A stretch of DNA of 64,000 bases, from contig CM026574.1 of assembly GCA_015143295.1 (NCBI GenBank), forward strand, positions 9,674,938 through 9,738,937, written 5' to 3'. The translations under genes were made by a program, and so were the position numbers. Of the stretch, positions 1 through 64,000 are shown piece after piece (positions within the stretch are counted from its first letter, which is position 1; the number at the start of each line of letters is the position of its first letter). Source of the DNA: Tetracentron sinense. Its lineage: Eukaryota; Streptophyta; Magnoliopsida; Trochodendrales; Trochodendraceae. Under the pieces are notes generated by a model. The model had not been told where the DNA came from. It saw only the letters and a list, made by a program, of their open reading frames with translations, and searched no databases.

Positions 1-1
1 A

Positions 2-76
2 ATGTTCCTTTATGCTCCTCAAGAACAAAATCGTCTTTCTCATTGGGTAGCAACAACCACTCTTCATCAATTTTAA
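2..76 (+). CDS. Possible last exon of an unidentified upstream gene (partial)
   Basis: An open frame enters from the left edge and stops with TAA at 74-76; in the window it reads MFLYAPQEQNRLSHW followed by nine more residues. It is followed by about 130 bases that look like a 3' UTR. The composition is protein-like, but the piece is short and I do not recognise the family. It could equally be chance. No start can be judged because the frame may continue leftwards. Confidence 0.25.
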   Translation: MFLYAPQEQNRLSHWVATTTLHQF

Positions 77-881
77 GATTTTCAAGATGCTGCCTCCGGC
101 CTTAGTTGCATTAGTAAATGCAAAAGATGTATTGTATATTCAGGCTGTGTAATGTGTTGTTTTCAGTACTCTTGTATCTGTAATTGTTGTTGATAACAGA
201 AAAAAACTTTTGTGTCAAAGTTCTTGATGCCATACAATTCATGTTGCTTACCTAGTGCCTAGGCCTTTTTTTGGGTTGTTGGTGGCATCATTTATCTATG
301 TTACTATTTGGTGTTAGAGTTAGTTTTGGGGTGAGTGATCCCATTGCCACATCACTCAAGAGAACTGCTAGCGACTTATTGGGAAGCACGACCCCTTTGG
401 GACTTGATTCTAGAACCTCCCTCAATGATATAAACACATTAGCCATCTAAGCTAAGATACAGATGCTTACTCCATAGTTGCGAGGAGTTGGTACAAAGTA
501 TTGGTACCAGTATTGCTATGATGTAATGAGTAAACTTTGGGGTACGTTTTATATAGGTAAGAAATTGGTACAACACAAGTTCAAAATTGGTATGACATGG
601 ATGCATATTAGTACAACATAGATACAACATAAGTACAATCTTGATAAGACAGAGATTTGCAATGTTTATGAAAGGGGTATAATATTGGTACAATCTTGAC
701 ACTTTCTTTGCGTGTACTTATAATAAACATTCTTGTAAAATATATTTTTATGCTTTTGCATTGTTACAAAATTTATTACATTATTGTTAAAACAATATAT
801 ATAGAGAGAGATATGTTTATTTTCTATTGCATTCACATAAACTACTTTATTATTAATTCTTTTTTAATAATGTGAAATTGT
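77..881. other. Non-coding stretch, nothing recognised
   Basis: This stretch is AT-rich with no open frame that looks like a gene. An 87-codon minus-strand frame at 439-702 comes from repeated GGTACAA words and has no domain character. The part around 480-700 repeats short words such as TTGGTACAA and may be an old, decayed word-type repeat. Confidence 0.5.
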
Positions 882-889
882 GTTTCTCT

Positions 890-2632
890 TAAGAGTGTAT
901 TCGATTTGAGCTTGGCCAAGTTTGAGCTTGGCTAGAACTTGCTCAAGTTCTGATTCGAGTTCAGATGTTTAGGCTTGAACAAACTTGAATTAGCTTGAAT
1001 TTTATTCCAGCCGAGTTCAGGTTTAGCTCAAGCTTGATTCACATAATTATTTTGTTTAATTTGACATTATTTTAATAAAAGTGTTTATTAATAGATTATA
1101 AAACAATATAAGACATTCATATTCGAAATAAGATGTGGGAGTAGTCCTTCGATACAAAGAGTAGAGAGTTAGATCAGAGTTTATGTTTTTAACTTCTTAC
1201 GTTTCTTGTTATTATTAGCTCTTAAACTTATTTATTAAAAATTATTACAATCTATAATAACGAAAATAAAAAAAAATATTATTTTGTATTAATACAAATA
1301 ACACTATTATATATATATCATTCTACTAATAAAAGTACAAGGAGTATGCAAAACTTTATGGTGACCATACCCTTTAACTTATTATATTCTAAAAATAACT
1401 TAGGGTATAATAAACTTTATGTGTGATGGAGTGAACTCTTTAGTAGAGACGTGGAGCGCACACTGAAAACTACCTGGAAAAGGAAAACTCCTCAATACAA
1501 TGAAGAATCCTAATAGGACTCTAATTGTTTACGAAAGAGGAAATTGTAAATATACAAAATCCTCACTGTGATATATTTCCCATTGTAATTTCATTGTAAT
1601 CTCTAAAAGTATTAGTACAAATCGTATTCTCTCTTACGATTGAGAGAGAAACCAATTTGTAGTGTTCTTAGAATTTCTTTAAAGAAGTGGTGGTAATTGG
1701 TGTGAAGCGATAATGATACTTCCCAATAGAAAAGCACATAGTCCAAGGTGATAATGATACTTCCCATTTTCTTCAACACGAATTTACAATTGGTGTTGAA
1801 CATGTGGCTCAATTGTACGATGCTATGTATTACAAACTCTAAGGTCCTAAATACCATCTAAGACATTGTTTTGAATGCTCTGTTCGGGTTAAGCTCAAAG
1901 TTCAATTCATTCTTCTTTAAACCACAAAAGCTATTCACTTGATTAAAACAGTAGACCAAAATTGCACATTCTCAAAGTACAAAATGGAAAGCAAATAACA
2001 GGTTTCTATATTTTAGGTGTGTTCCAGAAGCAACAAAGTTCAAGAAATAGTAAAATTTTAAATTATTTAAGGATAATGTTAACATCACTTTCTTCTTATT
2101 AAAAAAATTGAGTTTAAGAGAAAATGTAGCTAGGTATTACCCATTGCTTAATAATATAATATGACATTTAATTATTATTAATTGTGATTTTATTTTCAGT
2201 AAAATTGTAGCTTTACCACAAAAGCGAGTAAAATTGTAGCTTTACTATAAAAATGTGTTAAAGAACTTCCTTTTACCATATCAAACTCAAAATCTCAAAG
2301 ATTCGAAGAGGCCGAAAGCTTGATTTTTTAGGTATGTAATAAATATACTTTCTACCATATCAAACTTCATATTATTTGTCTTCTTTTTTTTTTACGTACA
2401 TTTTACTAGTATATATAATATTTTGAGCCGAGTCGAGCTCAAGCTGAGCCAAGCCTTAAACGAATTGAGCTAAATCAAACATGGTATGTATTAAGCTTAG
2501 CTTGTTTAAACATTCAAGCTCTAATAAATGTTTGGCTTGATTTGTTCGAGCCTGAAATGCCAGCTTGGGCTTGGCTCAAACAAATCGAGCTGAGTCAAGC
2601 CAATGAGCTAGCTCGGCTCGAGTGCAGCCCTA
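890..2632. mobile_element. hAT-type non-autonomous transposon with AGCTTG/CTCGAG words
   Basis: The ends are imperfect inverted repeats: TAAGAGTGTATTCGATTTGA on the left, and TAGGGCTGCACTCGAGCCGA reading inward from the right. The element is flanked by a perfect 8-bp target duplication, GTTTCTCT, at 882-889 and 2633-2640. An 8-bp duplication and TAGGG-type ends are typical of hAT elements. The outer 150-240 bases on each side are degenerate repeats of GAGCTTGG, GCTTGA and GAGCTCGG, as expected for subterminal transposase-binding motifs. The 1.3-kb core is AT-rich and has no transposase frame, so it depended on a partner elsewhere. Boundaries are well supported; the internal origin is unknown. 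Confidence 0.8.
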
Positions 2633-2640
2633 GTTTCTCT

Positions 2641-3820
2641 CTTAATGAAGAAATTCTTTATTAGAAAAACAAGAGAGAGTTTCTTTCTATATTCTTCAAA
2701 AAAGGAAACGAGCTATTTTTCTTACTTTGAAACATGTTTATGGAAACATTCATAACTAGTTCCAATTCTATGCATAGGGAGTAAATAGTAAACTAGGTTT
2801 CTTGGTAACTATGGCCTGTTCACCTACACTAAAATTTGGACTAGTATGTTGAAGAAAAGAGGGTACAAAGCTAGTGAAGGGAATACCTATTAACAAAATA
2901 TTTCAATAGCCTTTGTTTTGTTTAGAAGGAAAACATAATTGGGATCGGTAATTGCAGCGCCAATAACCAATTGGAAAACATGATACAGGGCAATTAAGGC
3001 AATTATCAACATAATTAAGAAACAAAATCCCTTCTGACGACTGCTTCGGATCTTGTTAATTGATGTCTAAGCAGCCTGAGATTTTGTGTTAATGATCAAA
3101 CAGTGTCTGATGAGGCTGCAAGCATCACAATGCGTCCTCTTTATGTTCCTGTCTACTCCAGGGACTTGTTAGAAGGCTACACTGGCTTTATAAGCTTCTT
3201 GATTCAATAGAAGTGTTATTATTGTAATAGTTTTCTAACTGCAGAAAAAATGTACCTTCAAGAGTTCATATTGCTCTGATCTAAGAACAAAAAACCATAC
3301 TGCTATCCTATTATTATAGAAAAGAAAGAGGATTGTGGGTACAACTAAATGACTTTAAAGCGAACCAATCGCATAAAAAATAATAATGTCGAATACACAA
3401 GTTGCGACAATGAAAAAAATATACACAATGACATTTACTTTTGGAATCCAAGCTGCACTAATCCACACCATTTAGATATAAAACAGAAGAATGAGAGAAT
3501 AAAATTATGGCCTCATAGTATATTAGTATAGCCAAACAGAAATCAAATATAAGTCAGTTGGCTGGTTGGGAAAAAAGAGAGTATATTTATGTCCTTTTGT
3601 AGTTACTTATTCAGCATATTATAGCAATTCTCATCGTAACCACATTATCAGAAGGTATTAAAGTTGTCTTGGGTACTTGAGTTTTTGTAGCCATTTGTTA
3701 GTAGTTAGAAAGAGTATAATTTTTCTAAGAATATCGCACTGGTAAAGCTCTTCAGTGCAAATGATCATTAGAGAATTCTGATAAACAGTGATGGAGTGAC
3801 AGGCTTTCCTGTCTCAACTC
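2641..3820. other. Intergenic stretch without recognised features
   Basis: No gene-like open frame and no clear repeat was seen. The 60-codon plus-strand frame at 3349-3531 has low-complexity composition and no recognisable domain. Confidence 0.5.
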
Positions 3821-3832
3821 AGCATGATTAAT

Positions 3833-4004
3833 AACCAATCTAGAGTTAGTTTAGTTGGTAAAGTCTCTCGGCACCGCACCAGAGACCTGGGATCCAATCC
3901 CACCTACATTAGGGTTAAGGGGTTTATGGGAGAGGGAGGGCTACCCCCTCATTGTGTAGCCCAAAGGAAAAAAAAAAAGGAAATAATATATTTTTTTTTT
4001 TTAA
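3833..4004 (+). mobile_element. tRNA-derived SINE
   Basis: An A-box-like TAGTTGGTAAAG at about 3852 and a B-box-like GAGACCTGGGATCCAATCCC at 3880-3900 give the internal RNA polymerase III promoter of a tRNA-derived SINE. The body ends in an A-rich tail and T-run. A perfect 12-bp target duplication, AGCATGATTAAT, lies at 3821-3832 and 4005-4016. The element sits downstream of the last exon of the minus-strand RINGv gene. Confidence 0.8.
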
Positions 4005-4021
4005 AGCATGATTAATTACAA

Positions 4022-4159
4022 GGGCAGTGCTAGCCCTAATTGCGAGCCCGGACAAATAACCCAATAAAGAGTAAAGTCAAGGCCCACGTCTAAAAGTGGC
4101 TTTAACTTTCTCTTTTATATGACGATTAATAGTTGACACAATTGGCGCTAGCACTCCCC
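4022..4159. mobile_element. 138-bp MITE with GGGCAGTGCTAGC ends
   Basis: The left end GGGCAGTGCTAGCCCTAATT and the inverted right end GGGGAGTGCTAGCGCCAATT form about 21-bp terminal inverted repeats. A perfect 10-bp direct repeat, TTAATTACAA, flanks it at 4012-4021 and 4160-4169. A 9-10 bp duplication suggests a Mutator-like origin. The left copy of its target overlaps the right target duplication of the SINE, so the MITE landed at the edge of the SINE insertion. Confidence 0.75.
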
Positions 4160-4939
4160 TTAATTACAATTTCAACCCACAATTGTAAAAGTCACAGGTC
4201 ATGTGTACCTGCAAAACATGATTCCTCTTTTTGATGCAATAGAATTAGAGAAATACACTGCTAGCACAAGAATGAATTACAAATTATAATTTTTTTCCTT
4301 TAGGATTAAAAAAAAATGATTAATTATTATATTTCCTGGAAAAGGAAAGGATGTGCGCAGCAGGGTACAGTATCAGCACAAGACATGAAAGATTGCATAA
4401 TTTGGGGAAGTATAAACGAAACTTAAGATGGTTTGCTGATTAGGGTGAAAACCAGCCAAGTCATCTCTGTCTTGGGGATTCGATATTGCCATCGCAGCAA
4501 GATTCTAATGAAGGGTTAGTTATGAAGATTGATTCAGCACGGTTGGTATTCAATTGTAACAGTTTGTTGTTGACAGAGTCATATGCACACACCAAAATCT
4601 TAAAACAATGATAATGACATAATATAGATAAAAAAATATCAGGTACCCATGAGACAAACAAAAAACAAAAACTAAAAATTTATAAGAGAAAAAAAAAACC
4701 AACATTATCCATTCAAGGGCCAAACTTTAACATGATTAGAGGCTTTCTGCACCCAGCCTATTGATCCATTATACAAACCTAAGCTTTCCACACAAGCACT
4801 ATAAATAAAACGCAATCTACTAAACTAAGTTAGTAGAATGGCACCATCATTGAGTTATACAAGAACTTCCCAATTTAAAAATAATTGACAGAACAAAGGA
4901 AAACTGAATTTCTGTGCATCAAACAATATACCAACAGAA

Positions 4940-7900
4940 TTATGTAGTATGTGCACCATGCGTTCGTGAAGCCCATATTCCAAAAACAAGAAACCAGAAG
5001 ACAAACAAGATTGCCCAGTACCGTGCAGGTCCATACTTGATTCTAGATAGCACAAACTGCAAGTTCCAAAACAAGATATATCATATTATTATCCATTTTT
5101 CTCACTTATAACCACAGTTTCGAACTAATGAAATGAGGTATATAGCAAGAAAGACAACATCTGTGATCAGAAGCTAAAAATTAAGGAAACAAGAATTGCT
5201 AACATGGTCAAAAGAATTTAATTTCTTTCACATTTGGAAATAGTACTCTAAATGGAAACCTAGATTATGGCTAAATCTAATTTCTAGAGGAAGAGATAGT
5301 ATGCCCATATGTATAGTGTGTCTACTCTAGAGAAAACAATGGTATGAACAAGTATAGCTCATGTACAAACTGCAAACCCTTGAGCACTCAAAAGAACCTC
5401 GTAACCAACCATATTATCAGAAGAACGTAGAGACTAAAGTGATTATTGCCTAATAACATCACACAGCCATAAAAAGTAATACATTTATGAACATTATCAT
5501 CTTGCTCAGCTGCAACACTTAAGCTTTTCAATAAACATGAACGAGTTTGAATTCACATAAATGAAAGGGAGAAAAATAAATTCGTAAAAAAGAAGATTAA
5601 TATAAAAAGTGAGTCCTAGACTCATGAAAAGATTGGGATTATTTATTTTCTTCTTTTTCACTCTTTAGTGTTGATATGTGTACTTTCCTTAAGTTATTTG
5701 TGTTAACATCATTGTAAAAAAACAGAGATTCTTAGTGTCAAGTTTCCAATGGTATTATTAGATAGGAAACTTCTCTTGGAGGTTCTTTATGCAAGGAATC
5801 AGAATTGATCAAATCAACTCGAGGGATTGCTTTCACGTAGATACATTTTTATTCAGCCATGTTTTTTCAGTTTGAAACAGCTTCTTGTGGGTCCATACAT
5901 GATACAACAGTTGGAATCCAAGAACTAGGGTTTGGATGAGATAGGAAGAAGAAAAGAAGTAGGAAGACTAGAGAGTGCTCAATCCCTTAGCCTCCTCTTC
6001 TACTATTATATATATATATGAGATGGATTACAAGATTAAATAAATGCCTTTACAAACAAAGAGGAAATAAGGGCCTAATATAAGTGAGGACATAAATGCC
6101 CTCACACTACAACATAACATAACAATATTCTCAACACTCCCCCGCTCAAGCTGGTGCAAATATGTCTTGCATACCCAGCTTGTCTGTTATGGTGTGAAAC
6201 TGGGGATTTCCTACTCCCTTGGTCAAGATATCCGCAAGTTGGTCCCCTATCCTTACAAAAGGAGTGCAAGTTAGTCCTAGAGCAAGTTTTTCTTTGATGA
6301 AGTATTGGTCAACCTTAATGTGCTTGGTTCGGTCATGTTGAACAAGATTGTGGGCGATGCTAATAGCTGCTTTGTTGTTGCAATACAACCTCATTGGTCT
6401 TAGAGGATGGAGGCCAAGCTCTCTCAACACATCTCCAGCCATAAAAGTTCACATACACCATAAGTCATAGATCTGAACTCTGCCTTTGCACTTGATCTAG
6501 CAATAACCGCTTGTTTTATCTCCTCCAGGAGACAAGGTTGTCACCTACAAAGGTACAATACCCGGATGTAGATCTTCTATCAGACACCGACCCTACCCAA
6601 TCAGCATCTCTATATGCCTCAATCCTTGTGACCATGGAAACCAAATAGGAGACCTTTTCCAGGAGAAGACTTCAAGTATCTGAGAATTCTATACGCAGCC
6701 TTCAAGTGAGAGGTCCTGGGAGCATGCATAAAAGGACTAACCACTCTCATTGAATAGTCTATGTCAGGACGAGTGAGGGAGAGGTAGATGAGTCTGCCTA
6801 CTAGTCTCTAGTATCTTCCTCTATTAGTCAATGAGTCTTCCTTGTTGTCCCCAAGTCTATTTTTTTGCTCAATAAGAGTAGCAATAGGTTTGCATCCCAT
6901 CATCCATGTTTCTTTCAACAGATCAAGAACATACTTTCTCTGAGAAATAAAGATACCTTTCTTAAATCAAGAAACCTCAATTCCCAGAAAGTATTTTAGT
7001 TAGCCCAGATCTTTAATTTCAAACTCCTCTACAAGGTGATACTTTAGCATTTTCAGCTCTTCTAGATCATTATCTGTTATAACAATGTCATTAACATAGA
7101 CTGAGGGCAAACACTTTGTCTTTGCCTCGACTTTGCTTGATGACTAAAGTGTGATCAGTCTTACTCTGCATGTACTCATACTTAAGCATAGCTCTTCAAA
7201 ACTTATCAAACCATGCTCTTAGGGATTGCTTTAGCCCATACATGACTTTCTTTAACTTGCACACCTTTCCTCCAGCTGTAGGAAACTTGGACCCAAGAGG
7301 TGTCATCATGTACACTTCTTCCTCCAGCTCACCATAGAGAAAAACATTTTTTATGTCAAGTTGTTATAGTGACTACCCTTGATTGGTAGCAAGGAAGATG
7401 AGGACTCGAATTGAGTTCATCTTTGCCACAAGAGCATAAGTCTCCTGATAGTCAAAACCAAACGTCTGAGTGTAGCCTTCTACAACAAGTCTGGCCTTGT
7501 ACCTTTCTACAGATCCATCAACCTGATATTTTACAGTGAAGACCCACTAGCTTTTTTCCTTTTAGAAGGTCAACAAGATCTCACGTAGCATTCTTCTCGA
7601 CAAGATCTTACATAGCATTCTTCTCGAGAGCCTGCATCTTCTCACACATTGCTTTCCTCCGTTTAGGATTAGATAGGCCTCGGGAACACTGCGTAGCACA
7701 ATAACAGAAAACAAAGACGAGACAAATGCACGATATGACGAAGACATGGAGTTGTAGGTAACAAAGTGGAAGATAGGATGTTGGGTGCATGTACGAACTC
7801 CTTTTCCAATAGCAATAGGAAGATTAATATCATTAACAACAGGAGACATAGGAGGAATATCAGTGTTACCTGGGATAAAAGGTTCAGACGAGACTTCTTG

Positions 7901-10900
7901 GCAAGGAGGATGAGGTTCATTTCTTCGTCTTGAATGCACCTGCAACTCATTTTCCTTCTCAGCATGAGCAATTTCATTCTTCCATGCTTCATCACTCCCA
8001 ATATCAACTACGGTTATTGGTGAGGAAGAATACAACTCTTCATCCTAATGCTCACTCTGAAGAAATGTCTTCGGGCAAGAAAAGAAATGAGTGATTTCAC
8101 AGAAAGTGACATCAAAAGACACTAAGCATTTTCGAGACGAATGATGGTAGCACTTGTACCCCTTCTAGGTAGAAGAATAGCCAACAAAGATGCATTTTAA
8201 GGCCTTGTGATCAAGTTTGGAGCGGTCAAGGCGATAAACATGAACATAACAAACACACCCGAACACTTTAAGTGGAATAGGAAACATGGGTACCCGTGGA
8301 AAAAGGAGATCAAGAGGGGTTTTGAAGCTCAACAATTGAGAAGGCAAACGATTCATGAGAAAGGTAGCAGTGAGTAAGGCTTCCGACCAAAAAGAGGATG
8401 GAACATGCATAGTAAAAAGAAGGGATCGAGTGATCTCTAACAAGTGACGGTTCTTTCTTTCAACCACACCATTTTGTTCAGGGGTGTTGACACACGAAGT
8501 TTGATGTTCAATCCCATATGTAGGAAAGGTATGAAGAAAGATCACTAAATGTGTACTCACCCCTATTATCAAACCAAAGGACTTTGATGGGGTACTAAAT
8601 TGGGTGTGAACCATGGTATGAAAGGTCTTAAACACAGAATATACATCACTTTTAGGCTTTTAGCTTTCAAAAGGTAAACTCAGGTGACCGGTGAGTGATC
8701 ATCCACAAAAGTAATAAAGTACTTGTAACCAAACAGAGAGATAGTGGTAGATGGACCCCAAACATCAAAGTAAACTTTATCAAAAAGAGATCTACTTCGA
8801 TTTCCATGAAATGAGTAAGAAGAACTACAATTTTCGCAAGTTCACAGGATTCACAATGTAAATTTAAAGGTGAAGAAGATAAAAAAATGGGGAAACATCT
8901 TCTTCAATAACACAAAGGTTCAATAACACAAAGGGTGACCCAATCGTTGATGCCACTGCATCATATCAGGAACATAAGAGCTACTCCCCAAACAAGATTG
9001 ATAAGGCAACTATGGTGAATTATTCAGCAGGTATAAGTCATCTTCCTCATGTCTACTGCCAATAGTCCTCCTCGTCACCAGATCCTAAAAGAGACAATGT
9101 TTGGGAAAGAATGTAACACTGCAGTTCAAAGATTTTGTAATAATGCTCATAGACATAAGATTAGTTACAAAATTAGGAACATGAAAGACAGCTGCAAGGG
9201 TCATAGAGGAAGTAGCAACAACACTACCATTCCAAAAAGAACCATCGGCAACTCTAACTCTATCTTTTCCTGAACAAAGATGATACGAGAGGAAGAGAGA
9301 TGACATACCCTTCATGTGATCAGTAGCTCCTGAATCAATAATCCATGAAGGGTTGATAGTGGAAAGAGAAGCACTGTGTACAAAAGTTGATGTACCTAAG
9401 TGGGCAAATGAAGAAGCAACCGTTGAAGGGGTCTCTAATCGAGACATGAAGTAAAGAAGAGCCTCAAACTCCTCTCGGGATAGTCCAGAACTGGTGCACC
9501 CGGTGGCGGGTGTAGATGAGTGATCCAATGATGTAGAACCAATTAAAGCAACTAAGTGGGCGAAGGTGTCACCCATGCCTCCAAAACGGCCACCAAAGCA
9601 ACCCCCTCGAATTGCAACTTTGGGTGATCTTGAAGGACGACCATAGAGGTTCCAACAAGTCTCCTTGGTATGTCGAGTACGGCACAGTTCTCACACTTGA
9701 GCTTGTCTTTATCATCCATAGTTGGACCCATATTCCTACCTCTACCGCGACCACTACTCCAACTACCTCTTTGAGACATAGTGGCCAAAGTAGACCTCTC
9801 GTGGGTAGAGACATGTTGCACTGCACTTTTCCTACTTTCTTCACTCAACAGATAGGAGTACACTTGATTGAGGGAGGGAAGAGTCTCTCTACTCAACACT
9901 TAAGACCCGAGATTGCTTATACTCAGGAGTCAGACCAGCCAGAAATTCAAAGACACGATTTCATTCTATCATTTTTTTTACTTCCTTGGTATCCCCAGGG
10001 TTGGAGAGTTTAAGATCTTGATAGTGATCTAACTCTTCTCACATCCTCCTCATCTGAGAGAAGTAGGTAGCGAAAGTCTTCTCTCCTTATCGTAACTGGC
10101 AAATACTCTACTGCAATTGATAAATGTATATCGTATTCCCCACTTGGGAATATGTCTGCTCCACAGCTTTCCATAGGTCATTGGCATTGTTTAAAAACAA
10201 TAAACCACCACTGATGTCTGGCTCCATTAAGTGAAGGAGTTATGGCATAACAATAGAATTCTCAGAACTCCACTTCTCATAGTCATCAGAGGATTTGTCA
10301 GGTTCGGCTACCTTCCCAGTAATATAACTCATTTTCCCTCTCTCATTGCTGTATAGCTTGGCTGATTGAGACCAGGCCAAGTAGTTGACTCCATTTAATA
10401 GAACAATAGTAATCCCTTGATTAGGGACATCAATACAATGTCCACTCAACCCAAGTGTAGGGTTTGTCGACTTCCGACATACTTCAATCTTCAAAAACTC
10501 TACCAACAACCAACACCACACTTCAAACAAGCTTCAAAGCAAGCACTACACTTTGCCTCAAGAGGTACACAATGAGTACACACTCCTAGACAAAAAAATC
10601 AAACACTTTCTAGGTGTAAAAGAATCACCAAGCCCTTGCAAGGCACTTCACTAAGCAAAGCATACATCAACACTACAACCATCCTTAAACCACACTATAA
10701 CTCATCAATGTAAGCATCAAACAAGCCATTTCAAGGCTGTTCCAGTCAAAAAACACAATAAAAACCCAAAAACGCAGCATATATAACCCTTTAAAATGGT
10801 CATAACTTTTTCAAATCAAAGGGGTTTTGCATGAGATGACTCCCATATGATAGATAGGAAAAAAAAGGGTCCTATAGGGATAGATTTATCCGTCTAAAAC

Positions 10901-13900
10901 AGATTGCACATGGAGAAATCGAATTTGGTTGGGTTTGATTTTAAAAAGTCTCTTTGGTCTTGGGTAGTGCTCTAATACCAAGTTGGAATCCAAGAACTAG
11001 GGTTTGGATGAAAGAGGAAAAAGAAGAGGAAAAGAAGAAGAGATGTAGGAAGAATAGAGAGAGTGCTTAATCCCTTAGCCTCCTCTTCTACTATTATATA
11101 TATGAGATAGATTACAAGATTACAAAAATGCCCTTACTAACAAAGAGGAAATAAGGGCTTAATATTAGTGAGGACATAAATGCTCTCACACTACAATATA
11201 ACATAATAATGTTCTCAACAACTGAATCAGCAGCAATAGCAACTTAACTTTCAGCAAAGATATATCTTCATGTGGGTCCATACCATGGTTTAAAAAAATG
11301 CCGACACCGTTATGTAAAGCCCGTTACTTAAAGGTTTCGGTGACCTCCGTTACCCGATACCATACCTTTACCCGTTTATCCCGAAACAAAACCGTAATAC
11401 CCGAAACCATTACGTAACGGGCGTTACGCCCGATACGTAAAGGTTTCGGTCGTAGGATTGGGTTCCCAAAATCCCTAAACTCATTCTAAAACCTCATCTT
11501 TGCTTCCTCTCTTCTTCTCTACTTATTCTTAGTACCTTTTTTTTTCTAAAATCCTTTTGTTTTTTGTTAATTAACAACTTGATTTGAAGTTTAATTCATA
11601 AATTTGAAGGAATCCAAGACATGTTCTTTATTTCGGGTATGTTTCAACCCTCGACCCATCTAATTTCCTTATTTCTAAATTTTGAGCTTCATATTGTTTT
11701 TAAAAGTATCTTGTTACTCATTTATTATATGTTTTTTTTTTTTTTTCTATTTATTGGAATTTTTTGGATTTTTTTAAACAAAAAAGAAAAAAAAATAAGT
11801 AAAGGCCGAAACCGTTACGTAACGGCATTACGTAAAGGTTTCGACTGTGTCCGTTACGGTGTTTGAAACCCTTTTTTTAAACCTTGGTCCATACAACTGA
11901 ATCAATAGCAATACCATCTTTCACTTTTTAGCAATAGCAAACTGTTTCCCTCAAGCTGAAAAGTGAAGATGATATTGTGTTGATTCAATTGAATGGACCC
12001 ATATATTATCATCACTAATGCTTTATCCCAAGTATTTTTTTTTGATCGATAATCATGAAAGCAATATTATAAATAAAGCAAAGAAGAACAACAAGAGCAG
12101 AGCCAAAAAAAGAGTTCACAAGTACATGAACCGAAGAAGCAGAAAAAGATGGAAAGACAAACAATTATATCTAGGAGGCCCCCTATAACAGCCCCCCACT
12201 ACCCCTAGAACTAATCATCAAGCCAAGGACCCAGAACCACTACCCCAAGTATTTGGGGTTAGAGCATTCGGCAACACGAATCATTTTCTATTATTCTATT
12301 ATATTAAAAGTTGTAACTTTGGTTCAGTCGTCTGTTATCAAATCATTCCTCAGTAACTTCATCCACGTCATTTTTGCCTTCCCCTTTCCCTTTTAAAGCT
12401 TCAACTTGCACAAATTCGTCTCTTCTTAATGGAGCCATTAGTGGTCTTCGTTGAACATATCCAAATCATCTCAATTGATTCTTCCTTATTTTATCACCTA
12501 TTGGAGCTACTTCCAGATTCTCTCGAATGCGCTCATTTCTGATCTTATCTTTCCTTATCTCCACACTCATCCATATCATCATTCTCATCTCAACAACACT
12601 AATTTCATTAATATATTGCTTCTTAGTATTTATTCTCTATTTCTCATTCCTGGGTCGATTGTAATTGCACTCTTGAAATTATGCATAGAGGTCTTTTCTA
12701 AAACGATAGGGAAGAGGTAAGACAGTACCATCTGGTGGAATCGAAGGAGGTTTGTCGCCCAATTAGAGAAGGGGACTTGGGCATAAGATCCTAGGGTAAT
12801 GACTTGGGCTCTCCTTGGGGAATGGTTATGGGGATTTGCAGAGGATTCCCTATGGAGTAAAATAATAGTAGCCAATATGACAGTCTCTTGGTTTGGGAAC
12901 CGAAAGAGGTCAAATAATCGCATGGAGTCGGCCTATGGAAAACCATTGCTCGAAGGTAAGCAGAGTTCCACAAGCATATTTCCTTTACAGTTGGGTCGGA
13001 TGAGAAGTTAGGTTTTACGAGGATCGGTGGTATGGTGATAATCGACTGAGGAATCAGTTTGGTAACACATTCTTTGGCAATCAAGAACAGTGTTCGATGG
13101 TTTCATGTTTTGAGTCTCATAATGGTATTGCCATGTTGGTTCCCCGACTGAGGAGAGTTGTTTGATTGGGAGATGGAGAGTTATAAGTCTCCTGAGTCTT
13201 CCTTACCAGTTTCTCCCACTCATGGGGACTAGGGACAGACAGTTATGGTCTAGAGAGAGTAGAAGGTAGTTTACTGTGAGATCATATTAAAGACTATGAT
13301 GGGTAGTGAGGTTTCCTCTTTCCTATACAAGTTGTGTGGAACCCAGGAATTCCATCTACAATCGGTTTCTTCCTCTGGACAGCCTGCTGAAACATAATCC
13401 TCACCCTAGACCATCTAAAGTGTTGGGGATGGAGTCTGTCCAATAGATGCTTTCTTTGCATCGCTGAGGAGTCAGCTAATCATGTCCTACTTTACTGTCC
13501 TCTGCTTAGTAGGTTATGGTTCCATTTCCTATCTCTTCTGAATCATGTGGGCTGTTCCATCCATGTTTTGTGACTGTGATACTCAGGTTGTGTTTATGAG
13601 ATTGCTTCCGGGAGCATCTTCTCAGCTGGGAGTTTCGAAGGAGAGAAATAGAAGAGTGTTTCACAATTCATTTCTCTCTCCATATTGTACAATCCGCATC
13701 ATCTCAGATTGTTTACTTGACTGGTGTTTGATTAGAGAAGATTTTATGAAGCCTAACTTTTTATCGTTCTTGTTGCATCCTCGTTAGTTTGTGGTACAAT
13801 CTCTTTGTATTGTTCGTTTTTCTATAGCTTTTCCTTGTTCACCTTTTGGTGAATTCTTCCGTACTACATGTTATTATATATACATTGATCATCTTTACCG

Positions 13901-16900
13901 ATTAAAAAAAAATCTAGTTTTGCATTTACCCAGCTCTTTAGTTTCATCCATTAATACAACATGATCTACAAATGAAAAATACTGAGGGACCTCCTCTTGA
14001 AAATGAGTCGTCAATTCATCCATAAGCAATGTAAAAAGATACGGACACATGGTTGATCCCTGATATAACCCTAATGTCATAGAAAAGTAATTAGTCTTGC
14101 CACCAACTGTTTTCATGGTAGTTATTGCTCCCTTATACATGACCTTAAGGATAGCACAATTTTTTTTGAAATTCACTTCTTCCCCAACGCCACTAGATTA
14201 ATTCCCTAGGGACTTTAGCGTGTGATTTTTTTAAGTCAATCAATATCATATAGCGATCTTTCCTCTTTGTCCAAAACTTCTCCATCAATTGTCTAAGTAA
14301 GAAGATAGCCTCAATCGACCTTCCCGGCATGAATCGAAATTGATTATTTGAATACTTAGTTACATGTCTTAATCTTTGTCAACGAATTTGGACGTCTCTG
14401 TTATTCTTGTATATAGGTACCATATTACTTCCCGTCCATGCTTCTGGCATTTTCCAAGCCTATAGAATATTATTAAACATCTTTATTAGCCATGATATGT
14501 CAATTTCTCCTATTATCCTACACATTCCCGCAGTTCAACAGGAAATGTCTACATATACATACATATATATATAGACGTGTGTGTGTGTGTCTTTTTCTAG
14601 ATTTCTGAAACACTTTTGAAGTGGTTTTTGGAGCCCACGAAGTGAACATCTCTACTGCACTGAGATTTCGATTTTTAATATGCCGAGAGGTTCTGAGTTC
14701 TACCTTTTGATTCAACAATTCCAAGGTATGATTCAGTGTTCCAGAGAACATTTTCTTTTTTAATCTATTGGAGCTAATATAAGTGTGCTTTAATAGAAAG
14801 GTGCTTGATTTTTCCCACTTTCACTCTCCTTGGTCTCATTTTGATTTGGAATTTCTTGTTTCACTAGTTGATTTTGTCTATAAAAATCCCTTGATTAAAG
14901 TTCTTCTGTAGGCTGTAGCCATTGTCAAGTTTCATTTACTGCATGTTCATCCAATGGAGTTATAGCTCACACAGATTTTAAAAAAAACTTGTCATGGTCT
15001 CCTGTTATTAATCTGAACCTTGAAGAAAGCATCGGCGAGGATACTTTGATGGATCTGACAATCCATCACCTGAGGATCCCAATTTCAAGTAGTTAGCAGA
15101 AATGCAAACAGAAGAACATAACTGTCCTCTAAGGTATGCCCCATTAAAAAAAATTCATCATTCCTCCAGGAATTATATTAAGACTTAGTAATACTGAGTA
15201 AAAACCATAATAACTCAAAGGCAATGAGGCCACCACAGGAAGAGGCCTTAGGGGTGAGACAGCTCAGAGATATTCGCTAGACCTCTAATTCAATACTTGG
15301 GAAATCCTCCAATGCTTTAACCAGTTGATAACAACTAACTTAATCAATTATTTTTCCCATTTCCCTTTGCAAGAGGAAGGTATTGCTTGGTGCACTGTGA
15401 GGAGTATACAACTCCATGACTAACAGAACTAGTAGGTCAAAAAGTAGTCACCAACTACAGATTTAATCAGCAAAAGTTAGAATATTATGGTCAGCCATTG
15501 CACATATCAGTATCCTAGCCAATTCCAGATCTTGCCCATCATGCTTTCCCTCGCTTGTCAAGGATTATCATACACAAGAAGCATAGTTAAGTTTTAACTG
15601 GGGAACTTAATTGAATGAGGCAACCCCATGTTTTCTCGAAATAGACAGAAAAGGGAAGAAAAGATGATGAACCCATTTCCAGTAGTGGAGCTAAAATCAA
15701 AAGCGAATATACATGGTATCCAACTAACTACATATACTGGGATAAAAATAATGGGAAGAATATCTGGCTACTTACAAAGCGAAAGAAGACAACAACTGTC
15801 AGAGCGCATACACCTCCAAGAAGAATATGAAGACCACTTTTTGCAGTCTTCTGCAAATCAGAATGGATCTTGTTAGACAAAGATATCACAGAACATATCC
15901 GTAGAAGCCACAAGAGTGATGGACACATTAATGGCGCTAGAAAATCATCTCAAATCAAACTATTTGCATAGATACACATGAACCTTTTTAAATGCAAGGC
16001 ATCCCTTACAACAAGAAACATGAAAGGGATCTGAATTATAAAAGGAAAATTTTACACCAAAGACACTAATCATGTTGATTATCCAGTGCCTGATTTAAGT
16101 GAGAATGAGAAAATAATAATCCACAAATTTTCTCTTACATAATAGAAGCCTCAAATGATTGCTGGTAACTAATATAAAAATATCTAGGTCATAATGTCAC
16201 AGATGCATTTCAACATGGTCGACCCAGGATTGGGTGTCCAACAGTAATTGTCTTCTTCCTAAAGATTTAACATGGATTTTGGCAAATGTGTAGCACAGTT
16301 TATCAAATTTGAAACATGTTCCAGCTTCTTATTAACATGGTTATTACAGGAGGTTTGAAAAGAAGTTCGGCAAGGCAATGAGATTCATTTATAGACTGAG
16401 GCTTCCAATTCGGCAATGAGGACAAGGCCAAATCATGGGTAGTAGAGGGACAATGCCAACAGAAATTCAATTGAAAATCTCTAGTTCCTCTCGTCTTCTT
16501 TTGTTGGTAACCAAGGACGGAGGAAATAAAGAATTTGAGTTATTTTATGTCTTGAGGTTTACGTTTACCTGTTAAGAAACTCGTGAGCTATGAAAGGAAG
16601 CAGAGGTGACATAAACAGTTGCCCGTGTTAGAACTATTTCTCATATTCTGTTGATTAAACAGAGAATATTTGCTCATTTAAAATCAAGGATATTTATCCA
16701 TTTAAGAAATTTTATGCCTATGAATGAGTCAGATGAATCCCTGATTAAAATTTTGGTTTTAAGCCACTGGGATCTGTGAATTATTGGATTCAAGCTGATT
16801 TAGTTGGACTTGACTGTCCATGAGGCAGACAAATTCCGATGACCGAAATGCTTGATCCCCAGCCAAATTTGCTCTGATTGATCTTTGGAACTATTTTCTA

Positions 16901-19409
16901 TCCCAACTTGGAGTCTCTTGGGTCTTTCCCTGCTCCTTCTAAGGCTCCTCGTCTTGCTGGTATTCACGTATGCTTGATCTCTAGCCAGATTTCCTTTGGG
17001 CTCTTCTTCGAGGGGCCATCTCTACTTCAATCTAGAAAGAAAGAAAGAAATGCATTTTCGATGGGTCACTGTCCCAAGACAAAATTAGACTACATGTGCG
17101 CAACCTATTGTTCGATTGGGTCTCAATCAGAGAAGATTTTTCTGAAAAGGGGTTATCCAGCTTTATTTTATAGTAAGTGATTTAACTTTTGTCCCAGGGT
17201 GTTTGGGCCAACTCACTGTGACTGATTCGCCCTTCCTTTTTGTTTCTTTCTTCTCTGGTTCACTATTGGCGAATCTTTGTATTCCTTTGTTTCCATCTCT
17301 CAATATATTGATTGTTTGTTCATCGATAAAAATAAAAACTCAGATGATATAACTTGTCATAAGCTGAGATGTTAGTCCTTGGATATATTTGACATGGTTA
17401 ATAGAGAAGAAAACATAGAGAAATATGCAGATTAATATTTTTTGTTTATAGGTGTTTAGTTCCGAAAGGTGAAACTAATATACACATCAAAGGATTTTCA
17501 TGAGGTAGCTATAACCTTAGGTACATCTCTATGCTTTTAGTGCATGCATGGTTATAAAGAAGACTTAAGAGCCTGTTTAGACATGACACAAAACACAGCT
17601 TGTGCTATTTTTCAATTCCTGACAACTGTGTTTTGGGGTATTAGTGCACTTGGATGGCTAGTTCAAACCTAATACTTTGCACAATACCCCCCACAAAAGG
17701 ACCTTGAGACAGTGTTGGAACCAACTTGGATGCAGGTTCCTCTTACTCTTTCCTTTTCAATGCAGTTTCCACTGTTATCTCTTCTTGTGCCTGTCAATGG
17801 GCCTGTATAGCTTCCACTCAGTTGTAGAAAATAGCCTTCTGATGTATCATTAACTGACAAGCAGAAGCTGGATTTGAATTATATAAGCTTATGAACCCAG
17901 CGTTTAATGACTGTTTGACTTCTACAGGAGAGTGCAGAAACAGAATAAAATTGGTAAAGCCCTGCTCTCATAAAGTCTGGACAAGGTCCAACATACATCT
18001 AAAACAATATCCCTTGGAAGAAAGAGGATGGAGGTGTCAGTTTGTGGGCATTTCTTCTAGGCACTTCAATTTTTACGACAGATGTCTGACATGAGTACAG
18101 TGGTCATATTATTTTGCACTTGTTGGAGTTTCAGTTCCAATTAAATAAGAAACCACTGGCATCTTATAAAAAAGAAGATAATACACAATTGACAACCATT
18201 AACAGAAAAGGAAGAAATTTAGGCAGGTATATTGAACTCCTGAATATCTCAAATGATTTTGAGGTATATTGAAGGCCTGAGAAAATCCGTTGACTAAAAC
18301 TGATAAGAATGACTAGTTAAATGATTTTGTAGCTGAAAGCACAAACCTGAGAAAAACATCAGTTCTGACTAGATACTGAATTAATGGATAGAGATGATTC
18401 CAGAAATTTTGGGTAGTGAAATTCCACCAGAAATTGCATAAAAACAAACATCTCTCCCATCCATATAGTCTCTTAAGAAACTAAAACAACACCAAACCGA
18501 ACATACCTTTCCAACACGAGGAGCAATCAGCCATGCTAGAGTTACAGTAAGCAGCCCCGTAGCAAGCAGAATCCCGGTACATTCCACAGCCCATTTGGTT
18601 GCAGGATTTTCAACACGGATGACATCCTCAGTCACGATATTCAAATGTTGTTCTGTAACAACCTGTGATACTACTGCAGTATTAGTGTAATTATGTGGAT
18701 TAAACCACAAAGAAATCTCACTAAGACGTTGTCTCCGAATAGCAGCAACAGCATCCGGATCTACACCTGAATTTGTTTGCAAATGTGCAGGAGTAGGCCC
18801 CCCAGAGACAGTCCTTTCCCTTAATTCTTCATAATCCTTTAAAGAAGCCATAACCTTCTTAAAGTCGGCAGTTCTAACATTTTTTGCAACACTTCCGCAG
18901 ATTTCACAAACAATGGATCCATGATTAATAAACCACTTCAATGCACAAGCATAATGTGCAAGAGCAAGATCATTCTTGCAAGAACAACCAAGCTCAATGA
19001 GTGTGTCTTGGTGGTGATCTGAACCTGCTTCTATATCAGTATTACAAATGAATACCTCCCCCTCAGGGCTGATGAACTCGATAAACCCAGAATCGCTTCC
19101 ATCATTTTTAGTATGAACAACGTCACTGTCACCTTTCACGACTTCTTTGCTATTGGGGTTCAAATCTTCATTGACTTTCAATACTTCCTGTAATGGAGGG
19201 GTGATGCCCAAGAATCCCAATGCAGCATCACCCCTTATGTCAGATTCAGCACACTGGCACACACGACAAGTTGCCAAGCTCACCTCCTTATCTACACTCG
19301 GACGCGATATCCAGTAGGTCCCTAAATTATCACTTTCCATGGCTGAGCACATATCTTCATTACTCACTCCACCATTGCTTGTCTGCAACCGATCTTCCTT
19401 GCGGCCCAT
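4940..19409 (-). CDS. RING-CH (RINGv/MARCH-type) membrane E3 ubiquitin ligase, three coding exons
   Basis: Coding exons on the minus strand are 19409-18507, 15850-15776 and 5056-4940, all phase 0, giving 364 residues. Exon 1 carries a C4HC3 RING-CH finger: Cys48, Cys51, Cys142, Cys144, His152, Cys155, Cys168 and Cys171. The gap of about 90 residues between the second and third ligands is far longer than in most RING-CH proteins, but I recall it as conserved in this plant family. Three hydrophobic segments follow: about 279-296 (exon 1), [18 protein letters not shown] (exon 2) and [17 protein letters not shown] (exon 3). It is therefore expected to be membrane-anchored and to transfer ubiquitin to membrane substrates. 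Splice sites are clean (GGTATGT, TTTGCAG, GTAAGT, TTGCAG). Reading through the first donor would give a 342-residue form without the last two membrane segments. The start is the ATG at 19409; an upstream ATG at 19475 is followed by a stop. Intron 2 (5057-15775) is filled with transposons. Confidence 0.85.
5909..6133 (-). repeat. 3' LTR of the copia element
   Basis: Direct match to 10981-11217, with the same ends. The polypurine tract (GAGCGGGGGAGTG on the minus strand) is immediately inside it. It is about 225 bp. Confidence 0.9.
10981..11217 (-). repeat. 5' LTR of the copia element
   Basis: About 237 bp, matching 5909-6133. It adjoins the primer-binding site at 10969-10980. Its outer end is followed by ACAAC, the target duplication. 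Confidence 0.9.
11284..11886. mobile_element. hAT-type MITE built from GTTACG/ACGTAA words
   Basis: The terminal inverted repeats are CATGGTTTAAAAAAATG on the left and CAAGGTTTAAAAAAAGG reading inward from the right. A perfect 8-bp target duplication, GTCCATAC, lies at 11276-11283 and 11887-11894. Both flanks are packed with the words CCGTTACG, ACGTAAAGG and GTTTCGG. It has no coding capacity. It was inserted into the inverted-repeat element that ends at 12000, which explains why that element's first bases occur twice. Confidence 0.8.
11887..12000. repeat. Inverted-repeat (MITE-like) element, arms of about 45 bp
   Basis: The left arm GGTCCATACAACTGAATCAA and the inverted right arm GGTCCATTCAATTGAATCAA continue to match for roughly 45 bases towards a short spacer. 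A second, diverged copy of the left arm flanks the copia insertion (5889-5908 and 11218-11260), so both the copia element and the hAT MITE used this repeat as a landing site. Confidence 0.6.
12037..12243 (-). mobile_element. 5'-truncated LINE 3' end
   Basis: On the minus strand this piece ends ATTATCGATCAAAAAAAAA, the typical plant L1 tail. A perfect 10-bp target duplication, CCCAAGTATT, lies at 12027-12036 and 12244-12253. It is about 207 bp and non-coding, the common fate of abortive LINE integration. Confidence 0.75.
12700..13912 (+). mobile_element. L1-type LINE, 3' fragment
   Basis: Decayed frames on the plus strand include a zinc-knuckle-like reverse-transcriptase-associated segment around 13440-13530 ([20 protein letters not shown]). 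The C-terminal stretch [11 protein letters not shown] follows at about 13640, then a 3' UTR ending in GATTAAAAAAAAA at 13902-13913. Several frames are broken. The 5' limit is approximate. It abuts an RTE-type LINE piece in the opposite orientation. Confidence 0.7.
13914..14520 (-). mobile_element. RTE-type LINE reverse transcriptase fragment
   Basis: Minus-strand frames show the RTE reverse transcriptase signatures [20 protein letters not shown] (near 14330), [10 protein letters not shown] and [16 protein letters not shown], then [20 protein letters not shown] and a decayed FADD-like box ([11 protein letters not shown]). The longest frame is 13895-14176. Stops and frameshifts make it a pseudogene. 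No ends are preserved, and the L1 tail at 13912 probably marks an insertion into it. Confidence 0.75.
14577..14590. repeat. (GT)n microsatellite with neighbouring AT run
   Basis: Seven GT units preceded by a short ATAC/AT tract from about 14552. It lies in intron 2 of the RINGv gene. Confidence 0.8.
16860..17338 (+). mobile_element. LINE 3' end fragment
   Basis: A plus-strand fragment in intron 1 of the RINGv gene. It ends in CATCGATAAAAATAAAAA, the same tail style as the other L1 pieces here. The preceding 3' UTR-like sequence resembles that of the 12700-13912 fragment (TTCACT..TTGGCGAAT). The open frame at 16878-17180 is a remnant. The 5' edge is not definable. Confidence 0.55.
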
Positions 19410-20189
19410 TACATTAGATAAAGTTCCCTTGAATTCAGAATGTATGTTTTGCAGCCCTCTAAATCACTGCACCATTTTGCTTCAACATTTTCACTTAATT
19501 AAGTCAACCTGAGGCCAATTCTCCCATTGTGCACTTCTAAGAAACAAACACCAAGTAATAGTATTCCCAAACACGATTGACAGGCAGTATAAGCTTGAAA
19601 TCCAAATATGAAAGGAACTCAAGGATTTTAACATAATCCAGGCCCTTGGGACAGCTTAAAGAGAGGGCTTAATTAGATATTCAGGAGAAGATGAAGCCTC
19701 GAACTTCTTGTCTCCTATTGAAAGAACCATTTACAATATCTGATCATCTAAACCCATCAGATGCGCTTTGTTCTGAAATTTCAGGCAATACCAATGCTTA
19801 ATTGGACAATTAATGGAACCTCAATTACTGAACTGAAAAGTGGAAATCAGTAGAATGGCTTAAGTACTAAAATCTGAAGGTATAAATATGCCATTACATA
19901 TGCAATCATCTATTTAAACATCATGTCATATATCTTAAAAACACTGTAAATGGATTTTATTGTGAAATATGTACATTGAAATAATAATTCTTGGAGTTTT
20001 TATACTTGTAAATGTAAAATTGCACATCATGGACAAGCCAATCAAGAATATTCACAAACCATCATGTTATGCCAATTGAAATTGACATCTTAAGCAACAA
20101 AATCAATGATGTAGAACAAGAAAACCTATGATTATTCATGTGATCGTAAGGTACCCAAAGGAATAAATAACACCATTTTGATACAAATG
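19121..20189. repeat. Tandem duplication, unit A (contains the functional exon 1 start)
   Basis: This unit matches 20190-21436 base for base over most of its length. It spans the N-terminal third of RINGv exon 1 and about 700 bp upstream. It runs from near GTCACTGTCACCTTTCAC at 19123 to AACACCATTTTGATACAAA at about 20189. The two units are head-to-tail with no spacer. Confidence 0.85.
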
Positions 20190-20305
20190 ATATCACTGTC
20201 AACACCTTTCACAACTTCTTCGCTATTAGAGTTCAAATCCTCATTGATTTTCAATATTTCCTATAATGGAGGGGTGATGCCCAAGAATCCTAATGCAGCG
20301 TCCCC

Positions 20306-20421
20306 CCTTTTTTTGTCATTGGTAATCAAAAAGATATATTAATAAAAGTAAAAGAGAAGTACAGAAACATAAGTATAGAACATAAATGAGTTTACAGTAT
20401 CGTAAACTAAAAACAGTAGGA
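20306..20421 (-). mobile_element. Short LINE 3' tail inserted in duplication unit B
   Basis: On the minus strand it ends ATTACCAATGACAAAAAAA. The matching place in unit A lacks it, so the insertion postdates the duplication. A possible short target duplication of GCAGC-type sequence flanks it. Confidence 0.65.
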
Positions 20422-20475
20422 GAGCAGCACTTATCTACACACTGGCACACACAACAAGTTGCCAAGCATGCTTCC

Positions 20476-20670
20476 TTATCTACTGTCTACACCCGGATGC
20501 GATATACAGTAGGTACCTAAATTATCACTTTCCATGGCTGAGCATATATCTTCATTACTGACTCCACCATTGATTGTCTGTAACTGATCTTCCTTAAGGC
20601 CCATTACATTAGATAAAGCTCCCTTGAATTCAGAATGTATGTCTTGTAGCCCTCTCAACCACTGCACCAT
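20476..20670 (-). pseudogene. Truncated copy of RINGv exon 1 (N-terminal 64 codons)
   Basis: It reads MVQWLRGLQDIHSEFKG, then a stretch matching residues 1-40 of the functional protein ([20 protein letters not shown] and on), and then stops before the RING-CH finger. It keeps an upstream MVQWLRG start that is broken in the functional copy, where the fourth codon is TGA. The piece cannot make a RING finger. It could act as an upstream open frame or a cryptic exon if the transcript passes through it. Confidence 0.75.
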
Positions 20671-21053
20671 TTTACTTCATTATTTTCATTTAACTAAGTC
20701 AACCTGAGGCCAATTTTCCCATTGTGCACTTCTAAGAAATTTACACCAAGTACTCGTATTCCCATACACGATTGATACGCAGTAAAAGCTCGAAATCCAA
20801 ATATGAAAGGAACTCAAGGGTTTTAACATAATCCAGGTCCTTAGGACAGCTTAAAGAGATAGCTTAATTAGATATGCAGGAGAAGATGAAGCCTCAAACT
20901 TCTTGTCACCAATTGAAAGAACTGATTTACAGTATCTGATCATCCAAACCCATCAGATATGCTTTGTTTTGAAATTTCAGGCAATACCAATGCTAAATTG
21001 GACAATTAATGGAACCCCAGTTACGGGACTGAAAAGTGGAAATCGGTAGAATG

Positions 21054-21155
21054 GCTAAGTACTAAAATCTGAAGGTATAAAAATGTGCCATTACATATAC
21101 AATCGCTAAGTACTAAAATCTGAAGGTATAAAAATGTGCCATTACATATACAATC
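21054..21155. repeat. Perfect 51-bp tandem duplication
   Basis: Two adjacent copies (21054-21104 and 21105-21155), apparently identical, begin GCTAAGTACTAAAATCTGAA. Unit A of the large duplication has only one copy, so this is a recent slippage or repair event in unit B. Confidence 0.9.
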
Positions 21156-21810
21156 ATCTATTTAAACATCATGTCATCCATATAAAATGTAAAAACCCTG
21201 TAAATTGATTTTATTGTGATATATGTGCATTGAAATAATAATTATTGGAAGTTTTTCTACTTGTAAATGTTAAATTGGGGCATCATGGACAAGCCAATCA
21301 AGAATATGAAGACAAATGATCATGTTATGCCAATTGAAATTGACATCTTAAGCAACAAAATCAATTATGTGGATCCTATTATTATTCCTGTGATCATAAG
21401 GTAACCGAGGAATAAAATAACACCATTTTGATACAAAAAAAATTAAGTTCATTTTTCATACAGGTGATTTATTTGATATCCACACTAGTTGTTTTTCATT
21501 TGCTTGACAAGCACATGCCTTGGACCAAGCGCTATTCACCTATTATATATAATGTAATATTTCCTAGGGAACATTTACCCTATCCATCTCAAGAAGGTTA
21601 TTCCCAGTGACTTTGGAAATTGAAGCAATAGACCATGGCTGGGTGCATCAGCCAGGTTTGGAAGAGCAATTACCAGCTAAATTAATGGAGAAAAAAAATT
21701 AAAATACTAGCTAAGGAAACAACCACCTTGTTAAAGATCTCTATGCAAGTATTCTTGTCAAGTATACCTATTTTGCGACTTGGAGATGTAATCATTAACA
21801 ATACTGACAC

Positions 21811-21976
21811 GTTTTTTTTTTCCCTTTAATAGAGGGTTTCCCAAAGCCTTCAAATCAAGGACTAGTCCCGTCAGGTATACACACCAACCTAAACAAAAAG
21901 TCGAGGAGTGGGAGTTGAACACATGACCACAGGGAGCAAACCCGGGACGCTAGCAAACTGCACCAACCCCTGGTGG
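21811..21976 (-). mobile_element. tRNA-derived SINE
   Basis: Read on the minus strand, it has an A-box-like GGTTGGTGCAGTTTGCTAG, a B-box-like CATGTGTTCAACTCCCAC, and an A-rich 3' tail (the T-run at 21811-21820 on the plus strand). It differs from the SINE at 3833. Clear target duplications were not found, so the edges are approximate. Confidence 0.6.
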
Positions 21977-22925
21977 GTACATGATTTCCATATTACTATT
22001 TAAAAAAAGTATGAAGCAGTAAGCACTTATCTTCTATAATTTCCTCCTAGATCACCATTGGGACCACATATATAAGATAAATACATGAACATATTAATAC
22101 GCATTAATTGCTTGATATCCTTCATAATTTCCATTCAGAAATAGAATCGAAACAAATAGTTGCAGGCTCTCCAATTCTTTGGAGTTTATGCGGAATTGGC
22201 ATCTTAATGGTGAAGTGGAATTGCCCAAAATGCATGTAACTTGGTGACTATATATTGCTCTAATTAAATTAATGTTCAACGACTCAACAAAGTCAGTAAA
22301 TGAACCCACAGGTAAGAATGATCTTTGGTCATCGAGACAAAGGGCATTTTATCAAAAATAAATAATAAATAAAATAGAGAGAATTAAAGGATATAAACAG
22401 AAACAAATTAATTAAAGCTCTTTACACAACAAAACCCATTCTTCGAGTCATTGAATTATCGCCAATTTGATCAACAATGGCAATAAGCAAAAATCCTAGG
22501 AAATCCAAAAGCCCAAAATGTGTCACTTGCCCAAGGACTGACCACAATTTGGATCAAAGGGCAAATTTTGAGCAAATCCTACAATCATATGCTCATGGGT
22601 AGTGATTATTTTTAAAAAATAATAATAATAACTATTTTATAATGGGAAATTCAATTGTGTGAAGGGTTAGTTACTGATCCCACAAATTAGAAAAGTAATC
22701 AAAACCCATTAAAGCATTTGAATTGCATAACATAAAATTCACAATAACCCTAGAAACAACACAAATCCAAATCACCAATTTTCGAATCTTGAGCTCTTCA
22801 TTGAGCAGCAATTAGCAAGCCAGATTCAGAAAACTAGACGGAAATCACAGAAACATGTCGTAAAACGCAAATTCATAAAGAAGGATTAAAGGGGTGATTG
22901 TGGTGATGGTGAGAAAGAAACAAAC

Positions 22926-23080
22926 CTCTTTTTTGCCGTGGAAGAAACGACAATGGAATCAGAAATGAAATCGATCTACAAAACTAACCAAAGTGGTTAG
23001 GAAATTCGGGAATCAGTTGGAGTGATGGATGGAATTTTATTCTCTCTCTCTGAATGGATCTTTCCAGCTTCACCGACTAT
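22926..23080 (-). other. Candidate 5' UTR exon and promoter side of the RINGv gene
   Basis: The minus strand shows a pyrimidine- and GA-rich leader ending in AAAAAAGAG|GTTTGTTTC, a plausible 5' UTR exon with a splice donor at about 22928. A matching acceptor (GGCCTCAG) occurs about 30 bases upstream of the old ATG at 19475. This is inference from position and signals only. If correct, the first intron spans the duplicated unit B. Confidence 0.3.
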
Positions 23081-23440
23081 CTTTCTCTGTTTCGGTCCGA
23101 GTGGATGTCATGAGAGAATGTCCTCCACTTGTCTAGTTGATGTTTGGTTGCTTTTTTGGTTTAGAATCGATGTTTGGTTGCTTGATGTGATATTGTATGA
23201 GGAGAGTGCAGTGGAACTGGAGTCTATAAATACCATAGGCTACACTAGTAAGTAGCATCTCAGCCCATCCTGATCTGATAAAGGTCTTTTGTAGAAACTT
23301 GTCGATAACAATTTTCTATTCCGGAATAGAAACTTCTAATAGCAGGAATAAAGAATTGTTCCTTGAGAGTGATGTCAAACGGCCTCATACTTCCAATAAA
23401 TTGGTAGCAGTTCTTCTTGGGTGATAATTCTAAAATAAGG

Positions 23441-23750
23441 GGTCGTTTGGCATGTTCTTGTGAATCTTTTTTTTTATATACCATAATAACATAATCAATT
23501 TCAATGCATTTGACATGACATTCCTCCATAACCTTTCTTTGAAATACGAGATTCTCAATATGGTTTTGTGGAAACACACAAAAACTACTAGTTTTTTATG
23601 GGCCATTTGGCATGTTCCTATGAATCGTTTATGTAGTAACATAATCGATTTAAATGTATTTGACATGACATTTCTCCGGAACCTTTCTTCAAGATACCAA
23701 ATTCCCAATATAGTTTTGTGAAAATACAAAACAAAAATACTAATTTTTTA
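23441..23750. repeat. Two-copy tandem repeat of about 160 bp
   Basis: Copies start GGTCGTTTGGCATGTTC at 23441 and GGCCATTTGGCATGTTC at 23601 and share TTTGACATGACATT and ATGGTTTTGTG-type blocks. The TTTGGCATG start resembles edges of Harbinger-like MITEs, but no closing inverted end or TAA duplication was found. Confidence 0.65.
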
Positions 23751-24044
23751 AGAGTGTTTGTGAGAAATGCAAGTAGGGCATTACGAAATCCTATCTCATC
23801 TCTCTCTCGCCGGACATTCTTCCCATACACCTAGGGAACTACCCTGGACACACAAAAATCATTATAAAGGTGTCATGTTTCAAAAAATAAATAATATTAA
23901 ATTTTGAATATAGTGGTCCTCTAAATTATGATGTAACTATTGACTATGTGAGAAGTTTGTCTCCTCAAAATTTTATTATTTTTGTATATAGATAATATAA
24001 AAACTTAAAAAGAGAAAGATTGTTTACGTGCTTGCATTTTGCTA

Positions 24045-24224
24045 CGCATGCCTCCCCAACTTTCTATGTGTCGCTTTTGACTCCCTTTAATTGTGGTTAA
24101 GATTCACTAATCCTTAGGGTTAATAAATATAACATTGGTTGAAGAAAAAAATTAAACATTGGGTTAGTGAGTCTTAACCACAATTAAATGAATTAAAAGG
24201 GACACGTGGCAAGTTGGGAGGTGT
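24045..24224. repeat. Foldback MITE, GGTTAAGATTCACTAA family
   Basis: The two arms are inverted copies of each other: TTTAATTGTGGTTAAGATTC on the left, and TTTAATTGTGGTTAAGACTC read from the right on the other strand. Both extend outward to CCTCCC-type ends. It shares its core with copies at 42516-42827, 47700-48025 and 60876-61236. Edges are approximate. Confidence 0.6.
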
Positions 24225-26340
24225 GGCCGAAAAAAATATAATGGTTTTCTGAAAAGGGAAGACCCTTGTTCTTTTTTTGTATAGTGAACCATTATTGGAT
24301 GCAACATTAACCAAATTTATAACCACAATAGACCCATTTCGTGCATGCTTAATCATTCTCCACAAAACTCATGAGTTGTCATGTTCCTTACACAAACGGG
24401 TTCAAGAAGCATTTTTGTCGCAACTCTTAGCCAAGTTGATCAAGATTTTGGTGGACATAAGCAACATAAGCACTTAATCGTGCATCTTATAAGGCTTACA
24501 AGACTTCTTGTGACCTACCAGGGAGTTTTTCTTGACATCCCAAATGTCTTAAAATTACCAAAATATCATTGACTTTTTAAAGTATACCAAAGTGCTCTAA
24601 AGTAAAAAAGTACTAAAATATCCCTAAATTTTAGCAAATGTGTGACATTTTATGTAAAATATTTATTGTGATAGTTTAGATATTTTTGAATTCAAAATAG
24701 ATATTAACTATCAATATAGTCAACCAGAGCAACCCAAAAAATGCCTTGATAAGGGGTATTTATGGAAAAATGGCAATGTTGAAACACACCCTTCTTTATG
24801 TTCATAATTACCAAACTAACACTGTCCAAGACAATTTTTTGAGTTGAATCGGTTGATTGTTCAACCGGAGCTCCTGTTCATAGTTATTCTCTTCAAAATA
24901 ACATTAAAATATCAAAAGAAATTTCAAACCATGTAATGAGTGACATGTGCCAGCAATAAATAAAGAGGTGTTTTCAAATTCAAAAGAAATCGGTGAGGTC
25001 AATATTTCAAACAGTGACCCTTCATCCTTTTCAATTTCTAATTTTTTATTATAAAAATTAAAAATAAACATTCTAATTGTAAAATGGAAAATGGGACACC
25101 GTTTTGAACAGTGGCCCAAACCAAATTTTTGGGTATGCAACTTTTTTAACAATGTTACAACTCTATTTAGCAACCATAGATGGGAGACCATTATTTTAAA
25201 CAGGATCCAATCATTTTTATTTTATTTTTTTGAGTAGTTTTAATTAAGTCTACTTGCTATTATTAGGGGGTCTTTTGGGAAAAACTTCCCATTTTCTCAT
25301 CTCCCTCTACATCAACTAGTACCTATAAATATTTCTCAAACTCTTAATCTTGAAGGTGATAACATTTCTAAATTTCTAAAAATTTCATTCATGAATCGTA
25401 CAGACAATCATGAGTTAAAATTTTAAAGAATTCTCTTGATGTAGCTATTTCCTATTATTTTATTTTTATTTAAATAATTCAATCATGTATGAAATATTTT
25501 AGATCAAAACATGTTAGGTTAGCTTAAAGTTGGCAATTTACTGTGCATGTGATAATTATTTTTTGAAGATCATAATATGAATATTTTATGTGATTGAATT
25601 GTCTTAATTATTATTTTTCTTCTTCCTCCCGTTTTATTTTGGAGTTAGAAAAATCTAAAATATAGATTTTTAAAGGTGTTTGAATCTAGAATGAAGGATA
25701 TAGGATTTTACTGGCATGAGAAATAATTTAGCGATTTGTGGCATAATAATTAGACACTTCATTGATAACTTTAGCATTGATTAGATGATTACGAAAATTG
25801 TAATGATCTAAAAAATGATCCATTAAGTCCTTGGACCTTACTTGGTTCCAAGACATATTGGATAAGACTACTTTGAAATCGCAAGAGCCCCACTATCAAT
25901 CTTACCCGATGACCAAATTTTATTCATAGTGAGCGATCATGCCACTAAACTCATCAAAAATTCTTAAAAGTTAGCATTTTTTAGATTTTTTATGTGTTCT
26001 AAACACACTTATAAACCTCAATTTAAGTTTCTACTTAGTTTTAAGGACTGGTATAACAACTCAAAATTTTGATTGAGCTCCATTGGCAGATCTAGTTGAA
26101 TATTAGTCTAGAATTTTATAGACAAATTTTCTTAATATTTTGACCATATAGAAAACATCACCTAATTTCAAGTTCTTTAGGTTATGTTGTGGCTATTTTA
26201 GAACAAAATTGGATGCAAGTTATTGCATTGGAATGAGACTCTAGGAAAACGTTTCGAGCGATGGTCATTGAAAGCACAGGATTTTAACCCCTCTCCCAAA
26301 TCATGATTGAACCCGAAAAGGTATAGCGTAAATCGCAATT
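24225..26340. other. Intergenic stretch without recognised features
   Basis: This is AT-rich DNA with no convincing exon, RNA gene or repeat structure. The short frames at 24277-24572 and 24904-25191 have no domain character. Isolated LINE-like or MITE-like remnants cannot be excluded. Confidence 0.5.
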
Positions 26341-27161
26341 GGATGTGTCACGCCCCAAAAAACCTACACACAATACATCTCATATTTGTGCAGATTCCAA
26401 GGCGTAAACCTGGAACAAATCCCGAGGTAATGGAATTTAATCTAAATAAATTACCATCAACAGATGCATATCTCTAGCATTAAGTTTAAACTAACAGAAG
26501 TAAATGAACATAAAACTGAATTCATTTAAAATCTCACTGACATAACACTCTACCTCAACTGAAAAGTACTAATTAAAGTTCTGCAACGAAACCCTACAAC
26601 TAATTAAGTTTTTGACCGTTTCCCCTAGGTCATTCAGGTACTTCCTGAAAAAAATCAATAAATAAAACAAGGGTGAGCTTTTGGCTCAACAAGAGAATAC
26701 AATAAATGCAACAATTATGATAAATAAAACAATGAACAATAATATGAATATGCATCATTTAATTTATCAGTTTACACAGTTATTCTGTCAATAAGGTTTA
26801 CACGTAGTTCACCGTATTGACAACGGTATTAATCTTATATGGTCTTATACAGGGACCCTTAGGTTTACACGTAGCTCACCTAAGGTAGTCACCCTGAGAG
26901 GCACGCAACTTCTCAGTGGGATTACACAGAGCTCTTCCTCAGACTTTAGACCTATAGAGTCTCTTCCTCTCTATTTGTCATCCCTTGGTCTTATTCTCTT
27001 TAATTCATTAACCACACTCTTTATTATGGCGTCCCATACCATCATAACAAAGAGGACATCATATTATGCAAAGCTATAACAATTACAATTATGCAAGATA
27101 ATAATTGAAACAGATTTCTTTAAACATGTCTTTCTAAATAAAGAGAATCTACAATTTATCT

Positions 27162-27550
27162 AATATGCTCACAGTACAAACCATTCTCAAATATTTATTT
27201 TTCGAAGAATAAAATAAATCATTTATTTTATTTTATTCTCCTTTTTTTCTTTCGTTTTTATTTTGCCATTCATTATTTAATTTATTCTGATATGCTCACA
27301 GTACAAACCATTCTCAAATATTTATTTTACAAAAAATAAAATAAATAAATCATTTTATGTTATTTTATTCTCCTTCTTTTCTTTCGTTTTTTTTTTATTT
27401 TGCCATTCATTATTTAATTTATTTTAATATGCTTACAGTACAAACCATTCTCAAATATTTATTTTACAAATAATAAAATAAATAAATCATTATATTTAAT
27501 TTTATTCTCCTTCCTTTCTTTCGTTTTATTTCGTCATTCATTATTTAATT
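27162..27550. repeat. Three-copy tandem array of about 130 bp inside the solo LTR
   Basis: Units start with TATGCTCACAGTACAAACC near 27164, 27291 and 27428, spaced 127 and 137 bp. Each continues with ATTCTCAAATATTTATTTT, an AT-rich block, CTTTCGTTTT and CCATTCATTATTTAATTT. Confidence 0.85.
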
Positions 27551-27649
27551 TATTTGATTCTTTTTATTTCATAATTTATTTAATTATATCACATCATGTT
27601 ATTTAATTAACTCAATAAAATACAGCTCGCAAAACACCCAAAATGGCGC

Positions 27650-27730
27650 CACCAATCGATCGACGGGTTGCTTGTGATTGATCGGTGACCATCGATTGAT
27701 CGGCCCAAGGCCTCTAATCGATCGGTGTCG
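27650..27730. repeat. Cluster of ATCGATCG words in the solo LTR
   Basis: AATCGATCGAC, TGATTGATCGGTG, ATCGATTGATCGG and AATCGATCGGTG occur within 80 bp. A related cluster (CTACGATCGATCGTAA type) lies in the LTR at 36153-39608, and another in the LTR remnant at 39609-39650. Confidence 0.7.
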
Positions 27731-28339
27731 GCGATTTGGCTGGAAACGCCAACCCAAACCCTAAATCTCGATTTTTTTCAACTTTCTGAACTCTTTTTCT
27801 CGATTTTCCACCCCTCGAAACCCATGTTAATTTACCCACCATTGCTCTTTCAATTTGTAACTTCTATTCTAACATTATTTATGCATTATTCTTCAATATG
27901 TATAGATCTCTATCCTAGATATCACACAAATACCAATAAATCTATATAAACTCAAGATAAAACTAATAATAGAAAACCCTAACTATTGGGGAGTATTCAC
28001 TTGCCTCAAAGGTTCGAATCTCCGACTTTTAATACTCCAATCCTACCCGAACATGCTTTTCTCGAAGGATCAAACCACCACAAGAGAGAAAACTCAAATC
28101 TCCAAGCCTCGAATCTCGATCTAGACACTTGAAAGCTCTACTAAAGTGTAGCCTCTTTTTCCTTTCTCTCCCACGTTCTATTCTCCAGAATTTCAGTTTA
28201 GTAAAAATTATGAGGATTAGGTTTATCATGTTCTATATATATTAATCATATTTTCTTATTTACTACAACGCCATTAGTGGTCCTTGTTTGTTTATAGGTT
28301 CTAACTAACCACAATAAAAATAATTTCAAGGTCATTACA

Positions 28340-28728
28340 GGATGAGAGTCGCCACCTATTATAATTCTAAGGGAAATAGGATCCTTGAGATAGTTGGATA
28401 AAGCATGGTCTGGAAAATAAAGATTAGGAATTCATTTAAGTTAGGGGAAGGTGTTAGACACCCCTAAACTCTCATCCGAATATGGTTACTAACTCCCTAA
28501 ATTTGGAATTAAATAAAGAAAACCATAGAAGAAGCTTGAGATTGAATCTATATATTGAGTGATGTAATATTAACATAAATAAATGTAATGAGATAGGCAA
28601 GATAGAAACGGAAACGAGATTCTATCCTAAGGGAGCTAAACCCTAGAAGGGTTACCTACTTATCCACTATCAGTGGAATCAAGCCATGCGTAGTTCCAGG
28701 GTAATGGATTGAATTGATTTGATGAAAG
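28340..28728. repeat. Unclassified interspersed repeat, left part
   Basis: It begins with GAGAGTCGCCACCTATTAT and contains GGTGTTAGACACCCCTAAAC. I recall this motif pair from a common plant repeat class, but I cannot name the family. It appears to continue at 30652-32110 beyond the LTR insertion. Confidence 0.4.
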
Positions 28729-30646
28729 TGTTAGACATGATGCCCAGAAAAGTCATTTAGATTGTAAGATTCTTATTAATTAGATTAATAGAGATATCTT
28801 CTTTATCTATTGTATATTCATTATAGGTAATTGACCATGATCATGAGATGGTCTATACGATATGAGATATTGACTAAGGTCTATAGGATATATTGTAGGA
28901 AAGTTATATGATGACATTATCACAGGCAGATATAACTTTCTAGTTCCTTATACCTTATATAGTCACAACTATGGGTGAAGCTGGACACTTCACTTATATG
29001 GCTGCAACAATGCTAAGATGTTCTCAATGGTTGAGATGTAGTTTTATCTCAAATTATTGTAGTGGAGACTACACATCATCATATGGGTGCTTAAATGTAT
29101 ACTAACTGATTGTATGCAATGAGAGACCTTTTGCATAAACATATTATCAGATAATTGGTCTCTCATTCACATTGAACAGTTTCAATGATCCTTAGATCTG
29201 ATGAGTTCATTTATAACTGAGCAGTAACTTGATTATTTTGATTCCACGAAAGTATTCTCTACATTAGGAAATACGATACAATGACAGTTGGATAGTCCGA
29301 AAGCTATTCGAGTCATGATGAATTTCAAACAAGAAATTCATGCTCATTAAATTGAGAGATTATCCAAGTTCCAGGTAAGACAGTCGATTAAGCTTAAATC
29401 CTGCGCATGTGATTTTGAAATCAAAAAAGTTTGAAGTATATTTTTATTAAAATATATTATACTTATAAAAATATTTTTCTTAAAATGTTTTACATGAGAA
29501 ATTATTTTTCATGGCTTAATCAGAAGTCTTGAAAACCCGGATGATGTGCAATGGGCTATGAGTTAGATAGTATATTAATCTCGAAGGCCCATTAGGGGTA
29601 ATGTGATTGGAATGATCAATTGAATTAAAAAGTTCATGTGGCGGGATCCGTAATAGTTAATGTTCTTATACCGGGATTCAATTGCAACATGGATATCTCA
29701 CATCACTTGCAATTCCAATGAAATTCCTATTAAGGGTCAATGGGATAACATTGGGTAAGCCCATGGATTAAATCTTATGGGTGGGGCGCCCACTTAGGGA
29801 TTCCTAATTGGATTAGGATTGTGTTGGTTAAATAATTATTACATATTAACTCCTAAATTTATGGGATTAGATTCCAATCTTGGAAATTAAGAAACATAAG
29901 AGATAAAGTTTAACTTTAATCAAAACTTGGAGATCAAGTTCCCTTGGCTCACGCCCACTCCTTTGGGGTTTCCTAAATGGAATTTCATTCCTAATTGTTA
30001 GGAGTTTGTTAGGTTTTTGGGATTCCTAGAATCTAGGAATTAGTTACACCCCCGTTAATATGGAATACTTTTAGGAAAATGAATCCCAAATTAAAAAGTT
30101 TGTTTTAATTAATGATAAGAGTTATCATTATTTAGTAACTCTCTTTAAGGGATGTTTTTTAATTGTATTAGGATTAGAATTAGATTCTAATCTATTAATA
30201 CCCCAACACCCCAATGCGTAGGAGATTTTTATCTCATTATTATTCTCTCTCCAAAAACGTGAGCTAAAGGGGAGAAAACTCCCCTCTCAATTTTCGTGAG
30301 CCCCTCTAGGGATTCTTCAAGGTTTTTGAAGCTTGGGTTTTGAACTCTTAGTGTTTTGGGTGATAGAAAGTCTACACCAACATCTCTTCTTCTTCTCTTT
30401 GTTTCTTCAAGACTAAGAAAAGATTCAAATGCTTCGCGGGGATAGCGAAGAATAAGGATTGAGCTTCGAGTATTTCTTTGAGAAATCTCTACAAAGAGTT
30501 TTAACGGTCGAGTTGGTTTTTGCTTCACCGGTGAACATCATTCACCGAGGTAATTATCTAAACATGTAGTTTATATTTTATGTATTCTATGGTGTAAAAA
30601 TCTTCGGGATCCAGTATTCCACATAAATTTATTTGGATTACCTTTA
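28729..30646 (+). mobile_element. Solo LTR, about 1.9 kb, copia-like (approximate edges)
   Basis: It starts TGTTAGACATGATGCCCAGA. Its 3' part has a transcript-leader look and runs into ATTCCACATAAATTTATTTGG near 30640, as in large plant copia LTRs. Near-matching 5-bp flanks (GAAAG and GGAAG) are possible target duplications. No internal region is attached. The right edge is uncertain by tens of bases. Confidence 0.55.
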
Positions 30647-30664
30647 GGAAGTTGATGGTTTGAT

Positions 30665-30812
30665 AGTTTTGGCTCATATATGGGAGCAATGAGAAAGTTT
30701 AAGCTCATGTTGAGTAGTGATGGGGCAGTTTAAGCTCGTGTCGAGGAACAGTAAGACAGTTTAGGCTCATGTCAAGGAGCATAAGTAGTTTAGGCTCATT
30801 TCAGAGCATGGG
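30665..30812. repeat. Minisatellite, about 30-bp period
   Basis: Four to five degenerate units of GTTTAAGCTCATGT plus a variable GA-rich part. Confidence 0.7.
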
Positions 30813-31029
30813 GGTATGAAACAAATATTTGAAAAGGGAAGCAGCTAGGATTTGGGTCAGACTATAGATTGAACAAGAGCTCAAACAGGGGTTCAATTAT
30901 GGTTGTCTGGGTTGGTTAGGGTTTTAATAGTGGTTTGACTGGGTTTATCTAGGTTTGGCTAGGGTTTAGCTAAGGTTTGAATTTTGGATAGGAATTCGAC
31001 TAGGGTTTGTTAGATCGATTAGGGTTCAA

Positions 31030-31240
31030 ACAATGGTCTGGACAGGGGTTCGACTAAGGTAGGCTACATTTGAACCGAAGTTCAGGTAGAGAATCGACTA
31101 AGTTGGGTTACGTTTGAACTGAAGTTTAGGTAGAGGATCGGCTAGGTTGGGCTAGGTTTGAACTGAAGTTTGGGCAGTGGTTCAGCTAGGGTAGGCTAGG
31201 TTTAACAGAAGTTCAGGCAGAGGTTTTACTAGGGTTGACA
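31030..31240. repeat. Minisatellite, about 44-bp period
   Basis: About four to five degenerate units of TTTGAACTGAAGTTCAGGTA followed by GAGGATCGACTAGGTTGGGCTA-like sequence. Weaker units extend leftward to about 30900. Confidence 0.75.
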
Positions 31241-31680
31241 AGCAATATTTGTACTTCAAAAAGTAATTTAAAAACAGTAAATCAATTTTTTAAAAATAGT
31301 TTTAAAGACTAAGAAAAAGACTAAAAGTGACAGAGCGTCGAGAAATTACGGTCCGAGAAATCCAAATGATTTTTGAAATAAGAGTTCCTGAGAATCAATT
31401 ATTCAAAATCGACCTCCTGGATCGCCAAGTCGCAAAAAAACAAAAGAGGCTAGGGAAAGGGATTTTGGAAGAGGAAAGGGATAAAGAAATTTTTAATGAA
31501 AAATGAAGAAGAGATGTGGGAGTAATTATATGTTTTTAAAACATAGGGCTCTACTTGAAGTAGCGCTCCTATGAGGATATTTTTTGAAAAAGCAAGGCGG
31601 TTGGAACAGTATGGTGGCAAAAAAGGGCAAACAGGGGTCGACAGTGCAGGAGTCGGAAAAAAATAGGGGGACACAGGGAT

Positions 31681-31703
31681 GGGCGCTACTTCAAGTAGCG
31701 CCC
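31681..31703. repeat. 23-bp near-perfect palindrome
   Basis: The arms GGGCGCTACTT and AAGTAGCGCCC pair fully around a single central C. Related half-sites (CTACTTGAAGTAGCGC at about 31550) lie 130 bp to the left. Confidence 0.85.
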
Positions 31704-32110
31704 CTTTGAGGGGCTCTAAAAGATAATAAAAAGTAGCACCCCCTTGAGGGGCTCTAAAAGATATATTTTTTTATTAATGGTGCCATGTGTCGAGTTCCAA
31801 TTAGCCAAAAACCCAAATTTTCGTTTTAAGTCTGTTCTGACCCCGAAAAAAGCTGATATTGAACCAGAAAATATTTAAAATTGTTTTAGAAAAAATGATA
31901 ATTTTTTAGCACTTTTAAGGGGTATTTTAGTTATTTTTCACCTTGGGGGCATTTTGGTCATTTTCACCTCAAGGACGTTTTCGAAAATCGAGGCGTGTGG
32001 AAAAATAGTTTTAAAGGAGAGTTTGAATATTATTTTTGAATGGTGCAAAAAAAGACTAAAGGGGTGCAAAATTGGGTCACTTACAATTGCCCCTCTTTGT
32101 CGAAGGGTGT

Positions 32111-32724
32111 GAGCACGTGAATGACAAAGACTATAAGGCTTCTGTAAAACTTAAAAATAGAATTAATTTCTACATTGACTACTTGCCATAGATAGAATGA
32201 CTAGAGGGTGACAGAGGATGGGCTGCTGGGAGAACATATTCGTTTGTAGGGATAAAGAGAAAGAAAGGACGGTTTATACTCAGTGATGAAACATCCGAGA
32301 TAAGGGAGAGAGAGAGTTTTTTGCCACATTTCGGAGGAAATAATGCGAGTCTAGCCTCATCACATGAGGGATAAAGGTGAAAGCATAAGTAGTCACACTC
32401 ACTCTAATTGTTTACACTATGAATGACCTGGATAAATGCATTAAGGTTCAGTTATGAGATTAATGATGGATTCAAACACCCTAGATCTTCTCTCTTAATT
32501 ATCACCAAAAACTCTTTATTGTAGTTGATTCCATTAATTAGAAGTCATTAGGTTAAATTTCGTTTTACATTAAATAACAAAATTCAACATTTATAAACCA
32601 TTGACTTAGAAATAAATCTTGAGAAAAAGACAATAATACTAATGCAATCTTCTGTGGTTCGACACCCCATATTAGCCATTATTCTACGAAATTCGTGTTA
32701 TTACTAGATTTACTAAATTGATGA
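32111..32724. other. Non-coding stretch, nothing recognised
   Basis: No gene-like frame or repeat boundary was found. It is probably part of the surrounding transposon-derived DNA. Confidence 0.4.
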
Positions 32725-33095
32725 TCAATCGTAATGGTGTCGATCATGGCAATCATCGATTTCTTAGATGGTGCGATCGTCGGCGATCCATCTCTTCGAT
32801 TGAGTGATCATCTACTTTAAACCTTCGGGGTCGAGATTCATGGATAGAATGGACCGAGCCCCCATCCTCCTTCCTTTCCTCTGACTTCTTTTCTTCTTCC
32901 TTAACTTTTGTTGGTTTCAACATCCTCTTCTTGGATTTTTCCTCTACTCCTTTATAGGAAGCCAACAGGAAACCCCCTTGAACCCTTATGTGCTTACTAA
33001 AGATCTTTTGAGATATTTAGTGATTCTATGGTTACTATAACAATTTTATACCAATTTTACCCCTCAACTAATTTTTAACCCTTACAAATAGCTCC
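32725..33095 (+). repeat. Dispersed direct repeat, copy 1
   Basis: Matches 41565-41895 over about 330 bp, starting at TAATGGTGTCGATCATGGC and including GAATGGACCGAGCCCCCATC and CTAAAGATCTTTTGAGATAT. The family is unknown. It may be part of a larger element whose copies flank the LTR cluster. Confidence 0.75.
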
Positions 33096-33214
33096 CTCTC
33101 AGTACTTTGGACTTTGTTCAAGGTGCTAAGAATACACTATGGGGTTAAAAATTATGTTAAGTGGGCTAGTAGGTTTGGTTAAACCCAGATTTGTCAAGGA
33201 CTATCTTTGTTTTG

Positions 33215-33700
33215 AATAAGAGAAATTGTCTTGGTTGGTTTCACCATGTGGTCGGCCATTCTATTCCTGTGCAGGTGCAAGTGACTTGGTCGGTTTTATC
33301 ATGTGATCGGTCATTCTTGCCCTGAATAGGTGTAAGTGCCTTGGTTGGTATCATCCTGCGATTGACCATTCTTGCCCTGAACAGGTGCAAGTGCCTTGGT
33401 CAGTTTCATCATGTGGTCGATCATTCTTGCCCTGAGTAGGTGCAAGTGTCTTGGTCGGTTTCATCATGGTCAGCTAATAGGGGCAAGTGTCTTGGCATTA
33501 TAAGTTCGGGGGTCATCCTTGCCTTGAACAAGTGTAAGTGCCCTGGTTGGTTTCATCATGTGGTCGGCCATCCTTACCCTGAGTAGGTGCAAATACCTTG
33601 ATCGGTTTCATCATGTGGTCGGTCATTCTTGACCTGAATAGGTATAAGTGTCTTGGCATTGTAAGTTCGGGAATCATCCTTGCCTTAAACAAATGCAAGT
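33215..33700. repeat. Minisatellite, 55-bp period, about 8 units
   Basis: Units read GGTGCAAGTGCCTTGGTCGG, TTTCATCATGTGGTCGG and CCATTCTTGCCCTGAACA. Some units carry a shortened or altered middle (CTTGGCATTATAAGTTCGGG). It lies just left of an LTR-like start at 33705. Confidence 0.85.
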
Positions 33701-33704
33701 GCCC

Positions 33705-34700
33705 TGTGACCATAGGAACCTAAGGACTAAATTGATTAATATTCTAAGGTCATAGGACATCATTTGGAAAGACCAAAAACATGATAAATATGAGCCAAAA
33801 GACCTTGCAAAGCACTCACATCATTAAGATCATTAAAAGATGAGATTTCTGTGAAAAATCAGAGGACTCGTCGACGAATCCAATAAGCAAATTTGAACTC
33901 GTAGACGAATGGAGTAGCAGAGGCTATTGTCTCTGTTCTGGCCTTGATCTCATTGACGAATGCAAAGAGTATTTTCATACTCGTCAACGAATTCATGCGG
34001 GAAGCAGAATATGCTGTAACGGCTAGTTTCGTTCTCAATGCTTCTCCAACGGTCATAAAACATCTTGGGCTATAAATAAGAATGGTTTATAAACTAAATT
34101 AAGGATTTCAATATTTCCAATCATTCAATCAATCACTCAAAAGCTTAGATTTCAAAATCTATTGAGTAAACTCTAGAAACCCAAAAGAGTCCAAATTGAG
34201 CTATTCAACTTCATTTCTTTGAGAGACTATTAGAGAGCGTGCAAGTAATCTATCAGCTCGTGCAAAGAGTAATTTCAGATTGTAAAACCACTTCTTAACA
34301 AGTGTGTGTGAAAATCAAGAATCGGTGGATTCTTGTCCTTGAAACAGAGAGCTTTATAAAGGTTTGGTCTCTACCCGTAAAGTAGACTAAAGTCAAGAGA
34401 GGAGATTCTCTTGCATTGTAAAAGCTTGATCTTTGCCCGTAAGAAGATTGACGATTGAGTACATCATGAGAAATCCTTTAATGGGTATAGCTTCAGACAA
34501 AGACGTAGGCAGGATTGCCGAACCTCTTGAACAAAATCTTTGTGTTTGCATTCTCTTAACTCTTTCATTTACTTTATTGTTTTGCATTTTGTGTGGTATT
34601 GCTAAATTTTATTTCCTATTATTTGAAATTCCGCTTAAGTAAATAGGATAAAAAATTAAATTTGTCATAGACCCTATTCACCCCCTTCTAGGGTCCAAAC
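33705..34700 (+). mobile_element. LTR-like segment, about 1.0 kb
   Basis: It starts TGTGACCATAGGAACC and has a TATA box (GGGCTATAAATAAGA at 34068-34082). It ends near CACCCCCTTCTAGGGTCCA at about 34698, an arrangement seen in plant copia LTRs. Imperfect repeats of ACTCGTCGACGAAT surround 33870-34000. No matching second LTR or coding region is present and no target duplication was confirmed, so the edges are approximate. Confidence 0.5.
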
Positions 34701-34704
34701 CTTG

Positions 34705-35720
34705 GGCAACACCATAAATTGGAATCCTAATGTAACTTGGAAACAACTTTCCAATTAAACCAATCATAAATTCAGACATCACCCCATTATAATGTAACCA
34801 TCGGAGATTAGAGAATTGCTTGCAAGTTCTTTCTCACAATATATAATCCTTCCACAATCCGATATCATATATAAGCTTCCAAGATTATAACAATTCTATT
34901 GTCTAGTCTCTAGCTTATGAATATAACTATTTCTCATGATACTTTTTCATCGAACTGAACTCCCAAAACAATTTTGAAGAAACATTAGAAAAAAACTGAT
35001 ATATATACATATACTTTTCTATATTGAAAATATCAACTTCGATAAAGACCATTTTATCGGATAACACCAGTACTGGATTGTTGAGTTCAGTTCAACAAGT
35101 ATCATCTTGATATCAATATATCCAATTAAGGAGTAGTGGATTCCTTATTGAGTGTTTACACACTTCTCCAAACACTGTGTACATGACTCAACGTACCTGG
35201 AGTTATTCCTGTGTATTGGGCATTGCCGATTGACACATCAAAGTCATATAGACAGATGTTTGAGAAAATGTTAACCTCTCACTTCTAAAGATAATTTTTC
35301 GAATGGATAACCCTAATACAATCTGATAGTGTATTCCATAAGGTATCCACTAGTGACCCGTTCAGAATTATGTACTTACTATATATACTCACATGTTAGT
35401 CAAGAGTCAACACTCTCTATGAATGAGATTCATCATGCTATCTTATAGAACTACACATGTGAATCCATGATGAAGTACAACGCCCAATTAGTACTCTAGA
35501 GGCTTAAAACATTATTGGGTTTAAAAGGAACTGGAAAATCTTATCTCCTCGCAATCTCTACATGATTTTCCTACAATGTTACCCAAGGAACCTTATGTTA
35601 TCATCAAATGAAACATTAACAATTATAAATACCCTTTATATATAGTTGTTTGAATGTGATATTTCTCTAATCAACATAGTAAAGTCTTATATTGGCTTTC
35701 GAGGGCATATAAATCCAACA
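34705..35720 (-). mobile_element. LTR-like segment, about 1.0 kb, opposite orientation
   Basis: On the minus strand it starts TGTTGGATTTATATGCCC at 35720 and runs to about 34705, ending near ATTCCAATTTATGGTGTT. It resembles copia LTRs of the TGTTGG type. No internal region is attached. Edges and target duplication are unconfirmed. Confidence 0.5.
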
Positions 35721-36819
35721 CGTTTCTGGATGTGTATGTGTTGGGCGTGTATGTTTTGGATGTGAATGTGACCAGCTGGATGACAACATATCATTAATTT
35801 AGATAAACAATAAATCATTAGAGTGTAGAGGTACTTATCGTGTGGTGTGGCGCAGAAGGATCCGATGGTGGAGAGCATCCAGGTGGGCATGGCTGATCCA
35901 GGTGTATGGACCCGAATTTAATTCCTCAATTTTACGCTGATTGATTCAATTTCTAGAGAAATGTGTCTAATTTTAATACATTATTCATATGGAAAATTAA
36001 TGTTTGATATCTTGAATTAGAAAACTCATTTGTTTTATTCATTTTAGCTCGTTCCAATGAATAAATTGCATGAAATAGAAGATAAATAAAAAATAGCAAA
36101 GACTTACAAAAATAAAATAAAAATAAAAGGGATCAGCGACTGGCTAATCGATTGTCACGCTCCAAAATACCTCTACGAGTTAGGATACTTTGGCGACGTG
36201 ACTTATCCTTCAAACCATCTTGCAAGAGTATACAAGGCAAGCTAAATAGTGAACTGAAAATTTCTTTAATGACTTAACTGTATTCCAAGTGCAATTGATT
36301 ACAATACCTGAAGATAAACTAAGACATGTACATAAAATCCTTAACTCGAGTTACCAACTCAAGGGATACACTCATCCCAAAAATAAACCCAAAATACATG
36401 TCTGTCTCACTCAACCCAACCATTAGCCACATGCCAACACTCCTAACATCCGGATGATAATCCCGAGCAAGCTCTTACTCTCCATGAATCGCCTTGATTC
36501 AAGGACCCAGAGCATATGTAACGAACTGTGAATCTGCCGACATCAATATGTACGACTGAGTATGGAATACTTAGGGAGTATAAGCTACTAGCTAACAATA
36601 GTAATAACAATAATGTGTCATACATGGTACAATTCATCATCACATATACATAATTAGAGTGCGGAAACAAAAACAAAATAACAAATATAAATCTAGAACC
36701 TCATATTACAAATCATATCTTAGGTCCATGCTTTAACTAAAACATATATCAATTACCTTGTGAGTCTTGTGAGTTTCTTGTGCGTCTTATGAATCTTATG
36801 ATTTCCTTATACATCTTGT

Positions 36820-37390
36820 CTTATATGGCTAGTACCCGAACTATGAAATGGATGGACATACTAGCGGCTTGTTATTCTTGCTTGTCTTGTTTAACTAGTA
36901 CCTGAACTATGAAATAGACGAACATACTAGGATCTTGTCTTGTTTTATTAGTACCCGAACTATGAAATGGATGGACATACTAGCGTCTTGTTATTCTTGC
37001 TTGTCTTGTTTAACTAGCACCCGAACTATGAAATGGACGGGCATACTAGGTTCTTATCTTGTTTAACTAGCACCCGAACTATGAAATGGACGGGCATACT
37101 AGGTTCTTATCTTGTTTAACTAGTACCCGAACAATGAAATGGACAGACATACTAGGATCTTATCTTGTTTTATTAGTAGCCGAACTATGAAATAGATGGA
37201 CATACTAAAGTCTTGTTATTCTTACTTGTCTTGTTTAACTAGCACCCGAACTATGAAATGGACGGACATACTAGGTTCTTGTCTTGTTTAACTAGTGCCT
37301 GAACTATGAAATGGACGGACATACTAGGTTCTTGTTTTGTTTAACTAGTACCCGAACTATGAAATGGACGGACATACTAGCGGCTTGTCA
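36820..37390. repeat. Minisatellite, 53-66 bp period, about 10 units
   Basis: Units read ACTAGTACCCGAACTATGAA, ATGGACGGACATACTAG and a CTTGTCTTGTTT spacer. Longer units add TTATTCTTGCTTG. It is internal to the solo LTR. Confidence 0.9.
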
Positions 37391-38291
37391 TTCTTGTTAT
37401 GAATTACATGTCTTGCTTTTTCTTATTTCTTCATATACATATACTTGATAATCTCAGTTCATGCATGCATAGGTGCGTATGTGTAACAATTGTGGAATCA
37501 TAGTGACATGAATTAATAAAGCATCATATAACATTTCTACATTTCCATAGACATGAGGAATTTAAGGAAAACATATAAAACATTTGATCCAATTTACTAG
37601 GTTAGGAAAACTCCTTAAATCATGCTGTCATGGTCTTATTTTAATCATTGTTCGTGCATTTCATCAAACACGTGCATTTCATGTTTGCATCGTCTTAGAT
37701 TCTAAAACCAATACGTGCATTTCATCAAACACCTAGTCTGCATTCATTATGTATACATTACCCTTCCCCATTTTCATCACCCAACATTCATCCCAATCCA
37801 CAATTCCATTATCATTTAGGTTCACCGTCATATTTTAGAGCACATAATTAATAGATTTCAAGAAAATGAGTATACAAGCTCAATCCATGCACATAAAGTT
37901 AACTTTTCACATTTGGGGAAAATATTGATTGATCTCATGAACATAGAATATACCTATTAAATAAATAATCATTCTTAAGAAGATCTAGGTTATTGCTAAG
38001 CTAGCTAGGAGGGTGTATTAACCTTGATGATAATTCTAAATCTTGAAGAAAGCCCCTTGATTTGAAAATCCCAAACTTGAGGAGGAAGATCTTACTTGAG
38101 TGAGGATGATCCAAGCTTGATCTTGAGTTATTCTTTCTTCAATCCACAATCCTCCTTTGGAAAAATCCTCAATCTTCTTTCTCTCCTCTCAATTTCTCTT
38201 AGGTTTAGGTGATCCCAAAAAAATGGAATCTTATTTACAGGCAAGAGGTAGAAACCCTCAAAAAAATTTACACAAAAATTCTAATTCGTGC

Positions 38292-38452
38292 GCCTACAAT
38301 CGTTCGTAGGCTTCCTACGATCGATCGTAAGTTGGCCAGTGGGTTTCTAGCATTTTCTGGGCTTTACGATCGATTGTAGCAACTCTACGATCGTTTGTAG
38401 TGCTGCTATGATCGTTTGTAGGTCTTATACGAACGATCGCAACTTTTGCAGA
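38292..38452. repeat. Cluster of CTACGATCGATCGTAG-type palindromic words
   Basis: Five to six imperfect palindromes (CTACAATCGTTCGTAG, CCTACGATCGATCGTAAG, TTACGATCGATTGTAG, CTACGATCGTTTGTAG, CTATGATCGTTTGTAG, TACGAACGATCGCA) are spaced about 25-45 bp apart. They are GC-rich against an AT-rich background. Confidence 0.8.
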
Positions 38453-41400
38453 AAGTTTCTAGATTTTTTACGTTTTTGTATTTTGGCCATAACGTTTGAC
38501 TCGCTCATCGGATTTTGACAATTCAACTTGCGTTGGACTTTTCTTTCGAAGAGGAACAACTTTTATGTTTTGGACAATTTCCAATTCTTCTTTATTCATG
38601 GACCAGTTTGCCCCTAAAGTTGATTGGTTTGAAACTGGGTTCAGCAGCCCAGATTTTCAACCGATTTGATTTCGGAAATCGGATGTTTACCCTATCTTAG
38701 ACTAAGAATATGGAAAAATAGTAAAAATGAACCTCGAAGAGGGTTCCAATACCTTTCCAAAAATTTAAGAATCACTTGATTCCGACCAGCGGTGACAAAA
38801 CTATGCTTCCCTAAAGTTAAGGGAATGCGAAGACTTTTTTCTTCTTTTCAACTTTGATCATATTTTGATCACTTTGAGTGTTTCACACTCTTGTTTTAAC
38901 ACCCTTAATTTATTCATAAAGGTCCTTAGGACACCCTAACACAATCCAATTGCTTCGAGTAATCTTACTCTTTACTTCATCACCTACACACCTCAAGTAA
39001 TGTATACTCTTTGCTTAACTCCCAAGGACTTAGTTTCCTATTCTTGGTTTCAACACCCCGAACATACACCACACCCATTCCTACTCCATTCTCCTAACTC
39101 ACGACCCTAGGTTCTTAAACCAAACTAAGGTAACCTGTTGGGCACAACCCATATGCATGAGAGGCCCCGACCGCTATAAAATCCCTTAATTTGACACTAT
39201 TCACAGCCCTATTCACTTAACGCTTAGAGTATGTCTTTATACTCTTTGAATGCTTTCCCAAAGACCTTACACCACTTGATTCATATACTAACTCACATCA
39301 CACTCTATCATGAGGAACCCTTACTTTCATTAACCATACCCAACTTATAATAAGGTCTTTAACCCTTCCAATACTAGTGTCATCGGTACTATTCACAGTG
39401 CATGTGAACTTGGTTTTCACCCCTAAGACTCGTAACACACCAAATCTTTAACTCATACCATACATATCACATGGTTTTCACAACCATGAGCTCCCCTTAG
39501 CATTAACCCAATGCTAAGATCACATGGAAGGCCTTGGCTTGAACACACCCAGTGCAAAACACTATTCACTCATATGATTAGTATTCGTAGAAAATCCGAG
39601 GCGCTACATCGATCGCCTACCGGCGGGGATCGCCCGAAGTTGGGATTTTCTCGGAATTCGCGTTTTCTAACTTTTTGAGTCCCTTTGAGTCCCAAACTCT
39701 ATATATACATCTCAAACTCGATAATTAGGATTTCAAAAGCATTCTAAACCTAAAGGAGAGGAAAAAATAGAGTTTCTAAGAGTTCAAAAGGGAAGAAACC
39801 GAAAGAGTTCAATGATTCGATCAGCAAAAGACTCGAAAATCAAGATTAAGCCTTATTCACAAGCGATAGATAGTAGGGAAGCGATCAGGTAAGGTAAATA
39901 GTTATCAATTTCTTAAATATAAATCTAAAAGAAGAGTTAAAAGAGATAGATCTAAGTAAAAACATGAAAATAATAAGATCTATGGATTTATATTATCTCT
40001 AATGCATCGTTTCATCAATGGTTAAAGTAAGATGTGAATAATATGATTAGGATGTGAATAATTATGTTTATATTTTGATTATGCTTCAAGAAGAAGATTG
40101 ATAATTTATGATGGACGTATGTGGACATATGAGGAAGAATTGATGAATTCTTGGAGTTGAATGGAATGTATGAAGGAGTTGAATGATGAATATGAACTCT
40201 TTGTGATATTAGGTTTACATGATATTGTAATTTTTGGATATGCTTGATGAGATTTACGATTGATAAATTATGTGTGTATTCATGATCCCAATCTTGATTA
40301 AAAACTCGTTGTTGATATTTAAATTAAACTGTGAATTGTGTTTGTTGAAAAATAAATTATGATTAAAGTCTGTTAAATTGTGAGAAATATGAATGTTATT
40401 TCATGCTTATTTTATGTTGTCATACATGATATATTTTTGGTTGAAGAAACCTTTGATGAGGGTTTTTACCACCCTTCATACATTATCCGGCACAGACGGC
40501 TTACTTACTTTGACATAATTATTGCATTTTTTATGGTAGTCGGTGGTGCAAAACCCATCATGCATCAACACATTTGTGTCTTTTTTTTTTCTTACTTACT
40601 TACTTTACCTTTATCTTACTGGTGTCCTTATTAGTGCTCTTAAGTCTTTCTTTATACATGTGCGTGTTTTGCAATGGTGAGTGCACAGTGATACACACTC
40701 GGGGTAAATTTTACCTAAGACTATTAGTCAAGGATCATGTGAAATCTCATCATAGCATCCCATTAGTATTTTAACTTCTGACCCAATGCATGTTGATGTG
40801 TTTTTTTAAAATAGTAAAGTAAAAAAGTAGAAAAAATATGAAAAGTAAGAAAAAAAAAAAGAAAATAAGAAAATGAACGACATAATATTCTCACATGTTA
40901 TTGTCTACACTCAGATTTACGTATGAGAACTGAAGTAGAACTATCACATGTATACATGCTAATGTTTAAAATATTGTTTTCTATAGTTTGTTATATAGAC
41001 ATAGTAACTTGTTACTCAGTCGATAACTTTATTGTCGGCAAGTTTTGATTTTGATATTTATGCACCCGAACCATGGGAAAAGAAAGAGTATATCACAAAA
41101 CCAGAAGGTGATCGTCCTGAAGAAAAACAGGATCTCGATCGATCACCATATTATTGAGTTTTGGTTTATTAGTAGTGGTTTGAATTATAAAAGAATTGTA
41201 ATTGAAGATTATTTTAGATTTATGTTTAGTTTGGTTTGACAGTTAAGGATCTTGAAGGATGATTCAATTTATTTATGTTCAGTTGATTAACAATTTTAAA
41301 TTGAGGTTTGTTTAAAATATTAAATGTTAATTAATTGATGAAATTTTGAAGTTCGGAATTTAGTATGTCTTTACTGCTTATAACATGATGATATGATAAG

Positions 41401-41564
41401 TAAGCCACGTGGCAAAGATCTCATATTCTCCTAGGGGGATTTTGGGGCGTGACACCGAGAGAGTGTCGAGTGGCCGTGATTGATCGTGGAGAGCATTAAC
41501 ATGGCTGATCATCGTGATGGTGCCGATTACGACGATCATTATAGGGACATTGAATTAGTTGGTA

Positions 41565-41895
41565 GTGACATTGTAATGGTGTCGATCATGGCCATCATTG
41601 ATTGCTTATATGGTGTGATCATCAGTGGAGATCCATCACTTCGATGAAGTGATCATCTACTTCAACCCTTCAGGGTCAAGATTCTTTGATAGAATGGACC
41701 GAGCCCCCATCCTTCTTCCTTTCCTCTCATTTCTTTTCTTCTTTCCCGTCTTTGGTTGGTTTCACGCATCCATTAATAGGAAGCCAGCAGGAAACCCCCT
41801 CGAACCCTTATGTACTCACTAAAGATCTTTTGAGATATTTAGTGAGTCGGATACCAATTTTATCCCTAAGTTGATTTTTAACCCCCACAGTTTGT
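41565..41895 (+). repeat. Dispersed direct repeat, copy 2
   Basis: Counterpart of 32725-33095. The match fades after ATTTTTAACCC at about 41885. The two open frames in it are repeat-derived. Confidence 0.75.
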
Positions 41896-42284
41896 TTGTG
41901 TGGGCTTTGTTTGATATTTTGTAAATAGGATTGATTCCTTTATTCTAGTTAGGAATACTTGGTGCATCTGTGAATGAGTATTGGGTTATTCCTATCCTTA
42001 TTACTTGCACAACTTTTCTAGTTTGGTTTAGAGTCTTGACCAAAAGCCCGTCTAGATTTGGTTTTTTTCCATTTTATTTGTCAGGTTCTTTTAGAGTCAC
42101 TCATACTTGTCTATTTTCTTGAGCGATTCATTCTTGCTAGGTTCATGCGAGTCGTTCAACCCTGTTGACTCACTCGAGTCATTGCTTCCTTTTTCACCCA
42201 TTAGAGTTTGCCAACCCTGATGACTTATACGGGTCACTCATCCCTTGTCGACTCATCTGAGTCACCCAATCCTAAAAACTAAGG

Positions 42285-42400
42285 TTATATTATTAAACCC
42301 CAAGGGTTAGTGAATCTTGAGCACAATTAATAGGGATTAAAAGGGTCATGTGCGAGTTCAATCGCAATTGACCGTGATCCAATCTCTTTCTACAAATCTC
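42285..42400. repeat. Half copy of the Mutator-like MITE
   Basis: Contains CCCCAAGGGTTAGTGAATCT and GAGTTCAATCGCAATTGACC, the right half of the family unit, next to the complete copy. Confidence 0.6.
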
Positions 42401-42515
42401 CAAAAAAAAAAAGAAATCAAATTTGTTTTCCAGTTTGTAAGGAGTCTGGATCTTGTCCAATTGCAATTGAAATCAAATAAATCACTCACATAGCACTTTT
42501 TATTGTCCTTTTAAT

Positions 42516-42827
42516 GAGATCAGATCACATAGATAATCATGATTGAACTTAGGGAGAGTTCAATCGCATCCACAGGTCAACACGTGCACCTTTTAACCCT
42601 TATTAACTGCAGGTAATATTCACTAACTCTTAAGATTCAATAATCTAACTTTGGTTTTTTAAGAAAAAAAAAATATAAACAGAGAGCCTAAGTTTAGATT
42701 GTTGAACCCTAAGAATTAGTGAATCTTACCCACAATTAATAATAGGGATTAAAAAGAACATGTGTTGACGTATAGATGTGATTGAACTCTCCTCAAGTTC
42801 AATCGTGATTGGCTATGAATTGATCTC
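42516..42827. mobile_element. Mutator-like foldback MITE, intact ends
   Basis: Long inverted arms start GAGATCAGATCACATAG on the left and GAGATCAATTCATAGCC from the right, and continue as TGATTGAACT..GAGAGTTCAATC. A perfect 9-bp target duplication, CCTTTTAAT, lies at 42507-42515 and 42828-42836, which points to Mutator-type transposition. Half copies of the same family lie on both sides (about 42285-42400 and 42915-43060). Confidence 0.8.
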
Positions 42828-42914
42828 CCTTTTAATTGCCTTTTAACCTCCTATTAATAAGTTTTAATCATTAGTTAATATTTTGATAATATTTTATTTT
42901 TTAGAAAACCAAAC

Positions 42915-43060
42915 AATTATTGAATCCTAAGGGCTATTAAATCTTAACCAAAGTTAACGAGTGCTAAAAAAAAAAGACACGTGTTGACTTATGGGTGTGA
43001 TTGAACTATCTTGAGTTCAATGGCAACCGATTAAGATCCAACTCGTTTGGAATCCATCTC
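42915..43060. repeat. Half copy of the Mutator-like MITE
   Basis: Contains ATTGAATCCTAAGGGCTATT, GACACGTGTTGACTTATGGG and TGTGATTGAACTATC, the same half unit as 42285-42400. Confidence 0.6.
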
Positions 43061-45049
43061 CTTTCCAATTGCAATTGAACTTGGTGCACTTAAAGAGCCA
43101 TTTTAACTGTCCTTTTGATTGCTCTTTTCACGCTGGTTCACAATTCCTTCATTTCCTTCATTAGTCAAGTCCTTTTGAAGTGAGTTCGTGAACTCTTACG
43201 ACACTTTGGTGGTAACAGTTAAAAAAAAAAAACAAAAACAAGTTTTAACATTTTAGGATTAACATTTCTTTTAGAAAAACCAATGTTAAGGTGGCGTTTG
43301 GTTAGACTTCCTCCTGACTTTTGGGCTTCAGGAAGTGGAAAGTCTAGGATAAATGTGTTTGGTTAGCAACTTTCGAAATAACTTCCCGTGGAAGTAAAAA
43401 TTCATGGAAGTTGATATATCTGCTTCCCGAGAAAGCAGGTGCAGGTAGCTTCCCACGGAAGTAGCTACTTCGAATTTTCGCGGGAAGTTGGCGGGACTTC
43501 TAATTTTACGGAAAAAAAAATTCGATGACGCTTTCAACTCATCTCAAAGGGTACCAAAGACTGAGAAAGATAAACACGGTTTTTTTTTTTTTTTAGGGTT
43601 TCAGAGATCGAAACCCAACCCATGTTTCTCTCTAATTCCTCCGCCTCTGCTCGTCTCTGATTCCTCCGCCTCTGTTCATCTGTGATCTCGCCGGCGCTCT
43701 GAAGGAAGCTCACCGGTAAGTCGTCTTCTCCGGTGATCGAAACTTTTGTTTTTATCTCTGGTTTTTTTTTACGGTTTCAGAGATCAAAACCCTTGTTGCT
43801 CTTTGTTTTTTTTAGGGTTTTAGAGATTGAAACTCTTGTTACTCTCTGGTTTTTTTTTCTTCATCTCTGTCCATTAGTAATCGAGATCGGGTTTTTTTTT
43901 TTCATCTTTGGTTAGGGTTTCTCTTTGCTCTATTGCCTCTGCTCGTCTGTAATTCCGATTCCTTAGATTCATGCGAGGATCTAGATTTGAGCAGGTCAGT
44001 TCTTCAAAATTTAAAAATTTAAAAATTAAAAAAAAAATTATTGTTATCTTGCTTTATCATTATCCATCTTGAATCTGAATTTTTTTCCCTTTAAAATAAG
44101 AAAAAGAATAAAATATCGGAGATTCTTTGTCTGGATCTGTATTTTCTTCTCTATGATTCAGGCTATCTTTATTGTATATGAGTTTGATTGATTGAAGAAT
44201 TTCTGGATAATAGTTTATTGCTTTTCAATCGAAGTGTTCTTGTTTCCATCGAAGAGATTTGTTTGGGACTTTTTGTACTTAAGTGGCTTTGCTGTCCGAG
44301 GAGAGGATAGATTTCTGGTGTTTTTATCAAGGTTTTCTCTGCTTTTTTTCTTCAAGTGATGAAAATTTCAGTTTTTGTTCTCTTTGGTTGATTGAGGATT
44401 GGAAGGAGTTTGAAGCTTTTTGAAGGTCTTGATTTAGGTCACTTGAAGAGACAGGTATCTCATGCAACTGAAAACTGATCATTGAGTAGAAATATTCCTC
44501 TTTTTCTTCTTCATCTCTGTTTTGATTGTTTCTGTGAGATGTTTCGTTGTTTATTTTAAAATGTAAATCTCTACCTGTGATTGTGACTGTAAGAGATTTA
44601 TTGTTTCAGTTTAATCTTAATCTTTTTCAAATTTTAAAATGTAAAGCTCGTTAGATAAACACGGTTTAGATAGCTTTCAAAACTCTAACCCAAAGTGCGT
44701 TTGGTTGCTGGATAATCCGCCACCCTTGCTTCGCCAGTAAGAATAGGAGCTTATGTTAGCTTTCTTTTATTTTACTGCTTAATATTTTTTTTTTATGATG
44801 CCCATAACAGAAGTTTTTGTTAATTTGATTATTTATACATGTAAGTATTGAATGGAAGATGACTCTTGAATGTAGCCAAAGACAAGATCATCGAAAATTT
44901 ATTGTCGTTTTACTGTTCTTGAAAACCCATGTTATTAGTTAATAGATTTTCCCTTTCTGCAATATCATGTCCATGCAATATAGTTTAGTTGGAGATTTCA
45001 TTGAGCAACAGCTTAGCTATGCTTTATACATAAATCTAGAAACCATAAC

Positions 45050-45840
45050 AGAGAACATCTTCAAAACCTCATCTGTTTGACAAAGTTGCGGAAAACATCT
45101 TTTCATCCGTTCGACTAAGTCCTCGAAATTCTTCGAAGTTCGTCAGCGTTTGCTAACACCCTGGTCCAATCCTAAACCAACCTTCCAAAAATCCCATATT
45201 CAACTCTGGTTGTCAAACTGATCAGAAAAGTAAGGCCAGCACAGAAATGGAACTCCCATGCTTAGACTCTCAGTGGCTGAGTTCCCAGTTCCAACCACAA
45301 TGTGTTGAGAAACAAGCCATACAAGGGGAGCTAGCACATTCTCTTGAATTGCCCACTGCCCAACCAACCATCTTTCCATGACCATGTGCTCTTGTCTTTG
45401 AAGCCATCTAAGTATTTACGGTGATGGACCTATCGATGAGGTCTGACCGAACAACCCATAAAAATGGTTACCGACAAATTTGAGGCCAAGTGCTAGTTCA
45501 TCAAATTGGTACTAGTTGTAGTTTATATCAAGCCAACTTAAGCAAGTTTATAGCCGGATGGGTAGGAGGTCTGGAATCAAGTCATAAACTGTAGGGTCAA
45601 GTTCATGGAATGAGTTGCAAAGAAGGCAGTTGGAAGCTTTTGACAGCTTGGTTGATGGTGAGGACAAACCTGAAGATGGTTTTTTGCATGATCAGGTCGC
45701 CCAGGCAGTTCCACATGAACTCCGCGGTGCTCATGGCAGCCATTCCTATCTAGTCACTTCTTTTCTCCAGGTTATCATCTTCCTATCTAGTCACTCTTTG
45801 GTAGAGTCTGAACCTGCTGGTACTGGTGTTTGTGGAAATT
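45050..45840 (-). pseudogene. UDP-glycosyltransferase pseudogene (UGT83A1-like)
   Basis: Minus-strand pieces in collinear order match a family-1 plant glycosyltransferase. MAAMSTAEFMWNCLGDLIMQ (about 45745) and an INQAVKSFQLPS-type stretch come first. Then come HELDPTVYDLIPDLLPI, FDELALGLKFVGNHF, and the PSPG sugar-donor box QWAIQENVL..LSMGVPFLCWPYFSDQFDN (45200-45385), with IWDFWKVGLGLDQGV after it. The PSPG box has lost the HCGWNS core (it reads TGNSATES), and frames are broken between blocks. About half of the usual 450-470 residues remain. It lies inside the Harbinger element, so it was captured, or the element inserted around it. UGT83A1 affinity is from memory of the family. Confidence 0.75.
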
Positions 45841-46292
45841 AAGGAACAGGCCAAGAAGCACTACAAAGAACTGGCATTCACCAACACTAGAGTTTATGTA
45901 ATCTATGCAGATTTGTCTCAAGCTCCTATCGGCCTGAGCTTATGCAACACAGATTTATGGTTAATGAATCTTTCTAATCATTTTGACTAAACCGTAGATG
46001 GATGCCTATGATGAGTACTTGTCAACAAATCCATCAGTTTGAAATGGAAAACTACTCATGAAACACGCAGGTAGCAGCTACAATATAGTTATTTGATAAT
46101 GTTTGCTATTTATTACACAGTACAGTGCTTAAGTATCTTTGTTTGGGCAAGTAATTAAAATATGGTTACTGAAACAACATTTGTTGATTTCCCTTTGGTA
46201 GAGGAAGGAAAGGAATTTAATATGAACAAACTTATGGTAGTTTGAGTTTATGTAAATGAAATATTTCTTAAAGCAATTTAATGTTGATGCAG

Positions 46293-46750
46293 GTAAGTAT
46301 TACATTGTTGATGCCGGCTATCCTAACATGACTGGGTTTCTTGCTCCCTACCGCGGTATTCGATATCATCTTCAAGACTTTCGTCGTGGAAATGCGAGAA
46401 GAACGGCAAAAGAAAAATTCAATTACATTCATTCCTCACTTCGGAATGTAATTGAACGTTGCTTCGGCGTGCTAAAAGCCCGCTTTCCGATCTTGAAGCA
46501 AATGTCACCTTACTCCTTGACCACCCAAAGAGATATAGTTGTTGCTACAATGACTATCCACAATTTCATCAAGCAAGAGGCCGTAAATGATAAGCTCTTT
46601 TGTGAATATGAAGATGATGCTTGGGTTAATGAAGAAGCTGATGAAGAAAATGGAGCTAACACGGGAGATATTATCCTCCAACATGAGGACGAAGAGATGG
46701 GTGCATATAGAGATAGACTTGCACAAGCCTGTGATGAAGTCTATGATTGA
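46293..46750 (+). CDS. PIF/Harbinger transposase, C-terminal exon (DDE_Tnp_4 type)
   Basis: An open exon follows a TTGATGCAG acceptor and ends at TGA 46748-46750. It carries YYIVDAGYPNMTGFLAPYRG, IRYHLQDF, HSSLRNVIERCFGVLKARFP and MTIHNFIKQE, the hallmark C-terminal motifs of plant Harbinger transposases, then an acidic tail. The frame is uninterrupted over about 150 codons. The N-terminal catalytic part was not found upstream, so the protein is unlikely to be active alone. Confidence 0.85.
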
Positions 46751-47241
46751 TGTTGATGATTAACACTTGTTGTGGAAGTTTATTATACTGCATTTACTAA
46801 ACACTTGTTGTGGACGTTTAATTTTTTTTTGCTGAATTTCACCATCTACTATGTAATTAGAGGTGAAAAGGGTGCTGAAACCGGTGGTCTTTACCTATTT
46901 GTCGAACATGTGGCTGCACAAGGTCTTGATATTAACATGGCTTTCTTCTCTACTTTGTCAAATGTTTTTAAAAAAAATAAAATTCAAAAGTTACTTCTTG
47001 CAAGGGTAAACCAAACATAAATTTTGAATTCTTAAAAGTCATTTTTCAGATGTGCAAACCAAACGCTATTTTAACCACCAAATGACTTTGTCAGACTTCC
47101 TCAAGAGTTATTTCCTGCGCCACCTAAATTGTTGAATTATAAGAGTCAAAAAAATCTTACCATATGTTGACATGTTGGTGTGATTGAAATCTCAATCACA
47201 ACAATTGGCTATGATCCTAACTCGTTTGCAACTTTCTTTCG

Positions 47242-47257
47242 GTGATGACGTCATCAC
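47242..47257. promoter_or_regulatory. 16-bp perfect palindrome GTGATGACGTCATCAC
   Basis: The TGACGTCA core is a consensus bZIP (C-box/CRE) site. It lies 2 kb upstream of the PDI start in repeat-rich DNA. The perfect symmetry is seen; regulatory use is a guess. Confidence 0.4.
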
Positions 47258-47426
47258 GCCTTTGATCACGGGTCTTGAACCGTGAGCTAGGAGGGGTTGC
47301 CGAGAAAATGTGGTAACACACTAACACATGTTGCGTACGAGATCCTCCATTTGGTGGTCCCCATTCTGGAAATTTTTCACATATACAGCGACTGAAACCG
47401 CTGATAAAACCAAGATGATCATATCC

Positions 47427-47464
47427 ATCCAATCAATCTATATTATTTTTTGACAGGCAAATAA
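47427..47464. repeat. Direct repeat pair, left copy
   Basis: CATCCAATCAATCTATATTA and TTTTTGACAGGCAAATAA recur at 48325-48363 with few changes, about 900 bp to the right. The segment between them holds one MITE copy and a TCTTTACTATTATAA motif. Confidence 0.65.
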
Positions 47465-47699
47465 CCTTCTTCTTTACTATTATAAAGAAAACGTTGATTG
47501 AAACATGTGTATACCTAAAATACCCTGGTGTAAAACACAGTTTGCAAAAGGTGATTTTTTTGAAGGATTATTCAGTCATTTCATTCATTCTCTTCTCTCT
47601 CCTCCATCCCAATCAATCTCTCTCTCTCTCTGCCATTTCAACCATTCCCTCTTCATCTCCCTCACGTGCAACAAACGTGGGTTCCACTAGAATCATCTT

Positions 47700-48025
47700 A
47701 TCCGTCTCTTTCTATAGATTGGATCACCATCAATTACAATTGAACTCTGCAGGCTCGAGTTCAATTGCACCCACATATGAACCCGTGTCTCTTTAATCTT
47801 TATTAACTATGGTTAAGATTTATTAATTCTTAGAGTTCAATAATATAAACTTAATTTTTAGGAAAAAAATATTAACTTTAAGCTTTAAAAATTCTTAACT
47901 AGAGTTAGCTATTTTTTAATACTTTTTTTGTAAAAACCAAGGTCATATTGTTGAACCCCAAGGGTTGATGAATCTTAACCACGGTTAATAGAGGTTAAAA
48001 TAGACACATGTTGGGATGTGGGTGC
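47700..48025. repeat. Mutator-like foldback MITE copy
   Basis: Diverged full copy. The left arm has ATTGAACTCTGCAGGCTCGA and ACTATGGTTAAGATTTATTA. The right arm has CCCCAAGGGTTGATGAATCT and GACACATGTTGGGATGTGGG. Confidence 0.65.
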
Positions 48026-48224
48026 CATTGTAATGAGAATATATAAGTTAAAAACGTAGCCTATTTTTTGAAATTCTCAAACAGCCCTATCATAATCTTT
48101 ACTATTATAATGCGAGAGGCAGGTGTAGCCTGAATTTTCCGAAATTCTCGAACTATCCTTAAATAAAACAAAATGTTGATTTAATGTTTTGATTCTCAAA
48201 CTACTCCTTGCTCATCTATCTATT

Positions 48225-48330
48225 TAAAAAATAGAATCACAGTCAACTACGATTAAACTCGGGATAGATCAATCACACCCGCAGGTTAACATGTGTCCCT
48301 TTTAACTCCTATTAACTGAGGAACTCCATC
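48225..48330. repeat. Half copy of the Mutator-like MITE
   Basis: Left-arm-only copy with AATCACAGTCAACTACGATT, CACACCCGCAGGTTAACATG and TCCTATTAACTGAGG. Confidence 0.6.
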
Positions 48331-48759
48331 CAATCAATCTCTATTAATTTTTGACAGTCAAATAATTAACATTAATCGAATGGTCCAGGTCCAAGTAGAT
48401 AGCCTCTTGTTGAAAATTTGATAGATGTTAGCAACATAGTAAATTTCCTATAAATTTAGAGATTTCTAATAAATAATAGGCAAAGGTTTGGCTGGTGTAT
48501 GCCCTCTTGCCTCGGGCATCCACAAGTGATGGGGCACGATAATTGGGGAGAAAAGTCATTTCATTTCCCCCTCGCCCCACTTGATCTCTCTACCCTTTAC
48601 ATGTCCCATCATTTGTGGACAGCGCTTGGCCAGGCGTCCCGTGAGCCAATTCGAAACCTAAATAATAACCTCACGCGTTTCCGAAATCTGACACCGGTTA
48701 ATAAGACCCGTAATCACCGGATTTGGGAGAGTCCAGTTACGGAAGCTGTCACTTGTCTT

Positions 48760-48985
48760 TTTTAACATTCTTTAACTATGATTAAGATTCATTCTCCCCT
48801 AAAGTTCATTCACTTATCCTTTGATTTTTAAAAAACAAATATTTAAAAAAGTAACTCTTAGAGTTAAAGAATTTTGACTTAGGGTTAAATTTTTATTATT
48901 TTTAAAAACTAGGAATAAGTAGGTGAAGTTTAGGATAAATGAACTTACGTGATGTCAAAAGAGACATGTGGCACGTCAGTGGGGG
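48760..48985. repeat. Diverged copy of the Mutator-like MITE family
   Basis: Arms contain CTTTAACTATGATTAAGATT on the left and AAAAGAGACATGTGGCACGT on the right, around an AT-rich centre with CTTAGAGTTAAAGAA. Confidence 0.5.
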
Positions 48986-49299
48986 TAACCGGGCTTCCTG
49001 GAGTCCGGTTACAACCGGAGAGAATCACGAGTCTTTAATAAATAGAAATATAATAAGGAGACTCACAATCGCATTAAACGCTAATCGCCTCCATAATGAG
49101 AATGATTAATTAACTTTTGGTAGGACCCACGTCCAAAAGTGCTTGATAGTGGAGCGATGCATGATTAACACGAGTAAGATTGTCACTCTCATAGAATTGA
49201 AGGATAAGACACGTGGACGCCTGTGCCATGCGCCGTATTAGTGGGTTTTAGACTACAAAAAGTTCACGCGCGCGTTCCAGAGAGACAAAGCTTCTGGCC
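48986..49299 (+). promoter_or_regulatory. Proximal promoter and 5' UTR of the PDI gene
   Basis: The last 90 bases before the ATG carry a G-box, CACGTG, at 49210-49215 within GACACGTGGACG. bZIP factors, including those of the ER-stress response, recognise this type of core. A GC-rich leader (TTCACGCGCGCGTTCCAGAG) follows. No clear TATA box was seen; CTACAAAAAG at about 49253 is the nearest. No complete CCAAT-N9/10-CACG ER-stress element was found. Confidence 0.4.
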
Positions 49300-52200
49300 A
49301 TGGCGTTTAGGGTTTCTACCTGGTTTTGCATGATCGCGCTCTCTCTCTTTGTTTCATCACTCGGAGTGATCTCTGCCGAAGGAGAAGATCAGTCTCAAGA
49401 GTTTGTTCTGACTCTCGATCACTCCAACTTCTCTGAAATTGTCAGTAAGAACAACTTCGTCGTCGTCGAGTTCTACGCACCATGGTAGTGATTCTTTTTC
49501 TTTTTCTTGTTTTTTTTTTTTTGATTCGATTGTTTGATTTTACTTAATTATTGTACCTGATAGATCTTCCTCATGTATGTATATATATAGCAATGAGTTT
49601 GTACTTCTGTAGATCTTCAGTTCGTAATGTCTTCTTTTATTTTTTGAGTTTCAAATCTACGGAATTAGAGAAATTTTCAAATTTTTTTGACTTTTTGATT
49701 ATCTTTTGAGATGGGTGAATGCTTTTGTATGAACTTGTCAAAGAGGGTTTTTGAGGGATTAAATTACAGTTGAAATTGTTGGATGTCCTTCAATTTTTCC
49801 CTGTTGACAAAACTAATGAAGGAAATCTTAATTTTCCGATCTGGAGCTAAAACTTGGATCTTTATTCGTGGAGTTAGGTTCAATTACAGCCGATAACCTG
49901 CAGTTTTTAGTCTATTTTCCATTGGAGCAGGTCAAGCTGGTTGGGGTGATTCTTGGGATTTACTTCATTACTTGATGTAGCATTTTCAATGTTGGTTTTA
50001 TGAATCAAGAACATGCAAATTAGTCATATTCTATATGGGCTTGTCATATTTAATATTTTTCATCTTTTTTTTATCAGATCCATAGGGGATCTACACAGTA
50101 ACAATGCAAACAAGCTCTTCATTCACCAGAGTTTGAATTTGGATGCATCATGTTATAAAAGGTTTTATTAGTATAATTTGCAAAATGCATCTATCTTCGA
50201 AGCCTAGGGTTATTCTTTTGTAAAATCTAGACCTCGAAAATGTGCACTCTATGATGATGATTACTTGTGCGCGGTTTGATAAATATTATTGTATAGTTAC
50301 TCCTTGGCTCCTTGCTGTTGGGTCAGACAGATACAACATATGTTGTCTTAGTTTGTATCTGTTTTGCTAATTTCTTAAATTGCATATAAAAAGGGTGTCA
50401 TTTACTGGTTTGAATGAGTGAGAAAATGCAGTAAATCCATTTTACTATTATCTTTTGTTAAATCAGATATATGACTCTCTATAGTTGAATGCTAACACTT
50501 TTCGGATTCAAAGCAGATGCTTTGATGGATACCTTTAAAGTGTTTTGAAGAGGCTTGTTATGACCATGGTTTGGCTCGTGTCTATGGTGAACTTGTTAAG
50601 TGTGGAGTGGAACATGCTACTTTTAGATTAGGGCACTAGCCTTATTTGTGCATTTGATAGTTTTTATTGTCCGAGTCTCCCATCTATTAATTTATTTGTA
50701 TATATTATGAAAAAAGGTTGCTATTTTTATCCGTAGCCAAACTTTTTGAGCATGTACTCTTCTAGTGCTGCTAGACAATGTGATGCATCATGCGTGGTCC
50801 CAATTATCCTGTATGTTGCCTTTTCCCGGTTGGTGAAACTTGTAGAAAGTATAAGTGAAATAAGGATGGACCAAATAATATATAGACTGTCCATTACGCA
50901 GATTGAATTATAAGGGTATTGGTTACGGTCTATAAGTTGTGCTCCATCGATATAAATGGAACACCAATATGAGGGTTTTCCTTGCTGACTTGATTTTAGG
51001 GAGTGCAGATAGAACTTGATTATTTTCTGCCTCCTATGGACACACTGAGGCCTTTTTTTTGAAAGAGACATTGTGGAAGTGAAACACCCCCCCCTCACGC
51101 AGAAATAGAAGTATTTTATCTTTTTTTATAATGCATTAGCATCCCTGTTCTTTTTTCTCCCCATACCGGATGATTTAGATGGCAGGTGTACCGATTGAGG
51201 TTTCCTTTTTTCTATGAATGACAGTGTTAGGTAAAATTGTCACCACAGGCCATCTAATGAGTAGGTTCTGGAAGTTTGTGAATAGGTTTTATCATTGTAA
51301 GGAAGAGGAGGAATCGGTTGATCATTTATAACTGCATTGTTGCATTGTAGTCTCACTTTGAAGATTTAGTCTGAAGTCCTTATCCTCTATGCCATGCAAT
51401 GGATCTTCCCCCTAAGCTTATGTGATTTTTTTCAGGATGGTATTAGATGCTATGAAGGATATATCACTCATTATATGGCGTATGGACCTTGGAGCCCTAT
51501 GTTGGTCAATTTGGAAGGAGATTGGCATTTTTCATGACACTAAGTGGTTGACTGCCAAAGTTGTTGTGCACATAAAAACAACTTGCTGAAGTTGTTGTGC
51601 ACATAAAAACAACTTGCTGTGTTTTAGTGTTTGCATTTGAAAGAGTTTGTTGATAAGAAGTTCGAGTAATTTGGTGTAGTAGAAGGAGTTAGTATCTTTC
51701 ACCCTCTTTTGTTGGGCTGTATTGTACGTTGTTTTTGCCTCATCTTGGTTTTTTTATTCCTGGCTGATTTATTCGTAATCAGCTTGCTGCACTTCCTTCT
51801 TTATGTTGTGACCAAATTCTCTTTTACCTATCTAAAACAAGTGACACCCCACCAAAACAAAATAACAAAAAGAGAAAGAATTTCCATTGTGCAGGTTGTA
51901 CAAATTGGTTTTTTGACAAACAAATCAATACCAAACACACCCATAGTGGCAATGTTGGCAGTGAATCTCACTGCCGAAGCCCTAAGGTGTGTAAACTGAA
52001 CCTTAACTATATTATATCACAATTGACAACAGTCTGGCATGATGGAACCCACGCGTGCCAAAAGGTACGTATGGTCTGCTAGGCACTTCCCCATCCCCCA
52101 AAACTGCATGAAAGGACGACAATCGCTTTGTGGTAGTGCCAATAAAAGATTGCCACATAATCCATTGTAGTCAAGGTGTAGCCCATGCGTTGTTTGACCA

Positions 52201-55200
52201 TCGTCACTTGGGTGCCTCTATAGGCGAGCGAAAGTCACCTGGTCCTCTTTAGTATAAGTCTATTGACAATTTATTTACATAAAATATCATTTAAGTAAAT
52301 GATTTTAAATTTACTATCATTTACTTAAGATATTTATATGTAAATAAGTTTAAGCCTCCCATTTGAATTCAATAAATATTATCCTAAATCTAAATTCCTG
52401 AAGAATAAAAAGCCATATTTCCAGTTCAAGAACAAAACCCACTTTTTAAGGATTACGTCAAAATTTCAATTTGTAAATGCTAAGATATTTTTAAAATTTT
52501 AAAATTTCATACTTCTACCATATCAAAACCAATGTGTCCATAACTAGACCAGTTGTTGAACCGCCTGGGTGGCCGGTTCCCGGTTTAACCAGTTAAACTG
52601 GTTCGGTCGTGCCCTTTTATTATTAATTTTTTTTTCCTTTTCCTGACTGGTTCTTCCGGTTCTTATCACTAGTTCTTCAGTTGAACCTACCGGTTCCCGG
52701 TTTCTGGCCGGTTTTTAAGAGTCCGGTTGTAAGGGTTTTGGGGACCAATTGACTGGCCGGTTTCCGGTTATACCGGTTCAACAAGCCGGTTTGATTCGGT
52801 TTTCAAAACACTGATTAAAACATTACTAAAACCGAAAAGTCTAGGAAGAAGAGTCTCATATTTTAGTTTTCAAAAATCCTAGGAAGTTTGGATTATTATG
52901 TGTATACTGTATATATTAATATTATATATATGTATATATATATATATATATTAATTATTTTTATCACCTAGGCATCGCCTTACCTAGCCAGGCTTAATAG
53001 CCTAGGCATTGCCTAGCTGATTTGACTACACTAACGTAATCCTATCCACTATTCGTGCATTTAATGCACTACAGTGAGAACTATATAAGGTCTCACCTCG
53101 GTGAGAGTATGTAGGGATAACTCCTCTACGTTGCAGTCGATAAATGGCTTCCATATGGAGGGAAAATTCCTTGTACTAGTCAGTCAAAGGATGCCATCGC
53201 CATGTGTCCTAAAATCAAGGACATAATCTCCCTCTGAAAAGGGATTGTGCCACAGCAAGATCACACCAATTATCGAGTGTCATTTGGCGGGCCATAGGTT
53301 TCGAAAAACCTCTCACCACTCTTTTCAGCTGATAGACAATCAGCCTAGAGGCTGCCACATGGCCTAGATCCATCTAAAGGGATCCTCCTTATGCTCGACA
53401 TGCACCACATGATACATGTCTAATGAGTGCATGCACTTATGTACACAGTATCCTCTCTTGTTGAGAGGATAATGATTTGGGCAAGAGGAGGGGGGGATTC
53501 ACCCTCTCGTCATCCTTATCCTCTCTATTTAGTAGAAGACACCCATCAGATCGACAAGTTGTCCCTTCACGAGAGGACATTCCATCCCCCAACTACATAT
53601 GACCTGGCAAATATTCTATCCGGTCCGGGATGCATGCCCTCTCTAACAGAAGATGATTCAATCCCATTTCCCCGTTAGGAAGTGGTCAATTGCTCACTTT
53701 CTTGTAGAAAAGAGAGGAGAGTCCCTTAGAGAAGGGATTTTTGAAAATTTTTTTTTGATCGGTAGGGACGTTTGAACTGGCAAGGAAGCTCATTCACCAG
53801 TGTATCAAGAGGAGACTCTCATAGTCTTTAGAAGATTGTGTTAGAGCAGGATAATATGGAGAATGCAAGGTGAGCCCACATAGGGCTTCTTGCATCCTCT
53901 TTCTTTTGCAATATTCACCGATATATGTAAAATCCTCCTCTTGGAGGCTCCATGTAATCCTAAAGGGGAAACGGTAGATATCAGTGGAGAGAATTTTGCA
54001 TATTTTATATTCCTGTTCCCTCTCTTCTTTTCTTAATTAGTGGTTATCTTTTAATGGGAAGTATGGTCTCTACATGAAAAATTAACTTGGTTGATCTCAG
54101 TATCAACTAGGTATATTTAACACCAAAATGATTTCATGTATGCTCAAAATTTGTGTTGTTGTGCAACTCTTTTACCTCACTTCTCTATTTGCAACTTAAC
54201 TATCCATGTCTATGCAGATATATTTCTAATGGCTATACCCCTTTTTGTTGTAAGTTCTATATAAAAAAAGTGACCTCTGTCTGAAATTATTAATCTTGTT
54301 TCTGCTCTTGATTTTGATATATTCTTCATCTCCTCTGACAGGTGTGGGCATTGTAAGAATCTCGCTCCAGAGGTAATCAATTTTCTTATCTTAAATGTTC
54401 TCATAAGATATTGTCCCCATGCTTTGGTTACTAATGTTTTAGACAGTCATACATATGCTCAGTTGGCTGACAGATTTGTTTCAACTTTAAACATGTTCTT
54501 TGGTTTGTAGTATGAGAAAGCTGCATCTATATTGAGTAGCCATGACCCTCCAGTTATTCTCACAAAATTTGATGCCAATGATGATGCAAACAAAGAACTT
54601 GCTAGTGAATTTGAGGTTAGGGGTTTCCCCACGCTTAAGATTCTAAGAAATGGAGGAAAGAATGTTCAAGATTTCAAAGGTCCTAGGGATGCTGATGGTA
54701 TAGTTGCATATCTGAAGAAACAAGTTGGTCCTGCATCTGCTGAAATAAAATCTGTGGAAGATGCTGGTAGTCTTATTGGCGACAAAAAGATTTTCATTGT
54801 AAGTGCTATACTGCTATGCGTTTAATTAATTTTCTGTCTCCAACCATTTTCTTCAAGGAAAATTTAGCTAGTAATAGCTTCTTTGAACATTCTTACAGGT
54901 TGGGGTGTTCTCAGAATTCTCCGGGGAGGAATTTGAGAACTTCACAACTCTAGCTGAAAAATTGCGTTCTGACTACGATTTTGGTCATACGTTGGATTCC
55001 AAGCTCCTTCCACGAGGGGAATCATCAGTTAGTGGGCCCACAATTAGGTTGTTCAAGCCATTTGATGAACTCTTTGTTGATTTCCAGGTATTGCAGGATA
55101 TCCATTCTGGAGTCTCCCTTTTTATCATTCTTTCTTATTGACAATGTTGGATTTCTACGATTCTTAGGTTATCCCATGAAGTAAAATGTGCTATCTTGTC

Positions 55201-58200
55201 GGTATCATGTGCTTGCAGGATTTTCATTTGGATGCTATGGAGAAGTTTGTTGAAGAAGCTAGTGTGCCTATTGTGACTCTTTTCAACAAAGATCCAGATA
55301 ACCACCCATTTGTTATCAAATTCTTCAACAGTCCCAATGCCAAGGTAAATAGCTTATTTTGTTTGACGAGTGAACAGAATCACAAATTTAATGTCATTAT
55401 TTATACTTTAATCCATTTAATTGTTGGATGACTGAAAAAAACTCCTCCCTTTTCTACTGATTTAGTGGTGGTAGATGTGGAGATAAGTGAATATTTGTTA
55501 TATGATTTTTTCTCAATGTTTTCAAACATGAGCTAGAGCTTGAAGTGGCAATGGTGTGGGTTGGCTCAATCTGTTCAGAATGGTGGCTCAAACTTGCTCT
55601 ACTCGGTGGTGTCAGCTGGATTAATAAATAAAATACTTAAAACCATAGTTCAAAGACTCACCTGAGTAACTCGGCCGAGTTACTCGACTCGACTGAATTT
55701 CGAGTTGAGTCGCCTCAAAACTCGAAGGATGCACTATTTATTGAGTTACTCGGGTGACTCGGTCTAGTCAAGCCGATTTTTTCGACTCGCCAGACTAGAT
55801 TGAGTCACAGGAGGATATTTATATCATTTTTTAAAACCTAACTCTAATGTCATACTATTTTTGCATTATATTTTTTTGGTCTATAAAGACAACCTACTAT
55901 GAGTTCTGTTACACCTAGTTTATAGGTTTGAGGTTGTAAAACTAGTGTACTTTGAGTTCTTTTAACTTGGTTTTTAAGTTATTACATATATATTCCGAGT
56001 TGGCCAGAGTCGAGTTTCTTTTTCGAGTTTTCCGAGTTACTCGACCCGGCTAATTTTCGAGTTGAGTTTTTGTGTTTTTGAACCATGATTAAAACTACTA
56101 AGAAATGAGAGATTTTTTGTTTCAAAAACAATGACAATAATATAAGAATATTTTAAAAATATAAAAACAATTAGAAGCACGTATTTTCACCAATGGTATC
56201 TGGTCCTTAAATTCATTGAGAAAATAAGAAACAATTAGACACATATTTCCTGTCATGTCACATGTGAACATGTATCTTATGAAGGTAATTTGATGACGAG
56301 GTGCTAACTTGTCCATTTTACTTTTAAGAAAAATAAGTTTGGAGACTATGGTTTTGAAGTTGGATTTGGTTTATTTAAAAAAGTGTTCAAACCTTGATAA
56401 AAGCCTAAAACACACTCATCAGAAAAGAAAAAGGTGGGTGGAGGTAACACCTAAGGCTGTCATATACACCAAACCCCTTGTTATTTCTCCACTTGGCATT
56501 GGCATTGGCATTGGCATTGTTTTCCTTGTTTCCTTAGTTAGGGTGCCTCTGGAATGGCCATTTGAATAACTTCTACTGGGCATTTCCAAAGAACTCTTTT
56601 ACAGAAATAGTAGAAATTGAAACGGAGTGTTTATTAAATAAGCCTTGAAATGAAATTTCTTCTTTTAGGAACCTCAAATCCTTGATTTTAGATTCTCACA
56701 AAGTAAGTTCCATTGCTTATTTGAGAAAACACACTCTCTCTCTCTCTTTCTATATATATATATATATATATAAGTCCCATTGCTTATTCAAGAAAACTCT
56801 CTCTCTCCCTTTATATATATATGATTCTCCTCCACAGCCGCGACCACTCCTATTGTTCACCAGCATCCAGTGCATGTAATTGTTGCTGCCTGTTCCACCA
56901 CCATCGCTGATATCACCAAGATGTAATTATTGTCGCTATGGTCACTATGACCATCACCAACACCTAACACCACTAGGCCACCTTTCATCATTAGAGCTTC
57001 ACGAGATAAGAGTTGTAAATTCGAAGTGGATAGTGGTTTGTCTGAATTCGTATCAATTACATATTTGACTATCCGTATTCGATTAAATATCCAATGGATA
57101 GTGAAATAGAGCATTTGTATCTGACTCCTATTAAAATATTTGAATTCAAATAATATTCGAATTATTCGATTACGTTAATAAAATTTTAAAGAAAGAAAAT
57201 GTAAAAAAATGCAAAAAACATTTTAAATTTTTTTAAAAATGACAAATTACTATTTTATTTATTGTTTATATATTAATAGTTATAATTTAATGTCTTAGAA
57301 TTATGTAAAAGTTAAATATATTAATAAGGGTATTTTAGTCTTATGCATAGTGACAAAGTTGGGGTTTGGGAATAATTTAGCAAGAGTCAAGTTCGGAAAA
57401 ATTCGGAAAAATCCAGGAAATATTCGGGAACAACTCGAGAAGAAAATAATAATTCTAAAAAGATATCCAACAATTTGATTAGATGATATACAAAATAAGC
57501 AGTTTACTTTGTCAAACTAAAAGAGTTATTGCAAAATTTGTGAATAAATCGGGAATAATTTGCGAAATTCGGGATTAAATCGCAAAATCCGTGAATAATT
57601 CGGGAATCAATTGGCAAACCTAAAATTTGCGAATAATTCGGCACACCTAAAATTCGTGAATAATTCGCGAATTTTAAAAAATTCGGAGAATTTTGTTACT
57701 AACTCTTATGAACTATCTATATATATAGAAAAATATTATATAATCGGTTGGATTATAAGCGGAGAGTAAAAGTACTATTTCTATTCGCTTCGATGGATTC
57801 CTATTTGGATAATTATCCGAGTAAAAGAATTTGGATACGGATATTATCCGTATCTGTTGACACCCACATGCTACTACATATCCATCATCACCGTCGTCGG
57901 CATGCCACTGCCAACCACACCATTTTTAGAAAGTGAAGATATCTGACAGTGTGATCTTCTTTTCTCATTTTGAATGTACAATAATCAAATTTTGCTAACA
58001 ACATAACTTATCTTTCTTCACTAGTTCCTTGCTAGATGGGATTTGGCAACATGAATTCTGTCCAACTATTTAGTCTATCAAGAGCCATATCTTTGGTTGA
58101 AACATTTGTTACTAAAAAAATTCACCGTGTTTATATCGGCTTTCCGCTTTCCCTGAGTCTTCAACTTGCACTTGCTCCTAATGGCTATCGCCATTAGTCT

Positions 58201-59859
58201 TTGTTGATAGTGTCAACTGTCAAACAGTTGGGCAAATCATTCTGTATAAAACGTCTTCTGTCTAGAAGTCTGCAACAGCATAGTCATATAACATTGAAGT
58301 TCTATCCTAAAATTGCATCTAAGCGCTATGTTAACTGTGGTAAATCCTTTGTCTGCCATCCTCACTCCTGAGTCCTGATCCCTGCAAGAAAAGAAACTCT
58401 CTCTCTCTCTTGTTCCTTTTCCCTTTTTAATTTTGGAGACAGTATGGACCTTTGGTGGTTTTGCATATTCCTGTCTGAGTTGAGTGAATCATGGCCTAAG
58501 GTTTGGGGTCCAACTGAGTGGGCCCTAGTTCCAGTATCGACCCTGTTAGTGTTTTAAAATTTTGGTTTTGCTGACTACAACCATTTTTTTCATTCATAGA
58601 AGGAATCAGCTCTATCAAGGAATATTTGTTTTAATATTGTGGCCAATCTAAGGTCGGAACACTTTTGGAACAAGCAGTATTAAACTATGGAATATTAAAA
58701 TTAATGTACACTTTTTGTTCCATTTTATTTTTTCTTTCATGTACGTAGTCTCTTAAAACCTTTTAGTACTTCCAAATTCCAATGTAATTTGAAAACATTC
58801 GTTTTGGCTTTTGTAATATTTTATCAATTTAGGTCCCAATTTATGATAATATTTTTTTAGTGCCAAATCCCCATGTTGAGGTTGTTGGAGCCAGCTTATT
58901 ATCTTGAATGCTCTATTGCTATTAGTCACGGGTTTAGAGTTTCACTGGGAACTAGTAATTGCTGTTGCGCACAGTTTTGTACATATTCTCCGATTTAATT
59001 ATTGAATGAGGTATTAATATTATGGCGTCGATTGTGACTCATGGGTTTCGACAATTCCAGTTTCATACTGATTTTTACTGAGTAACATCTTTCTCTAAAT
59101 CTTTTTCTCCTTTATGAATGATCTTCTGTTTTTTTTTTAAATAATATATATTTTTAATTTTATATCATAACTTTTGGAATGGGTAGGCTATGCTGTTTTT
59201 GAACTTCAGCAGTGAGCTTGGTGATGCTTTCAAATCAAAGTATAATGAAATCGCTGAGCACTACAAAGGAAAGGGTATAAGCTTCCTATTGGGTGACCTT
59301 GAGGCCAGTCAAGGTGCATTCCAGGTGATATTATTTTCCAGTCTACATGTCTTATGATTGTACCTTCCACTCAACATATCTTTTACACATATTGAATTTA
59401 CAATTGGGTTTGAATGAACAGTACTTTGGACTTAAAGACGACCAGGTGCCTCTCATCGTCATACAGAAAAATGATGGCGAGAAATATCTTAAACCAAATT
59501 TGGAGCCTGATCATATTGCACCTTGGTTGAAGGAATACATGGTGACTTCTACTTTTATTTCCGATATCATTGCATGTTTATAATGATGAATCCTGATGAA
59601 GTTCAGAATGCTGAGATGAATCTGCTCCAATCCTGGAACTGAATTTTTGTAATTTTTTCCTTTTAATAACAGATTTATGGACTGGATGCTAGGTATGTAG
59701 TTATTCATCATGAATTTTCTGACTTTGCTACATGGTTTCAGGAGGGCAATGTAAAGCCGTTCAAAAAGTCAGAACCTATTCCTGAAGTTAACAATGAACC
59801 TGTGAAGATTATTGTTGCTGACAACCTCCAGGACATAGTTTTTAACTCTGGGAAAAATG
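49300..59859 (+). CDS. PDIL1-1: Protein disulfide isomerase, PDIL1 type (3' part beyond window)
   Basis: Exons are 49300-49484, 54342-54372, 54511-54798, 54899-55087, 55219-55344, 59187-59324, 59422-59541 and 59742-59859. All have GT-AG borders and keep one frame for 398 codons. A signal peptide (about residues 1-25) leads into the ER lumen. The first thioredoxin domain has FYAPWCGHC with the active site Cys63-Gly-His-Cys66, its tryptophan codon split by intron 1, and the cis-proline in RGFPTLKI (Pro112). Then come b ([27 protein letters not shown]) and b' ([23 protein letters not shown]), ending at NSGKN where the second thioredoxin domain should start. That domain and a KDEL-type tail are not in the window. 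Plant PDIL1-1 proteins run about 500 residues. Introns 1 (4.86 kb) and 5 (3.84 kb) hold transposons. It oxidises and isomerises disulfides in secretory proteins. Confidence 0.92.
51180..51640 (+). mobile_element. LINE fragment in PDI intron 1
   Basis: Broken plus-strand frames include a reverse-transcriptase zinc-binding-like block ([14 protein letters not shown] near 51300), then tryptophan-rich LINE C-terminal-like sequence. No ends or tail were found. A 31-bp tandem repeat (AGTTGTTGTGCACATAAAAA twice, 51557-51620) lies in its 3' part. Confidence 0.55.
52530..52813. mobile_element. hAT-type MITE built from CCGGTT words
   Basis: It begins CAATGTGTCC and ends TTTTCAAAACACTG. The flanking 8-mers ATCAAAAC (52522-52529) and ATTAAAAC (52814-52821) agree at seven of eight positions, consistent with a hAT target duplication. 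The 284 bp contain at least ten copies of CCGGTT, GGTTCAAC and ACCGGTTC words on both strands. It has no coding capacity. It lies in PDI intron 1. Confidence 0.7.
52923..52951. repeat. (TA)n microsatellite
   Basis: TA repeats with one TG interruption, in PDI intron 1. Confidence 0.9.
53030..54030. other. Probable decayed repeat in PDI intron 1, unclassified
   Basis: This is GC-richer than its surroundings, with LTR-promoter-like ACTATATAAGGTCTCACC at 53090-53107 and repeated TCCTCTC/GAGAGGA words. The T-run followed by GATCGGTAGGG at about 53745 resembles a minus-strand LINE tail. No boundaries or coding frames were found. Confidence 0.35.
55644..56087. mobile_element. hAT-type MITE built from ACTCG words, copy 1
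   Basis: The ends CATAGTTCAAAGACTC and (inverted) CATGGTTCAAAAACAC are flanked by CTTAAAAC (55636-55643) and ATTAAAAC (56088-56095). The outer 100-150 bp on each side are dense in ACTCG, GAGTCG and CGAGTTACTCG words. The centre is AT-rich. It lies in PDI intron 5. Confidence 0.8.
56495..56518. repeat. (GGCATT)4 hexanucleotide repeat
   Basis: Four perfect units in PDI intron 5. Confidence 0.9.
56733..56771. repeat. (CT)n(TA)n compound microsatellite
   Basis: An ACTCTCTCTCTCTCT run passes into TATATATA. A second, shorter pair lies at about 56797-56823. Confidence 0.9.
57006..57870. repeat. Nested word-type elements (GGATA/TATCCG outside, ATTCG inside)
   Basis: The outer parts (57006-57130 and 57720-57870) repeat GGATAG, TATCCG and CGGATA and end in CTGTTGACACCC, like the GGGTGTCAAC ends of some plant hAT elements. 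The inner part (about 57380-57705) repeats AATTCGGGA, ATTCGCGAA and ATAATTCG. Inverted ATAAGAGTT/AACTCTTAT lie at 57005 and 57701. Target duplications were not resolved. Confidence 0.5.
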
Positions 59860-60496
59860 GTGTGTACTTGTCAACATTTAGTTCATTATATTATTCCAAT
59901 TTTTGTTCCTATATTTGTATGTTTTGATTGGAGTCTCATGCTCTTTTTAATGCTCGTTGACTGTTAGGAATCACATATTTAATTCAAAGACTCCTTGGAG
60001 TTACCCTTCCTAGGATAAATTTATTTGTTCTCCTCTAAAAGGGTTACTGTGATCAGCTGGAAACAATAAAAGTGAAGGAAACAACCCAAAAGAATAAATT
60101 AGTTTTGTGTTCCTCCTTATCCCTGTTGTGTACAAGCAATCTATGAGTTGAGATGGAAATAGCATCCAATACATAATTCCACTTGAATGATATTCTTGTA
60201 GTCTGGATGTTGTCAACATACATTAATATTTCATGCCATGTCACATGTGTAGTCTATGCATCAAATAATGAGATCCTTGAGTGGGGCCTACACAATTATC
60301 AGTATGTTTCTTAACTCAATTGCAGGTGGGGTGCTCGAAACATTGAAATGGTGCTCGACAGTATGGGGAGACACATGAAGCTCATCTTATTGGTTATGCT
60401 GAAGAAACATAGCCTGAACGTTCGTCATATTATGCATTGCACTCATGCATAACCTCTAAATGTAATAACTTCTCAAGACCATAGTGTTGGAGTTTT

Positions 60497-60665
60497 AGAC
60501 CGTTTTTAAAAGGCGTGAGAGGCTTAAGCCTCAAGGCGAGGCTCAAGGAAAATGCCTTGATCCTCAATTTTGAGGCTTAAATCTAACAAGGCTAACCCCT
60601 CAAACTGTGAGGCTCGCTTTTATGTTTGAGGCATGTGCCTCATGGCTCATACATTAATCAAAAAT
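60497..60665. repeat. AGGCTTAAGCCTC-word repeat
   Basis: A dense run of AGGCTTAAGCCTCA, AAGGCGAGGCTC and TGAGGC words, preceded by GTTTTTAAAAGGCG. It matches the style of the other word elements. The right end is lost, and no target duplication was found. Confidence 0.5.
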
Positions 60666-60875
60666 AGGGTTCTAGCCACATGACTGAGACTTACCAAGAT
60701 TTTACCATGACTGTAATTTTAGAGAGACGCGAAAGGAACCTTAACAATATTTTTTAAAGGTGTGTGCCTTGTACATTAATAAAATAATAGTTCTAGTTGG
60801 GATTGCACATGGGCCGGGTTTGGGCTTGATTTTTGGTGATTTTTGAATAGGCCCAACCCGGATCGACATTTATAA

Positions 60876-61236
60876 GAGATCAAATCATAATCAATCGCGA
60901 TTGAACTCGTGGAGAGTTCAATCACACCCACAGCCATAGGTCAACACAGTTCCTTGTTAACTCCTGTTAACTGTGATTAAAATTCACTAACCCTTAGGGT
61001 TCAATAATCTAACCTTGGGTTTTAAAGAAAAATATTAAAAAAATATTTAACTCTGGTTAAGAACTCTTAACCCTTAGGGTATTTCTTTTACTTCTGAAAA
61101 CCAAGGTTAGATTATTGAACCTTAAGGGTTAGTGAATCTTAACCACAATTAATAAGGGTTAATAGGGACATGTCTTGACTTGTGGGTGCGATTGAATTCT
61201 CCCCGAGTTAAATCGCGATATGCTGTATTCGATCTG
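60876..61236. mobile_element. Mutator-like foldback MITE, complete copy
   Basis: The arms begin GAGATCAAATCATAATCAAT on the left and CAGATCGAATACAGCATATC from the right, and share CGCGATT.GAACTC, CTAACCCTTAGGGTTCAATA and GGTTAAGATTC-type cores. ATTTATAA flanks it on both sides (60868-60875 and 61237-61244). It belongs to the family of 42516-42827. Confidence 0.75.
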
Positions 61237-61783
61237 ATTTATAAAGACTTTTAAGCCCATGTGCAACCCTAGTTCTAGCCACATAACTAAAACTTAAACA
61301 TTAAATTAAAAGGTGTCTGCATCATAAATTCTTTTATCGGTAAAAAAATAGATTTCCTTTTTCTTTTATATTTTTTTTATTATCAATTAATACTTAATTA
61401 TTATGTCTCATGTATTTAGGCTTTTTGAAACCTTGTTGAGTATATTTCAACCTAATTTTTTATTGTAGACATTATAAAGGTTGGAGCCATTGTCTAACAT
61501 ATGTAGTTGGTGGATTACTTTGTTGGAATCCAAAATCAATCACATGATTGAACATTATCCGTAAATATAAATTTTAGCTTTTCTAGCTTTTTAAATTTTT
61601 TTATGGCTGAATAATTTTAGAGTAGTGATTAGCCCACTCCGCATTTGACTACATAATCAAATGCCTTCCCATTTCATCCCCTTCAATTGTGGTTATGTCG
61701 CGATCCAAAATCCCATCTAGTTAAAAATGGAACTTTGACTCACAACATTGCATTATCTTGAACATATAAGGCATACTTAAAAT

Positions 61784-62243
61784 CATAGTTCAAATACCCG
61801 AAAACTCGACTCGACTCGAAAGATAGCCGGGTCGAGTAACTCGGAAAACTTGAAAAAAAACTCGACTCGGTCCAACTCGAAATATATATGTAATAACTTG
61901 AAAACCCTGGATTAAAAGAACTTAAAGTACGCTGGTTTTACAGTCCCAAACCTATAAACTATGTTTAACAGAACCCATAGTAGGTTGTCTTTGTAGACCC
62001 AAAAGAAAATGATGCAAAAATAATGTGACTTTCGAGTTTAGGTTTAAACAAATGTTAAAAATACCCTTCTGTGACTCGACCTGGTCCGGCGAGTCGAAAA
62101 ACTCGGCTTGACTCGACTGAGTCACCCCGAGTAACTCGGCAATAGTGCCTCCTTTGAGTTTTGAGGCGACTTGACTCGAAATTCAGGCGAGTCGAGTAAC
62201 TCGGCTGGGTTACTCGGGTGACTCGCCGAGTTTTTGAACTATG
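61784..62243. mobile_element. hAT-type MITE built from ACTCG words, copy 2
   Basis: The ends CATAGTTCAAATACCC and (inverted) CATAGTTCAAAAACTC are flanked by a perfect 8-bp target duplication, CTTAAAAT (61776-61783 and 62244-62251). The words ACTCGACTCG, GAGTAACTCGG and CCGAGT fill both flanks. It is in the opposite orientation to the copy at 55644-56087, and inserted into the LTR at 61696. Confidence 0.85.
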
Positions 62244-62540
62244 CTTAAAATGACAACTTAAAAATTTCTTAAATAACATCATTCTCATAATGTCTAAATC
62301 AAATAACCAATGTCTCGAATATCTCATAATCCGTAAACAACTTAAACCTAAACATCCATTCTTGAACATCCATCTAAAATATCTGATTACAACACAACCA
62401 TTTGAAATAAAAGTCTAATAATCTAAGAACTCAATAGTACGGATATTTATCCAAAGGATCCTCGGTTCCGCAATATCACCTTTGGTTTCCTCAAGATATT
62501 CCTCCTATTCCCAAGGTTCAGCCACGATCTCTGGAAGTAA

Positions 62541-63456
62541 GGTGGCATTTGACAAGTCTAAATAATAAGAGCTTATTTTCACATTATAGCTTATTGGACT
62601 TTAGACTGTTGATACCCTCTAATTACACTTCTAAAAAGTTCAGAAGTTGAGGTAAACGTCTAATTCAATAAGGAGGTAGGGGGTTCCTCATTTTTTAAGG
62701 TCTAAACACTAGAGGACCGGCGTCAAAAATGTTGGGACGTTTTGGACGAGTTTGACCTCAACAGTTTTTCATAATACTCATTGTATCCCAGGTATAAAAA
62801 CCCAAAAAATTAGGAAACCCTCATTCCTCTCCTTCGTTCTTCCTCTTCGATCTCCTCTCTCTGTTGTGTGGTTGACGAAGAAGGGTTTCACACTGCCTTC
62901 AGGAGCTACTGCCATTGGACCTTCTTCTTCTTCACATTGTTGTCTGTCTGCTACATTAGAATAGATAACAGGGCTCATAGAGCAGATATTAGCGCAATTG
63001 ATCTTCGATTTGGACTTACAGCAAAGCGCAAGTGCACTTACAGATGAGTGTGGTCCATAGAAGTCTCCAAGCTCTTTTTGCTTTGAAGACTGATGCTAGC
63101 CATTAAAGAAAGGGGGTGGTGATGGCGTTGGCGTATAGGATGGGTGGTGGGGGGTGGCAGGGATGGTGGCTCAAACAATAAAGGGGGTGGCGGTACTTGC
63201 AGGGTGGTAGTAGCCCATGCAATGATGGAAGAGGGGGAGGGCTTTTTACTTGTATATTTTAAAAATGACATTTTTTGCCCTTGTAAGAGGCTCTTAAATT
63301 TTGAGAATAAGAGGTTTTAACAAACATTCTATTATAAATTAAAGAAATTTTTAGAATGTTATCAATCGATTAAAATCTAAAAAAATTTAGAGCTTTATCT
63401 TTAGAGCTTATTTTTTTAGAGCTTATTATATTCGAGTAGAGTTTCCAAACAGACCC
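62541..63456. mobile_element. Non-autonomous PIF/Harbinger-like element, 916 bp
   Basis: The left end GGTGGCATTTGACAAGTC and the right end (read inward) GGGTCTGTTTGGAAAC are flanked by TAA (62538-62540 and 63457-63459). Mirrored AATAAGAGCTTA and AATAAGCTCTA blocks lie inside each end. The middle has a TATA-like GTATAAAAACCC at about 62792, then a pyrimidine-rich leader-like stretch, which looks like a captured host promoter or 5' exon. No transposase is present. Confidence 0.65.
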
Positions 63457-64000
63457 TAAACCTGTCGACATAAACATATTGGCTGAGCACATGTGACTCA
63501 GTAATGAATAGACATAAAATCCTAGCTAACAATATATAAACATTAACATAATCATCCTTATCATAGCTTTATCATAGCTTAACATAACATACATACATAC
63601 ATACCATACGTCAAAGTGCAGAAACAGGTGAGCATTTTCATCTTACTTAACTTGTGAGCATTTTATCTTAACTTGTGAGCTTATTCAACTTGCATGCACT
63701 TGTGAGATAATTTAAAATATAATTTAATGCTATATATGTGATGAGGCTACGATATATTCTTCATATCGAGTAACCAACAATTTGCACCCATCAATGCGCT
63801 TATGATTCTTGTGAGCTAGATAATTAGAACCCTTGAAAATCTACTAGTGAGCCAGGTACTATGTATCTTTGGAGTCCTAACTTGTGGGCCTGGTACTAGC
63901 TTTCTTGGGAAACATGTATGAATACCCTTGAGATCTTAGAAAGTGTTGGTACTTGTAACTTGTGAAAACACATCATGGAAACATACTTGTGAGCTTATAA

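Follow-up and report, generated by a model that had tools for sequence, protein, structure and literature searches.

The stretch analysed here, referred to as the window, comprises 64,000 nt of Tetracentron sinense DNA (GCA_015143295.1, contig CM026574.1, positions 9,674,938-9,738,937 of the forward strand). It carries five delimited hAT elements, non-autonomous (MITEs) and dense in subterminal repeats, together with two further word-rich repeats (strand is given where one was assigned):

882..889: left TSD GTTTCTCT
890..2632: hAT-type element, word GCTCGA; exact TSD; ends TAAGAGTGTATTCGA / TAGGGCTGCACTCGA; interrupted by an insertion
1319..2409: insertion of ~1.09 kb inside 890..2632, borders approximate; skipped by most genome relatives
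2633..2640: right TSD GTTTCTCT
11276..11283: left TSD GTCCATAC
11284..11886, plus strand: hAT MITE, word GTTACG; exact TSD GTCCATAC; TIR CATGGTTTAAAAAA / CAAGGTTTAAAAAA
11887..11894: right TSD GTCCATAC
52530..52813: hAT-type element, word AACCGG/CCGGTT; TSD ATCAAAAC/ATTAAAAC, one mismatch; ends CAATGTGTCCA / CAGTGTTTTGA
55644..56087, plus strand: hAT MITE, word ACTCG; TSD CTTAAAAC/ATTAAAAC, one mismatch; TIR CATAGTTCAAA / CATGGTTCAAA
57346..57701: ATTCG-word repeat, high-copy, edges fixed, within older GGATA-word sequence
60504..60693: AGGC/GAGGC-word repeat, high-copy, edges fixed, not assigned to hAT
61784..62243, minus strand: second ACTCG hAT MITE copy, inverted relative to 55644; exact TSD CTTAAAAT

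Delimited elements and neighboring repeats

An earlier note had pointed to near-identical 8-mers flanking the five elements, and these proved to be 8-bp TSDs in all five cases (three exact, two with one mismatch). The short TIRs of 11284, 55644 and 61784 agree at 10-11 of 11 bases, with poorer agreement in 52530, whose ends begin CA/CA, and in 890, whose ends begin TA/TA. A blind TIR+TSD scan of the window returned 13 pairs, nine of them outside low-complexity sequence, compared with 0-7 (a mean of 2.7) in 10 dinucleotide shuffles; the top scores outside low-complexity sequence were 11284, 55644 and 61784, and the elements with weaker TIRs, 890 and 52530, were absent among the matches. Over 264 kb, the TIR+TSD scan gave eight matches versus four on the reversed sequence. 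A word-cluster scan of 264 kb listed many clusters.

Copies elsewhere in the genome were fetched for the ACTCG and GTTACG families, with boundaries placed at the fewest TSD and TIR mismatches near the BLAST edges. TSDs, all of them different, were present in 19 of 20 copies (16 exact, 3 with one mismatch); for the remaining copy, L057, an 8-bp TSD was not found. The hAT target consensus is nTnnnnAn; T occupied position 2 in 8/10 ACTCG and 3/9 GTTACG duplications, and A occupied position 7 in 7/10 and 6/9, respectively. Fixed ends were also visible among genome copies of the CCGGTT and 890 families. With 8-bp TSDs, short TIRs and ends fixed among genome copies, the hAT assignment of the earlier note is sustained, and a check of the ACTCG and GTTACG families for copies without 8-bp duplications, or for slippage without fixed ends, did not overturn it.

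The element at 11284 contains palindromic GTTACG pairs GTTACGTAAC as well as CCGTTA and CGAAAC, and CGTTAC occurs in it 7 times compared with 0.02 expected from the rest of the window. Thirty-nine further scored copies of this MITE (the best 39 of 2239 candidates) were 91-93% identical, and 9 of the 10 fetched copies had a TSD with at most one mismatch. The elements at 55644, examined via an alignment of eight copies, and 61784 belong to one family in opposite orientation (inverted repeats I2, I3, I5, I11 and I12), carrying 15 and 22 ACTCG words against about 0.6 expected from the rest of the window. With 61784 as a query, 39 further scored copies (the best 39 of 3118 candidates) showed 87-91% identity. 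In the 284 bp of the element at 52530, AACCGG was counted 11 times versus 0.03 expected from the rest of the window, and full-length matches of 68-75% identity were found at 16 of 39 non-self loci.

The 890-2632 element is delimited by its exact TSD GTTTCTCT, as the earlier note had it, but it is not one piece: a ~650-bp element is interrupted by a ~1.09-kb insertion. The main match of this query fell within query positions 1-445 in 36 of 39 non-self loci, and the last part (from ~1512 or later) was also matched in 31 of the 39. The insertion has matches on C16 and C9, and its borders showed TA-repeat matches and no clean TSD. AGCTTG occurs 10 times in the element compared with 0.84 expected from the rest of the window, but is probably not the original form of the word; judging by the word spectrum, AGCTTG and GCTCAA look like CpG-decay forms of a single word, GCTCGA.

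Two other regions had been likened to these elements, and here the earlier note needs correction. The 57006-57870 region is a composite, at whose outer ends a matching 8-mer was not found. All 40 non-self matches (the best 40 of 5519 candidates) were confined to query positions 335-697, and the repeat therefore spans ~57346-57701; the sole candidate at its ends was a one-mismatch 8-mer with a poor TIR, and this repeat is possibly hAT-derived. The AGGC repeat, placed at 60497-60665 in the note, runs from ~60504 to ~60693: in 27 of 39 non-self loci, the match starts no more than 2 bases from query position 38 and stops no more than 2 from position 226. Neither a TIR nor an 8-bp TSD was found near the ends first given, and the revised edges were judged by eye. 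Taken as a whole, the observation of five TSD-flanked, word-rich elements stands, with corrections to the extent of 890-2632, the unity of 57006-57870 and the coordinates and ends of the AGGC repeat.

Among related elements, L010 (1508 bp) was considered as a longer ACTCG element and rejected: a CGTATC-word element is nested in it, with 8 bp of the ACTCG core, TTTATAGG, repeated exactly on both of its sides, which is a precise insertion, a filled site with a duplicated target. L022 (2272 bp) was likewise rejected as a longer CGTATC element, appearing by eye to be a composite with other repeats. Counting copies by the end pattern TTTGAACYATGNTTAAAA (374 matches) was abandoned, as seven of eight loci cut out were another repeat, and an apparent target preference for NTTAAAAN was spurious because the TTTGAACYATGNTTAAAA search pattern itself imposed it.

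Placement, conservation and decay of the words

Word profiles were built from 18 ACTCG copies, with the nested L010 dropped, and from 10 GTTACG copies, with L057 dropped for want of a TSD. Each ACTCG copy carried 12-25 words compared with 1.44 in shuffles, distributed along successive element tenths as 74, 63, 50, 37, 12, 0, 0, 15, 69 and 42. GTTACG copies carried 4-10 words compared with 0.52 in shuffles, distributed as 15, 5, 20, 0, 0, 0, 0, 0, 20 and 11. Subterminal clustering around a word-free middle was common to the ACTCG, GTTACG and CGTATC families and to the element at L043:5921-6373, which bears 13 ACTCG words at its ends only, an exact TSD and a different core, with ~39 further scored copies. 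The elements had been described as packed with their words; the excess of words is real in all five, but in the ACTCG and GTTACG families they lie subterminally and leave the middle empty.

Among copies that were best BLAST matches or pattern-chosen rather than random, non-CpG bases of ACTCG words were conserved at 0.970 versus 0.926 for other subterminal bases, a value reached by 0 of 265 circular shifts; for GTTACG, the figures were 0.993 versus 0.966, with 4 of 235 circular shifts as high. CpG bases of GTTACG words were not better conserved than other CpGs of that family (0.904 vs 0.928), and GTTACG word counts showed no clear CpG-decay excess. Word loss through CpG decay was clear in the 890 element and in ACTCG copies. 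The “strong selection for word count” proposed in the earlier note is therefore too strong, since copies lose words in this way, and any selection acts on still-moving lineages.

Transposase loci and their 3′ arrays

Domains of hAT transposases are abundant in the genome (150 scored of 1709 candidates). Transposase loci were read at their 3′ side in 14 flanks, seven of which end in AGGGC/AGGGCC arrays that stop at CTTTGACA[CG]CCCTA, with AGGGCC absent past this point. The sequence preceding the array places these seven in one group (75-100% identity over the aligned parts). A second group consists of two of the 14 flanks, which share 98.6% identity and lead into an array of other words, GCCCGA and GAACTC, whose end lies beyond the sequence read. 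Shared 3′ sequence, not a protein tree, defines both groups, and each effectively amounts to a single family. In the L071, L072, L073, L076 and L078 flanks, inspection by eye and counts of 11 words revealed no word array within 600-700 bp; the ends of these five may lie further out, or the loci may be dead elements or host genes.

The association recurred genome-wide: of 40 scored AGGGCC arrays (query included), 11 start 163-287 bp downstream of one of the 150 listed transposase domains, on the same strand, where 0.08 would be expected within 8 kb. One of the 11 is the query and one had previously been read, leaving nine new cases. A piece of the second array gave 37 matches; four of the top six start 570-589 bp downstream of listed domains and on their strand, and these four include the query and one previously read. 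Within 8 kb of the same 150 transposases lay none of the 39 scored copies of each of the ACTCG, GTTACG, ATTCG and CCGGTT sets, and one of 39 each for the 890 family (C13) and the AGGC repeat (C4), against 0.08 expected per set (for five of the sets); the two neighbors are weak leads. A regular expression for a hAT motif had no match over 264 kb.

The idea that the words are transposase sites thus gains from two transposase families with two different 3′ arrays and from the better-conserved non-CpG bases of the ACTCG and GTTACG words, but no window word was paired with a transposase among the 150 listed, and that each word belongs to a different transposase is therefore something we infer rather than observe. 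The interpretation in the earlier note is upheld for the hAT class and the subterminal words, and falls short on the pairing of window words with transposases, on strong selection, and on the AGGC repeat and the outer ends of 57006-57870.

Possible readers of the words

We consider it probable that the window MITEs were moved in trans by hAT transposases reading family-specific subterminal words. A hAT transposase would act in trans on each non-autonomous element, recognizing the short family word, in both orientations, in the terminal 100-200 bp on either side. The word reader would likely be the N-terminal BED zinc finger of the transposase, the short TIR would serve as the cutting site, and different words would correspond to different transposase lineages; copies no longer moving would lose words via CpG deamination. 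Binding of protein to word, recognition by the BED finger and a transposase specific to each window word are the steps we infer.

Alternatively, the arrays could be sites for host proteins, such as promoter elements or transcription factor sites, that the MITEs carry and the transposase does not read. The words are short and often palindromic, and plant MITEs with transcription factor sites have been reported, as far as the excerpted accounts go (PMC12595863, PMC7385995). This reading nevertheless appears unlikely given words at both ends and a free middle in the profiled families, and given the two transposase-bearing families with their own arrays near their 3′ ends; the presence of ACTCG on unrelated cores is also more readily accounted for by a need in transposition than by the capture of host sites. 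Considerably less likely is the origin of the arrays as decayed tandem or simple repeats, grown by slippage in an ancestral element and copied passively. Tandem words spaced by 5 bp do occur (ACTCGACTCG; 42 “--” and 14 “++” pairs), and part of the ATTCG repeat, 57549-57667, was scored as short tandem repeats, but the words vary in orientation and spacing and stand at both ends around a word-free middle, their bases are conserved beyond their neighbors, and Tandem Repeats Finder reported no array over any of the five elements. Least plausible of all, and only marginally behind slippage, is a foldback reading in which hairpin stems or long, imperfect inverted repeats, and not binding sites, account for the words. 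Most ACTCG words on the 3′ side share one orientation (113 “-” vs 13 “+” in the last three tenths), but those on the 5′ side are mixed, and position by position the two ends of 11284, 55644 and 61784 agree for ~14 bases and then diverge.

Recognition of subterminal words by transposases has precedents among characterized hAT elements. In the excerpts on maize Ac/Ds, an 11-bp TIR, non-autonomous derivatives and a terminally repeated hexamer are described, as in the window, and the Ac transposase binds AAACGG, repeated in the terminal 200 bp (PMC3260210); the window elements differ in their words and TIRs, and their partner transposases are putative. According to the same excerpts, Ds-l elements bearing AAACGG repeats failed to move in maize (PMC3260210), and words alone therefore do not confer mobility. 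According to the available part of the source on Arabidopsis Tag1, its transposase binds the subterminal hexamers AAACCC and TGACCC (PMC3143072), different motifs at the two ends, whereas the window elements have one word at both. Passages on the animal elements Hermes and Tol2 describe short subterminal repeats, there read by BED domains, and asymmetric ends with a head-to-head quasi-palindrome beside the TIR, features resembling those seen here, although Hermes has AAGT words in smaller number, five in the first 55 bp of each end (PMC10368747). The plant hAT MITEs BniHAT-1/2 are similarly short, multi-copy and non-autonomous with 8-bp TSDs, but the passages on them mention no word arrays, and the text of the paper does not contain the term “subterminal” (PMC7385995).

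Many co-resident hAT families with dense, differing words would allow matched comparisons of BED fingers and of a recognition code. To our knowledge, recognition of a subterminal word by a protein has been shown for just a handful of hAT elements, and with many words present together in a single genome, the pairing of enzyme and word becomes amenable to testing.

We tentatively suggest, while leaning slightly against it, that the subterminal word is a swappable module, in which finger and word evolve apart from cutting domain and TIR, and that words may sense methylation. CpG occurs in 8 of the 11 words met (ACTCG, GTTACG, CCGGTT, GCTCGA, CGTATC, ATTCG, ATTTCG and GCCCGA) in a CpG-poor genome, a count that is biased because background-rare words are easier to notice. 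If CpG words do act as methylation sensors, they may decide which copies can move, and a genome such as this could show whether CpG methylation of words gates movement; a swappable module would likewise provide a natural panel of finger-word pairs.

MITEs of the hAT type with subterminal repeats are a known kind, and what draws interest is that words appear to be swapped among element types. ACTCG is found on two unrelated cores with different TIRs in one genome. Conversely, very similar CATGGTTCAAA-type TIRs carry ACTCG in one case and CGTATC in another, and very similar TAGGGCTG-type TIRs carry either GCTCGA or AGGGCC.

Ends, copies and insertions of the elements

Five delimited elements in the window carry short repeated words:
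890-2632, GCTCGA/AGCTTG words
11284-11886, GTTACG words
52530-52813, CCGGTT words
55644-56087 and 61784-62243, ACTCG words

The flanking 8-mer duplications claimed for them in the earlier note were present at all five (three exact, two with one mismatch), and their words were strongly over-represented relative to the remaining window sequence. A blind scan of the window for an 8-bp target-site duplication (TSD) together with a terminal inverted repeat (TIR) beginning CA or TA returned 13 pairs, nine of them outside low-complexity sequence, against 0–7 (mean 2.7) in 10 shuffles. The top scores outside low-complexity sequence were the elements at 11284, 55644 and 61784; those at 890 and 52530 were absent from the hits. 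Tandem Repeats Finder reported no array over any of the five.

Searches of the 1.16 Gb genome, in which the best 40 candidates were scored with the window copy included, recovered 39 further copies of the GTTACG element (91–93% identity; best 40 of 2239 candidates) and 39 of the ACTCG element (87–91%; best 40 of 3118), all full length or nearly so, as well as 39 relatives of the CCGGTT element at 68–78% identity, 16 of them full length (best 40 of 441). Among 20 copies fetched with their flanks (10 ACTCG and 10 GTTACG), 19 were flanked by an 8-bp TSD, exact in 16 and with a single mismatch in three, and every duplication was different; none was found at the remaining copy, L057. This is the pattern left by transposition and not by slippage, so that neither of the refutations envisaged earlier, ordinary tandem slippage or genomic copies devoid of 8-bp duplications, was borne out for these two families. 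Direct evidence of insertion comes from the genome piece L010, where a 1011-bp CGTATC-word element is nested in an ACTCG element and the ACTCG-core sequence TTTATAGG is duplicated exactly. Of eight loci sharing the end pattern, seven (L001-L004 and L006-L008, on C1) belong to a different repeat, ...CAAACC(C)TTTGAACTATG followed by GTTAAAA-like sequence, and not to the ACTCG family.

Placement and conservation of the words

The ACTCG word occurs 12–25 times per copy (n = 18 copies) against 1.44 expected from shuffles, and GTTACG 4–10 times (n = 10 copies) against 0.52. By tenths of the element, the counts were 74, 63, 50, 37, 12, 0, 0, 15, 69 and 42 for ACTCG and 15, 5, 20, 0, 0, 0, 0, 0, 20 and 11 for GTTACG. 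In four CGTATC elements met by chance, 17 of 17, 14 of 14, 17 of 18 and 26 of 27 CGTATC/CGATAC sites lay within 250 bp of an end, end zones (500 bp in total) that make up about half of three elements and 22% of the fourth. These positions define subterminal arrays in all three families; the earlier picture of elements packed with a word thus holds for word density but not for their middles, which are empty or nearly so.

In aligned copies, agreement with the consensus was higher at non-CpG word bases than at the remaining subterminal bases, both for ACTCG (0.970 vs 0.926; none of 265 circularly shifted word masks scored as high) and for GTTACG (0.993 vs 0.966; 4 of 235 did). Transitions occupied 0.101 of CpG word-base cells in ACTCG and 0.078 in GTTACG, compared with 0.018 and 0.000 at non-CpG word bases. 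The 890 element has four intact GCTCGA words and nine and ten of the two deamination products, while the 16 other single mutants total 8 against 7.5 expected. Given this excess, AGCTTG, previously listed with CTCGAG as the word of this element, looks like a decayed form of GCTCGA and not a separate word. Single-mutant counts gave the same tendency in ACTCG copies and none in GTTACG copies. CpG observed/expected was 0.57 over the 264 kb examined, 0.98–1.97 in the GTTACG, CCGGTT, ACTCG and 57006 sequences, 0.67 in the 890 element and 0.51 in the AGGC piece.

Transposases, words and ends

Binding of short subterminal repeats by hAT transposases is documented in published work: Ac transposase binds AAACGG, of which three copies are reported to be required, though some Ds1 elements without AAACGG still move and some Ds-like elements with it do not (PMC3260210); Tag1 transposase binds AAACCC and TGACCC, and that of Herves CG/AATTCAT (PMC3143072); BED fingers of Hermes contact AAGT repeats, a head-to-head pair among them (PMC10368747). 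The arrays described here, which hold many inverted pairs at short spacing, match this anatomy, and by that analogy each word is probably bound by the BED finger of a transposase. As a kind, hAT MITEs carrying subterminal repeats are already known. The literature searched (few subscription journals, without Repbase) yielded no case of several co-resident plant hAT families told apart by dense words, and we do not claim that such a case is unreported.

hAT transposase domains are abundant in the genome (of 1709 PF05699 candidates, 150 were scored), and 600–700 bp of 3' flank was read for 14 of them. Seven flanks (L066-L070, L077, L079) form one group, 75–100% identical where aligned ahead of the array, and all end in an AGGGC/AGGGCC array, with 4–19 AGGGC in the final 135–230 bp against 0.9–2.6 in shuffles. 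The arrays stop at CTTTGACA[CG]CCCTA, beyond which each flank differs. In L074 and L075 (98.6% identical) the flank leads into another kind of array, one that holds GCCCGA and GAACTC; two GCCCGA were counted in each within the part read, past which the array extends. The other five (L071, L072, L073, L076, L078) had no array in this interval by eye or by counts of 11 words. The two groups, defined by the DNA adjoining the gene and not by a protein tree, differ in the length of the listed domain match (243–246 vs 261–264 bases).

In a genome search with the AGGGCC array, 11 of 40 scored matches, including the query and one more flank already read, start 163–287 bp after a listed domain, all on the same strand, where 0.08 would be expected within 8 kb; the other 29 may follow transposases outside the 150 or be non-autonomous. 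The piece of the second array gave 37 matches; for four of the best six, again including the query and one flank already read, the start lies 570–589 bp past a listed domain and on its strand. With both arrays placed just 3' of transposases, these are two transposase-bearing families, each with its own word. No window word was paired: none of 39 scored copies each of ACTCG, GTTACG, ATTCG and CCGGTT lay within 8 kb of the 150 listed transposases, and one of 39 did so for the 890 family and for AGGC. For AGGC, the transposase is a hAT domain (C4:8601763-8602011) within an 840-aa open frame; the repeat copy (C4:8597177-8597374) lies ~4.6 kb upstream of it, so the two may be partners or neighbours by chance.

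Words and ends also appear in different combinations. An element in the neighbouring 200 kb (L043:5921-6373; exact TSD GATGAAAT, ends CGGTGTTTTAAAA/CATAGTATTAAAA) has 13 ACTCG words, in its ends only, and its BLAST matches to 18 copies of the window ACTCG family are likewise confined to the ends; nearly all of its best 40 genome matches (of 1523 candidates, self included) were near full length. CGTATC elements have ends CATGGTTTAAA/CATGGTTCAAA resembling those of ACTCG elements, and the 890-element end TAGGGCTG is common to several AGGGCC arrays. Of interest here are this apparent modularity of words and ends and the possibility of a code relating fingers to words.

Element boundaries and neighbouring features

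The TSD-flanked 890-2632 interval had been taken as one element. Because genome relatives match its two outer parts (main match within query 1-445 at 36 of 39 non-self loci, the last part also matched at 31), the copy in the window consists of an element of ~650 bp interrupted by ~1.09 kb of inserted sequence. Two further stretches had been likened to these elements. At 57006-57870, all 40 non-self matches are confined to query 335-697, so that the repeat spans only ~57346-57701, within older sequence, and includes short tandem repeats scored at 57549-57667. The AGGC repeat has edges at ~60504 and ~60693, on which 27 of 39 loci agree within 2 bases, and neither a TIR nor a TSD was found for it.

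Additional word elements were seen in genome pieces outside the window:
L031:9702-9933, AACCGG-word element, exact TSD ATCCTATC
L033:54-463, ATTTCG-word element, exact TSD GGCCTATG
L042:2915-4181 and L042:3120-3780, apparent nested pair, a CTAGGC-word element (TSD AATGATTG/AATTATTG) inside another (exact TSD GTTTGAGC)

One CGTATC-word element, in L022, contains a gene-like stretch rich in GC, ATGGCGACGGCGACATCGACGGC, possibly a captured gene fragment. Other features in the window were as follows:
46256-46747 (+), PIF/Harbinger-type transposase fragment, an open frame that matches DDE_Tnp_4 (PF13359, E 8e-14) as well as Plant_tran
~6000-10500 (-), frames resembling a copia-type retrotransposon, with PF25597 in frame 8168-8659
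36762-37389 and 33199-33706, tandemly repeated arrays (unit length ~53 and ~55 bp)
18384-19463, frame with 100% identity to a Tetracentron sinense protein over 84% of its length, on which the window was assigned to that tree
19130-21056, local direct duplication at ~1.1-1.2 kb spacing, overlapping a RING-CH gene exon
42281, 42690, 47939, 61103 and 24069 (inverted), dispersed repeat of AACCCTAAGGGTTAGTGAATCTTAACCACAATTAA type, several copies in both orientations, with similar sequence within L022
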